From the NCBI GenBank assembly GCA_023053545.1, contig JAKZAN010000112.1:27448-91447 (forward strand): a stretch of DNA of 64,000 nucleotides, given 5' to 3'. The stretch comes from Lepidurus packardi. Lineage: Eukaryota; Arthropoda; Branchiopoda; Notostraca; Triopsidae. Shown piece after piece: positions 1 to 64,000 of this stretch; within the stretch, counting starts at the first letter, position 1, and every line of letters starts with the position of its first letter. The notes under the pieces are model-generated. The model was not told where the DNA came from. It was given only the letters and a program-made list of their open reading frames with translations, and searched no databases. Made by a program: the position numbers and the translations under genes.

Positions 1-1782
1 ACTATTCTGGAGTTCGAGCCTGTATATCTTTTTGAGCTGCTTTATAGAAGCCAGCAGATCCTTCTTGAACCTTTCCACATTTTTCTATGGGGCGTAATCC
101 AGCTTCCAGATGTTGGCATTGTCGTTAATAGCGTCTACAGTTTCCTGCCGAGGAGTGTCTTTCGCGATGCTGGTGAACTGATTCGAGAACAGGGTCGACG
201 ACTCTGACTTAGACTAGCCTGCCTGCATGGCCCATTTAATAGCAGAAATGCTTTTATTTCTGTGCTTGACTTTTTCGAGGAGGTTCTCAATGCGTCCCTC
301 AGTGTGCTGCTTTAGCTTAGGGTAAAAGACGGGGTGCTTTTTGATGTATTTGACGATGCGTTCGAAATGCCAGTCCACCAGTACGAATCTCTCATCTTCC
401 TGGAGCTTCTCATTGGTTTTGTTTTTGGGGCAAAAAAGAATGAGCTTAGAAGAGGAGGCGTGCTTCTACAAGTAGCCAGCCACCTCGTCTTTCTCCTTGT
501 AGCTGCAGATCACGTAAGGGGAGTTGTTTATATCCTTCTAACTGTACTACTAGGCTGATCCGTAAGTGAAAATATGGACCTTCAGCTTGTCCAGCTACTC
601 CTTCACTGGTTGGAATTTTGAAGAGTTGTGGTTTTTGTCAATCACGTCAATGCTTCTGGCCTCCTGCTTCGAGACCCTATACCCGTACAACATATCTTTA
701 ATTTCTTTTCTGAGGCTGACGACCGAAATCGCTGAAGGATCTGCCTTGATGGGAATGACCTTTGCGCGATTCTGGTAGTTGATTTCGAGGAACTTCTTCT
801 CCAGAGAAGAAACATTAGTCTCCTCACAGATGATGGTGACTGCGAAGAAGTAAGGTGCAAAGGTGACTATGGCGTCAAGAGAGTCAAATTTCCTGAATTC
901 GAGTTTCTTGGATTCTAGCAACTTCTTAATCTGATCAACAAGAGGCTAAAGTCCACACGAGTAGAGGAAGACCTTGGAACACGGCACGAGAGGGAGTCTA
1001 AGGTCCGGGACTGAGATGCTGATCTAGTTTGCTATTTCTAGAAAGTTATCCGAAATGAAGTATAGCTCCTCTCCATAGACTTCTTAATGAAGGGAACAAT
1101 GGCAGATGACTCGTGTCAGGGAAGGATTAACTAGTCTCAGGACTTACTCCTGGAATACGTACTCCGTCACAACAAAATACGCAGCTTCCACAGCCAGGGT
1201 TTCAGCAAGTTTGTTAATGCTGTTGCAGCTACTAAAGTTAATGTTGTGGGACTGTAGAAGACTCTAGAGTGCAGCGTAATTACTGGCTTCATTCTCACGG
1301 CGCAACAATACCACATGCTTTGTTGGCTGCCCATTTTCAGCGTCCCCCGAACCTGACGGTGGGTTTTTAATACGTGGCTTCTGCTTCAGAGCAATCTCCA
1401 GCATTTCTTCGAAGTCTCTGCTGACATATACGTAGGGGTATTATGGTTGAACTAGCTGTTATTCTTGTTCTTCTTAGAGTATGAGATGTAGGTTGGGGAG
1501 AAGACCAAGGGCGAGCAACTGGGCAGAGAGGGAGTCAACAAGGCTAGCAGCCACTAAAATCTCGTTTACGAACTAGTGTTCGAAATCTTTGAGAAGGAGT
1601 TATATGGTACGATACTCCTCAAAGTAAATATCCTGTTTTTGTAGGATTTCCTTATATTAGATCTTGTCGTACTTGGAGATGGAGGGGTCTAGGATGAGGA
1701 GGGCATGTATGCGTGGAGCTGCAGGATCTTTTTTGCCTGAAGAAAGAGGAATGCTTGCAGCCCATGACGATGGAGGATTGTT
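1..1782 (-). CDS. Unrecognised protein, open at left edge (partial)
   Basis: With TAA/TAG read as sense, the minus strand is open for 594 codons from 1782 to base 1 and continues beyond the window, so the C-terminus is missing. About a dozen TAA/TAG codons lie in frame and no TGA. The upstream end looks like a splice acceptor: a TACTAAC branch-like motif is followed by a CAG at 1785-1783, so a short 5' exon probably lies between 1784 and 2092, but I could not find its ATG. The protein looks globular, with alternating hydrophobic strands and several segments such as FVLVDWHFERIV that weakly resemble the end of a BRCT domain. That resemblance is not enough to name it. Confidence 0.6.
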
Positions 1783-2092
1783 CTGAGTAATGGAATAGTT
1801 AGTAAGAATAGAATAAAAGACTAGATATTAGGTAGAAATATATCGAAATAATGAGGGAAATATAGAATGTGTGAACTACATTCCATAAAGAGGGGCGACG
1901 AGGATGCCGGTCAATTCTGCTAGGGAAGGTTGTGATGTCTCATCTGTGCTTCTAGTCCTTTCAACTGCACACTCAGCTATCACCTGCAATCTCACCACCT
2001 TACCCGACTAACTTCATACAAAATATCTCCAAAGTTTAGTTTATCAGAATCCATATTAAAAATAATATTGATTTAATACTCCTCAATTCCAA
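1783..2092. other. Divergent intergenic region / probable 5' exon of left-edge gene
   Basis: This AT-rich stretch lies between the minus-strand left-edge gene and the plus-strand RRM gene. It should hold both promoters and the missing first exon of the left-edge gene. I see no recognisable RNA gene or repeat in it. Confidence 0.4.
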
Positions 2093-2527
2093 ATGAGCCA
2101 TTCTGTCATTGTCAACGTGTCCAACATCTCCAACGACGCTTCCGATTAGGAAATCAGAGAGTACCTCAGACTCGTTGGTCCCATGGACTCCTGTGATATT
2201 AACCGCAACGAGCCTCCCAAAGTTAGTGCCCGTGTTGTCTACTATGATATCGAGACAGCCCTCATGGCAGTACGCAACCTCGGTTCATCTGACTTTCGTA
2301 GCAGGAGACTGCAGGTTCGCATTGTGGACGGCATGGACAACTCGCAAGCTGATGTGACAGTCGACGAACAAATCCGAGACTAAATCCTGCGATTGGACCC
2401 AGAGGAGAGAATCCGGTTCTTCAATCTGATGGGAAAGTATGCTAGGACGGAAGGGTCGGAATTCGTGGAGTTCCTGAACAGGCACTCCAAAATCCTAGAC
2501 GCAGTCAACGTAAGTCTTCGCAGATGA
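2093..2527 (+). CDS. Small RRM-domain RNA-binding protein
   Basis: The 144-aa protein starts at the first ATG and ends at TGA 2525-2527. Residues 3-80 form a single RRM: RNP2-like VIVNVSNI near the start and RNP1-like ARVVYYDIE near residue 47. An in-frame TAG at 2147-2149 falls at an RRM helix-1 position usually acidic (DASD[E]EIREYL). A second half rich in charged residues (EERIRFFNLMGKYA) may be a short helical region. A GTAAGT at 2510 followed by TACTAAC near 2579 resembles an intron start, but splicing there would run the protein into the convergent ASF1 gene, so I keep the unspliced end. The exact role in RNA processing cannot be told from the sequence. Confidence 0.7.
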
Positions 2528-2662
2528 GATGAAATGATATGGCCCCGAGGCTGTCTAATGATGTGATTAAACTATACTAACACCCGAAAGTTATTCAAAT
2601 AAACTCTGGTATTTCCCACCAAAATACATCAATAACTTGCCATATCGACACTCCTTCATAGA

Positions 2663-3345
2663 TCATTGGAAAGAATTCAGTTGGGGCGCGTCTCCCGTCC
2701 CGAACATGCCGTAGCAGTAGCTGCCCTGCCCTGCTTCGTCTAACTTTTGGAAAGCTCCATTCGACTTGGCGAAGGGATCCTCCATCTGCATTGAGCCGGC
2801 CAACGGCACGATGTTCTCGAGGTTGCTGTTCATGGAATTATCGGTATCCCACTGGATCTGTAGTCTTGTGATCCGGGGCTTGTCGCTGAGGATAAACCTT
2901 TGGATTTTGTCCAGCATGACATGTTCAGGGGGATTGGCCAGTAGTTCTTAGTCGACATAGGAGTTGCGAATATAGTAGCCCACACGGAAGAATTATTTGC
3001 TTCGATAGCTCACAGAGATGACGATGGCGGTGACATCTGCAGGTGGAAGGAAATTGTGAGCGAATATTTGGTACCGAAGAGCTCGTCCTTGGGGATGATA
3101 GAATAGTCGGGGGGGTTGCTTTCGGTGGTGAACTGCATGACTCCGGGCTGGAGGGGGCCCATGTCGAAGGTATCTATGACCTGGTCGCGGGTTTCGTCTT
3201 TGGCGGATCCGATGTAGATGAGTTTCCACTCGATGGCGTCGGGTATTTCCTTGAGACACTCGAAGGTGATGTGGAACTTGAAGAGGGAGAGGGAGGGGGC
3301 GGGGTTATTGTCGACGATGACGTTGGTGATGTTGATGACTGACAT
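2663..3345 (-). CDS. ASF1: Histone H3-H4 chaperone ASF1
   Basis: ASF1 hands H3-H4 dimers to CAF-1 and HIR in nucleosome assembly during replication. Exon 1 is 3345-3075 and exon 2 is 3036-2663, with a 38-nt GT..AG intron (3037-3074), giving 214 aa. The N-terminus (MSVINITNVIVDNNPAPSL), the EWKLIYIGSA strand and FFRVGYYIRNSY in exon 2 are the conserved immunoglobulin-like core. The C-terminal 60 residues are non-conserved, as in other ASF1s. In-frame TAA codons at 2995-2993 and 2950-2948 replace two glutamates of the family (qEFiRVGYY and EELrENPP), good evidence for UAR=Glu. The conserved Met at 3345 was preferred over an upstream in-frame start. It is divergent from MCM5, and both are S-phase genes. 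Confidence 0.96.
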
Positions 3346-3914
3346 GATTTTGAAATTTATATTTGGTGCACTATTTTGTGTTTTTTGATGTCGTCTGCTA
3401 ATCCGCACTAGCTCTTAAAATTAACACAGCATGCAGACTCCCAACCTAAATTTCAGAGAATCGCTCCTTTTTTGGAAATACCATTATATTGGGATATCCC
3501 TGTATATTTATATTTGTATTTGTTGCCTCCATAATTTCCCTACGTCCTGTTTTCCTTCCCTTTCTCTCTCTGCATCATGGATATTTGGAGGGGCATCAGA
3601 CTTCTGCACTAGCTTCTCAAAACTTCCACAAACCGTATTCCACACCATTCTTTTCAACCCAGGATTACCCTCTTCCCTTCCTGCCCCCCCCCCACTCCCC
3701 TATGCCTCGCTCCCGCCAGTCCATTGCTTGTATATAATTTGGTGGATTATCTAATTGCTAACATGTGGATTTGACAGAGCAGTCAGTGCCTCTGCCCTGA
3801 GTTATTTATGCGCCAAATAATGCTTAGGCGCTTCTCTACACATAAAAACCCTCCCTCCCTCTAATTCTTATTACACTTAACTTCACTCGATTTCTAATCA
3901 CACTCGCACTTCAA
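3346..3914. promoter_or_regulatory. Shared ASF1/MCM5 divergent promoter region
   Basis: This 569-bp spacer separates two divergently transcribed replication-linked genes. It has pyrimidine tracts near 3670-3700 and an E2F-like octamer at 3810-3817. TTTGAA-type hexamers lie right beside both start codons. No convincing ORF or RNA gene is present. Confidence 0.5.
3810..3817. promoter_or_regulatory. E2F/DP-like site GCGCCAAA
   Basis: GCGCCAAA is the reverse complement of TTTGGCGC, the canonical E2F/DP binding octamer known upstream of MCM and other S-phase genes in animals and plants. It sits 98 bp before the MCM5 ATG, inside the ASF1/MCM5 divergent spacer. The match is exact; function here is inferred. 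Confidence 0.4.
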
Positions 3915-6051
3915 ATGTTCGACAGCAGCACCTACCATTACACTGACCAGAACCTCGTAGCTTCTGAAAGCAACCGCAACGACTTCACCCTCGGCTCCAT
4001 CAAGCAGGCCTTCAAAACACTCATTCACGACTTTGACAGGGAGGCCGTCCGAATCTACCAAAACCAGTTCAACACCAATGCCCAGCGCCTACGCCATTTC
4101 CTGAGTGTCAACCTTGAGGATATCAAGGCTCATGATGAGCAGATGTATGAAATGCTCATAGACAACCCTCTGCAATCGCTTATGTCGATGGAGGAAGCCC
4201 TTACTGAGTACGCAGCCGAAAGGCACCCGAACTCTGATGGAGAAACAGCCAAATGGCAAGTCATGCTGAAGAGTGATAATGTCCCTCGCGCCCTGAGAGA
4301 CATGTCTAGTCATTTGGTTGGCAAGCTGCTGGTTGTTAACGGGATAATCGTGACTGCCACCAAGCCATTCATTAAGGCCACGGTGCTAAAGATCCAGTGC
4401 AAACATTGTGACAACATCGAAAGCATTCCTATGGTTCCAGGGCAGTCACCTATCATCAAGAGAAAGTGTACAGCCAACCCAGCCGCGAAATGTGAAATGG
4501 ATCCTTTCGTAGTGTTGGGAAACAGCGAAGTCGTCGACTGTCAGAGCCTCAAAATCCAGGAAAACCCTGAAGAAATACCTACCGGTGAGATCCCTCGAAG
4601 CGTGATGATCATTGCGGATCGTTTCAACGTCGACAAGTGCATCGCCGGAGATAGGGTGAGGGTCACAGGAATAATGATGGTGGACGACCGCAAAAGTAAA
4701 GGTAACAATGTGCTCAACGTAGGGTACATCTATGTCACCGGCATCGAGAAGGTCAAGGAACGTACTTCGGCAACCTATACACCTCAGGACGAGGAAACCT
4801 TTAAGAAAATGGCTAAAAATAGTCGAGTCTACGAACAAATCTACAAAAGCATTGCTCCTGGTATCTACGGTTCTGAAGACATCAAGAAAGCAATCGCATG
4901 CATGCTCTTCGGCGGCTCACGCAAGAGACTACCCGATAATACAACCCTCAGGGGCGACATTAACATTCTACTCCTCGGAGACCCCTCCACTGCCAAGTCA
5001 CAGTTCTTGAAGTTTGTTGAGCAGACTGCCGCCATCGCTGTCTACACCAGTGGAAAAGGCTCATCAGCTGCTGGTCTCACTGCCAGTATTACAAAAGACC
5101 CGACCACTGGAGAGTTCCAAATTGAAGGGGGTGCTCTCGTGCTCGCTGACGGAGGTATCGTGTGCATTGACGAGTTCGATAAGATGAAACCAGGAGATCG
5201 TGTGGCGATCCACGAAGCCATGGAACAGCAAACAATCAGCGTGGCCAAGGCAGGCATCACAACCAGACTCAACTCTCGAACCTCAGTTTTGGCTGCGGCC
5301 AACCCCATCTTCGGTCGATATGACGATCTCAAACAGATAGCAGACCAGATCGAACTTAAGTCGACAATCCTGTCGCGTTTCGACTGTATCTTCGTGGTGA
5401 GGGATATGAACACTAACGAGAACAATGAAAGAATCGCTACCCATATTCTGGACCTCCACTTAGGCAAGACTTCCAATAAGCAGAATGAAACTGAGTTCCC
5501 CTTCGAGACCCTGAAGAAATTCATCAGTTACGCCAGAAACAAAATCAGTCCTCAGCTTTCTGGCCATGCTTCAGAAAAACTGCAAAACATGTATGTCGAG
5601 GACAGAGAGAAGTCTCGTGCCAACAAATCCATCCCTGTGACCGTCCGACAGTTGGAGGCAGTTATCCGTCTCAGTGAAGTAACATTATGTTTTAATCAAT
5701 CCTGTTTCTGGACTGTAGGCACTAGCAAAAATGAAGCTGAAAACTTAAGTCAGTGCAGCTGATGTCGATGAAGCTCACAGACTTTTCGAAGTCTCTACCC
5801 TAAAGACAATTGATGGTAATCAGTTCGGCCTTGAGATGCCAGGCCACCTGGTGGAGGATGTGAAGAAAATCGAGGAAGCTATCAAGAAGCGAGTGTGTGT
5901 GAACACTGTTGTTTCGTTGTCAGGACTGATAGAAGGATTGATCGATAGTCAATTCTCTGGCTCTCTGGTTTCACATGCTATCAATTCGCTGGTGAAGAGG
6001 GACTAGTTCAAGAGGTGCAGAGGCGACAAGTACATCAGGAGGGAGAAGTGA
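3915..6051 (+). CDS. MCM5: DNA replication licensing factor MCM5
   Basis: MCM5 is a subunit of the MCM2-7 replicative helicase. Exons are 3915-5678 and 5719-6051 with a 40-nt intron, giving 698 aa, a little under the usual 730. Visible features in order are a zinc-binding region (CKHC near residue 158, further cysteines near 182-193), Walker A GDPSTAKS near 355, Walker B CIDEFDK near 417, and the arginine-finger SRFD near 487. The stretch around CMLFGGSRKRLPD matches MCM5 better than other MCMs. Exon 2 carries the C-terminal winged-helix region and includes one TAA and one TAG sense codon before the TGA. The first 1.8 kb has no TAA/TAG in frame, unlike most neighbours. Confidence 0.97.
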
Positions 6052-6218
6052 TGAGGTTTTGTTTGATTATTTTTCGACTATTAAGTATCTGTATTCGGCT
6101 GAATAGTTTTTATGTTTATCTAGATGCTTTTCGCGGCTGAGAACCAAGACAGGGCTGCACAGGAACGCAAAACACACATTTAAACCATATGGCTATCTAC
6201 GATATCTATTATTCACGA

Positions 6219-7350
6219 TCATTTCTTCCCGTAATTCAGGAAGGCCAGTGCTCCCGAAGCATCAGTGAAAGCGAACCTGTTTTGAGTTGTCGGCGAAGAG
6301 TCAACCGAGTAGCACCCTGCCTCTAGGCCCGATACTCGGTGTGTCAGCTCATGACGAGATCCATTATTGGTGTACACACGGACTTCGTTAGTGCCGCAGC
6401 TGCCAGATAGCACCACATTTTTATTCAGCTTCCTAAACAAATCATTGGGGAAGGGATTTACGAGAATTGTGCCGTGTAGAGGTATGCCACTTCTTTTGAA
6501 GTACCCCAAGGTAACGTCTAAAGGAGCTTCCCAGACTCGAAACTCCAGATCTGGAGCTGATCTTTGTTGGTATAGCTGCCCGTCAGTATTCGACCGTCAC
6601 TAAAGTCCAATGCATCTCCTGACAAATGGGGTCCGTAAATGCTTCTCACACTCTTGGCTTCACGTATGTCCCAGACGTGAATCACAGAGTCCCAGCCTCC
6701 CGAGATGAGGGTGTTTTGGTCGATAAACTTCACTGAAAATACTCTGTTGGAGTGGCCTTTACTATTCCACTCTGCCGCTGACAGCGTTGTTTCGACACTC
6801 TTAGTCGTTTAGTCGTAGATTCGCACATTGAAATCCTTGCCTGCAGTCGCAAAGCGGGTTCCGCTCGAATTGTAGTCTAAGCAAAGGATCGAGTTGTTTG
6901 GCTCTGACAGCGAAAAAAGCTTTTTTCCTGAGGGGATATGCCAATGTGTCAACACACCCTCGGAGTTGGTTGTGACCAGAACTTTGGTCTTTGTCTGGGC
7001 TAGAGGTCTCCATCTGCGAGTACATTACGATGCGGTAAGTCATGCTGCCAAATATACCTCATAGCTGTGATTGGAATGGCATCAGGGCATTCAATAGTGG
7101 TGACTATGGTATGATCGGTGAGCGAGACAAGGTGAATTTTGCCATTATTGCATCCCACAGCAAGATGTTAGCTGGTAGAGTCGTGACGGACAATGAACCC
7201 TTCCTCATGAAACTTGAGCATGTCAGCTACCTCGATTTTGGTATTGCCGAAGTCTTAGAGCCTAAGGGAGACAAGTAAAATAGATAGAAGCAGATGGGTT
7301 GCGCAGTTGAGGAGGTTTAAAGGTTACATGAGATGGCTGTTTTTGTTCAT
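6219..7350 (-). CDS. WD40-repeat protein
   Basis: Four exons (7350-7328, 7261-7058, 7013-6462, 6432-6219) are separated by introns of 66, 44 and 29 nt and give 330 aa. At least six WD40 blades are visible, for example ITAMRWRP...VLVTTNSEGVLTHWHIPSG, LCLDYNSSGTRFATAGKD and FSVKFIDQNTLISGGWDS, with WD-type endings (HVWDIRE, RIYDETT). Such a single seven-blade propeller is a scaffold; I cannot assign it to a named complex. In-frame TAA/TAG fit glutamate in blade endings (RIYD[E]TTK, KLL[E]TLPW). The ATG is only 54 bp below the stop of the upstream kinase gene on the same strand. Confidence 0.88.
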
Positions 7351-7404
7351 TCTGAGTGTGTTATTTTGAAAGATGGGAAGGGTATTATAGGGTGGGTTTA
7401 AACT

Positions 7405-9325
7405 TCAATAGCTTAACTTTAAAAGATAGGTCTTTCCCTAAAATATCATCAGGATGCCAAAAATACACCGATGAACTCCTATAATGTTCATAGAGTCTTT
7501 CGACTGCTTCTTTTCTTGATGTCAATTAGACTCATCAAGAACATGCTCTCCTCACACTCTAATGGCTGTTCATTCGTCTCAACGCTTTCGTGCGTTATCT
7601 TGAAAAATTGTTAGATTTGGCTCTACAAAGTCTGCCTGTGTGGTCTATTCAGCCCGTTCAGGATCGACTCTTCGTCCAATTCCGACATCATCTAGTTTAG
7701 ACCTTTGCTTCGAGACTCCTCTATGTCTTCTTTTAGTCGGATAGTGATGATACACTATTTAAGTTTGTGCGTGTAGAGGTTGACAACCTAACCGAGACAC
7801 CCCAACTTGCTGTCTATCAGTTGATTATCTGGTTCTTGTTTGTCAGGGTTTTAAGGATCTTTTTCGCTCAATACGGACTAAATGAGACCAATGATGGATT
7901 TGAGGGCTGTTTTCTCGATATTCTGGCCATGATATTACTTGGCCTTCTCCACGTTAATCACATCTTTCACACTGTCAATCAGGAGTGCCTGTTTCTGCAG
8001 ATAGTAGCGAGACTCTTTGAGTTTGATACTAAACTGCTTGGTCTCCAGGTACTTAAAGACCAGTGGTATCTAGCACAAGGCTTTTAGTTTCTTGGCGTAG
8101 AGTAAGGGGAGCAGGACACTGAGCTAACAGCGATCTCCAAATAATTCTATTATTTTTTTGTTTATCTTCTTGAGAGACGTCAAACCCAGTCTCTTGATCA
8201 GATTATCCAAGTGCTGAGCCAGGCTGTGACTGAAGACACACTCCAGATGGCTATCCAAGACGTCCATAAATTCTTAGGAACTGTCCTTTGAACCAAGGAC
8301 TGGATGCTCTGCGGCGTCGATTGAAATCTCATTACAGAATATGTTCTTCCCAGATTTCAGCCGCTATTTCCCTTGTGCCAGCCAAGTATCCTTCTACACC
8401 AGTTCTTTTAGGAATGGCCTTTTTGCCATTTCCTTCTCTAGGCAAATCGATAAGAAATTCTTGCAAGCATCCGTAACGGTAATCAGACTATTAAAGTTCA
8501 CCTGTTTGTGTCGAACGGCATTGGCTAAATCCTAGATGCCTCCCCCTTCGGCCGGCAAAAAAGGTGGAACACCATACAGCATCTGGTACGTAATGACTCC
8601 CAGGGACCAGGTATCGCAGTTCTAATTGTAGTAGCCCTGTCGATTGATGATTTCCGGAGCCATGGTAATGGGAGTGCCGCAGTATGTTTGCATCAGTTCT
8701 TCTTGAGAGAGTTTGGAAAATCCGAAGTCTGCTAGTTTGACTTCGAAATTCTTATTGATAAGTATGTTGGCGAGTTTTAGGTCCCTATGGACGATTTTCT
8801 GCTTGTGAAGCTGCTGGAGGGCAGAAGCGATGCTGTAGGCGATCATTTGGCAGGTAGGTTACTCGAACATTCCTAACCATAAAATGATGATAAGTAAGGA
8901 TAAGTACCATGTTTCTTGAGGAAATCGCGGAGATCGCCCTGGCTACAGTACTCGAAGACCAGATACCATTTATTTTTGAAGTGGAAATCCTTGTAGAACT
9001 TGATGATGTTGGGATGGTCAGTATTCCTCAGAATTTGTATTTCGTTTCGGACTAGTAGCAGATCCTAGGGTGGTATTCAGGTGAAGCAAATAGATAGAAT
9101 CGTTGGGGGACATAATATCGAAGAAGAGTCAAACTGGGCCTTGAGGCCAGAACAGTCAAGAGAATGGGAAGTGCTTACCGATTCGGCTAGGCTGTGCTTG
9201 ATCTGCTTGAGGGCGTAGATCTGGTTGGTGGCCTGGTGGAGGCACTTGTACACGACTGAGAAAGAGCCTCTGCCGATTTCTTCCAGCACTTTATACTACC
9301 CGACTGTTTCGGTCATCAGACTCAT
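7405..9325 (-). CDS. ULK/ATG1-like serine/threonine protein kinase
   Basis: The N-terminal half is a complete kinase domain: glycine loop EIGRGSFSVVY, YALKQIK lysine, VHRDLKLANIL catalytic loop, DFGFSK, and TYCGTPITMAPEI, a form typical of the ULK/Aurora-like branch. The C-terminal ~300 residues are helical and unrecognised. Exons are 9325-9179, 9064-8908, 8872-7470 and 7437-7405, with introns of 114, 35 and 32 nt, giving 579 aa. The last intron (7438-7469) is an inference: without it the frame stays open to a TGA that overlaps the ATG of the WD40 gene. Two in-frame ATGs (9325 and 9316) are possible starts. More than 15 TAA/TAG sense codons are used. A role in autophagy or cilium motility is possible but not shown. 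Confidence 0.85.
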
Positions 9326-9453
9326 AAACCAAAATGTCTGTAAAAATATTATAACAAAGTCCTGTCGCGCAACGCACTATTTGGGCCCTGGCGCTCGGCC
9401 TATCTATCATAATCATATAACCGGATCGATTCAATATTCCACCAAATCCTGCT

Positions 9454-11770
9454 ATGAGTGTCACCTCGTCTAATAGGTCCCGCTCCGGCATCAGTTCCAT
9501 CGACAACGAGTCCTTCACCTCCGAGGTCGTCCAGCGCTACCTCCTCTTGACTGATGGAGAGCTCCGCAAACTAACCTAGAATTAATGTAACCCATCCGCC
9601 ACATCTTTAACCGTCCTGTAGAAAGACAAACCAAAGAAGTGATCACAGCCAACGACGATGCGGTGGCAGCACTGCGCTCTGAAAACATTAAGGCAACGTT
9701 AGTGAGCCTATGCAAGGCCTAGAAAATTCTATAAGTACCCTCTGCATATTGCAACTAGCTTACTATGCACCGTCTGCCGGTGTTTCCTTCCATTTAACCA
9801 CTCGTTTCCGATAATAACCGCTATTCGCTTCAGTGAGGTCGTACCAGTTTGCAGCTTGTTCAGGTTGGACCATCGACAGAAAACTCATCGTCTGTGTTTT
9901 CCTTAACTACGCTTGCGCCTATCAGAGAGTCTGGGACCTGAAAAGGTGTGCTAAATACCTCGATGCAGTCCTCTATAACGTCGAATCCCAAAACGCCAAC
10001 TAGCCAGAACTACGCAAACTTTTTTCCAAGTCCAAAGCCTCAGAGACCAAGCAAAATAACGTAGATCTCCCAAACCACAGCCCGGAAGAGTACCTAGTAA
10101 TGGGCAGCCTGATCAGAAACAGGTTCCGACTGGTACAACACTGTCTGCAATACTGTGCCGTAAACTCACAGTTGAAGAAACACAACATTTCGCTAGAACA
10201 CTCGAAAAAGGCACTGCTGGTGATGTCTTCCATCATCACAGATTGTCACAGCTACCTCAAATTCAAGTAACAGAAGGACGAGAAGTAGATGCTCCATCAA
10301 AAACTCTATGCGGAACTGATGAAGTACAAGTTGGACCTGTGCACTGAAGATCCCATAGGGTTTGAACGCAAAACCAGAAAGGTAATTTTTACGTGGGACG
10401 AGACCAGCAAAAAATAATTGAAGCAAGAGCCAGAAAAACTCATTCCAAGTACTCTAATCAACCCAGAAAAACAGCAATCCTTTCCCTCACCTCTCAGGGC
10501 GAGTATGAGCGAAGCAAATCCTATCACCGAAGAAGACACTTGGAAGGAAGAAATAAGGATATTTAGTATAACAGATGCCGTTAAAATCGGGTGTTTGACC
10601 TATGATGCCTTCTGCTTGTTGCCCAGTCTGCACAGAGAAATCAGATAATTCCCCAAAAAGTGTTTGTTCTTCAGTATCTGCTTTTATACTATAGCCACAG
10701 AGTTGCGTCTCTTTGAACTCTCCATTTCTCCAAGTCGCGGGACTGACAACACTTCTTCCGAGCTTTTCAAAGTCTCAGAACTCTATCACTTGTCGGCTAT
10801 CCTACTCTACTGCACTTCCATCTCCTAATCCAGCCCCTACATACATCATATCATGAACAACTACAAGATCTATTACCACAAAGACCTGCATGATCCGATT
10901 CCTTAGGAAATTGAAGAAAAGCCTAGTCCTCTAGTTGGGACTATTTTTATCCCTTCTTCACAGATGAAGTCGGAGGAGTACTACAAAACTACCCATCTGA
11001 AGGCGAAAAAGGGAATAACCCATAGCAAACACCACAGCCAGCATTCCCTGGCTTTCCAAGAGCATATCCATACTTTCATAGCTAGCAGCAAGAGGAGCAA
11101 TAGTAGTACGAGTAACTTGTCGACCTCACGCATGTCCAAGCACAAGAAACAGTCATCATGCACCCAGCGAATAGAACCCACTCCAAAGTCAAATCTTAAA
11201 CTAAAAAAATATCAGACTCTTTATACGGAGCAAGATGAATAGCCAACCCGGACCAAAAAGCACAAGAAACAAAAGTCAAGTCGAAACTAGCACCTCGTTA
11301 CGGAGCCTGCCCAAACTACGAGCCGCGAAAGAAATTCGTACCGTTTCATTGAGTCCCAACCAAACAAAAAACCACTTTTGAGTTACCGTATAGGAACTTA
11401 AGCATTCCCATCGAGTTCCGTAGTTAAGCATACTCGATGCAGGCATAGGTCTGAAAGTAACCTCAAAGTTGGAAGCATGTTTCCTGAGAAAAATAAAGTA
11501 GTGGCAATTGTTGCAGAGACTGGGTCTACGAAGAAAAAGAAACCATAAAATCAACTCAACTCCCAGAAAAGACTATAGCATGGGTTCAGGAAGGAGGACG
11601 AGGCGAAGCAACACCGGAGAAGCATGACTCTGCAAAGAGTAGGGAGCGAAAACGGTGTGGCCAGAAAACAGGGAGTGAAGGAGGAAAAAAAGAGTAGAGA
11701 CATAGGAGAGAAGTAAAAAGTGGGGGCGAAGGGTTAAAGGAAGAAGAAGACGGGGAAAAAGATGAAGTGA
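9454..11770 (+). CDS. TPR-like repeat protein with basic C-terminal tail
   Basis: Exons 9454-9586, 9622-9734 and 9848-11770 (introns 35 and 113 nt) give 722 aa. The segment spanning the second intron (LVSLCKAEKILE, then TIDRKLIVCVFLNYACAYQR and CAKYLDAVLYN) has the spacing of tetratricopeptide helices seen in many ciliate proteins. The middle is helical. The last ~250 residues are rich in K, S, H and Q (for example KHKKQ repeated) and probably disordered. I do not recognise a specific family. It is divergent from the ULK-like kinase with a 128-bp gap. The second intron could use an alternative acceptor; the choice shown keeps frame. Confidence 0.72.
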
Positions 11771-11950
11771 TGGGTTGGGTATGAGTGAGTAGGAAGTATG
11801 AAGTAGAAGATCAGGGAGGGTCGGGAATAGGGGATGAGAGGTTTGCTTCCATCGGACACTTATTCTTCATAATCCTTGGTAATAAGATATCCTATCCTTA
11901 TAATCATCAAAAAACAATCACCATTTCTCTTCCTACATCTTCTCCCTACT

Positions 11951-12562
11951 ATGAGAACCTCATCGTCTCCTGAAACACACTCCCCCCTCCCACCCTCTCT
12001 TTCCTTCAGAAACTCCAAGGAGCCATCCCTCAAGACCATAGACGACCACAAGATTCAACAGAATCCTCACATCCATGACCTCTTCCAGCAGCTCCTTGAG
12101 GACTCCAGCCACACCTTTCAACACTACTCCCAATGCTCTCAACAGTCTCTTGAATGCTCCCATTCTCCAAGCACCCTTCACAATACGCCCAGAACCCAAG
12201 GCTGTAAGTGCTCGAAAATAGGGTGCTTGAAGCTATACTGTGAGTGCTTCAATAAGGGTGAAAAATGTGGGCCCGAGTGCTTGTGCGTGGGATGTAGAAA
12301 CTTCGATGGGAACGAAGTAGAAATCGAGGAAGCACAGAAGATGGCGAACTTCCGGCACCCAGGCTTTTTCAAGGGAGTAGGATCTTTTGTGCCTTTGCGT
12401 AAGTGCACCTGCAAGAAGTCACATTGCGTTAAGAGGTACTGCGAGTGCCATAACGCAGGGGCGAAGTGTTCAGCACAATGTGAGTGCCGGGAGTGCGAGA
12501 ACAGATAGCCAGGGACGGTGTAGTACGGGCGGCCATATGTGGAGATCACGGTCAAGGGCTGA
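11951..12562 (+). CDS. Tesmin/TSO1-like CXC domain protein (LIN54-like)
   Basis: Two cysteine-rich CXC motifs are clear: GCKCSKIGCLKLYCECF near residue 80 and KCTCKKSHCVKRYCECH near 155, joined by a short spacer containing a conserved RNP-like linker (RHPGFFKG). This CXC-hinge-CXC unit binds the CHR promoter element in LIN54/tesmin/TSO1 proteins. At 203 aa the protein is much shorter than LIN54 and consists of a proline/serine-rich N-terminus plus the DNA-binding unit. I chose the ATG at 11951 (MRTSSS) because the upstream codons have no ATG-supported context. One TAG and one more TAG near the C-terminus are sense; stop is TGA. Single exon. Confidence 0.93.
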
Positions 12563-13164
12563 GTTCGCTTTGCTAGAATACATCTATATATAAATACATT
12601 AGTACTTGAAGTTCGGAAACCTCAAAAATTGGAATCATATAATAATACCTATTTTCCATGGAATCCAACAGACAGATTTAATGAGGAGTTCAAGCCCCCA
12701 GTAATGGCGACCTGGGCTCTTCTCGAATTCAATACAGAACTATCCCTCTCTCCACCCACTTCCCTTATCGACTAGCTGCCAGCCTGACACTTTGCAGCCC
12801 TCTTTTAGCCATCTTAGTTTTTGATCCTACATACTTTTCTCTTAGCCGCTAATCACTATATATAGATACTTAGTTCGAGGTCTATTGATAGTTTTGTTGG
12901 TCTGACAACATACCCACTGCAATAAGGATTCGCTAGCAATAACAAAAACCCTATAATGTTATGGTGGCATTGAAACTTACCTTTGCCTTATGAATAGTAC
13001 TTCACCTGGCAATGTGTATTTGCATGGCTTTTATCGCCTCAAAATAAATTTGCTGGGAATGACTCATTATTGCATAATATTATCAAAGTACACACTTCAA
13101 CCTTTTTAAATCTAATACCCGCACTCGTGCACTCACATCTTTCTGCATCCTGAGCTCCCTTCCG
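12563..13164 (+). other. Intergenic region without recognisable gene
   Basis: This 602-bp AT-rich spacer lies between the CXC gene and the ceramide synthase gene, both on the plus strand. It has short TA-rich patches (TATATA near 12588 and 12858) but I found no conserved ORF, tRNA-like fold or repeat. Confidence 0.5.
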
Positions 13165-14295
13165 ATGACTCGACAAGAAACCGAAGTCTAAAGGCCTGTT
13201 AAAAAACAAACTTCCTCTGAAGATGTCTTCCGCGTGCTCTGCTTTATCCTGGTAGGCATCCTGTCGCTGTGTGTCAAACGCATCCTCGAGTTCCGCCACT
13301 TCTGCCAGGAAAAAGGATACTATGTCTTCCGCGAAGACTCCCTCATCTACTGTGGCGTTAGCTGCTTTCTGACCTTCGTAACCCCCCCCTCATCACCGTT
13401 TGTGTCCTCAATATTTTTTTATCTCCTTCCTCCAACAGTTTGAATTCTTTCCTCATAGGCCATAAAATACACCTACTTCTATTTCTGCAAAGATAAGATT
13501 GCTAACATCATCCTGCCCAAGTACGAGGGCGAGTCCCGCGAAATTAAGGTACGTTCTGTCATGAAGCTGTTCTATGATACTCTCTTCTATTCGATCACCA
13601 CCATCCTTGCCTACTCGTTGTTCCGCAACGAACCCTGGTTCCCCTCCATGGTGGGCGGCGCTGGCCAATGCACCAAGATCTACGACGGATACCCCAACTG
13701 GCCCGTGAACAAGCGTGCCGAACTCTAAATCTATTTTATGATCCATCTCGGTGTGCACATCTTCTCAGTGTTCGAGATGGCAGTGATCAAGCGTAATTTC
13801 GAGCGCAAATACTACGAGTACCTGTTGCATCACTTCGTTGCCGCAAGCCTCATCCTCGCATCCATGATGTGCAACGAAATCAATGCAGGAGTGATCATCC
13901 TTATCGTCCACGACTTCAGCGACATCTTCATCGCGTTCGTACGTGCATATATAGAGACAACTCTACCCAAGGTAATCAATATGACTCTGCTATAACCCTT
14001 TCAGAGTGGACGCATCGTCGCGCCGATCGCGGGTTGTGCCATCATCAGCTGGATCTACATGCGCATCATCGTGTTCCCGTTCTGCCTGCTGGCCAATGTC
14101 TACATCAACAAACCGACAGTGCGCGACGACTGGTATATGATCTACTACCCGTACATGTACCTGCTGATCATGGCATTCGTGTTGTTCGGAATGCACATCT
14201 ACTGGACTTTCTACATCCTGAAGTCTGCAGTGAAATCCATCACAAAAAAAGATGCAATCAACGATCACGAGAAAATGCCCAGTAAAGTCAAATGA
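13165..14295 (+). CDS. Ceramide synthase (LAG1/TLC domain)
   Basis: Ceramide synthases acylate sphingoid bases in the ER membrane. Exons 13165-13377, 13459-13971 and 14005-14295 (introns 81 and 33 nt) give 338 aa, close to the family's usual 330-400. The TLC domain has several membrane segments; the Lag1p motif contains the paired histidines LLHHFVAASLIL near residue 195 and the VHDFSDIFI aspartate near 221, both needed for catalysis in the family. A TAA at 13726-13728 is in frame between transmembrane segments. The protein ends in a lysine-rich tail, as is common in ER-resident members. No Hox-like domain is present. Confidence 0.93.
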
Positions 14296-14432
14296 TAACC
14301 AAAGGCAAACAACCTTTTTTAAGTTTATAGCCCAGACCCTCCCGCCATCGGGCTACAATATTTAATCAAACTCCAACCTCAACTCACATACTAGCCTTAG
14401 TTTGACTCGCATTAAGTCTAATGCTCGCAATA

Positions 14433-15116
14433 TCATAGATCAGAGGATTCGGTTTTCTCGACATCGATGCGGTTGGTGATGTAAGAGCATGGGGGCACCA
14501 AGAACCCGAAGATGAAGCCCAGTACTGCATATGCGATTTCGAAAGCGTAGGCCTGATGCCATACTGCGACCCGCGCGCAGTCTACGTAGTTAAAGATAGA
14601 GGAGGTGCAGCTCTCCACGTTACAGTCATTGCTACCCTTGAATAGTTAATAGTTCTTTCTGCGAAGGAATCAAATCATTTGAGGATTACTGTAAGGTGGC
14701 GCGATACTCAGAGTATCCGGTTAGGAAGAGCATAGAGGCAGCCCAGCGAAACAAGAATAGTACCCCGTAAATGACTAAATGCGTGAGGATTGAAAGTACT
14801 GATTATGATTAGATTTCCCTTCGTGTAGAATTTGAAGGTCGAGAAGAGCACCAGGTACAGGAAGGGCAGCAGCACCACGTCGAAGGCGAGCACCAATTGC
14901 TGGCTCACGAAGAAGGCTACATTCAATAAGAGGGGAGTGCTTACAATTGTAGTGGCTCTTGAGGAAGGCAAGGGTGGCAGAAGTCTCGACCTCCTCCCAG
15001 AGTGTGAGGTTGGATCCAACAAGTGCGAGGGATATGAGGTTGAATAGTGTGATGGTCCCGATGCTGAGAAACAAGGTGTACTTGATGATCAGCACTTTGC
15101 GCTCTGACAGGTTCAT
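14433..15116 (-). CDS. Four-transmembrane protein of unknown function
   Basis: Four exons (15116-14945, 14916-14800, 14774-14690, 14658-14433) are separated by very small introns of 28, 25 and 31 nt and give 199 aa. Hydrophobic segments lie near residues 10-30, 60-85, 88-105 and 165-185, with a cysteine-containing loop (NDCNVESCTSS) between the third and fourth. This resembles tetraspan topology, but no tetraspanin CCG motif is present. The 25-nt intron is among the shortest here, but the frame cannot be joined without it. It is convergent with the ceramide synthase gene (137-bp gap). Confidence 0.7.
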
Positions 15117-15209
15117 CTGTGGGATAATTTATATCAGTATTAATATCTAAATCAGACATGTCGGGAACAAAGTCTATAGTATTCATTAGTTGAACCCGGA
15201 AAAATACTA

Positions 15210-15745
15210 TCACGAAGAGCCTGTCCGTAGTTCGGTCATGTGAGTTATCAGCTGCATCTTCTTCAGCAGTTCTGACTGTTTGTGCTTCAGCTCCTGCCTC
15301 TCTACGAATTTCTTCACGATCTGATGTTTACTCTTCGGGCTTTTCTCCCCACGTTCTCTAATCATCTGCTCTTCGCAACAACTCGCCTGCCAGCCCTAGA
15401 TTAGCATCGGACGATGCTGTACCAATTCTTTGTTCTGGGTTTTTCTGTCCATTTTCAGGCATAAACGCCGGCTATGTCGATCAATAGCAGGGCTAAAAGT
15501 GCATTCTCTATCTTCTTTTACCTGTGTTTCCAATTTGGCCGCACGATTTGTACTAAGGGGCAAAAGATAAAGACCAGGATATTTGGCATAGGCATATACA
15601 TGAGGTAGCGGGATCGACGATCTAGACATTCGGCAGGCACGGTTCTCACGGGGCTTTCTCGACCATCGACCTGGGGAGAAAGAGAGTGGGCAGGACTGCG
15701 CGATTTGGCCTTAAACACGTCTTCAAAGTTGAGGGAGAGACGCAT
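15210..15745 (-). CDS. Small basic protein, unknown
   Basis: Exons 15745-15600 and 15552-15210 with a 47-nt intron give 162 aa. The sequence is rich in K, R and E with a motif CTFSPAIDRHSRR that resembles the short 'TF.P.I' blocks scattered through ciliate and flagellate proteins. The C-terminal half is predicted helical (KHQIVKKFVERQELKHKQ). No domain was recognised. It lies 94 bp upstream of the four-TM gene on the same strand. Confidence 0.6.
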
Positions 15746-15926
15746 AAAAAGGAGTAACTAGTATAGAAGTTTTAATATTAAATCTTAATGGGTGGTAAGA
15801 CTGGCGAAAAGAACCCGAAAAGTGCGCCCTTAATTTGGAGTGATTATTTTTGGCTAGCCGACAGACACATACTTATCAGTCACGCTGGCGTCCCAAGACT
15901 TTAATTGTTCAGAAATACACCTTGAA

Positions 15927-16961
15927 ATGAAAAGAAGACACTCCGGTTCACGTAAGCCTACCCACCAGCAGCTCCTGCAGATCGCTGAAAACCCCAACAT
16001 TAGGGAGAACTTGCGCAAACTCTATGTGATTAAGGAGGAGCTCGCCGATCTTGAAGCAACTGTCATCCCTGGTTAGGCTTCCACCTCTACCAGCACTTCC
16101 CTCCAATAACACCCCTCCACACCTCCTGTCAAGATTACCTTTACCTACAGTCAACCGAGCCAACCGATGGTTCAACCCATCAAGACCCCTACACAAGGCG
16201 CCCGTAGCTCTGCTTTGACAGAACTTTAGATGCGACATGCCTAGCTTATGGCTAATATCGAAAACGCGATAGCCAACATTACTTCAAAACCTGTGGCTGC
16301 TCCCGGACCTCTACCACTTATAACATAACATCTTCCAAAATCAAGTCTACCAATGTGTTTTATGACGCCTACAAGATTAAGAAATGAAGTAATTACCAAC
16401 CAGGTGGAGACCAGAAAGTATGTATAGATCAGCAGTCCAAGCAAGAAATCACCCAAAACTACTGTCCGTAAGGAATTCCTAGAAGAGCTAGAACGAATAA
16501 AGGCAGAGAAAATCATGAAGAGGGAATATTAATAGGGTAAAAAGGTCTAGAATTCAGCCTAGTCTGTTCTTTCTACAGTCGAATTCCAACCTTAGATAAA
16601 CTTGTCATAACTGGCAGAGATTACTGAGTCAGTTACGTTGAACTCGCAAGAGGTCAAAGGAGAGGCTGAAAAGAAGGTGCAAGATACAGAGCCGGATCAA
16701 GTTTAGTTAGTTGAGAGTGGCAAAGTTGAAAAGAACGAGTAGACTCTAAAACTGGAGAGCAACGAAATCCAGAAAGAGGCATAACGTGTATAAGCAGATA
16801 GGGCGGAGAGCTAGCCAAACAACGAGATACAGAATTAGGAGTCAGCCAACACCGAGACACTCACCGAAGAAGAAGAAGCTAAGACACAAATGAACAAAGG
16901 AATAGTGAAGCAACTCATAGTCCTGTACGAATAAAAAATCAGGAAGAACGCGAAGAAATGA
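15927..16961 (+). CDS. Acidic low-complexity/coiled-coil protein
   Basis: A single open frame of 344 codons is visible only when about 20 TAA/TAG codons are read through; it stops at TGA 16959-16961. Reading them as glutamate gives a natural acidic, helical composition (for example ELERIKAEKIMKREYEEG). The N-terminus is Ser/Pro/Thr/Gln-rich, the C-terminus Glu/Lys-rich. No known domain. It is divergent from the small basic gene at 15745. Confidence 0.62.
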
Positions 16962-17062
16962 TACTTCTCCCCTACTAATACTACATATTAATCTATTAAC
17001 CACACTACTCTCCTGCTCATCCGATATCTACCAATCAGCATATCCACTCCTCTGAAACCACA

Positions 17063-18196
17063 TCAGTATACAGATCTCGTGATAGGCCGGGGAAACCTGC
17101 TCAGATTGTTTATCTGCTTCATCCTGCTGAAACAGATCCGATACTCCTTGTCCCCCACTTGCACGCTCATCTAAGGCAAACCCTGATGAGAAAACGCCTT
17201 CTCGATCCTATCATTCAACGGACCAGCGTACCCGATTTCTGCCTGCTACTCCTTGATCGTGCATCTCCAAACGTAGTCTCCCACGGCCTCTGCCCTTAAT
17301 GGGTAGTTACCCCATTCAGATGACAGCTGCATGGCTTTCAGATCTATCTGATGTACTACCTTGTTGATCTACACTTCGAAATTAAAGATTTTCTTCTGAA
17401 GACACTCGTTAGCCTTTCTGTTGGCTTCGGCTGGCAAAATGAACCAGGCCCCAAAGAAATCATACCAAAAAGCTTTCTTTTTTCCCGGCTCAGTAGAAGG
17501 AGATGGTTGACTTATTGGGATCTGTTTGCTGGAATTCTTCTCTGAGGAGATGGTCTCTTTTTTCTCCTATTTGTGGCGTACCTAGGGTTAGGCGGGAGTT
17601 TAGGTTTTGGGCTTATTTCTAGGCTTGCTGAAACCGAAGTCTTCGATCCCCAAAACCTTCCCTTTGACTCTTAGAACGGGTTCAGTTTCCTGTTTAGAAT
17701 CCATCTTTGATTCACCGACCATTTTTTATACTATGTGTGTCCTTCGTGCCCCAGGCTCTTCGAACTCTTCATCCTTCTGTGTTTTTAAGGGTTCCTACTT
17801 CTTTATCTATGTAGTCTGCTCTTATTTCATTGGCGGAGGTTTTGGCTTCTACAACACAGGTTCATTTGAATGCTTAACGAAGGGATGCGACTGAAGCTCC
17901 TCATAATTCAGTTCGATGCCACAATTACATTGAACTCTGAGCCTCGACAGCAAGACATTGACTATCCGATGGGGTTGGCGGGTTTTAAAAGGCGAGTGAC
18001 GGCATTGGGGACATTTATTGCTGGTCTTTTGGATCATAGAGATGTGGTTGTTGCAGAAGAGTTTTTCGCACTCAGTGCACTCGACAGGACCAAAGACTAT
18101 GCCATAGCAAATACTGCAAAGGAGAGAGTCGAGTTCTTTGGAGTCAGGGATAGTGCCCTTTAGCTTTTACTGAGGGATAAGGGTTCCTAGATCCAT
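17063..18196 (-). CDS. RING finger protein with two WWE-like domains
   Basis: The 377-aa single-exon protein starts with a RING finger near residues 27-68 (CSIC...CTEC...FCNNH...CPQC), followed by a short Cys/His stretch (VQCNCGIELNYEELQSHPF). A charged linker follows. The C-terminal ~150 residues contain WWE-like modules: one begins FWYDFFGAWFILP near 235, the second begins YVWRCTIK near 300 and ends RPITR, the usual WWE terminus. WWE domains bind poly(ADP-ribose) in RNF146 and Deltex ligases, so this is probably a PAR-linked E3 ubiquitin ligase. The first WWE is degenerate. The order RING then two WWE differs from Deltex (two WWE then RING). Confidence 0.82.
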
Positions 18197-18326
18197 AACT
18201 AGTCAATGTTAGAGATTTTATAAATAAAAGAAGGGCAAGATCAATTGTCTCAATTTTCTAAATATGATGTTTTGAGTTTTTCGGGAGACAATATAAAGGT
18301 TTGATCTATAGACAGTATTCAGAATA

Positions 18327-19854
18327 TCAAAACTACTAGATGAGGTGATGGGCCATACTTTCGAGTATATCTTGTGCTACCTTCATGATCTAGGAATTCG
18401 GGTGTTCCACCAACTTGTAAAGAATTTCGCTCAAACGGTACCTCTACTCCAGTTCCCTAACGACTACATTTGGCCCCTACTGCGTGTATACCTTGCTGAA
18501 ACTCACCATAATCGCATCTAAAACATAAGAGCAATGTTGGTATTTTACATATCGACTCCAAGCTACTGAACATGATATTCGGTGAGGAGTTAGAGGAGTC
18601 AAGCCCGTACACTAGGATTTACAGTACATTTTTGGGCCCTAAGAATTTCTGCAGTTCGTCGAATCCGCTCTCCTTGATTACTGACTTCAGTACATAATAT
18701 GCTGAGTTCCGCACCTGAATCATCTGCCCAGGCTTCGCGTACTCAAGTGCTCTGTCAAACAGAGGGTGCTCCCTGATCATACACGCTTAGTGCTTGCTGT
18801 TCAGAGCTAGATTAGTGACAGCCCAGAAGGCCTACAAAAGGAAGGTTTTGACGGTTCTGCGCTGCATGTAGATTTATATTTTGTCGAGCACTCCCTGACG
18901 AACCATGTGTGTACTATAAGTTTCGTTGGCACATGCAGCCATGGTTCCGATTATCTTCATGCAGTACAGGCTGACTCTTTCGTTGGGATGCTCTAGTAGT
19001 GTCACGATACGATCAATCACGTTGGGGGTATGGTAAACGTTGCTAATAGTATAGGCAGGCTTGGCTTTATCCTTGGGTTTGCTTAGGTAGTAGAGAGTGA
19101 GTACCACAGGAACAAGCATGTCGACTCGATTCGACAAGATAAATTTACTGAGGTAAGGGAGAAAGCGCGAAAGGGTGTTATAGTATTTAAACTCAATGTG
19201 GTGGTCGATGACGAGATTGCCCAATAGTTCCATGATCACCACATGTGCGTTGTCGTCTGTAAAATGGTTGAATAGTTTTTGAACCACTGATGCGATGTCT
19301 TTATCCAGCAACGCATTTCGACAGCTCAAGTTTTCTGCAGCAATGTTCCCAAGTAATTGGATTGGGTACAGGATGTGTTCAAAAGAACTAGGACATTTGT
19401 AGATTAGTTGCAGGGTGTCGTCAACTATGCTGTAGTTTAGCACTAGTCGATCCGCGAACACTTGATCCTGGCTGTCTGCGACCATCCGGCTCAGCAGATC
19501 CGCAGTTTAAGAGTGCAGATCAAGAGGGCCATGCTCAGGTCGAAATACCTGGCCCAGAGATCGGACGATGCCAGAATCCAGCCAGCTGGTATAGTCACGC
19601 ACATAGTTTTTATAGATTTGCCTTAGGTAGCCAATATGTTTTTTCCATTGGACGTCTGGTTCGCCGCAGAGATGGCGGGCCATTTACTCAATCGTGTTAA
19701 GTTGGAGCTAGGGAGAGAGGACAATGGGTTAGGGTTCGTCGAGACTCCTCAAGAGTAGGGCTCTGCGTTACTTAAGGGCAGCGTTGTTAGAAGCTCTACG
19801 GATTTCGAGTCGGTGCTGTTCTCGTTTGTGTTCAAGGGTGGCAGCGTCAATCAT
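18327..19854 (-). CDS. Importin alpha (karyopherin alpha)
   Basis: Importin alpha carries NLS cargo with importin beta through the nuclear pore. Exons 19854-18549 and 18517-18327 (31-nt intron) give 498 aa. The N-terminus is an importin-beta-binding region rich in Arg/Lys (EHKREQHRLEIRRASNN). Armadillo-type repeats follow, e.g. LLGNIAAENLSCRNALLDKD, LLGNLV and ...[E]AFWAVTNLALNSKH. The TAG at 18834-18832 replaces the glutamate of the ARM consensus KEAxWxxSN. Length and layout fit the family, but several repeats are divergent. The start at 18196 of the RING-WWE gene lies 130 bp below its stop. Confidence 0.85.
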
Positions 19855-20073
19855 ATTTTGGGTTCCTAACCTAATCGACTGAGTACCAAGTTTTTATAAT
19901 TGAATCAATCAAAAACCCTCATGTTAGTGTGAAGAAACTGATTTCCATTAAAAAGTCATAAAAAACATATATCGCGAACAGCACACCCACCAGAGGACTC
20001 CCAAAGGTGGGACAAAATCAATCCAATCACAAAATATCAATGAGAAAACATAGATTAAGAACACCATCGGCGT

Positions 20074-21825
20074 TCATGCGAGTCGGTCGAACCCAGAGGT
20101 CCCAGCCACATGCTTCTGCCCGCAGACCCCGAGGTTCACAACTTCCTGCAGCATCTTCCGCACCAGTTTCCCAACTAGCTCAGAACTCTCTTAGAGACAA
20201 GGGTTCGAGTTCACCTCAATTAGCCATACTTTTCCAGCATCGTCTAACAAAAAGTCGTACCCAAATAACTGGAAATTTTTCCTCCGAGGCTCATCTGCTT
20301 CAGAGTGTCTAGTTGAATGGCGACTGGTTGCTTTTGTTTTGGGAGGTGGGGGCATACATCCCTGGCATACTTTCTTTCTGGTCGCCTCATAAGTCACTAG
20401 AACATGCTGCTTCATCTGCTCTATCAAGTTCTGCAGTTTGATTTGAGAGCCCTCCTTCTCCAGGTAGCTCTCCAAATCTGCGAATGACATCTGATTGCCT
20501 GCGACCAACTTGCCGTAGGTGTCAGCATTGTTCTTCTGGATGGCATTGTTCGTCAAGTGAATATAGATGTTCTTGAGGTCTTTCTTGCTGGTCGAATACT
20601 CCTCGCCACTGAGTCTCAGGTATCCTTCTTTGAAGAAATAGAGTCGCTGTTTCTGGTCCAAAAGCACCCACACCCGCACATCGAATTTTCTGTCGTGAAC
20701 CAGGAGAGGGTTTTTGATGTACTTCTGGATGACGTAGTTGCTGGCCGAATTCTCCTGACTCGGAGCTGTATACATTCTGAAGTTCGACAGGGATATATCC
20801 TCTGAAAGGAGTTCTTCGAGTTTGCGGAGTTTGGAGAACAGGTGTATGCCTGTTCCTCTATTCCGGTTGGCTGGCTTCACGATCCAGATCGGCTACTATT
20901 GTTTCTTAGCTTTGGGGTCATTAATGTCTTTCTCGATGGCCTTCTAACCATTGATTTAGACGATAGGGTCTATTTGTTCCATGCGCGATTCGTTTCCATC
21001 TGTTTCGTTTATCGAATGGAGTTACTCCTTACTCTAGTTATGCTATATTGACTATTTCGAAGCTTCAGCAGGACTGCTAAGAAGAGGTTTGAGCCTAATC
21101 CTATATTTCTTGGCCCCGGCTCTTTCAACACAGAACCAGTTCTTGGTTTTGACGATAGTCTTCTTCTTCGGATGCTAACTTAAGTAAAAAGTAAGGAAGG
21201 AGATCAAGTCTCTCTAGACAATCTCAGTCGACCGATTGAAGTTGATCGGGAATGTAGCAGGTACTATATCTCGTACCTTCTCCTGACAATATGCTGATAG
21301 GTTTCGGTACAATGCGTCCTTGTTCGTAAGTTCGCTGTGTTGCTAGTACATGTTCACTATGCTTCTATTCTTGGTTGCTGCTTCGTAGTTCACCATGCGT
21401 GAGTCCTGCACCCAGATGAGTCCGACAGTACTTTGGGAGACGACAGGCTCCATGCAGTTAGCCTCGAGGATACTTGCGACGAGGGAGTGATTATTTCCTT
21501 TGGACAGATGGAATGAGTCAGGCATCAGAGGGTGCTTTTTGGAAGGAGCTTTGCTTTTGGTAGGTTTGCTTTGATTAGAGGTTTTGACTATCTCATGAAG
21601 AATAAAGTGTTTCTTCAAAGGAACAGACTTAGTACTGCTGGCACGGAGCTTGGGATCGATATTCGAGGGCAAAGGCTGGGGCTGGTGTTTGCGAGTGATT
21701 TTGAAATTCAGTGGACGGGGGTTGGTGACAGGGAGGGAGACAGATTGGACCGAAGGGGGGGGTATGAGATGGTAAGTGTGAGAATTAGGAAGATTGGGGA
21801 GGGAGGGCTACTCCGTTATATTCAT
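20074..21825 (-). CDS. Tubulin tyrosine ligase-like protein (TTLL)
   Basis: TTLL enzymes add glutamate or glycine to tubulin and other proteins using an ATP-grasp fold. This single-exon gene encodes 583 aa. The ATP-grasp region runs from WIVKPANRNRGTGI (near residue 313) through VIQKYIKNPLL, KFDVRVWVLL, HLTNNAIQKN, to WLIEVNSNPCLE near 540. The TAA at 20193-20191 stands where the family has the invariant glutamate after NPCL, strong support for UAR=Glu. NPCLE and YFFKEGY are typical of the TTLL3/8/10 glycylase side, but substrate cannot be fixed by eye. The N-terminal 170 residues are low in complexity. There is only a short tail after the catalytic domain. Confidence 0.9.
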
Positions 21826-22234
21826 GTGAAGAAATTGATAGCTTTAACAATCGATTAGTGAAAAAAGGGTCGGTCCTGAGCAAAGCGTATTCAGTTAAGA
21901 GAATATGGGTGCTCATTATATCAGTGGGGCTTGGATAACGTTATGCCGTACTTTTAAGGCAAGAATGTGAATATATTTAGAGGACTTTCCAGCAGGCTGT
22001 TGGCACTAGGCTACCCCTTCAAATATTCCTAAGACTGTCCTCCAGCTTATAATTTTTATTATTTTCTTCTGATTTGTATTTTTCTCCGATCCCCACTTAA
22101 GACTAGCACGGTCATCCAGCCCCGAACATTTGCCTGTCAACCAGACCCAACCCTTTACCCTTTTCACCACGAACCCCCCCATAACCATTATTCCCTATCA
22201 ATCTGAACAATTTAAAAATCCTCGATTTTACGCC
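21826..22234. promoter_or_regulatory. Divergent intergenic region (TTLL / kinase)
   Basis: This 409-bp AT-rich spacer separates the TTLL gene from the next kinase gene. It presumably contains both promoters. No RNA gene or repeat was seen. Confidence 0.4.
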
Positions 22235-23296
22235 ATGAATACTCTCAACACAGAAATCGTTGCTCAAAACCTGCAACTTCTCTCCCAAGGAGCCAACTCC
22301 CAAATCTACCTCTACCCTCAAGAACTGGTCCTTAAGGTGGTTGACTCCTCGTTCAGCAAAGAGTGCGGGCACCTGTGCAACGAGGCCCGGCTGCTGGCCG
22401 CTCTGGACCACCCTAACATTGTGAAGACTCTGGGGCTGAGACGCAACTAGGTAATTAATGGTCGATACAACCACGTCCTTATTCTTCGTTACGCTAAGCA
22501 TAGAAGTCTTCTTGACTGGGTCAAATCGAATAAAACCAACAAACAAAACATTCCCATCCCCATTATCAGAACTATCTTCACCAAACTTGCAGATGCTGTC
22601 GCCTATCTCCACCGCCTCGGACTCGTTCACCGCGACCTCAAACTCGACAACGTTCTCATGTATGCCTCAGACACGTCCCAGCAGGACTCCCTTATTCCCA
22701 AGCTCAGTGACTTTGGCTTTGCTGAAGACTGTTAGTTTGACCATCACCAAGATTAAGAAGAAACCGCCGAATCCTCCACTGCCTTCAGTTCCAACAGTGT
22801 CAGTGCATAAGCTTTAAGTGCAGAGGTACCAAGTGAGGAGAAAACCCACACTTCCTGGACAGGAAAGGGAAGATTGTTCAACACCTACAAAGGAACACGC
22901 AGAGGATATATGGCGCCCGAAATCCACGAGGTTCTATCGACCCAGAAGTACTACGACGCCAAGAAATCAGATGTGTTCGCGCTGGGAGTGATGCTGTTCG
23001 CCTTTGTTTTGGGTAAGCTGCCGTTCGAGTACGCCACGAAGGATAACGATATCTATAAACACATTTGGGAAGGAAACTTTTAGAAGTTCTGGGCCAGGCA
23101 TCAGAAGACCATCGATGCCCAGATCAATAGTTGTGGCTCTACAGAACATTTTATGCAAGAAGACCTGAAGAGTCTCCTCCAGTCCATGTTGGCAAAGGAG
23201 TCTGCTCAGAGGCCGGACATGGAGTCTGTGCTGAACCACCCCTGGCTCAAGGGCAAAACTGTCTCTCAAATCACCCTCCCCGGATGCCCTTATTGA
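22235..23296 (+). CDS. Serine/threonine protein kinase with expanded activation segment
   Basis: Single-exon protein of 353 aa. Motifs: QGANSQIYLY (a degenerate glycine loop), LVLKVVD lysine, VHRDLKLDNVL catalytic loop, LSDFGFAED and YMAPEI. Between DFG and APE there are about 65 residues instead of the usual 20-30, rich in Glu/Ser and containing several TAA/TAG codons; this could be an unspliced low-complexity insert. The C-lobe ending PFEYATKDNDIYKHIWEGNF[E]KFW is a form common in ciliate kinase expansions. The ATG at 22235 gives the best start, as the conserved part begins just after it. Confidence 0.88.
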
Positions 23297-23623
23297 AAGG
23301 TGTGCTATCTCTGAAGGAATGATTCTGAGTTAGACAAGTAGTGGAAAGCATGATCTGTCTTTAAAAGCTGGAAACAGAGGCCTGAAGGCTGACGCCAAGG
23401 TTGTTAGACGAGCGAATCCGATGTATTTATGAGCTTGGCGTGAAGAAATGCTGAAGATGAGCCTGAGCAGTAATGGAAAACACTCCCTTTTCGATGATTT
23501 TGGAGTTTGTGAGCAATACAGAAATATTCTATTGTTATTTTTAGCATTCCAAAATTTCCAATGTTCTGCGATGCTCTGCTAACTATAAATAATCAATCAT
23601 CTCTCCCGCTTCAGTCTATTCCC
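23297..23623. other. Convergent intergenic region, no gene seen
   Basis: This 327-bp spacer lies between the stops of the kinase gene and the large low-complexity gene. It is AT-rich at its right end and holds no ORF or RNA that I can support. Confidence 0.4.
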
Positions 23624-26600
23624 TTACTGAGTCACCCGGATTCCTGCCTTCTTGTCCCCAAATATCTTGCTCTTCTCGCGACTCGGTGTGTTGTCGCCTA
23701 ACGTCCGAACCCTCTGTCTGCTCACTTCCATAATGCCTCTGGAATCCCCCTTGTCGACCCCTGATCTCACGGGAACATATTGCACATGGGATCTGAGTGT
23801 TGCTTCTGGTTCTTCTCGAGGTGTGAAATCAGTAATCGTGTTGACGCGGATATGCGAACTAACTTCCATGCTAGCCTTGTAACCGAAGATATGTTCTATT
23901 TCTGGAGACTTTGATCTTTTTCGACTCTTCTTAAACTCTGACAAATCGTCGTTCCATAAGGTCAGGCCTTTACGCTTACGTGAAGATTGGCTCCTATGAC
24001 CCACAGAGCTGTCATGCGCAATCTCCGAATTGTACGGTTTCTGGTAAGACTTCTGGAGGCTGTAGTCTAATCTCGACTCACAAAGCTCTTGTGACTTCTT
24101 TGACTCGTCTAACATCCGAGCAGGTGAGTTCGCACTTTCCTGGGGCTCATGAACCTTTAATCGACTATTGATGGCCTGGAGGTCTTGTTTGGATGTTCTG
24201 AGATTGATGGTAGTATTTTTGGCAATGCCTCTTCCCAAAAATCTGCCGTTTCTGGCTACCGAACCTGACTGTAGTCCATCGTTCACACTGATTGAAGTTG
24301 CTTTGGGGGTTTCTGCTATGCGTCTCGATGCAGTGGGATCAGGAGTCTTTGATGGATATTCAGAAGCCTTATTTAGTTGGGTTGAAGATAGTCCCACCGA
24401 TTGCTCAACTTTAGGGGATGCCGAAATAGTACTATAGTTGCCTTTGGGCTTGGGTGAACGTCCGAGATGATGGATGGTTGGAGATGCATTTTTCATTCTC
24501 AGCTATTGCGCAATAGACGAACTCTTTGGAGTATTTTGCAGCTTGATAGTCCCAGAGTTGGCATGGGGGAAAACAGGGGTAGAAATTTACTGGGCTGCTG
24601 ATGTGGGGTTCGCGATTTGTATCCTTTCGGGTCTTAAGATGATGATGGACTTGTGATTAGTTGCGGATGGTACAGTCATAGGGTGTGGGAGGGTCGGTTT
24701 GAATATTGACTCCGGCAATCTGAACTTAGGTCTAGATTTCTCATTTGACTCGCTATTCGATTGGTTTGTATTTGTTCTTTTGCCGAACAGTTTAATCACT
24801 TTTCTTTTCGAGGGTTCAGCTCCGCTCGTCTGATTCAAAGCGCCACTATCTATACATAGCATTTTCCCGCAGCCCTGTATACCATCTGAGAACCCAACCT
24901 CAACTTGGGGCTGAATGACTGGAGCGCTGGCCTCGATTCTGGATACAATAATAGGAATTGGAGCAGGAATATGTTTTGGGCTAGAATTAGGGATATTCTT
25001 ATTGTCGGGTTTGGGAGGAGAAGGCGATGAGTATGGCTCTGGGATAGGAGAGAAGCGACTGATAAAATGATCTTGCACATAGATTTAACGGGCTGGGAGA
25101 ATCTTCTGGGTGTCTGGAACCAGAGTCAGTGAAGAATAATCTACAGCATTAGCAGAAATGTGGTGGATATGGGTTCCAACACGTTCTTCTTTCCGAGTGA
25201 AGAGGCTGGATTCTTCGACCTGAGAGGATTCATTTCTGTCAAAGCTATCGCGAGAATATGGCTGGGAAAATTTGCTCTCGAATTGCTTGGGGATTTCGGA
25301 GATTTGGCCGATGGAGTCGGGGGAGCCACTTATTTTGTGCGAATGCCCAGCCACCACCCTTGAAGTCGCATCAAGTCTAAACCGAACAGGACTCGGACTT
25401 TCAGCATCATGGTTTTTGTCGATTTTAGCTGATTTGGGATTTATGAGTTTTAACTCTAATTATGATGTTTCGCTGGCAGGAGAAGAAGAGGCTAGTGTAT
25501 TTAGCCTCGGGTGAGGTGATCCCTAGAGTAGTTTTTTAGAGTCTGACAAATCAGCCTTTTGAGGACTCGATAGTGGTTTGTGACCATCAGTTTCGCGGAC
25601 ATGACTTGACTTTATTTCCTTCTCGGCTAGCCTAAATGAAAGGCTCTCATACGAGTAGTCCCCTTGTTGAGGTTCCAATTTGGTTAGCGATGCAGCAATG
25701 TATTGTTTCTGAGTTGGTACAGGTTGTGAGCTTAGCAACTTAGGTGCTGGAATAAAGTTGGTCGATACTTCGATTTGCTTTATAGTAAGTTGGAGTGATT
25801 CAATCAACACGTTACTATTCCACTCTTTATGGGGTAAATCTAAAAGTCTGGGTTTCTACTTTATCGAAATCGACGGTTAATCTTCGAAGCCTTAAGCAAA
25901 GGATAGTAGGGGTGCCTGTAGCTTGGGGGCAGACATTTCGGGGATATGGGGCCGTATAAAGTTTGGGCATGCAAGTTCAAAACCTAATACAGGTTTGGAA
26001 GAGTATAAAGGCATAGCGGATTAAGCAATATCGGGGAGGGAGACTAAGTAGCTTAAGGCAATTGAATTGGTTTTGAGTTCTGGCCTTATTGCGTGTGAAT
26101 GCTGTATAAATGGAGGTCCATCTACTATGATACATAGCTTCTTCTTGGAGTCCTGAAGCATTTAGAGGGGCTGGACACTTGCAGCAATAGGAGGGAAATT
26201 CCTAAGAGAAGGAATACTATCTAGACCATCCAAAGGGAAAGAGCGGGCAATCATTTTTGGCGCTTCGAACTGGGGACTAATTTGAGGCGGAGTTGTTTCA
26301 GAATGCTGTATATAGGTGCTGCTCGTTATGTTCTTTGTTCCCGAAGCAGCTGAAGTCTGTGCGGAATTCAATATCTTCTTCCCGCCTGAGATGATGGTGA
26401 TAGTGTATTTCCTCTATTAGACGACCTGGGTGGTTTGTTCATATATGCTACTACCCAGCCTATTGGTACTAATCTTGCTGCTGCTCAGAGCGATTGTGTG
26501 TTGAGGAGTTGTGACCCTGGTCTCGACGGTCTCACTCTTTATGGGAGTTATATACTACGCCTCGAACTCCCTGGCCGATCTCTCCCCAACTGGCACTATC

Positions 26601-29431
26601 ACTTCGACTGCTCCCTCTCTCACAATACTTCTGCTATTGTCTTCTTGATTCAGATACGATTTCTGCTATAGCTCGGTTTCTTCCTTCAGTAGATTACTTT
26701 CGACAATCGACCTTTCTATTTCTTTAGAATGTTGTGATCGATCCAACCCATAGTCCTCGATCTCGAAGTTCCACGAACCACGTGACTCTTTCATGTCGCC
26801 CACATGAGGGTCACTCCTTTCTGCATCTTCAGTGTCAATCCTCATGTTATGACTCCCTACAGGCAAGGCATTAGCGGCTTCGAGACTGACTAAATTATGC
26901 ATTCCAAAATGTATTCGATCTTCTATAAGGGCTAACTCTTTGACGGCTTCTACAGCTGAATACTCTTCATCTTCTTCTGTAAGGGTTTTGCCTACGTTAT
27001 AATCTGATACAATGGGTTATTAGGTGGCCATGACCTTCAACTAGGATGGCTTGTCATTATTTCTTTCTAAATGATTGGAACTGATCGGGGATGAAAAGTA
27101 GCTATCTGGAGTCAATGAAGAAATAGGATCTGAGAAGCCTATAGAACTGTCTTTGATGCCTTGCGGAGGTGAAGAATAATGAGAAATAGAACTCTCGTCC
27201 GGCTGCTCAAGAATCGGGGTTGTAACAGTCTGGATATAGGAATTTCGTTTTGGTAAAGGCATACGCACTTCGATATAATCCTCTTCTATGTGCTATGGCT
27301 AAGTATGTTCGACAGCTAGAGGTATAAGAAGAGGTAAAAGTGGAGGCGAAGGGGAGAATGACAGAGCGAAATGAGAAGCGACTAAGTGCTCTTACATAGA
27401 GGGTGATTTAGGTATGCCCACTTACTAACCAGTAAGCAGGAATTATGAAGTTAGGCAAATAGATTTTGAAGGAGAAGGAGAAGATCGACTCTATTGTGGG
27501 ACATTTTTAAGAGTGTGGACGACGGGTGGTGACTCGACTGCTTCTTCTTGAGGCTATGAAGACTCGACTGCTTCTTCTTGAGGCTATGAAGTGTGGACGA
27601 CAGGTGGAGACTCGACTGCTTCTTCTTGAGGCTATGAAGTGTGGACGACAGGTGGAGACTCGACTGCTTCTTCTTGAGGCTATGAAGTGTGGACGACAGG
27701 TGGAGACTCGACTGCTTCTTCTTGAGGCTATGAAGTGTGGACGACAGGTGGAGACTCGACTGCTTCTTCTTGAGGCTATGAAGTGTGGACGACAGGTGGA
27801 GACTCGACTGCTTCTTCTTGAGGCTATGAAGTGTGGACGACAGGTGGAGACTCGACTGCTTCTTCTTGAGGCTATGAAGTGTGGACGACAGGTGGAGACT
27901 CGACTGCTTCTTCTTGAGGCTATGAAGTGTGGACGACAGGTGGAGACTCGACTGCTTCTTCTTGAGGCTATGAAGTGTGGACGACGGGTGGAGACTCGAC
28001 TGCTTCTTCTTGAGGCTATGAAGTGTGGACGACAGGTGGAGACTCGACTGCTTCTTCTTGAGGCTATGAAGTGTGGACGACAGGTGGAGACTCGACTGCT
28101 TCTTCTTGAGGCTATGAAGACTGTGGACGACGGGTGGAGACTCGACTGCTTCTTCTTGAGGCTGAAGTGTGACAGGTGGAGACTCGACTGCTTCTTCTTG
28201 AGGCTATGAAGTGTGGACGACAGGTGGAGACTCGACTGCTTCTTCTTGAGGCTATGAAGTGTGGACGACAGGTGGAGTCGACTGGACGACGAGGCTATGA
28301 AGGTGGAGACTCGACTGCTTCTTCTTGAGGCTATGAAGTGTGGACGACAGGTGGAGACTCGACTGCTTCTTCTTGAGGCTATGAAGTGTGGACGACAGGT
28401 GGAGACTCGACTGCTTCTTCTTGAGGCTATGAAGTGTGGACGACAGGTGGAGACTCGACTGCTTCTTCTTGAGGCTATGAAGTGTGGACGACAGGTGGAG
28501 ACTCGACTGCTTCTTCTTGAGGCTATGAAGTGTGGACGACAGGTGGAGACTCGACTGCTTCTTCTTGAGGCTATGAAGTGTGGACGACAGGTGGAGACTC
28601 GACTGCTTCTTCTTGAGGCTATGAAGTGTGGACGACAGGTGGAGACTCGACTGCTTCTTCTTGAGGCTATGAAGTGTGGACGACAGGTGGAGACTCGACT
28701 GCTTCTTCTTGAGGCTATGAAGTGTGGACGACAGGTGGAGACTCGACTGCTTCTTCTTGAGGCTATGAAGTGTGGACGACAGGTGGAGATCGACTGCTTC
28801 TTCTTGAGGCTATGAAGTGTGGACGACGGGTGGAGACTCGACTGCTTCTTCTTGAGGCTATGAAGTGTGGACGACGGGTGGAGACTCGACTGCTTCTTCT
28901 TGAGGCTATGAAGTGTGGACGACGGGTGGAGACTCGACTGCTTCTTCTTGAGGCTCGACTGCTTCTTACTTTTTCTGTCCCTTCTTCTTCTTTTTCCGTT
29001 TTTGTTTACTCAGAGATTTGCCATTTTCATTCACCAGTTACTCTTTCTTATCTGCTCTCTCAATATTACTTTCTTAGTTCCTGACAGATATTTGATGTTG
29101 TTCTATTCCTTTATGGGGTCTGTGCTCTGTGACCAACTAGCTATTATTATCGTGGGAAGGGTTCTTGCGTTTCTGGCTTGGGTGGGTTGTATACTGTAAA
29201 TAGGACTTCTTGTGCCACTTCATGCTCTATTTTGTATATCTTAGTTTTGGTGTTATGATGAGTGTTCTCTAGGACAGGGTCGAGTGCTGCTGGTTGTTTT
29301 GGAGGGGATGGAGGTGGTTTGAGCCCGAGTATTTCGTCAAGGTCTTCCTCTTCGAGTTTGGAGAGCCGAGGAAAGATGTGTTTTTTTTGGCTCTTGTTCT
29401 TGCTTCTGCTCTTTGATTTACGGCTGCTCAT
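23624..29431 (-). CDS. Very large low-complexity protein with 16-aa tandem repeats
   Basis: One minus-strand frame is free of TGA from the repeat array (about 27530) down to the TGA at 23624 for 1,300 codons, with many TAA/TAG. The protein is Ser/Pro/Gln/Glu-rich and probably disordered. Upstream, exon 1 (29431-29195) starts at an ATG with a Lys/Ser-rich start (MSSRKSKSRSKNKS); a 58-nt intron (29137-29194) then leads into the array, whose unit reads PPVVHTSEPQEEAVES. Three odd-length units in the array break the frame (see repeat entry), so joining exon 1 to the C-terminal part is not certain: there may be an extra intron, assembly indels, or two genes. No known domain was seen. Confidence 0.6.
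27531..28977. repeat. 48-bp tandem repeat array (~30 copies)
   Basis: Twenty-five units of exactly 48 bp are nearly identical; a 30-bp partial unit opens the array at 27531 and a truncated unit closes it near 28931-28977. Four units differ in length: 50 bp (28089-28138), 42 bp (28139-28180), 31 bp (28277-28307) and 47 bp (28788-28834). The commonest point variant is GACAGG/GACGGG. All units share one orientation with no unique spacers, so this is a coding minisatellite and not CRISPR. On the minus strand all three frames lack TGA. Confidence 0.97.
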
Positions 29432-29686
29432 TAAAAATTTAAACTACAGTTAACAAGTGCCGTTTAGACTCATCAATTAACCAGACTGGACCTTTCCTCC
29501 ACCAACAATTTTATACACATCCCCCACCCATTTACTCCCTGTAGCAATAGTGCAAAGCCCCCACTATTTACCCCGTATCTGCTTACTCCTATTTCCGCTG
29601 TTTTTCGCCCTCCAATAAAATTTCATAATATATATAGCTTTTAAATCAACTCTAAACACTTCTCCCTTCACAATCTTTACCTGAAT

Positions 29687-30491
29687 GATCAGGAGTCAAC
29701 GCTACCACCAACCCTAACACCTCCGCAGCAGTAATCTACTCAGCTCTTCCTCGACTAGAAGTAGCTTTGGCCTCAACAAGTCCCATCTCCTTCTCCCACC
29801 CGAGCATAAGCCCTGCCTCCAATGTCAGCCCCTCATCGATGACCTCCTCCTGACTATTGATAAGATGGACCTGATCAGATCGTGCAGTGATCGTCTGATC
29901 CAGAAAAAATAAGACTAGCTTGTTTCTGCATTTAAGTTGTTAGATGAGGCCGAAGCAAGAGCAGTGGAGTACCTCGATATCCTGCAAAGTAAGCAAAAGT
30001 AGTGTGAAGAGTTTGCAGCAAAACTAGAGTCAGTTGATTAGCTTTAGTAACTTAGATAGTTCAGAGACTCCAATGAGGAAGTCATCAACTACTTAAAAAC
30101 CAGGGAGTTCGACCTGCTCAATAAAATTAAGCAGCTTGAAAAGACTCTTGTCTACACCTAAGCTGAGTTGGAAATCGAGAGGAACAAAAGTTCAGGTTAC
30201 CGCGTATATGAGACCCAATCTCTGATGGAAGATGAGCAAGATTACACCAGACGTACCTAGTACGCTACAAACAATAGAAGGGGGACCACTCATTCCTACT
30301 CGATTGACCCAATCGTTGAACTATCTTCCGAAGAAAAGACAGTAGATTTGAACAAGGGGAGTGCTGTGAAGACATTAGACGGAGTTCGGAGCCGCCTCGG
30401 ACTGTTCTAAGAAGAGCAACGACTTCTGATGTTGCGTAACTAGGTGCTGGAGTATCGGCTGGACTAGCAGGCGACAGCACGTCGTAGCTGA
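29687..30491 (+). CDS. Coiled-coil protein, unknown
   Basis: Exons 29687-29730 and 29759-30491 with a 28-nt intron give 258 aa. The intron is required to join the ATG to the long frame. From about residue 45 the protein is helical with heptad-like Leu/Glu spacing (LLDEAEARAVEYLDIL, FAAKLESVDELEELREFRD) and uses many TAG/TAA as glutamate. A CLQC motif lies near residue 35. No family was recognised. Confidence 0.68.
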
Positions 30492-30648
30492 AGTCCTGAA
30501 TCTAAATGACATCTCGAAAGAGGGTAGATATTTCTCTGATTTTTGTGTACAGTATTTATTAAACAATAAAGTGACCATCCCACAGGTTAGCAAAAGACTA
30601 TTGGAAAAATCAATAAAAAATATAATTTCTATAGGATTCTAGTATTCG

Positions 30649-32399
30649 ATGCTACCCACTCCCATCTCGAGCACCAGAGACTTCAAACATAGTTCTTCCT
30701 CCATCCGCATCTCTGTGCCCAAGGCGAGTTCCCATGCCCGCCAGTCTACCCTCATCCAGGAAATCGGTTTCCTCGAGAAGTACAAGGAGAACCAGAAAAA
30801 ACACATCGACAAGTGCATCCTTGACATGTAATCTCTCTTTATTCCCCTACTTTATGCTCCTAGTAGACCTCTGTTGTTTTTTTCTTCTATTCTTCACATT
30901 CTTTCGCTCACTAACTCAGTATCTAGATGACTGTGAAACCGACACCAGTCCCTCCAGCTCTTACGCCTATACCGAAGCTCTGCAAAAAGGCTCCCAGAGT
31001 CAGCCGGGCGCCTTTGTTCCAGTTCAACCATTTACTGAATGCTGCGAGTCCACCTGCCAAACATTACCAACTCTCGGATAACTTCAAAAAGCAAGATAAC
31101 TGTATCGAGATCAACAGGAAGAAGTACACCGATATTCCAACAGAATTCTCGCAGTCCTTACCATTAAAAACTACATCGACCTTCCACCTGAATGGCTAGT
31201 TGCCAAAAATGCTATACCAATAAGTCAAGCTAATAACGAACCCCAAGTCTAACCAGATACTTCTAAGGTAAAACAATCGGAGGAGGCCCCATCGCTACCA
31301 ACAATCAGCTTCGGATCTGCCGACACAGGAAAATAGCTTCAGCGCAAATAGCCAGTACAGGCCTAAGATAAACCCTACAGCCAAATAGATAGGAGGGTCA
31401 TCGATCACCTTGAAAAGCAGAGCGTCAATGTCTCGGAAAATGATCAAGGCAATGTCGGAAGCCTAGAAAATATTTGAGGAATAGTCAGATAGAAAGAAGC
31501 CAGGCAACAGCGCAATGTTGGAGAACGAAGAGAAAGGGCAAGGCTAGTACTTCGAGCCAATGGAAATCGATGAAGAAGTCTTCCGGAGTATTTTCGAGAA
31601 CACAGAAACTGTAATCTAGAGAAAGAGTGGTAAAGCTTTACGGGCTTCTAATTCGATGGATGTCTCCACTGACTTTCTGAAGGATTAGAATTCACTATTG
31701 GTATCCCCAAAATCTAAGGTATAAATCCCAACCACGCACCAAGGCAAAGATTAGCAACGTTTCAGATTGATGCACCTGATGAGAAAGGAAAAGCAGTGTT
31801 TTGAAACTAGTCAGCACCCCAAGCGACTCAAGACTCTGTGCGAGAACAACGTCGTGCACATTCAATAAAACATTGCCAACTTCACACGCTACGAGTTGCA
31901 CAACCTGTATAGCTTCTACAATGCACTGTTGGAGGACACTCGAACTCGGTCAGGCGAGAACGATGAGTATACGATGCTGAACTTCGAAAAGATCAAGAAA
32001 GGACTGTGCGTGATACTGCGAGTGAAGACAGAATCGATCGAAAAAGTACTATCGCGGGAAATCCATTCGAAAGATACGAAAGGGAAGTAGAGGAGACTGT
32101 TCGACTTCGGAGTGTTTCTGGAGATCGTCAAGAAGGTTTACGAACACAACCACCAGCAAAAGTTGATCGAGTTCATCGATATCCTCTTCGAACTCCCCAA
32201 GGAGACGATCAAAAAGAATGAACTCATCCAGATCTTTAAACAGTATCGCGATGAAAAGGAGTCTACCAGTTATGCTGACACGATTTATCGCAAACTCAAT
32301 AAATCAGACACTGATACGGTGTCCCGAGATGATATCAAGGAGGTGTGTCTGGCAGACCGAGCCATCTACAACACCCTCAGCAGACTCATCAACTAGTGA
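30649..32399 (+). CDS. EF-hand-like C-terminal domain protein
   Basis: Exons 30649-30827 and 30920-32399 (92-nt intron with a CTAAC branch-like site) give 552 aa. The N-terminal 350 residues are low complexity with many TAA/TAG. The last ~130 residues are globular and helical, with two helix-loop-helix units; the second loop (NKSDTDTVSRDDIKEV) resembles a calcium-binding EF loop of the calcineurin-B/CBL type, the first is degenerate. Regulation of a partner by calcium is therefore possible. Stop TGA at 32397-32399, 75 bp from the convergent IQ gene. Confidence 0.68.
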
Positions 32400-32474
32400 T
32401 TCCTATTTTGTAATGCAGCTGGCTGGTTTTTAGATTTCTATTTTCCTTCGAGTTAGTTATTCCTTTGGGTTTTG

Positions 32475-33506
32475 TCAGGATAAGTCTGCGATGCACTCCA
32501 GTACAGCCTCTGCCATTGCTAATTCCATGAGTCGTTCATGCAGCTGTTTCTTGCTAGTAGCCTATTTTGGTTGGCAATACTTCTGTCGCTCGTAGTTCAC
32601 AATTGCCTCTGCCCCACTCTCGCATACTCTCTCCACTATCTACCCAGCCAATAATTCTATCCCAATCTATTCCAAGGTCTATTTAAGTGCCTACTCGTAC
32701 ATTAATGGCAATATCGAGTCTTAAACCAACCTTGAAAGGAGTTGCTCTTATTTGATCTCTTCTACGGTCTCCATAATGGCTGAGTGTGCAATTTCCTTGC
32801 ATTGACTTTAAAGGAAACGGAGAAACATGGAGTAAACTGTGACTTCGTAGGGGTCATTGAGTTTGAAAGTGAGCTGAGGAGTTAGAGATTAAGGTGATGG
32901 CTTGAAAACCGTCGCGAGGACTGCAGTATTGACTACCTCAGTTGCTAAACTTTAGACAACTCTATCTACGACACCATTCACGATCAGCTGTGTGATATTC
33001 GTTGAATCAGAGTACAGACTAAAGTCCTCGTTGTATTTGTTAAATGTGATAACTTCCAATGCGATGTTGGGGACTTCCTTATCTAGTACTTTCCCCATCA
33101 CTCTGTTGAAGATGCTTTCGCACATCCGATGCAGGGATAGTTCGCGAGGGTAGATCTTCCTCCTTACCAAGAAGCCTCTTACAAGTGCCTGAATCTTCCT
33201 TAGTCTCTTGAGAGTTAGTATCGGCATGAGCAATTTAACCCTCTCTTCAACTAGATTCAGCTGTGTGACATTCAATACAGAGTCTTTTTCGGGTCTAGGC
33301 AAGTTAGGAGAGTAAGCACTGCCCAACATTTGGCTACCGGCTATAGCGAATGGGCTCCTGTTTTTCAGAGTAGATGCCGTGGGGTCTATGGCGTATTTGG
33401 ATTGTTTAACTTGTTTAGCGTTGGAGGTCTGCGCATAATTAGGCTCGATGATCCCGACTGGTCTCATGGTAGGATCGCTCAGGGCGACCTTCCTGGTCCT
33501 GTCCAT
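32475..33506 (-). CDS. IQ-motif protein, unknown
   Basis: Single-exon 343-aa protein. Around residue 105 it has an IQ-like calmodulin-binding motif (IQALVRGFLVRRKIYP). The rest is helical with repeated 'VIVN/IVERV' segments and ends in MAEAVLECIADLS. About a dozen TAA/TAG codons occur in the second half. Many IQ proteins of this size in ciliates are axonemal, but nothing here proves that. Confidence 0.72.
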
Positions 33507-33569
33507 TTAAGTATTTATGGGGGTTTTAAAATAAATAGATCTATATATTATTGGTATTTATGGGCTGCA

Positions 33570-35018
33570 TCAGGGACTGAACAGTTTCTGGATTGCCAAG
33601 TTCCTGGTAGAAGTCACCCCTTTAAGTAATCTACTCACTCTGTTACCACTCGGACTGCTTAAAGGCTATACTGTCGCTCTATTAATGAAGCTTTTAGGAC
33701 TCCGTTTATTCAGATTATCCATAAAACTCCCTTTCTTCTATGCTACTATGCTTCTGCTATTGTTTTTTTCTATATTTTTGTCCAGACTTTTCAGCAGAGC
33801 ATCTAGAGGAGAGTTTGGCTCTTCAAGCTTGAGCAGACTCGGACCCAGAATCGATGTGGATTTGCCCAGTCTTTTATGGTCTGAGCCACTCGTCTCAGAC
33901 TTTAATGCATGGGGTCTTTCGCTCGCTAGAACCTGTTGTACAAGTTATGATACTGAAGATTGTTCATTCGTGAAATGTTTGCTCTCGCCTCTTCGGATAA
34001 TCTACCCACTCTGTCGTCTGGAAATCTGTGATGACGCTTCAGTGTCCATGCACATCTCTGGGAACTTAACTGTTTGCAGTTACTTTAAGAAGTGGTTCAA
34101 TGTTCTAACCCGATTGTCAACCCTTTCCAATCCTTTGGATAGACGACTATCGATAGGACCTAGGTCAATAGGTCCAGCTAGTGCTTCGATTGAGGCTTTC
34201 TCCTTGTGAATATAACCAAATAACAATTCTAAAGGAGTGTTGACATTGAAGTACTCCTTGATTTCCTGTTCTTTGGCCTATAGATTGAATACTTCGCGAG
34301 AAAGCATTTTGATGTGCTGTTCACAGGCCTCAATATGGTCATTAAAAGTCCCTTATATCATTTTTAGACACCGCTGTTCGAGATCCTTCAGATTTTATCT
34401 GACTCGATCGAACCCGATCTGCGCTCTCCTCAGTTCTACTTACTTCTTTTCTTGTATAAAGTTGAAGCTAGACTACTTCTAGTGTTGGATATTCGAGAGA
34501 ACAGATGCTTTCTGGGTCAGTTTTAGCTTCAACTCCGTCAAAAGAGGGAACAATTCGTGATGCGATTTGATGTTGGTCGTCCTGTGATATCGGTGGCTAC
34601 TCTTCAGATACTCATCCACACTGCCCAGGGGAAGTTGACAGTCCTGACACAACAGGAGATCACGGTTCGTGCTTGCTCCTTTACTGATAGCATCAGCTGG
34701 GGATAAGAACTGCAGCCTGCTTCTCTTATTATTTTTGGAGTTTCTCTAAGCTGTTTGCATTTTACTCTGCTTTTAGCGATGTTCTAGCAGCCTGTCTGCA
34801 GTTTGATTATCGAAGGCTGTGGCTTCATGGCAAAGCTCGCAGTGTATGCAGTACTTCCCGTCTTGATATTTTTCGAGAGTTGAGGATCGGGAGGCTTGCG
34901 CTAGGAGGGTCGAAGCACAGTCTATGCAAATATGATGCTAACAAACCATGGCCACGACTTCCAAGTGGATAGGAGAAGCGCACCTCGAACAGCCTAGATT
35001 GTATTGCTTTCCCTACAT
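33570..35018 (-). CDS. RING/B-box (TRIM-like) zinc-finger protein
   Basis: Single-exon 482-aa protein. A RING-like finger opens it (CSRC near residue 10, CEHHICIDC near 25, then CIHCELC near 60). A B-box-like segment follows (CQDCQLPLG, then SSHRYHRTTNIKSHHE), then a long coiled-coil region and a Ser-rich tail. This RING, B-box, coiled-coil order is the tripartite (TRIM/RBCC) layout of many E3 ligases. The RING spacing is not canonical, so ligase activity is uncertain. Start ATG 35018 is followed at once by a TAG sense codon. Confidence 0.75.
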
Positions 35019-35156
35019 ACTCCGCTAGTAGAGGTCAAAAGTCCAAATTAAAGAGCTAACTATATTTTTATCCAGATATTAGAACTTATGTCTCAAAAAT
35101 AGAGTGTCCGAGGCGCATGACACACCTATGATACTTTTGTCAACACAATGCCGTCA

Positions 35157-35471
35157 TCATGCAGTCTCTGCCTACTTCTTCTGCACCTGAATCCTCAGCA
35201 CCAGCTGGGTATACTGCTTCCCTTGAGACCCTGCATCTTGCTTCTCATTCGTGGTCTTCATGCTCTTAATGGAGACTCCCAAATCTTCCTCGAGTCTAAT
35301 TGCGATTATAGCAGCTCTGCTGATTTCCGGGCCGACTGCTTTGACTTCGACGATCGCTTTAGGATCTTGGGCGAGGATTTCTTTGACTTTAGTGACGGTG
35401 GCTTCGATATCGACTCGGTTATCCTTGAAGTGCTGGATGAGCACGAGTTTGGGTTCGTCGGTCTGTATCAT
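35157..35471 (-). CDS. Alba-like nucleic-acid-binding protein
   Basis: A 104-aa protein with the layout of a stand-alone Alba domain: N-terminal strand, helix, then strand VEVKAVGPEISRAAIIAIRL, the equivalent of the family's 'vkarGraIsrAvdvaeil' segment, and a final LVLRIQV strand. Alba proteins bind RNA or DNA; small forms occur in RNase P/MRP and in protist translation control. One TAG is read as sense just before the C-terminus. Confidence 0.72.
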
Positions 35472-35629
35472 TGCGCTGGGGTGTCTCTAGAAAATCTTTG
35501 AGTATTGATTTAAAGTTATTATAAAGCAGAATCAAATGAGGGTAATTGAGGATAAAGCAATAAATCCACATACCTCCTGAAGTAACACACACGAGACAAA
35601 AATAAATAGTTCATTTGTAGACAGGAAGA

Positions 35630-37657
35630 TCAGTGAATTTTGATCCGAGAGATACCGTATAAGGGTGCATTCGTGTTCCCTACCACTACCTTCTTCTGTT
35701 TCGTCAACTCCTAGATGAACTCTTTCTTTGTCTCACGACGCTCCTTCTTGAAGTCTTTCACCAACTGTTTACGTTGCTTGCGTTCCTATCCTGTCTACTC
35801 TTTGCTGCGCTTCTCAAAGGCAACCTTCGGTGTTTCTCTTAAAGTAGATTCGTTCAGCTTAGAGGTGTCAGCTTCGGATGCTCCATTCTTGGCTTTCTTC
35901 TTCTTCGGCTTGCCGGAGCCATCATCCACGTAGTTCAGATTGGAACAGATGGTGGAGTTCTTGATGTGGTTGGACACGATGTCATCCTCGTCTACTTCTT
36001 CCTCAGACTCGTGGAACTCGGAGTCCCCTGAGTCTTAGAGTGCCTGCTGCATCGCCACGTCCTCCGCCAACCTGAGCTTGGGATACACCGCTCTCAGGTG
36101 TATTTGGTCGGGATTGATGTTCTTGAATGTCTTCATCTTGATTTTGCGTTCTTCTTCCTGGATTTGCTAGAATTCAGGGATCTTGTACTCGCGCATAAAC
36201 TTGAGCCTCTCCTTCTTATTCAACTCGTGGAACTCCCGCTCGTCTTCTTCTTCCTCCTCCTAGTCGATTTCTACCTCATCTTCGTCTTCTGAGGGGGGAA
36301 TCGGCAGTCCTCTTTTTGTCAGAATCAGCTTCTGCAGCTCTCTGAAAGTGAGGTTTGTGCCTGGCATGAACTTCTTTTTCGCCTCTGGCTCCTTATTGTT
36401 GTCGAAGTCCTGAACTGCCTTATCAAGCTCAGCTTCCGTGATATCCATATCCTCACTTCCTGCTCCTTCAGAGTCGTCCTCCCACTCCTGATCACCCTCG
36501 TCAGACTCCTTGCTTTCCTTCACCTCTTCTTCTTTGGGTTTTTTTTGGGGAGCTGATGCCTTTTTGGGTGGAACTTGTTCTTTCTTTAACTGCTTCTTCG
36601 GGGCCTCAAGTGCGGGAGAAGGTTTTGCCTCTAAGGGTTTCGCCTTATAAACAGGTGCTCCTTCAGTTTTCTTGGGTGCTTTATTGACCTTTTCCTCTTT
36701 AGGCTTTGGCACTATGATTTCGATCTTCTAGCTCTTCACCAAGTTTGCGAAAAAGTCGTCTTCGAGAGCTTCATATCCTTCTGCTTCGTTAAGACACTCC
36801 TAGACCTCTCGAGCTTCATAAGGTAGTTTGTCTGGCTGAATATCAGTGTCGACTTCGTTTGAAGGTTTGATCTCGCTGCTGGCCACAGTCAGAATAACTT
36901 TGGCATCTGGCTTACCAATATGCTGACTGTAGTCATAACCATCATCTAAAGGCAGACCATCCATGTCGAACTTTCTCATTCTGACTCCCTTAACCTGAAG
37001 ACTTTTATAGTCCTCAGGCAAGACTTGATGGAGGAGCCTAAACTGTTCATCGGTTAGATTTTCTGCCATCTTTAGGAGCTCGGGATCTTCATCATAACAA
37101 ATTCCTGACAGCGCGGGGAAATCGTCGTCTCTGAAAACTGGTTTGGTCTACTTGACTTCTTCCTCTCCTTAGACATCGACTTCTTCATCAAACTCCTACT
37201 AAAGTTCTTCGTCTTGATATTCGCTCTGCCACTCTTCAATGTGACCTTCATCCCATTCTTCGCCCTCTTCTTCATCGATCTCCTCGATCCTGATATCCTC
37301 AACTTCATCATCCTCCTCGATGCCTTCTTGGCGTTCACCCCATCTTACGGGCTTGTTGTTGATGACTAAGTCTGCCCTGCCCCTGATCCTCTCCAGAATC
37401 TCTGGAGGAATTCCGTCAAAGCGCGAGTCATAAGGGGATCTGTTCACATTTTTAACGGGCTTCTCTTCCTCATGGCGTACGAACTCGTGCTCATTGGAGA
37501 GTCCGCGGATGAGTGTGTTTTTTTCTGCGTCGGTGAGTTTGCAGTTGCGTGTCTCTACGTGCTGAATCATGTTGCGCTGGACGCCGTTGCTGTCGACGGT
37601 GGGGACCAGCTTGAACATGACTGCATGTTTCTTATCGATGAATTTCTTGCGTCCCAT
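35630..37657 (-). CDS. LTV1: Ribosome biogenesis factor LTV1
   Basis: LTV1 is needed for late 40S maturation and export. This single-exon gene encodes 675 aa. The N-terminus (MGRKKFIDKKHAVMFKLV) and the segment DGLPLDDGYDYSQHIG match the family's conserved KKxFIxKKxAxxFxLV start and the 'fDDxYDYxQHL' motif. The centre is long, acidic and lysine-rich; the C-terminus is a basic helix (RKQRKQLVKDFKKERRETKK) as in other LTV1s. TAA/TAG in the acidic tracts (for example EVEID[E]EEEEEDE) are more natural as Glu than Gln. It is somewhat longer than the yeast and human forms (460-475 aa). Confidence 0.88.
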
Positions 37658-37865
37658 TTGCTTTTGTTCAGAAGGTGTGGCGAGTACTATTGAGTTTCAA
37701 CAATAAATAAAAATCAATAATAGCAAGTGCATGCCCCCCATGTATAGCTCTACTCCTCTCTCCTTGGCCTTTCTATTTTAGCTATTCCCATTATACTGCA
37801 CCCGCAATATAAATATTAGCCTTTGAAGTCTCAAATATTCCAATATCCTTACTCGATAGGAGTTC

Positions 37866-39095
37866 ATGGACACTCTCGTTTAAACCTGTGCAGGACTCTT
37901 CGAAAAACGCAGACTCCTCCATCTCAAGTATGCTCAAGACTACCGCAATAAACGCATCTAACAATCTCGCCGTCTCTTCGAAAATCCGTCGGCCCCACCC
38001 CCTGCAGTTTCCCCCCTTATATGTGAAGAAAGGCCTTTTATTGCTCCCCTCGAAGAGGTGGAGATGCTTCTAGAGAACATCAGTATAACCCAGCATAAAA
38101 AGAAGAAGAAGAAGCAGCATAAGCCCAAAGAGTCTCTAGTTTCCTTCGCGAAGAAATTCCAAGTTCCTGATTGGCTCGTCTAGATCCCGCAGGACTTCAA
38201 GTCATTCTTCGTGGCCATCAAGCCAGAGGGCAAAAGGGCTCTAATCTTCTTCCAGAACAGACAAGCAGTTTCCAGAGATAAGAATGGGTGTGTCATCCAC
38301 ACTTTTTAGAGCGACTACACAGGCAAGAGTCCTCAGTCGACTATTCTCGAGGCTGTCTTTAATGAGGAGACACGCACCTACTTTATTGTCGATATGATCA
38401 TGTGGAAAGGTGCATACTACACTGCTGAGGATGCCAGTTTCCGACTGGCTTGGCTCAACAGCAACCTTTAACACTATCGACCATAGTCCTATAACTGTTC
38501 GTTCGCCTTCCGACTTCTGCAGTTCTAATTGAATACGAGAACCACACTCGATTAGCTGTACACCAAGAAAACTGATTATGCAAAAGATGGATTTCTATTC
38601 GTGCATCCTGAGTCACAATATCTGCACAGTAACAATAGCAACGTCCTGCAGTGGAAGGATGCAAATACTTCTAAGTACCCGATGGATACTTATGATGAAA
38701 CCAATGTAGACATGGACGAAATACGAGCGAATCTCATTCTGTCCAAGGATGGAGCACTTTATACTCTCGATAGATACAAAGTTTAGCAGCTTCATGCTGA
38801 GGAAAGAGAGAGGGAGCAGTACTCCAGAGTCGTCAAGGTCGGATTCAGCTCCATTAAAATCTAGTAATTGCAGAAGGAGACGCCAACGATGGAGTAGGAA
38901 GGGTTCGAGGAATGTGACTCTGAAGACAAGGAGGTCATGCAGGGCAGCCGGGCTAGAGTAGTCGTGGAGGGCTTCCGTATAATCGGGAGTTGCAACTTCC
39001 GAAAATCCTTGCCTGATGCCCTGAGTAAGCTGATGTATCAATACAGAGCGCGAAAGAACCCTTTAGTATATTAGGAGCTTCGTTCGTATGTATGA
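37866..39095 (+). CDS. SNUPN: Snurportin-1, m3G-cap snRNP import adaptor
   Basis: Snurportin binds the trimethylguanosine cap of spliceosomal snRNAs and importin beta. This single-exon protein is 409 aa. Residues 8-45 resemble an importin-beta-binding segment (EKRRLLHLKYAQDYRNKRI). The cap-binding domain shows PEGKRALIFF, EETRTYFIVDMIMWKG, ASFRLAWLNSNL and DGFLFVHPESQYLHS, closely following the family's 'GKRclvva', 'nYYvlDvmcWng', 'FRfyWlhsKl' and 'DGLlFyhk..hY' blocks. Two or more TAA/TAG codons lie in loops. With importin alpha at 18.3 kb this window holds two import adaptors. Confidence 0.9.
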
Positions 39096-39316
39096 AATCG
39101 GATTTCCCGATTCAGTTTAAACAAGATCTTATGTTTTCTGACTAAAAATGCTTGAAAGGCTCTTTTATTTTTAAAGCATGCATTGTTATATGGCCATAAT
39201 CCCGATACATCGCACTTAAATTTTAACAAATCACCTGTTCGCCGGTGCTTAAATTTATGCCTGCCCACCTTCCACTCCACCTAATACTAATAGTACTCAT
39301 ACAAACATACATCCCA

Positions 39317-40234
39317 ATGCTCAAAACAACCAAAACTGCCACTCCACTCATCTTTAAGCCCTCCTGGCAGGCTGAGGGCCAAGGCGCTCGCGTATTCAGG
39401 GTCATTGGAAACCAGCACCTCAGAAGACTAGACCCTTTCCTCATGCTCGACTACTTTAATGTCAAGCTCCCTGCTGGTTTCCCTGACCACCCGCACCGTG
39501 GCTTCGAGACCGTCAGCTACTTACTCAAAGGCTAAATACACCATGAGGACTTCAGAGGTCATAAAGGCATTATCGGCCCAGGGGGCTTGCAATGGATGAC
39601 TGCAGGAAAAGGTATCCTGCACGCCGAAATGCCAGGGTCTTTTGATGAAGCCTCGATCGGATTCCAACTATGGATAAACCTAAAGTCCAGCAACAAGATG
39701 ATAAACCCCCAATACCAATAGTACAAGGCCTCTGAGATACCCATAGTTAAAAAGGAGTCAGCTACGATCAAGGTGATTTCAGGAGAATGGGAAGGCGTAA
39801 AAGGACCTATTCTAGCCCGCACGCCGGCATACTACTTCGATGTAACGTTGACGGCGAACGGCAAATTCTAGATCAAGATTCCAAAACACTGGAATAGCAT
39901 AGTCTTTATTTATGGGGGAGAAGGACTCGTCTACAATGCGAACAGCCGAGTTTCACTTGAACACGTGTGTGTGCTGGACCAGAGTACTGATGTGCATTCA
40001 TTCGCCTGCGATAAAAACGTGAACTTTGTGCTGATAGCAGGCGAACCCCTAAACGAGAAAGTGGAACAATACGGACCCTTCGTTATGAATACCCGGGAGC
40101 AGATCGAACAGACCTTCCGCGACTACTAGGAAGAGAAAAATGGGTTCGAAGGAGGCAAAAGCTGGACATCCAAAATCCGAGAGATGTCTCGTTCGCGTTC
40201 TAAAGGATCGCGGAGTCGTGAAGAGGACCTTTGA
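39317..40234 (+). CDS. Pirin
   Basis: Pirins are cupin-fold, iron-binding nuclear proteins. Single exon, 305 aa. The metal site is intact: HPHRGFETVSYLL, IHHEDFRGH and GILHAEMP provide the three histidines and one glutamate. LQWMTAGKGILHAEMP and FVLIAGEPL...GPFVMNT are near identical to human pirin. A TAG at 39719-39721 stands at the Glu of PQYQE. An in-frame ATG at 39257 would add a hydrophobic 20-residue leader; I prefer 39317, where family similarity begins. The last ~20 residues are RS-rich (SRSRSKGSRSREE), unusual for pirin. Confidence 0.93.
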
Positions 40235-40383
40235 TAGATATTGAATATTGCTATTTGATCACTCGTTGTCTCAATTTGGCGTTTGGCCACAATAAAAATA
40301 AAAAGCGAAGAGAGTTTGTTTTAAGGCAAAGTCCGTAATTTATAGAGTTAGTATTGCATTTATTCACAGATACTACCAACAAC

Positions 40384-41124
40384 ATGGCCAATAAAGTCAC
40401 GACCGAGTGGTTCGACCTCCAGGTCAAGTTCGGCAACTACCTCCCCAATGAGAAGGAGACTACTCTCTACGAAGAGCAGCAAGCCATGCAGGAAGTAAAG
40501 GCAGAAGAAAACAAACTCGAAAACGTACTCGACAGCAAGACCAACGAGCAGATCTAAGACATGGAGGACGACCTCGGTACCATCACTATTCTTAACCTTT
40601 ACGCGCTGAATACCCGCTGCAGACGTCGATGATGATTTCTACAAGGACTACATGAATAAGCGCATGGCCGAAATCAATGCACTCGCTAAGAAGGCCAAGT
40701 ACGGCAAAGTGTTTGAAATCTCGAGAGATGAGTACGTGAGGCAGGTGACGGAGGCAGACCCCGAGTCCTTCGTGGTGCTGCATTTGTACCAAGACGCAAT
40801 AGAGTGGTGTGGAGTAATCAACATGTGGCTGGTAGAACTAGCAGCAAAATACCCCTTGGTAAGACAGCAACCCTCTAATTTATTTGGTATCAGGTGAAAT
40901 TCATCAAAATAGTGGCGGACAAATGCATCGAGAAGTTCCCTGACGAGAAGTGCCCGTGCTTCATTGTATACCGTCAAGGAAAGCTGGTCTCGAACACCGT
41001 CAATGCAGATAAGTATCTCGATCCCAAGAAAATCGAGAGTCTGGAGGCTTTCCTCCTGACCATAGGAGTGTTCAACTATGAGTTGAAGAAGGAGGAAATA
41101 GAGGCAGAAAAACGGGACGACTGA
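40384..41124 (+). CDS. Phosducin-like protein (PhLP2/PDCL3 type)
   Basis: Exons 40384-40576, 40623-40858 and 40894-41124 (introns 46 and 35 nt) give 219 aa. The N-terminus (VTTEWFDLQVKFGNYLP) and acidic DMEDD linker, the helix DYMNKRMAEINALAKK, and the thioredoxin-like fold (VFEISRDEYVRQVTEAD, VVLHLYQDAIEWCGVINMWL, PCFIVYRQGKLV) fit PhLP2. These proteins help the chaperonin CCT fold actin and tubulin. No CxxC redox site is present, as expected for the family. Confidence 0.92.
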
Positions 41125-41352
41125 AACCAGTGAGGCTGATGAGAGCAGTGATTAGTCTACCCACATCCAGCGACAGGCAGCACAACTCCATTCCATAGGC
41201 CTTGCGCCCACAGTTATTATTTTAGTATTTCTTCGAAGCACACATTAAACTCAAGCACTTTTTCTATCCAAAACAAAAATAAAGACAGATAGGTTTCAAG
41301 ATACGACAGAACAATGCTTGCATCTCTTGTCTCGGGTGTCTAGAGGGGGTGA

Positions 41353-41754
41353 TCAGCGGACATCCGAGGAGAAGAGAGGGCGAGGAAGCAGAAACGCAGG
41401 AAAGGGTGGGCGTGTTGGAGATAGAGCGGGAGTGGAGATTAATTCTACGTGTATGCAGGGTGCGAGGTTTATAGCATGGTTTTGTGCTTTTTACTGTCCT
41501 TTTGAAAGAGTGGGTGTCTTTGGGGGCAGTCGATGTTTCATATTAAATTCGTCAGGGTCCTCGTTTAAAGTTGGCTTTAAAACTGTCTTTTTCTTGCCTC
41601 CCTCGTTATCCTTTCTTTTTACATAACTAACCAATTTAAGATCTAGTCCCTCACCCTCTGTCCTCCTATAATCAGCAATATTTAGTTTTTCCCTAACACT
41701 CCTCCCCTCGCCCAACTCTCTTCCTCTCCACCCCCTCTACCCTTACAGACTCAT
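41353..41754 (-). CDS. Possible small acidic/basic protein
   Basis: A 133-aa frame starts at ATG 41754, only 19 bp from the Myb gene's ATG on the other strand, and ends at TGA 41355-41353. Residues 15-95 are charged and plausible (LNIADYRRTEGEGLDLKL, KPTLNEDPDEFNMKHRLPPK); the last 40 residues are proline-rich and less convincing, so a 3' intron may be missed. No family recognised. Confidence 0.42.
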
Positions 41755-41773
41755 AACCCTCCATTACACAATC

Positions 41774-43691
41774 ATGGGAGACCGCAGAGCCTGGGAATAA
41801 GACGTAAACCCCTCATCCTAACACCAAAAACGAAACCACTCCAAATTTTCCTACCTCTTGTTTCATTTCGATGTTGAGACTTTAGTAAGACAAAGCTATT
41901 TCAGAATTGGTCAGAAAGTTCGGGAACAAGCGATGGGCAGTGATCGCCCACAAAATGGTGGAACTCTACGGCCTCAAAGGCAGATCTGGGAAGCAGTGCC
42001 GCGAAAGGTAAAAATTGAGTGTTTTATGAGGAGAATCTACCTTGTTAGATAGATTGGTCTTTTTATTTTTTGTTTCGACAGCATAATGAAAATGACACGG
42101 GCCAAGAAGCAACACTTTTATATTTGGAGGTGTATTGGCTATATAGGAAAATCCCGAAAAATATTATAAATGTGTTGTTTTTCATACTGTCGTCCTCTCG
42201 TGCCATTCTTATCATGTGTATAAGTCGACTGGGTTCTTCTCTTTTGCACTCTAATTATCCGAGTACTTCTTTACCCAATTGTGATATCCTATAGATGGCA
42301 TAACCACCTCGACGCAGCCATCAATAAGACTCCCTGGACCTCCCAGGAGGAAAAGGTCATCTTCGAAGCACACAAACAATACGGCAACAAATGGACTGAA
42401 ATCGCTAAACTCCTCGAAGGAAGGTATCATCCTCTCTCTCACCCTGCCTCTTTCTACCCCTAGGACTGACAATGCTATTAAGAATCACTTCTACTCCACT
42501 CTTCGCCGCAGCCTCCGCCGTATCAATAAACTCCTAGGCTCCAGAAACAGCACTTCCCAGATGCGAGATATCAAACCTGCCGTGCTTTCCAAGATCTTCG
42601 CCCTAGCCGAGAAAAACATCAACGGATCCGAAGATGACTCTACAGCCCGAATGATGTTGGACTGCCGAGGGCTTTCGACTGCCCTTCTGGAGTTCTCCAA
42701 CTACAAGCCTGTGAAAGACAGTAAGGCCAAGAAGCCTACAATCCCCGAAGAAGATCGAACCAAGTTCGAAAACGTAATCATGAGGATTCTTGAGTTCAAC
42801 ACGCTCTACGAAAAACAGAAGAAATAGAAAAGTCACCTCAAAAAAGGAGCCCTGAAGAAGACTGAAGCCAGGCAGCCAAATAAAATACACGAAGAGCAAG
42901 CCTTACGGTCACCAAAAGACGCAAGGACTGCAGAACCGAACATCATTTTAGCTAATGCCTGCGGGGCTACCCACTTGAGCCCTGACTCGTTAAGGGCACG
43001 CAAACTGGTCAAAAGGGATGAAGCATCTACAGAGAATGCCCACAACTTACGTGTGCCTCCAGCGAAGATAGCTTCACCAAAGAAAAGTGTGGAGCAACTA
43101 CCCAAACCCTCGACACTGTTTTCATCGATGTCCTTCCACCTGCCTAAGGCTGCAGAACAATATCTGCCACAAGGAAAAAGAGACACTGTCGACAAATAGT
43201 ACGAAGAGTATCTCAATAAACTGGTCAGTCTTAAAGACATTGAAATGAGGAAGATGGGATTCATGGTCGGCAAAAGCTAAGCTCCAGGGACTGCCATTAC
43301 CATGGGTACTTAGGAAATGGCGCAACCCAAGTACAGTAGCAGTACGTTGCTCATTCCTTCGGAAAATACTCTGGAGCTTAACCTCAACGATGACTTCATC
43401 CTCGATGATCATAACCCACATGCTTGGAGCGCAACTCCTCGGGATCTACTCTACAGTCCTACGATGCCTTCTCCGAATTTAACATGGAGTCTCAATCCTC
43501 AGGACCTCATCAAATATAGTATGGCTACCGAAGAAGAAATGGACAAGAGGCTCGAAGAGATCAAGCGAACCATCAGTAGAAACGAACGTATAGAACCCCC
43601 CGAAATGAATCTGAATGCTCCGACAACTCTCAAGAGTATGACGAGTTTTGAGCGGAGCCCGAAGAGCGCGTTTACGCACCGCTTCGGTTGA
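41774..43691 (+). CDS. R2R3 Myb-domain transcription factor
   Basis: Exons 41774-41803, 41886-42007, 42295-42423 and 42464-43691 (introns 82, 287 and 40 nt) give 502 aa. R2 (AWEEDEDKAISELV...NKRWAVIAHKM...CRERWHNHLD) and R3 (PWTSQEEKVIFEAHKQYG...TDNAIKNHFYSTLRR) are complete with their tryptophans. The TAA at 41886-41888 is the middle acidic residue of the Myb EED motif. R2 has a small insertion (VELYGLK) before the recognition helix, and the intron falls at the end of that helix. The remaining 390 residues are low complexity. The 287-nt intron is by far the longest in the window. Confidence 0.94.
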
Positions 43692-43774
43692 TTTTGCTGC
43701 CTTTTATGCTCGGGACTACTAAAAATTTAGCAACGAATTATTTATAGCGCAAAACATACAAAACTATACGGCTA

Positions 43775-44917
43775 TCACTCGTCCAGGAGACCGCTACTCA
43801 TCAGCTTCGATAGATGTTCAGGGCCTAGACGGATCTTTTGCTACCGTGAATCCAGCAGATAGTGTGACTAGTGGTCGATCAAGTACCCCTCCTCATCCAC
43901 GTAATACGTCCACTGCTCGACAATCACGTCTTCGGAGGACGGCAAGTCATCACTTTTCTCACAGCCCAGAGAACACCGCAAGCTAAACTGCTTGTTGATG
44001 GATGTCTTGGAGGAGACATCCTGAGAGATACGGGGTAGCACAAGAGAAGTAGTAATTTTGCTAATTTCCGTGTCCAACTTCTGGCGAATCTTCTAAATTT
44101 CGGAACAAACACTCGTAAACTCCATTCTTGTCACGTTGGAGTCGTGCTCAATGCGGTGAATGGTTGACTCGAATAGCTCTTTCAGGGTATTGATATTTTG
44201 TGCATTCTCCATTTAGATATTCGTTCTTCGACCCATTCTGGCATCGAGACTCCTCATCAGGTCTTGTTGGACTGAACTAATGCTATTGAGGATGCTTTAG
44301 TGGGAGATTGCCTGCTCAGACTTGACTGTTTGCAGCAGGCTCTGGGCCGATGCGTTCAGCTTGGTTTATAGCTCGTGGGCATTGACTGATTAGCTTGAGA
44401 TGTGGTCGAGACGAGCCTCAATCACCATAATTTTATTGCATAGTTCCGTTATTTTTTATTGACAACCAGTCATTAGCGCTTTCAGCTGTTGGTGCTGGTG
44501 CTAGGGCATTCCTCCCATCAAGTGCTGACTCTGCCACATATTGTTGTTGCTAGGTCCACCATTACTTGAACCTGTTGGCTGGTCCTGGTAGAGGTACAAT
44601 TGATTATTAAGGGCTTTTGAGTTCATTAGATTCTTGAGGTCGATGCTACCCTGGGGGGTACCTGGTTGGCTGATGCTAGTGATGTTGTGATAGCCTTGGT
44701 TGCGAACTTGGGGCTGCCTTAGCTGTACATCAGGAGAGACTTCTATGCGGAGGCGGTTGTGGGTGGTATTATGGATATTCTGGCTGGAAGTGAGGGAAGT
44801 AGATGTGGTAGGAGTATCATCCTTTTTATGAGCATGCCAGTATGCTGGTCCCTTGATGGCGAGCTCATGAGGACGAGAGTCTGGAGGGCGCTGGGTGAGG
44901 ATGATCTTTTTATTCAT
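43775..44917 (-). CDS. Coiled-coil protein, unknown
   Basis: Single-exon 380-aa protein. The first 140 residues are Gln/Asn/Ser-rich. From about 145 to 300 it is a long coiled coil with heptads (ITELCNKIMVIEARLDHIS, MENAQNINTLKELFEST). The C-terminus contains a compact aromatic piece (WTYYVDEEGYLIDH) followed by TAG as sense and 33 more residues to TGA at 43777-43775. No known family. Confidence 0.7.
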
Positions 44918-45346
44918 GGGTGTAGAATTAGAAAATTGGTATTATACTAATCTGTTATCTTAGTGCAGATAATTGGATAATAAGGTATTGGGATGTTCTA
45001 GTCCTAACCGGGAGTTACGGCTTTAACACATAGAGGATAATGAGTACAGATCTGATAGCATGTGAAATCGTTCCTTTACTCGAAGAGTCTCCGATTAGGT
45101 GGGTTGATGATTAGCCCACTATAGTCCAGAATATAGGGTCAATTCACCCAACTATTTTTTCAAACTTGGCTCAATATGCCTTACCTTTTATACGCCCAAC
45201 ATCTTCGCACCTACATTGTTTCCATCGCCTATTAAAAATTATTGATTTCGACCTCTGTCTTACTTCGTCAGGCATCGAGTGTTGTGTTTTTATTTATATG
45301 CGATATAATAGCACATCATTCAAACTCTAAAAGTATCAAGATACCC
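44918..45346. promoter_or_regulatory. Divergent intergenic region before DOP1
   Basis: This 429-bp AT-rich spacer lies between the coiled-coil gene and DOP1, which are transcribed away from each other. I see no ORF with family similarity, RNA gene or repeat. Confidence 0.4.
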
Positions 45347-48300
45347 ATGATGGACAAAGGCAAGAAGTTCGCAGTGGCGACTGACAATCTCAACAGACAA
45401 CTTCAAAAGCTACTCCACGACTTTACCAACTCCACCGAGTGGACGGATCTTAACAGCTGGCTCCTCAAAGTTGAGACTGTCATTCGATAAAACCCCTCCC
45501 CCTTCATCTCTGAAAAGGTTGTACTCTCCAAAAGACTCAACCAGTGTCTCAACCCCATTCTGCCTCTCAAAGTCCATGAATTAGTCATCCGCATCCACGA
45601 CCTCATCTTCTACAACATCCGTTCATCCGTCGAAGGCAACATCAACGATTACGTCCGCCTTTTCGCATAGGACCTGGGGGTCTACAGTGTCTCTCTATTC
45701 CCATTCTTTTCGCAGTCTGCCAACATGCCATTACGACTCATGTGCCTGGACATCTTCAATAGTTACTATATGGACCTCGGACGCGAAATCATCCCTCTGC
45801 TGCCTGGCATGCTGATCGCTATATTACCTGTGCTGGAAGAAACACTCGATGAGAATTTCAAGGGACAGATCGAGGCGACTTTGGGCAACCTCTTTAAGTC
45901 AGCTGGACGTAGGTACTTCATTGGATCCCTGTGGATGTGCGTCTTGCGATTTTCACGCTGCCGAGCTCCAGGCATGAAGTATTTAAACAAGATACTACCG
46001 TAAATGAAGTTCCAGGCAGATGAAGATTAGTTGGAGAGTTCTTAAGGGTTTGCCGAGGAGATGTACCAACTTATGGTCGAATAAAAAACCAAGGCGGGAT
46101 TGCCTGTGCCCAAAAAGGCACAATCCTTGGATCGCAAATTGAAAAAGCATCCCTCAGAACCACCATCCGCTAGTTACTCCCTTGATAAAAAGAGATCGTC
46201 AGGCGGCGAGAATAGCGTCATGAATCATAAATACTTGACTGTCTTGACTCCTGGCCGCGATGAAGAACTAACACCCGAATCCTCAGATGAAGAGGGCAGT
46301 CTCCTCGTGAAAAGATAAAAAACCCTGAGCAAAGAGCAACCAGACTCTGGCCTGCTTTTTAAACAGCCACCTTCACATTTTGCGCCACCTTCCATGGCAA
46401 ACGATGTTCGCACGATGGGTCAACAAACCCCAAGGTCTGACTTCAAGGAGGCTATCAGCACACCCCAAGTTAGCATCACTAGTGCCGAGGTTTCTCATCA
46501 GAAAATGCCATTATAAGCTCAGTCAGAGATAAAGGCTAAAAAATCGAGCCAGAATGTGATTCCTGCGACCCATTCTTCAGAAATGAAAATAGCCAGTGTC
46601 TAGCCTAACTTACAGCACACTCCGATAAAAAGGATTCTAGAGTCTAATTTGAATGCTTAGTCTCACCCATCAGGAGGAGTATCTGAGCCTGATAGTGCTG
46701 ATTTAAAAGGCCGATCTAAATAGGAAGATGCTGAGGATGACAATATCGATGTTGATGGCCTATTCGACAACAACATCCTAGAAGTTGTGTCGCCTACCGA
46801 TGGCGCCCCTGCTCCTGGGTCGACAAAGCAAGCTTCATTTAAAAAACCCACTCATGAATAGAACAAATAAGCTTAGCATCAACAAAATGGTTCGCCCAAT
46901 ACTATTACTAACAAGAACGCTACCAATATCAGCTAAATCAAAAGCCCATTGCCTTCTGATGTGAGAATGCAAACTAACCCCCAAGGAGTCCTTTCCAAGC
47001 CTCCTCCTCATCCTGGCATGACCTTTCCTCCAGGAATGACACTACCTGCAGGCATGACATTACCTCCGGGTATGACACTGCCTCCTGGCATGACGTTTCC
47101 TCCGGGAATGACGATGCCTCCAGGAATGTCTATGCCTCCATTCGCAATGACTGGCAACCCACCTCCAGACATGAAATTACCCCCTAATTTCAATGTTCCG
47201 AAGGGTTCCTTCATGACACCCCCTCCCAACATGAATTTTAGTCCAGGCCAGCCATCTAATTTATTGCCTCCTGCCCCAAGTTTCTAAAAGAAGGCTGATG
47301 GAACGTCAGTGAATACACAGTTCGTCCCTCAACCGCCGCAACGTCCTTCTTTTAGGATTGGATCTGACGGGAAAATGCCTCCCCCTCCAGCAGGATTTAT
47401 TTTCCCTCCTGGAGCCAAACTCCCAATGCCTCCTGTAGGTAATGCTCCTCCTCCCGGTTTCATGATGGGAGCTCCCGGAACGTCGGCTAACCCAAACATG
47501 TTCCCCGGTTCCATACCGCCCCCTATTTTTAAATCTCAACTTCAACCCGTAACTCCTAATAACCTTATCGGCCCTCCTTCTATCGTTGTTAGCCCCCCAA
47601 CAGACCAACACATCACTATGAATAAACCTCCTCCTCCTCCTCCTCCTGTAAGGATAAATAATTTAATGCCGAAACCCGGAACTGGCTCCGATGCTCGGAC
47701 TGGTGACACCAACACACAAGGTCCAACAACCAGTCAGCAAACAGTCTAAATGATAGAAATTAAAAGTCCGAGGACCAAAAAGCTACCTCCCCTCGACAAA
47801 GTGCCGTATCTTTACACTCCAGAACTCGAGCTGATAAAGCCAGGCATGGACGATCAGAACGAAGAGAATGACTACCCTAATCGTAGCAGTTTGGTGGTCA
47901 ACGCTATCATTGCTTGTCTGCAAGACCCCAACACTCTTGTCAAGAGGGCAGTCCTAGATTTCCTCTATTCCCACTTGCGCCTGAAGAATAGGATGCTAAC
48001 CGAAAAAGACAAGCAGCTCCTCGTAGAAGCAGCAATATATCTATTCGTGAAGAAATAACTCACCATCACAAAGCGGGTCAACGGATGGCTCTTTGGCAAG
48101 CCTGACGAAGAAAATAAGTATCAACTCACCGAGAAGAACCAGTTTGTCGTGAACCTCCTGATCTAAGGTTTGAAGTCTGTTCTGAGCCGAGAGCCTACGA
48201 ACCAAGCTGAATGCACTCTTCCTCTCAAACTCCTCCAGAACTTCTACATGGAACATGACCACCTGGTTAAGTTTACCCTTCGACCCATCGTTGTCAGCAT

Positions 48301-51300
48301 TCTTAGATACGTATTCAACTTCAGCCAGGGTAAAGACTATTCTCTGGATGTCTTAAAAGCTGGCCAAAGATTTTTCGAGAATGTCCCGAGTCACTACAAC
48401 TTGGTTTTCTAAGCCCTTGGAGATGAGCTTCTGGAGGCGATCAAAAATAATGATGACCTGCTGTGTTACGAAGTTGCGAAGTACATGGACTTCGCTTACA
48501 TCAGGCTCATGAAGCACGAGTCAGGGTATGATGAGCTAGAATATCTTACTATTCTGCTCCAGAAGGTCGCCAACGCTTTAGCTGTGCTCTCTGAACAGTA
48601 TAACGAAAATTCCAAGTATTCCTTCGTCAAATTACTGGTCCTCTTGATCGTCAATCTCATTGATCGTAAAACCCTCGTGAATACGCAGCTGAAGGCTGAA
48701 CAAGACAAACACAACAGCCTGCTCCTGGAAGAGTCTGGCAACCATCTGCTGCCCAAAGAACGAATCGATTTCTAGGTCCAAATGGAAGACTAGGAGAACA
48801 AAAGGATGCATATTTTCTCAGATATAACCAAGGACATTGAAAAGTTCTTCCTTCGTCTGGGAAAGGTGCTGAGAAATGTCGCATGGCTGCATCCATACGA
48901 GGAGATCTACAAAATGGCTAGTTTAGCGATAACGAGAGTCCAGCGACACTTGCCCCGGGATGAAGTCAAAGTCCTTCCAAAATGGTTCGACACCATTGAG
49001 TCCGGCATCAAGATTATGAACCCTGTGATCTCCCTCGCCGCAATAGAAGCAATGATCTTCTGCCTAACAGCCGAGCATATCCACCCTGCCTATAACTCCT
49101 ATAAGCTACTGATCGTGGCAGAGAAGAATAAAAAGGTAGGCAGCGATTACCAACGCCAGGCGCTGGAGAAGCTTTGGTCTTTGTTGGACTTCCCCCACAT
49201 GCACAAGAAGATCATAGATCTCATCGTCAACTTCAGCAAATACTTCCCCTACGAATTCACGGATGTGGTCTCCAAATCCTTTGCTACTCATAGCGTACCC
49301 GATAAAGAAGCGTCGATCCAGAGATTTTCTCATTTCTGGAGGCTCACAGGCTATAAGTACCGTGACCTTCTCCAGCACAATCATGAACTATCTGAGCTGA
49401 ATAAAGTTGGCTTGTTCGTGATGTTAGACTTCCTCGAAGATGATAACCCCCTGGTCAGACACGCTGCCAAAAGCTGGCTCAACGAGTCTATGTCGTTGTT
49501 CTACCGTGTGCTGGATCCATTGTTCTTGTAGCTGCTGGAGGTGGGCGACAACACCTACGTCACTCCGAAGAACCAGCACATCATCTCCAAGAAATACGAA
49601 ACTAAGAAGGTATTTAGCATATTCCGTAGAATTCGCTCGGTTCTAACTAATGGTTCCAGTCAGTTCTTGAGATACATTTTCCAGACCTCTCTTTCGGATA
49701 CGGTTGATGAGGCTAAGAATCCCTTCACCGATGTCAGATCCCCTGTCATCACAAAACCCAAGCAGGAAAAGAAGGTATAGCCTGTTTAGACTGTGGTTCA
49801 TAAGGAACCAGTCTTGCCAAAAGCTATTAGAATGGAGGAAGAAGGCAAGGAAGATCATGAAATAGTCCTCCAAAGGATGACTTATATGGACCTATTGGTA
49901 GTGGTATCAGTAAAGTACCTGAAGGGACAAGCAATCGAGAGTATGGGAACAGAATTCCACGTGGGGAACTCGGCTGTAAATGCTAGTGCAATCGAGTTCC
50001 TTGAGAGTTTCTTAGGATACATCGACACTCCAGAACTGTGCCAGAGATTTATTGAGTACATCTTGGAAGATCTGTTCTACATCCTGCAACAGGTGGTAGC
50101 AAATCGGGAGTACATCATTCAGGTCCAGCTCCTGAACTTGTTCAAAACCATATTCTTCAACTCTTCACTCAGACTCAAAGGAGAAGTCAGTCAGATTCGG
50201 GGAATGTTCTCTAGGATATTTACATCAAATGTCTTTACGCCCAGTCTTCTCAGAGGTCTCGATACTCCTTTCTCCTATGTCAGAACCCAGTTCATTAGCT
50301 TCATATCATTGTGCATTCCTTTAGTCGCTGATTTCCTGGAGCCTAATCAAGCCACTACCTGCATAAAGAGCATCTTGTTTACGTACTACAATATCATCAA
50401 AGGAGTCAACATGCGTCTTCTTCGTCCCTATGAGGAGGAAGTACTCTCACCATCCATGAAGAATCCCTGCATTCGAAGAGTCCTCGAATTACGCGAACGA
50501 GCCTCCCGAGAAGATAAGGTTGTCAGACTAACTGATAACCTGACTGAAGTTGCAAAGACGAATGAAGTTCTGGCCATCCTGCATGGAGTTTCTGCTATTC
50601 TCAACTATTTCTATGAACTCGATTCGATAGACTACAAGAAAATCTAGTTTACCTTCTCCAACCCCTACACCATTTTCGACTCTATGCGAAGCATCCTCAC
50701 TCTCGGACTCTCTAAGGCGCAGAAAGAAGAAAAACTAGTGTGCAAAACGGTCTTCCTACATAATCTAGAGACATGCGAGTCCATTCTCAAAGATATAGGC
50801 CCTGTGTTTGAGACTATCCTCAGAGCCTGGCCTCTGTCGGAGGAATACATCCGCATCGCTACCTACTAGTTCACTGAGTTCGGAGTGAAGTCCTTCGGCT
50901 TCGACAGATTCAACAAGTACAACACTGTGCTGACTTCTTTGATCGGCTATGTGAATACTGAGAAGGAGTCGATTTGGGGCAAGATCATCTCTATCATGAG
51001 GCCGATGTTCTATAAATTCCCCAAAGAGATTGTGAGCATTTATATAACCCTTTGGGTGCGAGAATGTCCCAACATGGGTCCCAATGGTGTATACGGCGAG
51101 ATCGACACCAGCAAGACTGAATTCCTCATGAAGATCGTCGAGACACTGATTGTGAATGACTTCCCTCTCAACATCCTTGTGTCTGCATTCTTGTAGACGA
51201 GTTTAGTGGAGAACATAAAGACCCACTACGCTTCGAAGATGAAGGATGAACGCAAAGGCAATGTTCTCGAATATGAAATCGCCCAAATAGAGTCCAAACT

Positions 51301-53082
51301 ACTTTACTTCATCCACGTCTACTTCCATTATGTGCATTTGAGCAACTAGTCTATTCTGAAGGACAATCTGCGGAACTTGTGGGGTCTCGTGCTACGAGTG
51401 GTCAAGCCCTTCCTGTTCTCCAAGAACCCCAACACTAATTTCTGGATCCTCTAGTTCCTGACACTGTGCAGTAAAAAATACTCACCCAAAGAGATCCTTT
51501 CGGACGAGGCATTTAAGACTGAACTCCACGCACTTATCAACTAAAAACTTAAATTCGTGGCAGGCATAGCGAGCAAGGCTTTCAATTTCTTTTATGAAGA
51601 GCCTCGTCTGGAAATGCGAGCCAATGACAGTGTCGGTGTTAACCCTTTAGACTCCCAATCCTATCGCATCATTCTTCCGTTCCCACCCGCCATTTTTGAA
51701 CTTTACATGGAGAATCGACACGCAAAGTCTGACCATGCAGTCCATTCAGAAATTGAACGTGAACTTTTTAATCCGATCAGACCAGGAAACAATGAATAGA
51801 TTGAAAGAAAGAACCGCTTCTACGCTTTCAAATCGCTCAAAAAGATTGGACTCGAACTGATCCAGAATACTTACATGCCGGAAAAGAACTACTGGGTGAT
51901 CCGCAGGACCAAAGAGTGGGTCGATATCATCCTACCCGTCATCGAGGATAAGGCGGAACAGAACTTCATATTCGCGGAATCCGCATCAGAAGTGCTGAAC
52001 GACCTTCTAGATAAAGCACGTTCTATGTTCCTAAAAGCTTTGAAACCAGACTTGCTCAAGATCTTTAACAAGGACGACTTCTTTATCTGCAACGTCAATA
52101 CTCTAAAGCATTGGTCAAAGATCATTGACTGGGTTGTTAACTTCGAGAAAAACAATGAGACTTTTGCTGAATACCTTGATAAGGTAGCCTTGTCAAGCAG
52201 CTACTTCTCGAACCAAGACACTGAGACTAAGAAGAGAGTAAAGAGTTTTGAGAGGATTTGTTTCATCCTCTACAGTGGATGCAAGGACCGTTATGCTGGC
52301 AAGATCAAAAGTCTCCTCGAAAAGATCACAGAGATCTTGAAGAAGTCAGAAGTAGCCCACCCTGCCTTGCTGATTCTGATTCTTTTCGTCCTGAGGATCC
52401 TGGTTTTGCGGTTGACTGAAGCAAGTCTGAATCAGCTGTTTATCGACATCTGGCCCATGGTCATGACACTGCTGATCCAGCTATTCTCCAGGAAAATGAT
52501 CAAACTGGATTTGTCGAATGAAATCTCCAAAAACCCCAACCTTCTTCTGGCAGCCTTGAAGCTGATTTAAATGATTTCGATAGCTAACCTGTCCGAATTC
52601 AGCCACCACCAGTGGATTTTCCTCCACGACTACTTTGGAATCAAGCTCTCCATCAGCGACAACAATATGGAGATGGTCGAATACCTCAACTCTCATCCTG
52701 ACTGTAAATAAATCCCATTATCATCCTCTATCCTTATCCTGACTATTATCCTACAGTACGTAACGTCATTTCATTTGACAAGACCACGGCGACGCCACCA
52801 TTCATTTACAAACCCTACTTGACTAACTACTTCACGCCTTTCAACCTTAACTTCATACCAAAACCTTCAACTGAAGAAACTACCTTTATCCGTCGCAAAA
52901 GAAAGCTCGTTCTTACGGAACCCAAAATCGATGACGAATCAGAGTTGAGAGTGCGGGCAGTTGCCCTGTGCCAGTACCTGATCGACATCAACTAGCAGAG
53001 AGTGGAGGTGGACGAGAAGGAAGTGGAGATGCTGATCGTGAACGACTTCATCAGTCTGGACAACTTCATCCACAAAATCTGA
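45347..53082 (+). CDS. DOP1/Dopey family protein (leucine-zipper-like, endosome-Golgi traffic)
   Basis: DOP1 proteins work with MON2 on Golgi and endosome membranes. Exons 45347-52703 and 52757-53082 with one 53-nt intron give 2,560 aa, similar to human DOPEY1. The N-terminal Dopey block is clear: VLSKRLNQCLNPILPLKVHE, DLGVYSVSLFPFF, LGREIIPLLPGM and YFIGSLWMCVLRFS match the family's 'SKRLaQCLNPaLP', 'DLxLYSxGLFPlf', 'LPGL' and 'LWxcil' sites. Between about residues 250 and 800 lies a low-complexity region, including a proline/methionine-rich stretch. The rest is long and helical with a C-terminal DOP1-like region. Dozens of TAA/TAG are used. ATG 45350 is an equally possible start. Confidence 0.85.
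46990..47160 (+). repeat. PPGMT-type coding repeat inside DOP1
   Basis: About nine imperfect 15-bp (five-residue) units encode PPGMT with variations (PAGMT, PPGMS), forming a proline/methionine-rich tract. Further P-rich sequence follows to about 47700 (PPPPAGFIFPPG, PPPPPPPVR). The tract is in frame with DOP1 throughout. Confidence 0.9.
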
Positions 53083-53165
53083 TCTACCTTTCGAGAAATG
53101 ATGTTGTTTTTAAAGGATGTAGAATAAAACATTTTCGAGACAAGAAGTAGAAACAGGACTAACCA

Positions 53166-56000
53166 TCATATTTAGAATTAGACTATATCGTCATCTTCTT
53201 CTTATTGTTTTGCTGCGACACGGGTTGGGATGTTGTTCACCCCAGGCAATTTGCTACCTGCTGCAGGATTGTTCATATAGGCTCTTTCCCGAACTGTGGC
53301 TGCTGGCTTCTCAGGCTGCATATCGATCGGTATATCCTCATCCTCATCATCGTCGTCTGAGAGCTCAGCAGGTTTCACCACCTATTGACTTTAGAAGGGT
53401 CTGTCCTTAGCCTCCCATGAGAAATTCAGTGAAGATTTTGAAGCATCAAAGTTATTTTGTGCAGCTCTACCGATTTCCTAATTATCCTTCAATGAATTAT
53501 TTTTCTCCTAAATCCTTGACACTATTCGTTCTACGCCCATTAGAACTGAATCCTTAGAATCCTTCCTTCCCAAAACAGGCATATCCAGAATTGCACTGCT
53601 ATTGGATACTCGTAAGCCTTTCGGAGGCTAATCCTGGCTACTTTAGTCCAAATCGTACCGTTTGCTACTTGACATTTTATCGGCTTGACGACTATTACTG
53701 ATTGCTGGCGTATGTGCGTTTATCCGTGAAGACTGCGAACTTAACTTTGAGTCTTAGGAAGAGTCAGAGAGTTTCCTCGGGCGAGCGAATTGAGTTGCCC
53801 CCTAGATTATTTTTCCTATTCCAAAGTTTTTATTGTTTAGGTCAGCCCTAAGAGTTTCTTTGTGCATAAACGAAGTCTCGCTTTTGGAGCTTAGCGAAGA
53901 TTCGCCACTACTCAATTCTTGCTTACTGGCAGCCTTTTGTTGGTTAGATTTTATAGTTTGCCGTGAACTTTGCTACTTTATCAGCTTGTCTGCTAAGCTC
54001 TAAACGCTCCTCGGTCTTTCTTCCTGTTCATCGTAATAGCTTCTCCGAGAATTCATACTCAGGTTAGTGACGTTATTGGAACTATTAGCGATGCTTGCTG
54101 CCATCGGGTTCTGGTAGTCATAGTGACCACTCGCCCTGTTCTAGACAGTCGGTTTCTTTTTCTTAAAGTCAGGAGTCACAGTCTGGCCCTTGGATTCGCT
54201 CTCCTCTAGCTCGTTCTATATGTATATGGCAGGTTTTTCATCCTCGTAGCGTATAACATTGCTGATCCTGACTGATTTCTTCTTTTTCTGTTCTTTGTTG
54301 TCCTGACTCTTGGTACTGACAGTCGAGTCTCGTGATGTTGTGGGTTGTTTTACAGCATTCTTGTCTTCGTTTTACCTGAGGACTACCTTCGACTGCACAT
54401 TCTTGAGTTAGCTAAACTACGAATATTCTAACTCTATGTTTTCCGTAGACTTCCTATCGTGTGTCGCATATTTCTCAGAATTCTTAAGTTTAGGCCCGTT
54501 TTTAGCAGTCGACTCATTGCTTATAAAGATCTCATTGTATTCTGCTTGCAACTGAGGGTTGAGTTTCGGAGTCAGGGTCTTCGACAATAAGCGTCCATGC
54601 TTAAAATTGTTAGGATCTACATTGATCTTCGGAGGATTGCCTCCTTTACTGTTACCTTGAGTCAAAGGGGATCCGAAGCCTTAAAACACAATTTCTTCTT
54701 AGATTTCCTCTTCTTCAGGAGATTACATTTAAGACCGTACTGCATTTTTATGAGACTGGTCAGAACAGGATTTGCTGTCTTTTTCTCTGCTGTTCTGTAC
54801 TTCTAGGAAACTGTCCTTCCCCTCAAGGGCCAGACTTGATCCGTCACATGAGCCTTGTTCCACCTATCCGTGTTGGTTATCTTTAATCGCTATGCTTTTC
54901 TTAGACCCGATAAACTCGCCATGGGCTGTTGAGTGCATGTCTCCACGCTTCACGTTGTTTGAATAAGGCAACTCCACTTCTTGTATTCTGGACCTCTATT
55001 CCCAATCTCCGTTATCACTATTCCGCAGAGAGGAACGTTGGCTTTTCAAAATCTGAGATTAGTTTCGGACAAAGCTTTTCGACTCTCGCATGACTTTCTC
55101 GCTATTAGAATTTTTCGAATTCATGGAACCCGAAATAATAGAGTCCAAATGACTTGGAGTTTTGCCCATTTCACCAGAATTGATTCCCTTGGGTTTCTAT
55201 TATTGAGGCAGAGGTGTCTTAGTTTGTTTGTCATTCACCCTCAGCATCGCCTAGCTGCCTGCTATCTCTTCAATTGAAGTTGTCTGTTGGGGCTTTGTCT
55301 AGGTAGGGACGGGCGATGGGACAGCCTAGGGTTATGCGGGTGTTTTTTTGGCAGCTAACTGTTACTGAATTCTTTGTTCTTCCTCAGCCCTCAGTTACTA
55401 CTAGAGTTCAACCTATTGTTGTTCGTCATAGATTCGCATGGAGCAGTACCAGCGGGTTGCAGCCAAAATGGTCATTATTCCTGAAATTACTGTGTACTTA
55501 TAAAAAGAGTCCCTATAAAGATTACTGGCTGAACTCGAGCAGTGCATACTTCCCACGTCCAAGTAGAAGGACAACGAGTACGCGAAGTTGAGTCCATAGC
55601 CCAGGATGCTTCCTGCTGAATTGATGTACTCCACAATTTTTGCAGTGTAGGCACTCATAGAACAACGACCAGGTTATTATTGGAGTTGGGACTGGAAGAA
55701 ATTCACGGTTGCTGGGAAGCTCACGATTTGTAGGCTGAAGCCCAGGAAGAGCATGATGGCTGAGGCACTCAAGTAGACTGGATGATGCACGAATTTTATA
55801 TCTTAATAGCTCTTATGGGAACAAGTGCGAACAGATTCCATTGCGGCAGCATACAGATAATGGGGTTAGCCAAGCAATCCAAGTCTGTTGTCCATGAACG
55901 TGAGGGCAACTAAGGAGGTGGCGAGAGCGAGGGAGACGACGGCAGTAGTGATAAGGATGGAAGCGGGGACAAGGTTGGAGACACTAGGAGTAGTAGACAT
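53166..56000 (-). CDS. Four-TM protein with long disordered C-terminal tail
   Basis: Single-exon 944-aa protein. The first ~190 residues carry four hydrophobic segments (near 13-35, 78-97, 120-140 and 162-180), with cysteines in the loops. The rest (about 750 residues) is Gln/Glu/Ser/Lys-rich, begins with a coiled-coil (MRIYDEQQEVELEEELRAEE) and ends with an acidic patch (ELSDDDDEDEDIPIDMQPE). More than 40 TAA/TAG codons are in frame. I do not recognise the family. It is convergent with DOP1, with 83 bp between stops. Confidence 0.75.
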
Positions 56001-56134
56001 CGCTGATGAAATTTAAGGCTTGTATATTATGAAGTAAGCAGAAGTGCGAAGGGAGTGGACGAAATTTGGGTTAATCTAAAGAATTGAAATTAAACGAATA
56101 TCCAGTGAAGCCTTCGAAAACCAGTTCACCCATC

Positions 56135-56278
56135 ATGCTGGGGCGCCCAAATAAATTTACCCAGTCAGAGATGCGAAGAACTCTGCCAGCACAGGCGAGT
56201 ATGTTTAAGGAGGATGAGAAGTATAGACGCACAGTGGAGAGCCAACTGCTGACTGCGCCGAACATGGGATAGTGTTGA
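56135..56278 (+). CDS. Possible small protein (47 aa)
   Basis: The frame from ATG 56135 to TGA 56276-56278 reads a basic 47-residue peptide (MLGRPNKFTQSEMRRTLPAQ then ASMFKEDEKYRRTVES). The frame extends upstream of the ATG without one, so either a 5' intron is missed or this is a chance ORF. Its composition looks like real protein. Confidence 0.3.
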
Positions 56279-56329
56279 TTTTATAAAATTTGGCTATGGG
56301 GTAAATTTTGTTGGTGATAACCGATATAA

Positions 56330-56459
56330 ATGCAATTCAATCAAATGGTGAGTGAGGACTGTCGAGTACGTTTTTCAGGTTTTAGTTCTGATAGTTTTGA
56401 TATTTAAATAATTTTCTAATGGATGCCTCGCTGACTTTCACTGTATTGAGTGTGGATGA
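56330..56459 (+). CDS. Possible tiny spliced secreted peptide (32 aa)
   Basis: ATG 56330, a 31-nt intron (56348-56378, GTGAGT...TTTTTCAG) and TGA 56457-56459 give 32 residues: a hydrophobic leader (MQFNQMVLVLIVLIF) followed by a short cysteine-containing end (CLADFHCIECG). It resembles a signal peptide plus mature peptide but is very short and could be chance or the start of a longer spliced gene. Confidence 0.22.
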
Positions 56460-56654
56460 TGCTGATGACCTTATCATAGATTAGGGTCAAGATCTATTGG
56501 TAGAAAATAATCGAATAGTCCTTATTCTTTCTATTTTATAGCATAACTAAAAACTGGATGTTAGATAGTCAGTCCTTGGACACTTCATAACAAATTAAAA
56601 TCCCCTCTTCGGTTTCCCTCGCCCCAATCAAACAAACGAACCTCAACAGTTCTA

Positions 56655-57596
56655 ATGTCTAAACACCAACTCTAACACCAAACCTACAAGTTCCTTGCTA
56701 AACGCATTTCTCAACAGCATACCCTCAGTATCTACAAAACACAGCTCTATTTCAAACTCTTCACTAACTTCGCCACCCTCTTCCAATCGCTCAACCCCCT
56801 CTTCGATCCTCCTCTAAACACCCAACACTCCATCACTCCCACTCATCTCCAGACCTTCTTCGCAGCATAGTCCCTTAATATCACTCTTGAATAGGCCAAA
56901 CTCATCATTATCCTGTTAAAGTGTTCTGCGGACAGCTCATTGCCTAAATATATCGCGTCATCTGAACTGGACAAAGAAAACTGTGAGATCAGGTTTAACC
57001 AGTTCTGCCGGGCTCTGTCTCCGAAGGTAGTCATGAAGGCAGGGATGGTTTCGTGCGGCGAAACGGTGGCAGAGCTATTTACAAAAATCGCCTTCAGGCT
57101 GCTCTAGAGCAACGCGGATACGTTAAAGCATGTGGAAGTATGTTGCGAGATAAATCTAATCTATGCTTACAACTCCATTAAAAAAAATGCGGGAGCCATC
57201 GGACTCAAGGAGATGGCAATCTTTTTCTAAGATTTCGGTGACTAACTCACAGGCATTAGTGCCAACCTCTTGTTTGCCGACAAGGCTACTCTCTCCTTGC
57301 GGGATTTCCTCGAACTCTTCCCGTGTACCAAGAAGTCAAGCTACACGTCACCCAGCCACAATACTGAACGCTTAAGGAATGTAGAAGAGGGCAAGAAATC
57401 CAGTGCTTCCATTGCCTCTAATCGAATTCCATACTTCAGGACATACAGCAACAGAGACCTTTTGCCTGCAGCCACTCATATTTACTGTAAAAAATACAGT
57501 CTGGCATCGATAGAAAGCTATATGAGCTCGAACAGAGACATTGAAATGTCTTTTGGACTAGACCATACGGAAAGCCAGAGATCTCTGAAGAAATGA
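56655..57596 (+). CDS. Helical protein with EF-hand-like features, unknown
   Basis: Single-exon 313-aa protein. The first 220 residues are globular and helical (YKFLAKRISQQHTLSIYKTQ, NQFCRALSPKVVMKAGM). Some helix-loop-helix pieces, such as ADKATLSLRDFLELFP, resemble degenerate EF-hands. The C-terminal 90 residues are Ser/Arg-rich. No family recognised. TAA/TAG are used at several sites; stop TGA 57594-57596. Confidence 0.62.
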
Positions 57597-57786
57597 AAGG
57601 AAACGGAATGGACCACTGAAAAACACATCAAAATTTGATCTTTGCTATTTTGACAAGGACAGGAGTGCTGGAGTGAGTGTCGATCCTTCTGAAAACTGTG
57701 GAGTTTGTTAATGATTCAACATTCTTTGTATTCGCAGATTAATGTTTAAATAAAGCTGGTTCTTAAACAGTGTTAATGCTATTCAC

Positions 57787-58273
57787 TCACTTCTTCTGGG
57801 GCTTGTCGGCGGCAGGAGCGGCAGCCTTCTCGGGCCTCTTCCTCTCGCCACCCTCTCGCTTGGCACCCTCCTTCTGCTCTCTGGGCTTTCTGTCTTCTCT
57901 TTCTTTGTTATTCCTCTTCTGAGGCTTTTCCTCCTCAACAACCACGGGTGCTTGGGCAGCCACCTTGGCATCAGCGATCAGCTTCTTGAGTCTGTTCATG
58001 GTGGTCTTAGCATTCACGGCGACAGTGGTAGAGAATTCATAAGCTCCACCAGCGAAGTTGGTCTTGCAGCCTTTGCACTTCCAGATGCCGACGGCGGATC
58101 TTCTGACAGCAGTCTGAGGGAATTGTTGATGTGATGAGTACCTTTCCGCAAGCGGGACAGACGTACTTGGCGTGCTGCTGGAGCTCGAACTTCTTGATGA
58201 TTTTTCTGAGGGCGCCACCGTATCTGGTACCGTACTTTCCGGTGATTCCTACCTTTTGGGTTCTCTTGGCCAT
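57787..58273 (-). CDS. 60S ribosomal protein eL43 (L37A) with C-terminal extension
   Basis: Exons 58273-58142 and 58113-57787 with a 28-nt intron give 152 aa. Residues 1-90 are eL43: [20 protein letters not shown], the zinc-ribbon cysteines CPACGK and CKGC, and [10 protein letters not shown]. The intron splits the protein just after the first CxxC. Family members are about 92 aa; here there is an extra ~60-residue tail of alternating Lys/Arg/Glu and Ala/Pro ending in KPQKK. No TAA/TAG sense codons are used, as expected for a highly expressed gene with strong codon preference. Confidence 0.95.
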
Positions 58274-58512
58274 TGTTTGTGGTGGATCAGCTAGGGTATA
58301 TTATACAATATTTTAATATTATCCACAGCTCCCACAATGGTTACTCTATTACCTTTCATTCTCACCCCAGCATAACAAGTATTCTCCTCTGCTCTTCCCA
58401 GTTCCCAATAAATCCAGCTTGAGAGTGTCCATAAGACTACTACTTTCGGTGTTCTCTTAACTCCTTTTCACCATAATAATAATCTTCCCAGTCGAAATAC
58501 CCTCGCCCTAAC

Positions 58513-61080
58513 ATGATGTACAGCAATGATGTCGAGTATCTCAAGGAACGTTGGGTCGAAGTCCAGCCCATCTTTAACAAACTTAAACAGAACCCTACCA
58601 ACAAGCTCAAGACGTCTGAATCTATGGCCATCTATAAGTATGTTCATTCATTTTGCTAATCTGTTGTGTAGCTTAATCTATGAATTGGCCAACCACCCCA
58701 AGGGGTCTTTCGAAGAACTCCTCTACGAGAAATACGTGGATATACTGACGAACTTCGTGCAGGAACAAGCATCTGAAGTTTCCAACACATCGGCCCAGTC
58801 GAAGTTACGGAAGACTGTAGAAATATGGAGGCTCTTCCAGACATACCACAGAAGTGTGGTCCACATGTTCCAGTACCTCGACAACTTCTATGTCAAGTAG
58901 GAGAAGAAGCAGGATCTAGTCAGCAAAGGGTTCCAACTATTCAAATAGTACATCATCGACGGCTTTAACTTTTCCCAAATCACCGACGTCTGCATCGAGG
59001 TGGTCTCCCGAATCAGAGAAGACTGCACCAATATCCTGCCTCCTGACTCAGTCCAGGCTACTCCTAAGCTCCTCATATCTTTTCCAGCCAGCGCATTGCC
59101 CGAGAGTACTGATAAACTGGTGGAACACGAGTACTGCACTTCCCTCCGTAATTTCGTGAGTCTCCTCAATTAAATCAATAAAAGGTCGATGCAGGTGGTA
59201 GGCTGTTATGGAATTTCCGGATCCTCAAGCATAGAATCGGAAGGAAGCTTCCCGAAGCCTTTGTAGGAACTTGGAAGACGATACCTGAACGAATGCGAGA
59301 GATTCCTCAGAAGGAAGTATTCAGAATACAGCTTACAGAAAAACTACTTGATTATCGCAGAGGCAATCTACAATAGATAGGTCAAGATATTCACTGAGTG
59401 TTTCGGGGAAGAAAATATAGAATTGCTTACTGAGCTCAAAAGAAGGTTCGGTATTTTGATGATCACGAGCTATAAGGACGTCCTCATCAATGATCAACAG
59501 AGTCCAGACGCAGACCATAGAAGGGAGCAAGCTGCTGAGAGCCGGCAAGGTGTGTTGATCGGAGGAGCGGAACCAATGGGGATCGGTGGCTACACCGCTT
59601 GGGGGCATGACCATCAGAGACCAAACGTGATATTATCCAGGAAAGACGAAGTCGCAGTGAAGAAGGTGTTCGAACAACTGTTAAAGTAGAGGAATATCAA
59701 GTAGATAAACAGAATTTACAAAGCTTTTCGCGAGTACAGCAACTTCGAAGGGCTGCTTGATGTTTACAAGTAGTTCGTGAAGACTCAATGGAGCACGACC
59801 ATAAAGAAATGCCTCAATAACTTCAGTGAGAATGCGAATGCCAACACAGGAGGAGCTTCCCCCAGTGATAAATTGTTCGTGAATGTTTCGAAGCTTGCGT
59901 TCGTGAAAAAGCTGATCTATCACCACCAAGTGCATCTGCATTTCCTGGAGGAAGGTTTCGAAAACTTCAGTTAGTTCCTCAACATATACTACTCCAGCCT
60001 CAGAAAACTCCTCGAGGATATCACCAGTGTTGATCTCGTGGAGTACGTGCTCCTGTACTGGGAGAGATTAGCCATCCAGAAGACTTCATCGAACAAAGAA
60101 AAGTAGGACCTTAAGTCCCTTAGCATGATATTCGACTGCTTACCTCAGAAGGATAAATTCCTGGCCTTATACTCCCAGAAGCTAACCAAGAGGCTGATAA
60201 GTGGAGAGTTCAACACCCTCGACCGATAAATCTAACTCCTCAGATAAATCACTAAGTCGTGTGGTGAGAATGAAACCCTGGACATCACCAGTATCATCCA
60301 ATAGTTCAGCATGTCTAAAAAGTAACTACAGTATGTGTAATACTGTAGCTTCTCCAAGGATAAATGGCCATTCAAGATTTTAGTAGATTTTGATTTACCG
60401 GAGTAAATGAGGAAAATGGTCTCAAAACTGGACACTGTGCTTTCGCAAAAACACAATACCAAGACATTCTAAATCGACCATTTGCTGAGCGAGGTGGTGT
60501 GCAAATATAGACCTTTAGTAGGGGGGGAAGAATTCACACTGCGGATGAATGATGTGCAGTTCTCGATCGTCCAGTATGTCATGACCTCCACAGATGGCAT
60601 TGAGGAAAATGAGCTGGCTCAGTATTTTAATAGGATTCCTGAGACCCACATCTTCCCGAATAATCTAGTAGTCCTGGTAACATACCTTTTTCTGATTGAG
60701 TTACTGCTCGTATTTAGTCTGGTGGAAAAAATAGACTGATCACTAAAACCAAATCATAGACCGGTCAAATCATCTATAAGATGAACTTCGAAATGGTGCC
60801 CCATTTGAGGGACTACCGCTATCCTGATTTCGCGAGTCCCCATGTCAATGCGCAAGTCGAGGCAGAGGTCATTCGAGACCGTACTCTGCGTATTGCTTCC
60901 GTGATGTCTAAGAAAATGAAGACGGAGAAGAGTATGCTTCGGGAAGACCTGGTGTAGTTCGTGCTGGAAAAATTGTCAGAGTATCGGGTGGAGAGAAGAG
61001 CTGTGGAAGAAGGTGTTACTATGATACAGCAAAAGGGGATTATCGAAATCGACCAAGACACCCTAAAATACATTCCGTGA
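58513..61080 (+). CDS. Cullin
   Basis: Cullins are scaffolds of RING ubiquitin ligases. Exons 58513-58637, 58672-60667 and 60718-61080 (introns 34 and 50 nt) give 827 aa, slightly longer than the usual 750. The N-terminal cullin repeats are divergent. The cullin-homology part has MIFDCLPQKDKFLALYSQKL and KRLISGEFN, matching the 'KDvFe.yY...LakRLl' site. The C-terminal winged-helix neddylation domain (DRTLRIASVMSKKMKTEKSM, then IEIDQDTLKYIP) includes candidate NEDD8-acceptor lysines in SKKMK. Which cullin (1, 3 or 4 type) cannot be decided by eye. Confidence 0.87.
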
Positions 61081-61307
61081 TAAAGTTTGGTTTGGTTTAA
61101 GCAGTTGATAAAAAAATCTTTACTCTCTGTAGATTTGTATTTTTTTGAGTTTCGCTATTGCTATGTATCGAGTGTCTATGTGATTGAACTGCGAGAAAGT
61201 GTAGTTTTGCTATGGGCATGGTACAGTGTTAAGTAGGGTCGGTTTTTAAAAAATAGACTAAGGTAGCTACAAAAATAGATTAGTAATCATTTGATAAATC
61301 TCAGTAA

Positions 61308-62928
61308 TCACAATCGTAGTTTCAATTTCAGGTAAATCTAGTTAATCTCAGCCGGAGTGAAGATACTATTTTTCTTATGGGCTCTCTTCTATTTCATGTG
61401 ATACTCGAATTCGGCCACTTGCTTCTTGATACTGAAATACCAGTCTACTCTCTCCCTTTACCCACTTTCCTCCAGCTATTTGGCTAGTCTCATTAGGAAC
61501 TACTTCAGGAAATAGGTTCCGCCACTTATCATACCCACAACACCCTTGAATTGTCGTCCCTCGTATAAGTCCTTCGTGAACCTCTTCTTGCTAGTCAATG
61601 CCTTCGCCAGCCTAAGAGCTATCGAGTCTAGGATCTCCCAGACGTCATAGTTCTAACCATCGATTGGTATTGATCTTGCGAGTAGGCCCAAGAAACTGGA
61701 GAAAGACAAAAGAATTGATAGCGTATAGAGTCCAGACATGTGGATCAGGACTGGATTCAACAGTATTTCTGTTGGTCTAGTATCTTTGGTGGCAGCCAAT
61801 TAATTCATAGCCCTGCACTCCTCGACAGTCACAACATTGAAGTAGAGTTCATCATAGAAATCCAAGAGTCCTTCAGTCAGATATCGCACATCATTGAACT
61901 ATTTCAGCCCAGTACCCATTCTGTCTATTTCGGCTTTCATCTAGCCTAACCGAAGTTCATTCCGTTCATCCCAGGTCCCAAATTTTTAGTGACTGAAATC
62001 ATGCATCGCCAAGCATACAACCCGAGGATCGACTTCATTCTCCTCGATCCGACGAGCGAGTTCCGATATGGTCGCATAGTGGGCATAGGGTAGATTGTTT
62101 CTTTGGGATAACTGGCAAGTGAGACTCACTGACTTCTGCAGTTCCATCATTTTCAGAATGGATACTTTGACTGACTTGCTGTAACTCTTTCTTCGGCAGG
62201 AAAGATACTTGCTGAAGTTTATCAAAAAGGTTCTCTGGGAAGTCTTATTTAGAACGTCATCACGCTTCTGTACGGCCAGATCGATAGCCTATTCCGGCGT
62301 GTGGGAGCCAATGAATATCAGCCAGGCGCAAATCACCAGAAGAGTACGACCGCGTCCCGCATGGCAGTGGACTGCGATTTTAGACTTCTGCTGGGTAATC
62401 ACGAGGTAGAACACGTTCATGACTCGGATAATCAGTTACTCATCAGGAGAAGTCATGTCTTACCAGGAGAAGTTAAAGAACTGGATTCCATGGTCGTATA
62501 GTTTTTACGGGAAGTAGCTGAAGCCACTTTTGCCTGCAATGCCATCTCCACAGTAAGGGTGCTAAGCAGATTCAAAAACATGGCTCAAATTACCTAGCCA
62601 GGCTCTTGTAGGTTCAGGATTGCCTTGATGCCGTTTTTCTTGAACTCTTCGTAAAGATTATACTCAGTAATCAGGCGTTCCGAAGGTCTCTGCATTGCCA
62701 GGATCTCCGGGGTAATCCAGTTTGAGTGAAGTCCACGGATGGCATTGGGTCTACCGTTGGTAGTGTAATCTTCCAAACGGCACTTTCGACCACCACAAAA
62801 CTTGCAAATGAAGGTCAGTTTTTCCTAGAATTCGACAGCACGGAAGGTGGATTGACTGAGTGTCGGTTGGCAATGATGGAGATAGGAGTAAAAAGAGGGA
62901 TCAGTTACTTTTGGTGGTCCTAGTACAT
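61308..62928 (-). CDS. PTPDC1-like dual-specificity protein phosphatase
   Basis: Exons 62928-62909, 62855-62594 and 62561-61308 (introns 53 and 32 nt) give 511 aa. The opening CKFCGGRKCRLEDY and RPSERLITEYNLYEEFKKNG and AILNLQEPG match the PTPDC1 (CDC14-related) family, linked to cilium length and cytokinesis. The catalytic loop HCHAGRGRT fits HCxxGxxR[ST]. TAG at 62596-62594 and TAA at 62508-62506 stand where the human protein has Glu (G[E]HxxCG and YxP[E]). The C-terminal 250 residues are helical and family-specific. The first exon is just 20 nt, found only by frame and splice sites. Confidence 0.87.
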
Positions 62929-63069
62929 ATGGTCGGGGGGACTTGGAAGGTAAGTTTTTGAGAGGAATATATTCTTAGAAGAAGAACTAGGAATCAGTTG
63001 GCCGACATCGTCTCGCCAATAATAAAAATAATACAGGCATCTGCCAACACTCAGTTCTATCTCATAACT

Positions 63070-63575
63070 ATGTCGGAAAATTCATCAGAACAGGACAATA
63101 CTCCCTCTGGCTCATCCAGCAATTGGCTCCAACAAAAAACTAATGCTCTCGCCTTGCGTCTTTCCAGACCTTTCGAAAAGTACTTCGATCCGCTCTACCG
63201 CGTTGTCAACGCCAGACAAACTCGTCTCCAGGACGAGGAATAGTTCCTGACTAACTATAGACTCGCGTTTCTCGTCCATATGACATCTATGGTTAGCGCC
63301 TTTCCAGCAGGTACACTTTCTATTTGCTGAGTAGGATTTTCGGTGACTACTTCTCAGGATTCTACATGTGGAAATTCAGCAATGAAACCAAAAAACTGTT
63401 CGGGTCCCAGAGACAGTACCTTTTCAGGACCCTGCTCACTTCAACGATAAGTATCAATATGCTGATTGCGAGTGCATGGGTGGACAAGAACAAAATGCGC
63501 CAAGAGGCACGCGACACTCTCAATGAGCGATATAAAAAAGAAGTGACTCTCGAAGCATCGGGATTGTCCAAGTGA
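63070..63575 (+). CDS. Small subtelomeric protein, unknown
   Basis: The 153-aa model starts at ATG 63070 (MSENSSEQDNTPSG) with exons 63070-63266 and 63311-63575. The donor GTTTCT at 63267 is weak, and the alternative acceptor TAG near 63333 also keeps frame, so the middle is uncertain. A hydrophobic stretch (TFYLLSRIFGDYFSGFYMW) and a second (TISINMLIASAWV) suggest two membrane segments, possibly a small organelle or ER protein. It is divergent from the phosphatase gene by 141 bp and is the last gene before the telomere. Confidence 0.55.
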
Positions 63576-63703
63576 CTGAGAATATTGCATTTGTTGTATA
63601 TACTATCCATGATGGCAGAATTTCATCAGATTATCTTAGGCACGAGATATTTGAGGCGGGCTGATGAAGTCATTGATTCTGAGAACTAACACCTTTAAAT
63701 CCT
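63576..63703. other. Subtelomeric spacer
   Basis: Only 128 bp separates the last stop codon from the telomere. It has no repeat or ORF and joins the GGGGTT array directly after AAATCCT. Confidence 0.6.
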
Positions 63704-64000
63704 GGGGTTGGGGTTGGGGTTGGGGTTGGGGTTGGGGTTGGGGTTGGGGTTGGGGTTGGGGTTGGGGTTGGGGTTGGGGTTGGGGTTGGGGTTGGGGTTG
63801 GGGTTGGGGTTGGGGTTGGGGTTGGGGTTGGGGTTGGGGTTGGGGTTGGGGTTGGGGTTGGGGTTGGGGTTGGGGTTGGGGTTGGGGTTGGGGTTGGGGT
63901 TGGGGTTGGGGTTGGGGTTGGGGTTGGGGTTGGGGTTGGGGTTGGGGTTGGGGTTGGGGTTGGGGTTGGGGTTGGGGTTGGGGTTGGGGTTGGGGTTGGG
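63704..64000 (+). repeat. Telomere, perfect GGGGTT repeats
   Basis: At least 49 uninterrupted copies of GGGGTT fill the last 297 bp and run into the window edge, so the real telomere may be longer. The G-rich strand runs 5' to 3' toward the right end, as expected for a chromosome end. The hexamer is the Tetrahymena-type ciliate telomere and shows none of the T3G3 variants mixed in by Paramecium telomerase. Confidence 0.98.

What the first reader, a model, noticed from the sequence alone, without database searches (positions are those of the whole stretch)
1..63703. UAA and UAG encode glutamate, UGA is the only stop
Nearly every gene contains in-frame TAA/TAG and all reconstructed CDS end in TGA. 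At conserved positions the reassigned codons match Glu: TTLL NPCL[E] (20193-20191), ASF1 (2995-2993 and 2950-2948), PTPDC1 (62596-62594 and 62508-62506), Myb EED (41886-41888), importin alpha [E]AFW (18834-18832), pirin PQYQ[E] (39719-39721), RRM (2147-2149). Only one site (in importin alpha) looked more like Gln. UAR=Glu is known in peritrich ciliates and is rarer than UAR=Gln.
Basis: partly seen in the sequence, partly recalled or inferred. Interest (0 to 1): 0.75.

Follow-up and report, generated by a model that had tools for sequence, protein, structure and literature searches.

The report
Ciliate chromosome reading UAA/UAG as glutamate
This is the end of a ciliate chromosome whose genes read two of the three usual stop signals as the amino acid glutamate, a rare but already described genetic code, found here in an assembly whose biggest pieces seem to come from another organism.

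Summary
TGA-only frames reach 2588 codons (50 simulated sequences: at most 616). The window is the right end of a 91,447-base chromosome with CCCCAA/TTGGGG telomeres at both ends. In 16 dynein AAA1 hits on 14 small contigs, read through all stops, there are 23 TAG, 32 TAA and no TGA.

A Codetta-like test on 68 UAR sites (window TTLL, pirin, Dopey; 12 dynein domains of other contigs) gives Glu for both codons: UAA n=37, Glu 0.983, Gln 0.013, Lys 0.004; UAG n=31, Glu 0.990. Resampled Gln or Lys codons never reached the observed Glu-Gln or Glu-Lys sums (0 of 5000 for each codon); Glu codons did. Pfam scores favour Glu over Gln by 13.8 bits (UAA) and 10.9 (UAG), and over Lys by 21.6 (UAA). In close dynein homologues, 7 of 11 UAR columns are Glu, none Gln or Lys.

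This matches the peritrich nuclear code (NCBI table 30), not the Tetrahymena code nor the UAA=Lys/UAG=Glu code of PL0344. Peritrich membership could not be tested. No UUA/CUA tRNA was found in this apparently incomplete ciliate fraction. New example of a known code.

The parts
63703..64000 (+). telomere (TGGGGT)n, right end of the 91,447-base chromosome C101
   Evidence: TRF; sequence; left end CCCCAA; contig placement, contig length
2663..3574 (-). ASF1 histone chaperone, second exon; two TAA at 2995-2993 and 2950-2948, the first at the Glu of yeast ASF1 GREFVRVGYY
   Evidence: Pfam PF04729; PDB alignment; 80.2 bits with UAA=Glu, 77.5 with Gln, 77.2 with Lys
3010..3882 (-). ASF1 first exon; no UAR inside the matched domain
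   Evidence: Pfam PF04729
3801..5762 (+). MCM helicase, first exon; no UAR in 559 domain codons
   Evidence: Pfam PF00493
7488..9017 (-). protein kinase, four UAR in the matched domain
   Evidence: Pfam PF00069
13444..14295 (+). TLC-domain protein, two TAA in the domain
   Evidence: Pfam PF03798
17063..18202 (-). WWE-domain protein, one TAG in the domain
   Evidence: Pfam PF02825
18319..19908 (-). armadillo/importin-alpha-like protein; TAG at 18834-18832 before AFW
   Evidence: frame and codon; family by eye (only weak Pfam matches)
20074..21912 (-). tubulin-tyrosine-ligase-like protein, 15 UAR; TAA 20193-20191 at a Glu-leaning column (Glu 0.25)
   Evidence: Pfam PF03133; 61 homologues; profile
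22073..23296 (+). protein kinase, two TAG in the domain
   Evidence: Pfam PF00069
37827..39095 (+). snurportin-like m3G-cap-binding protein, six UAR in the domain
   Evidence: Pfam PF21974
39017..40234 (+). pirin, UAR in the domain at 39533, 39719, 39869, 40127; TAG 39719 at a Glu column (Glu 0.43)
   Evidence: Pfam PF02678/PF05726; best 120 homologues; profile; table 30 translation
45056..52822 (+). Dopey/DOP1 homologue, one open frame of 2588 codons with 38 UAR
   Evidence: Pfam PF04118 and PF24598; homologues; codon counts
57787..58467 (-). ribosomal protein L37ae (eL43) exon with a charged C-terminal extension; no UAR in the 109 codons from the domain start to the TGA
   Evidence: Pfam PF01780
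58517..60739 (+). cullin-like protein, 13 UAR in the matched domain; Glu beats Gln by 3.9 bits (UAA) and 5.2 bits (UAG)
   Evidence: Pfam PF00888
61308..62663 (-). dual-specificity phosphatase (PTPDC1-like), three UAR in the domain
   Evidence: Pfam PF00782; PDB

Best explanation
The window is a macronuclear chromosome end of an oligohymenophorean-like ciliate, most likely a peritrich, that uses the peritrich nuclear code (NCBI table 30): UAA and UAG are both read as glutamate, and UGA is the only stop. Shown: the sense use of both codons, their Glu identity by conservation, and UGA as sole terminator. Inferred: one or more glutamate-accepting tRNAs with UUA (and perhaps CUA) anticodons decode UAR, and an eRF1 restricted to UGA terminates. 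The ciliate chromosomes sit in an assembly whose six contigs of 10.7-14.0 Mb appear to belong to another organism.
For: Open frames: 2588 TGA-free codons against at most 616 in 50 simulations. Read-through search: 23 TAG, 32 TAA, 0 TGA in 16 dynein AAA1 hits on 14 small contigs. Codon meaning: 68 UAR sites, posterior Glu 0.9999; UAA alone 0.983 (n=37), UAG alone 0.990 (n=31). For both codons, 0 of 5000 resamples of true Gln or Lys codons reached the observed Glu-Gln or Glu-Lys sum, and 0 of 5000 of true Asp codons the Glu-Asp sum; true Glu codons cover all observed sums (lower tail 0.08 to 0.69). The dynein part of the test returned the right residue for 57 of 61 sense codons. Pfam totals over 20 proteins: UAA Glu over Gln +13.8 bits, UAA Glu over Lys +21.6, UAG Glu over Gln +10.9. 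Close dynein homologues: 7 of 11 columns Glu, 0 Gln, 0 Lys, including the Walker B Glu of an outer-arm dynein. Ciliate: CCCCAA/TTGGGG at both ends of C101 and at one or both ends of 6 of 6 other small contigs checked; nearest named proteins are Paramecium and Pseudocohnilembus and Tetrahymena outer-arm dyneins. Table 30 is TAA=E, TAG=E in peritrich nuclei.
Against: No tRNA with anticodon UUA or CUA was found by eight pattern searches. Some UAR sites sit at non-Glu columns: for example Gln-leaning in pirin (40127), Dopey, L133 and L135; Lys-leaning in Dopey (46001), L127, L130 and the cullin. Single Pfam scores go the other way, such as L131 and the TLC protein, which prefer Lys at UAA by 2.2 and 1.4 bits. 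The TTLL and pirin sites alone (n=10) are weakly decisive against Gln (P 0.011). UAR sites are less Glu-like than GAA/GAG sites (mean Glu-Gln 0.13 against 0.245 nats), within the range of Glu codons. No named peritrich sequence was available, so peritrich membership was not tested.
Confidence: 0.95

Rival explanations
1. Tetrahymena/Paramecium code (NCBI table 6): UAA and UAG both encode glutamine.
For: It is the commonest reassigned ciliate code (PMC11687900, passage). A few UAR sites lie at Gln-leaning columns (pirin 40127; L133 site 205; L135 site 106), and Gln is the second-best residue overall.
Against: 0 of 5000 resamples of true Gln codons reach the observed Glu-minus-Gln sum for UAA or UAG. 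Pfam scores prefer Glu by 13.8 and 10.9 bits. 0 of 11 columns in close dynein homologues are Gln. A TAG stands at the Walker B Glu of one dynein and at the Glu after GKT in two others.
Confidence: 0.02
2. Split code as in Oligohymenophorea sp. PL0344: UAA encodes lysine, UAG encodes glutamate.
For: It belongs to a ciliate of the same class as the peritrichs, with UGA as only stop (PMC10553269, passages seen). Several UAA sites lie at Lys-leaning columns (Dopey 46001, L130 site 185, L131 site 193).
Against: UAA alone (n=37): Glu 0.983, Lys 0.0037; 0 of 5000 resamples of Lys codons reach the observed value. Pfam prefers Glu over Lys at UAA by 21.6 bits. 4 of 8 UAA columns in close dynein homologues are Glu, 0 Lys. 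GC is 45% against 30.6% in PL0344.
Confidence: 0.01
3. A UAR=Glu code of a different lineage, such as the trypanosomatid Blastocrithidia (UAR=Glu, UGA=Trp, UAA also stop).
For: UAR=Glu is described there too (PMC12153298, abstract in search listing).
Against: Telomeres are TTGGGG (trypanosomatids use TTAGGG, recalled). No UGA occurs inside the read-through dynein hits. The nearest named homologues are ciliates. Homology continues in another frame as at introns in ASF1 and MCM (by eye).
Confidence: 0.01
4. UAR is read ambiguously as a Glu/Gln mixture rather than as Glu alone.
For: UAR sites are a little less Glu-like than GAR sites (lower-tail P about 0.11 on 68 sites). The ancestor of the class is inferred to have read UAR as Gln (PMC10553269).
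Against: The shift is within the range of Glu codons, and UAR is commoner in less conserved genes (Spearman -0.78 in 12 dyneins), which would give the same shift.
Confidence: 0.04

Closest known systems
Peritrich nuclear code, NCBI translation table 30 (Campanella umbellaria, Carchesium polypinum; Vorticella/Opisthonecta recalled)
   Same: UAA=Glu, UAG=Glu, UGA the only stop; ciliate nucleus (PMC10553269 and PMC4967479 passages).
   Different: Nothing found to differ in the code. The species and its suppressor tRNAs are unknown here, and peritrich ancestry was not tested.
Oligohymenophorea sp. PL0344 code (PMC10553269, passages)
   Same: Both UAR codons sense, UAG=Glu, UGA the only stop, oligohymenophorean ciliate.
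   Different: There UAA=Lys; here UAA=Glu. GC 30.6% there, 45% here.
Ciliate nuclear code, NCBI table 6 (Tetrahymena, Paramecium)
   Same: UAR sense, UGA the only stop; TTGGGG telomeres in Tetrahymena (recalled).
   Different: UAR=Gln there, Glu here.
Blastocrithidia trypanosomatid code (PMC12153298, abstract in listing)
   Same: UAR=Glu.
   Different: UGA=Trp and UAA doubles as stop there; different phylum, and a different telomere (recalled).

Membership tests
Peritrich nuclear code (NCBI table 30) | UAA encodes glutamate | tested here: met
   37 sites, Glu 0.983; +13.8 bits over Gln, +21.6 over Lys; 4 of 8 columns Glu in close dynein homologues, 0 Gln, 0 Lys
Peritrich nuclear code (NCBI table 30) | UAG encodes glutamate | tested here: met
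   31 sites, Glu 0.990; +10.9 bits over Gln; 3 of 3 columns Glu in close dynein homologues
Peritrich nuclear code (NCBI table 30) | UGA is the only stop | tested here: met
   0 TGA against 23 TAG and 32 TAA in 16 read-through dynein hits on small contigs; TGA-free runs far beyond simulation
Peritrich nuclear code (NCBI table 30) | organism is a peritrich ciliate | not testable with these tools
   Telomeres and nearest named kin support an oligohymenophorean-like ciliate; no named peritrich sequence was at hand; the pirin tree groups it only with two unnamed environmental proteins
Peritrich nuclear code (NCBI table 30) | tRNA-Glu with UUA/CUA anticodon (expected, by analogy) | tested here: inconclusive
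   None found by eight pattern searches and ARAGORN on the hits fetched; one ordinary tRNA-Glu(CUC) on ciliate contig C206; every contig whose length was returned exceeds 51 kb, so smaller ciliate chromosomes seem to be missing
Ciliate nuclear code (NCBI table 6) | UAR encodes glutamine | tested here: not met
   0 of 5000 resamples of Gln codons reach the observed Glu-Gln sum over the pooled sites
PL0344 split code | UAA encodes lysine | tested here: not met
   Lys 0.0037 at UAA; 0 of 5000 resamples of Lys codons; 21.6 bits below Glu
Mesodinium code (UAR=Tyr) | UAR encodes tyrosine | tested here: not met
   Tyr is not among the six best residues for UAA or UAG

The most novel reading that the evidence does not exclude
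The ciliate is not a peritrich, and UAR=Glu arose in it independently; that would be a second origin of this code in ciliates.
Probability: 0.1. Interest if true: 0.6.

Novelty: new member of a known kind. Interest (0 to 1): 0.3.

Why it matters
It adds macronuclear chromosomes, several of them telomere to telomere, of a UAR=Glu ciliate, a code so far discussed from few species. These contigs lie in a mixed assembly, where the standard code would break nearly every gene and could let them be taken for non-coding or pseudogenic DNA. The uneven use of UAR among genes gives material for asking whether reassigned stops are poor codons.

Tried and rejected
Considered and rejected: UAR=Gln, UAA=Lys/UAG=Glu, UAR=Tyr, a trypanosomatid origin, and in-frame stops as pseudogenes (the same pattern appears in conserved dynein, ASF1, pirin, TTLL and pelota frames).

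Led nowhere: ARAGORN and Rfam on the window (0 hits). Eight pattern searches for UUA/CUA tRNAs. ARAGORN found no tRNA on the loci, none but a tRNA-Lys on 13 of the 30 loci, and none on four remaining small-contig hits; the other five small-contig hits coincide with Arg and Lys tRNAs. One search listed 100 of 112 places; searches show nine of the rest, so about three were not seen. These patterns miss tRNAs with introns or unusual arms. A DNA search with the ciliate tRNA-Glu(CUC) found only itself. A search for eRF1 domain 2 found one gene on the small contigs, and its best solved-structure match is pelota, so the stop-decoding factor itself was not seen. The tRNA family search scored 63 of 5192 candidates, so it is a lower bound. 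PDB alignments of the cullin and phosphatase were too distant to weigh alone.

Rows dropped before counts: 5 Dopey UAR sites with alignment confidence under 6 (27 listed, 22 used); 46 of 50 UAR codons in the 12 dynein domains could be aligned. The 12 dynein loci are 12 of the 16 small-contig hits with C220's two hits fetched as one (C322, C297 and C94 were not fetched). For Pfam dynein scores 10 of these 12 loci were given. Overlapping weaker Pfam families (PF07714, PF01331, PF22785) were not added to the sums. The Dopey profile rests on 3 homologues. By subset: dynein alone and the pooled set exclude Gln codons at 0 of 5000 for each codon; Dopey alone gives P 0.0008 (UAA) and 0.0022 (UAG); TTLL plus pirin alone gives P 0.06 (UAA, n=2) and 0.03 (UAG, n=8). 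The zero UGA in the window spans is by construction (they lie in TGA-free frames), so one search is used for that point. For the PDB tally I counted L130, L128 and L131 (homologues over 500 bits) and not L132 and L133: L132 reads Glu at 2 of 3 UAR (the third Gln or Leu), and the more divergent L133 reads a mixture of Glu, Asn, Asp, Gln, Ser, Lys and Arg.
Full report
What was checked. The window contains 64,000 bases at 45% GC without gaps. It is bases 27,448-91,447 of contig C101 in a 108.6 Mb, 344-contig assembly. C101 is 91,447 bases long and begins with CCCCAA repeats, and the window ends with 298 bases of (TGGGGT)n, so C101 is a whole chromosome with ciliate-type telomeres. Six other small contigs checked at their ends (C112, C206, C219, C266, C325, C328) all carry the same telomere, four of them at both ends.

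Open frames. With the standard code the longest stop-to-stop run is 638 codons; with TGA as the only stop it is 2588. In 50 second-order Markov simulations of the window without its telomere, the longest TGA-free run was 616, and the runs of 400 or more codons added up to at most 1,294 codons, against 18,662 observed. Many of the frames carry homology: ASF1, MCM, two protein kinases, a TLC protein, a WWE protein, a TTLL, a snurportin-like protein, pirin, a Myb protein, Dopey, a cullin-like protein, a dual-specificity phosphatase, a CXC protein and ribosomal protein L37ae (all UAR written as X so that the search was not biased). Of the 40 frames given to Pfam, others had no match.

The cited coordinates. 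The two phosphatase coordinates do not hold: one is out of frame and the other reads GTA. Four of the nine sites were tested against profiles or scores and favour Glu: TTLL 20193 (Glu 0.25, next residue 0.10), pirin 39719 (Glu 0.43, next 0.10), and the two ASF1 sites together (80.2 bits with Glu, 77.5 with Gln, 77.2 with Lys).

What UAA and UAG encode: profile test. I built profile HMMs from 61 homologues of the TTLL, the best 120 of 8000 homologues of pirin and 3 of Dopey. For 12 dynein AAA1 domains of other small contigs I used leave-one-out profiles with all UAR masked. That dynein part gave the right residue for 57 of 61 sense codons. Over 68 UAR sites the posterior is Glu 0.9999, with Gln 0.0001. 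For UAA alone (37 sites) it is Glu 0.983, Gln 0.013, Lys 0.0037; for UAG alone (31 sites) Glu 0.990, Gln 0.009. As calibration, I resampled true Glu, Gln, Lys and Asp codons from the same alignments. For both codons, 0 of 5000 draws of Gln codons or of Lys codons reached the observed Glu-Gln or Glu-Lys sums, and 0 of 5000 draws of Asp codons reached the Glu-Asp sum. Draws of Glu codons cover all observed values (lower tail 0.08 to 0.69 for the two codons separately). The TTLL and pirin sites alone (10) are only weakly decisive (P 0.011 against Gln); the dynein sites carry most of the weight.

What UAA and UAG encode: Pfam scores. I scored the same proteins with one codon changed at a time. Ten dynein domains: UAA as Glu beats Gln by 2.3 bits and Lys by 5.5; UAG as Glu beats Gln by 7.4. 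Ten other proteins (nine from the window and the pelota of contig C219): UAA as Glu beats Gln by 11.5 bits and Lys by 16.1; UAG as Glu beats Gln by 3.5. The totals are 13.8, 21.6 and 10.9 bits. UAG against Lys was not scored this way. Single proteins go either way: at UAA the snurportin-like protein prefers Gln by 1.1 bits, the TLC protein prefers Lys by 1.4 and L131 prefers Lys by 2.2; at UAG the kinases, pelota and Dopey slightly prefer Gln.

What UAA and UAG encode: solved structures. L130 matches the Tetrahymena outer-arm dynein alpha chain at 565 bits. Its UARs fall on Glu (the Walker B CFDEFNR, a TAG), Glu and Glu (GRQELPENLK, both TAA), Glu (PDREIII, TAA), Leu (TAA), Glu (TAG) and Asn (TAA). 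L128 matches the Tetrahymena gamma chain at 664 bits; its TAA falls on Glu. L131 matches human DYNC2H1 at 505 bits; its TAG falls on Glu and its two TAA on Arg and Leu. Altogether 7 of 11 columns are Glu, none Gln, none Lys. A Gln at the Walker B Glu would be expected to abolish hydrolysis (established knowledge of AAA+ ATPases). More distant cases are mixed: L132 has Glu at 2 of 3 sites, and the divergent L133 scatters over Glu, Asn, Asp, Gln, Ser, Lys and Arg.

UGA as stop. In the whole-assembly search with the dynein AAA_6 family, stops are read through and counted. The 16 hits on 14 small contigs hold 23 TAG, 32 TAA and no TGA. The pelota hit holds 3 TAG and no TGA.

Mechanism. By analogy with Tetrahymena and PL0344, where tRNAs with UUA and CUA anticodons do this (PMC10553269, passages seen), UAR is presumably decoded by glutamate-charged tRNAs, and eRF1 is presumably restricted to UGA. 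I could show neither. Eight pattern searches of the assembly for UUA/CUA tRNAs found none (ARAGORN on fetched hits); about three hits were not seen, and tRNAs with introns or unusual arms would be missed. An ordinary tRNA-Glu(CUC) was found on ciliate contig C206. No eRF1 turned up on the small contigs. Every contig whose length was returned exceeds 51 kb, so smaller ciliate chromosomes seem to be missing and these absences say little.

Which organism. The nearest named relatives are Paramecium for the TTLL and pirin and Pseudocohnilembus for Dopey, and Tetrahymena for the two outer-arm dyneins. A quick pirin tree places the window protein with two unnamed environmental proteins (support 95), its wider position being weak. 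UAR=Glu in ciliates is ascribed to Peritrichia, as one origin (PMC10553269, passages). So a peritrich is the likeliest source, but this was not tested with a peritrich sequence. The contigs C1-C6 (10.7-14.0 Mb each) have clustered tRNA genes and tRNA-Glu genes unlike the ciliate one, dynein hits mostly split into short pieces, and no TTGGGG or CCCCAA at the four ends looked at. They look like another organism's chromosomes (an animal, perhaps a nematode, by inference from number and size alone). C43 and C55 carry bacterial-looking tRNAs (my judgement).

Known or new. The code is NCBI table 30. The first report, UAA read as glutamate (Sanchez-Silva 2003), was seen only as a title in a reference list, and UAR=Glu in Campanella and Carchesium in passages of PMC10553269. 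A paper on three peritrichs whose title claims 'less biased stop codon usage' (Chen 2020) was seen by title only and is not held. Its content could bear on UGA as the sole stop in peritrichs. Among the rows listed by searches I saw no paper on a ciliate cobiont like this one; these cover open-licence papers only and show a part of the papers found. The verdict is a new, well-supported example of a known variant code.

Noticed in passing
window 3801-5762, 57787-58467; L124-L135: UAR share among Glu codons varies strongly between genes: 0 in the MCM domain and L37ae, up to 0.4-0.6 in some others. In 12 dynein domains it falls with Pfam score (Spearman -0.78, p 0.003). PL0344 shows reduced use in highly expressed genes (PMC10553269, passage).
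   Followed up: partly
G000 contigs C1-C6 against C42 and above: The assembly is mixed: six contigs of 10.7-14.0 Mb that look like another eukaryote's chromosomes, ciliate minichromosomes with TTGGGG telomeres, and bacterial-looking contigs such as C43 (Thr-Tyr-Thr tRNA cluster) and C55.
   Followed up: partly
window 27560-28955: A 48-base unit repeated 29.5 times (95% matches) inside the long minus-strand open frame 23597-29026 and other frames.
   Followed up: no
window 57787-58467: The L37ae frame continues about 64 residues past the conserved domain as a Lys/Glu-rich tail before its TGA, longer than usual for this protein (recalled).
   Followed up: no
window about 5700-5800: A TAG directly before ALAKMKL downstream of the MCM frame looks like a splice acceptor, so counts of in-frame TAG near exon starts can mislead (by eye).
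   Followed up: no
L133, L134, L135 (contigs C325, C226, C193): Highly divergent dynein-like AAA1 domains, rich in UAR.
   Followed up: no
G000:C4, C36, C40: A repeated element with the motif CTTTAAACAAGTTTAGACCTGTTCAAACC swamped a tRNA pattern search; the right end of C1 and the left end of C4 carry another repeat.
   Followed up: no
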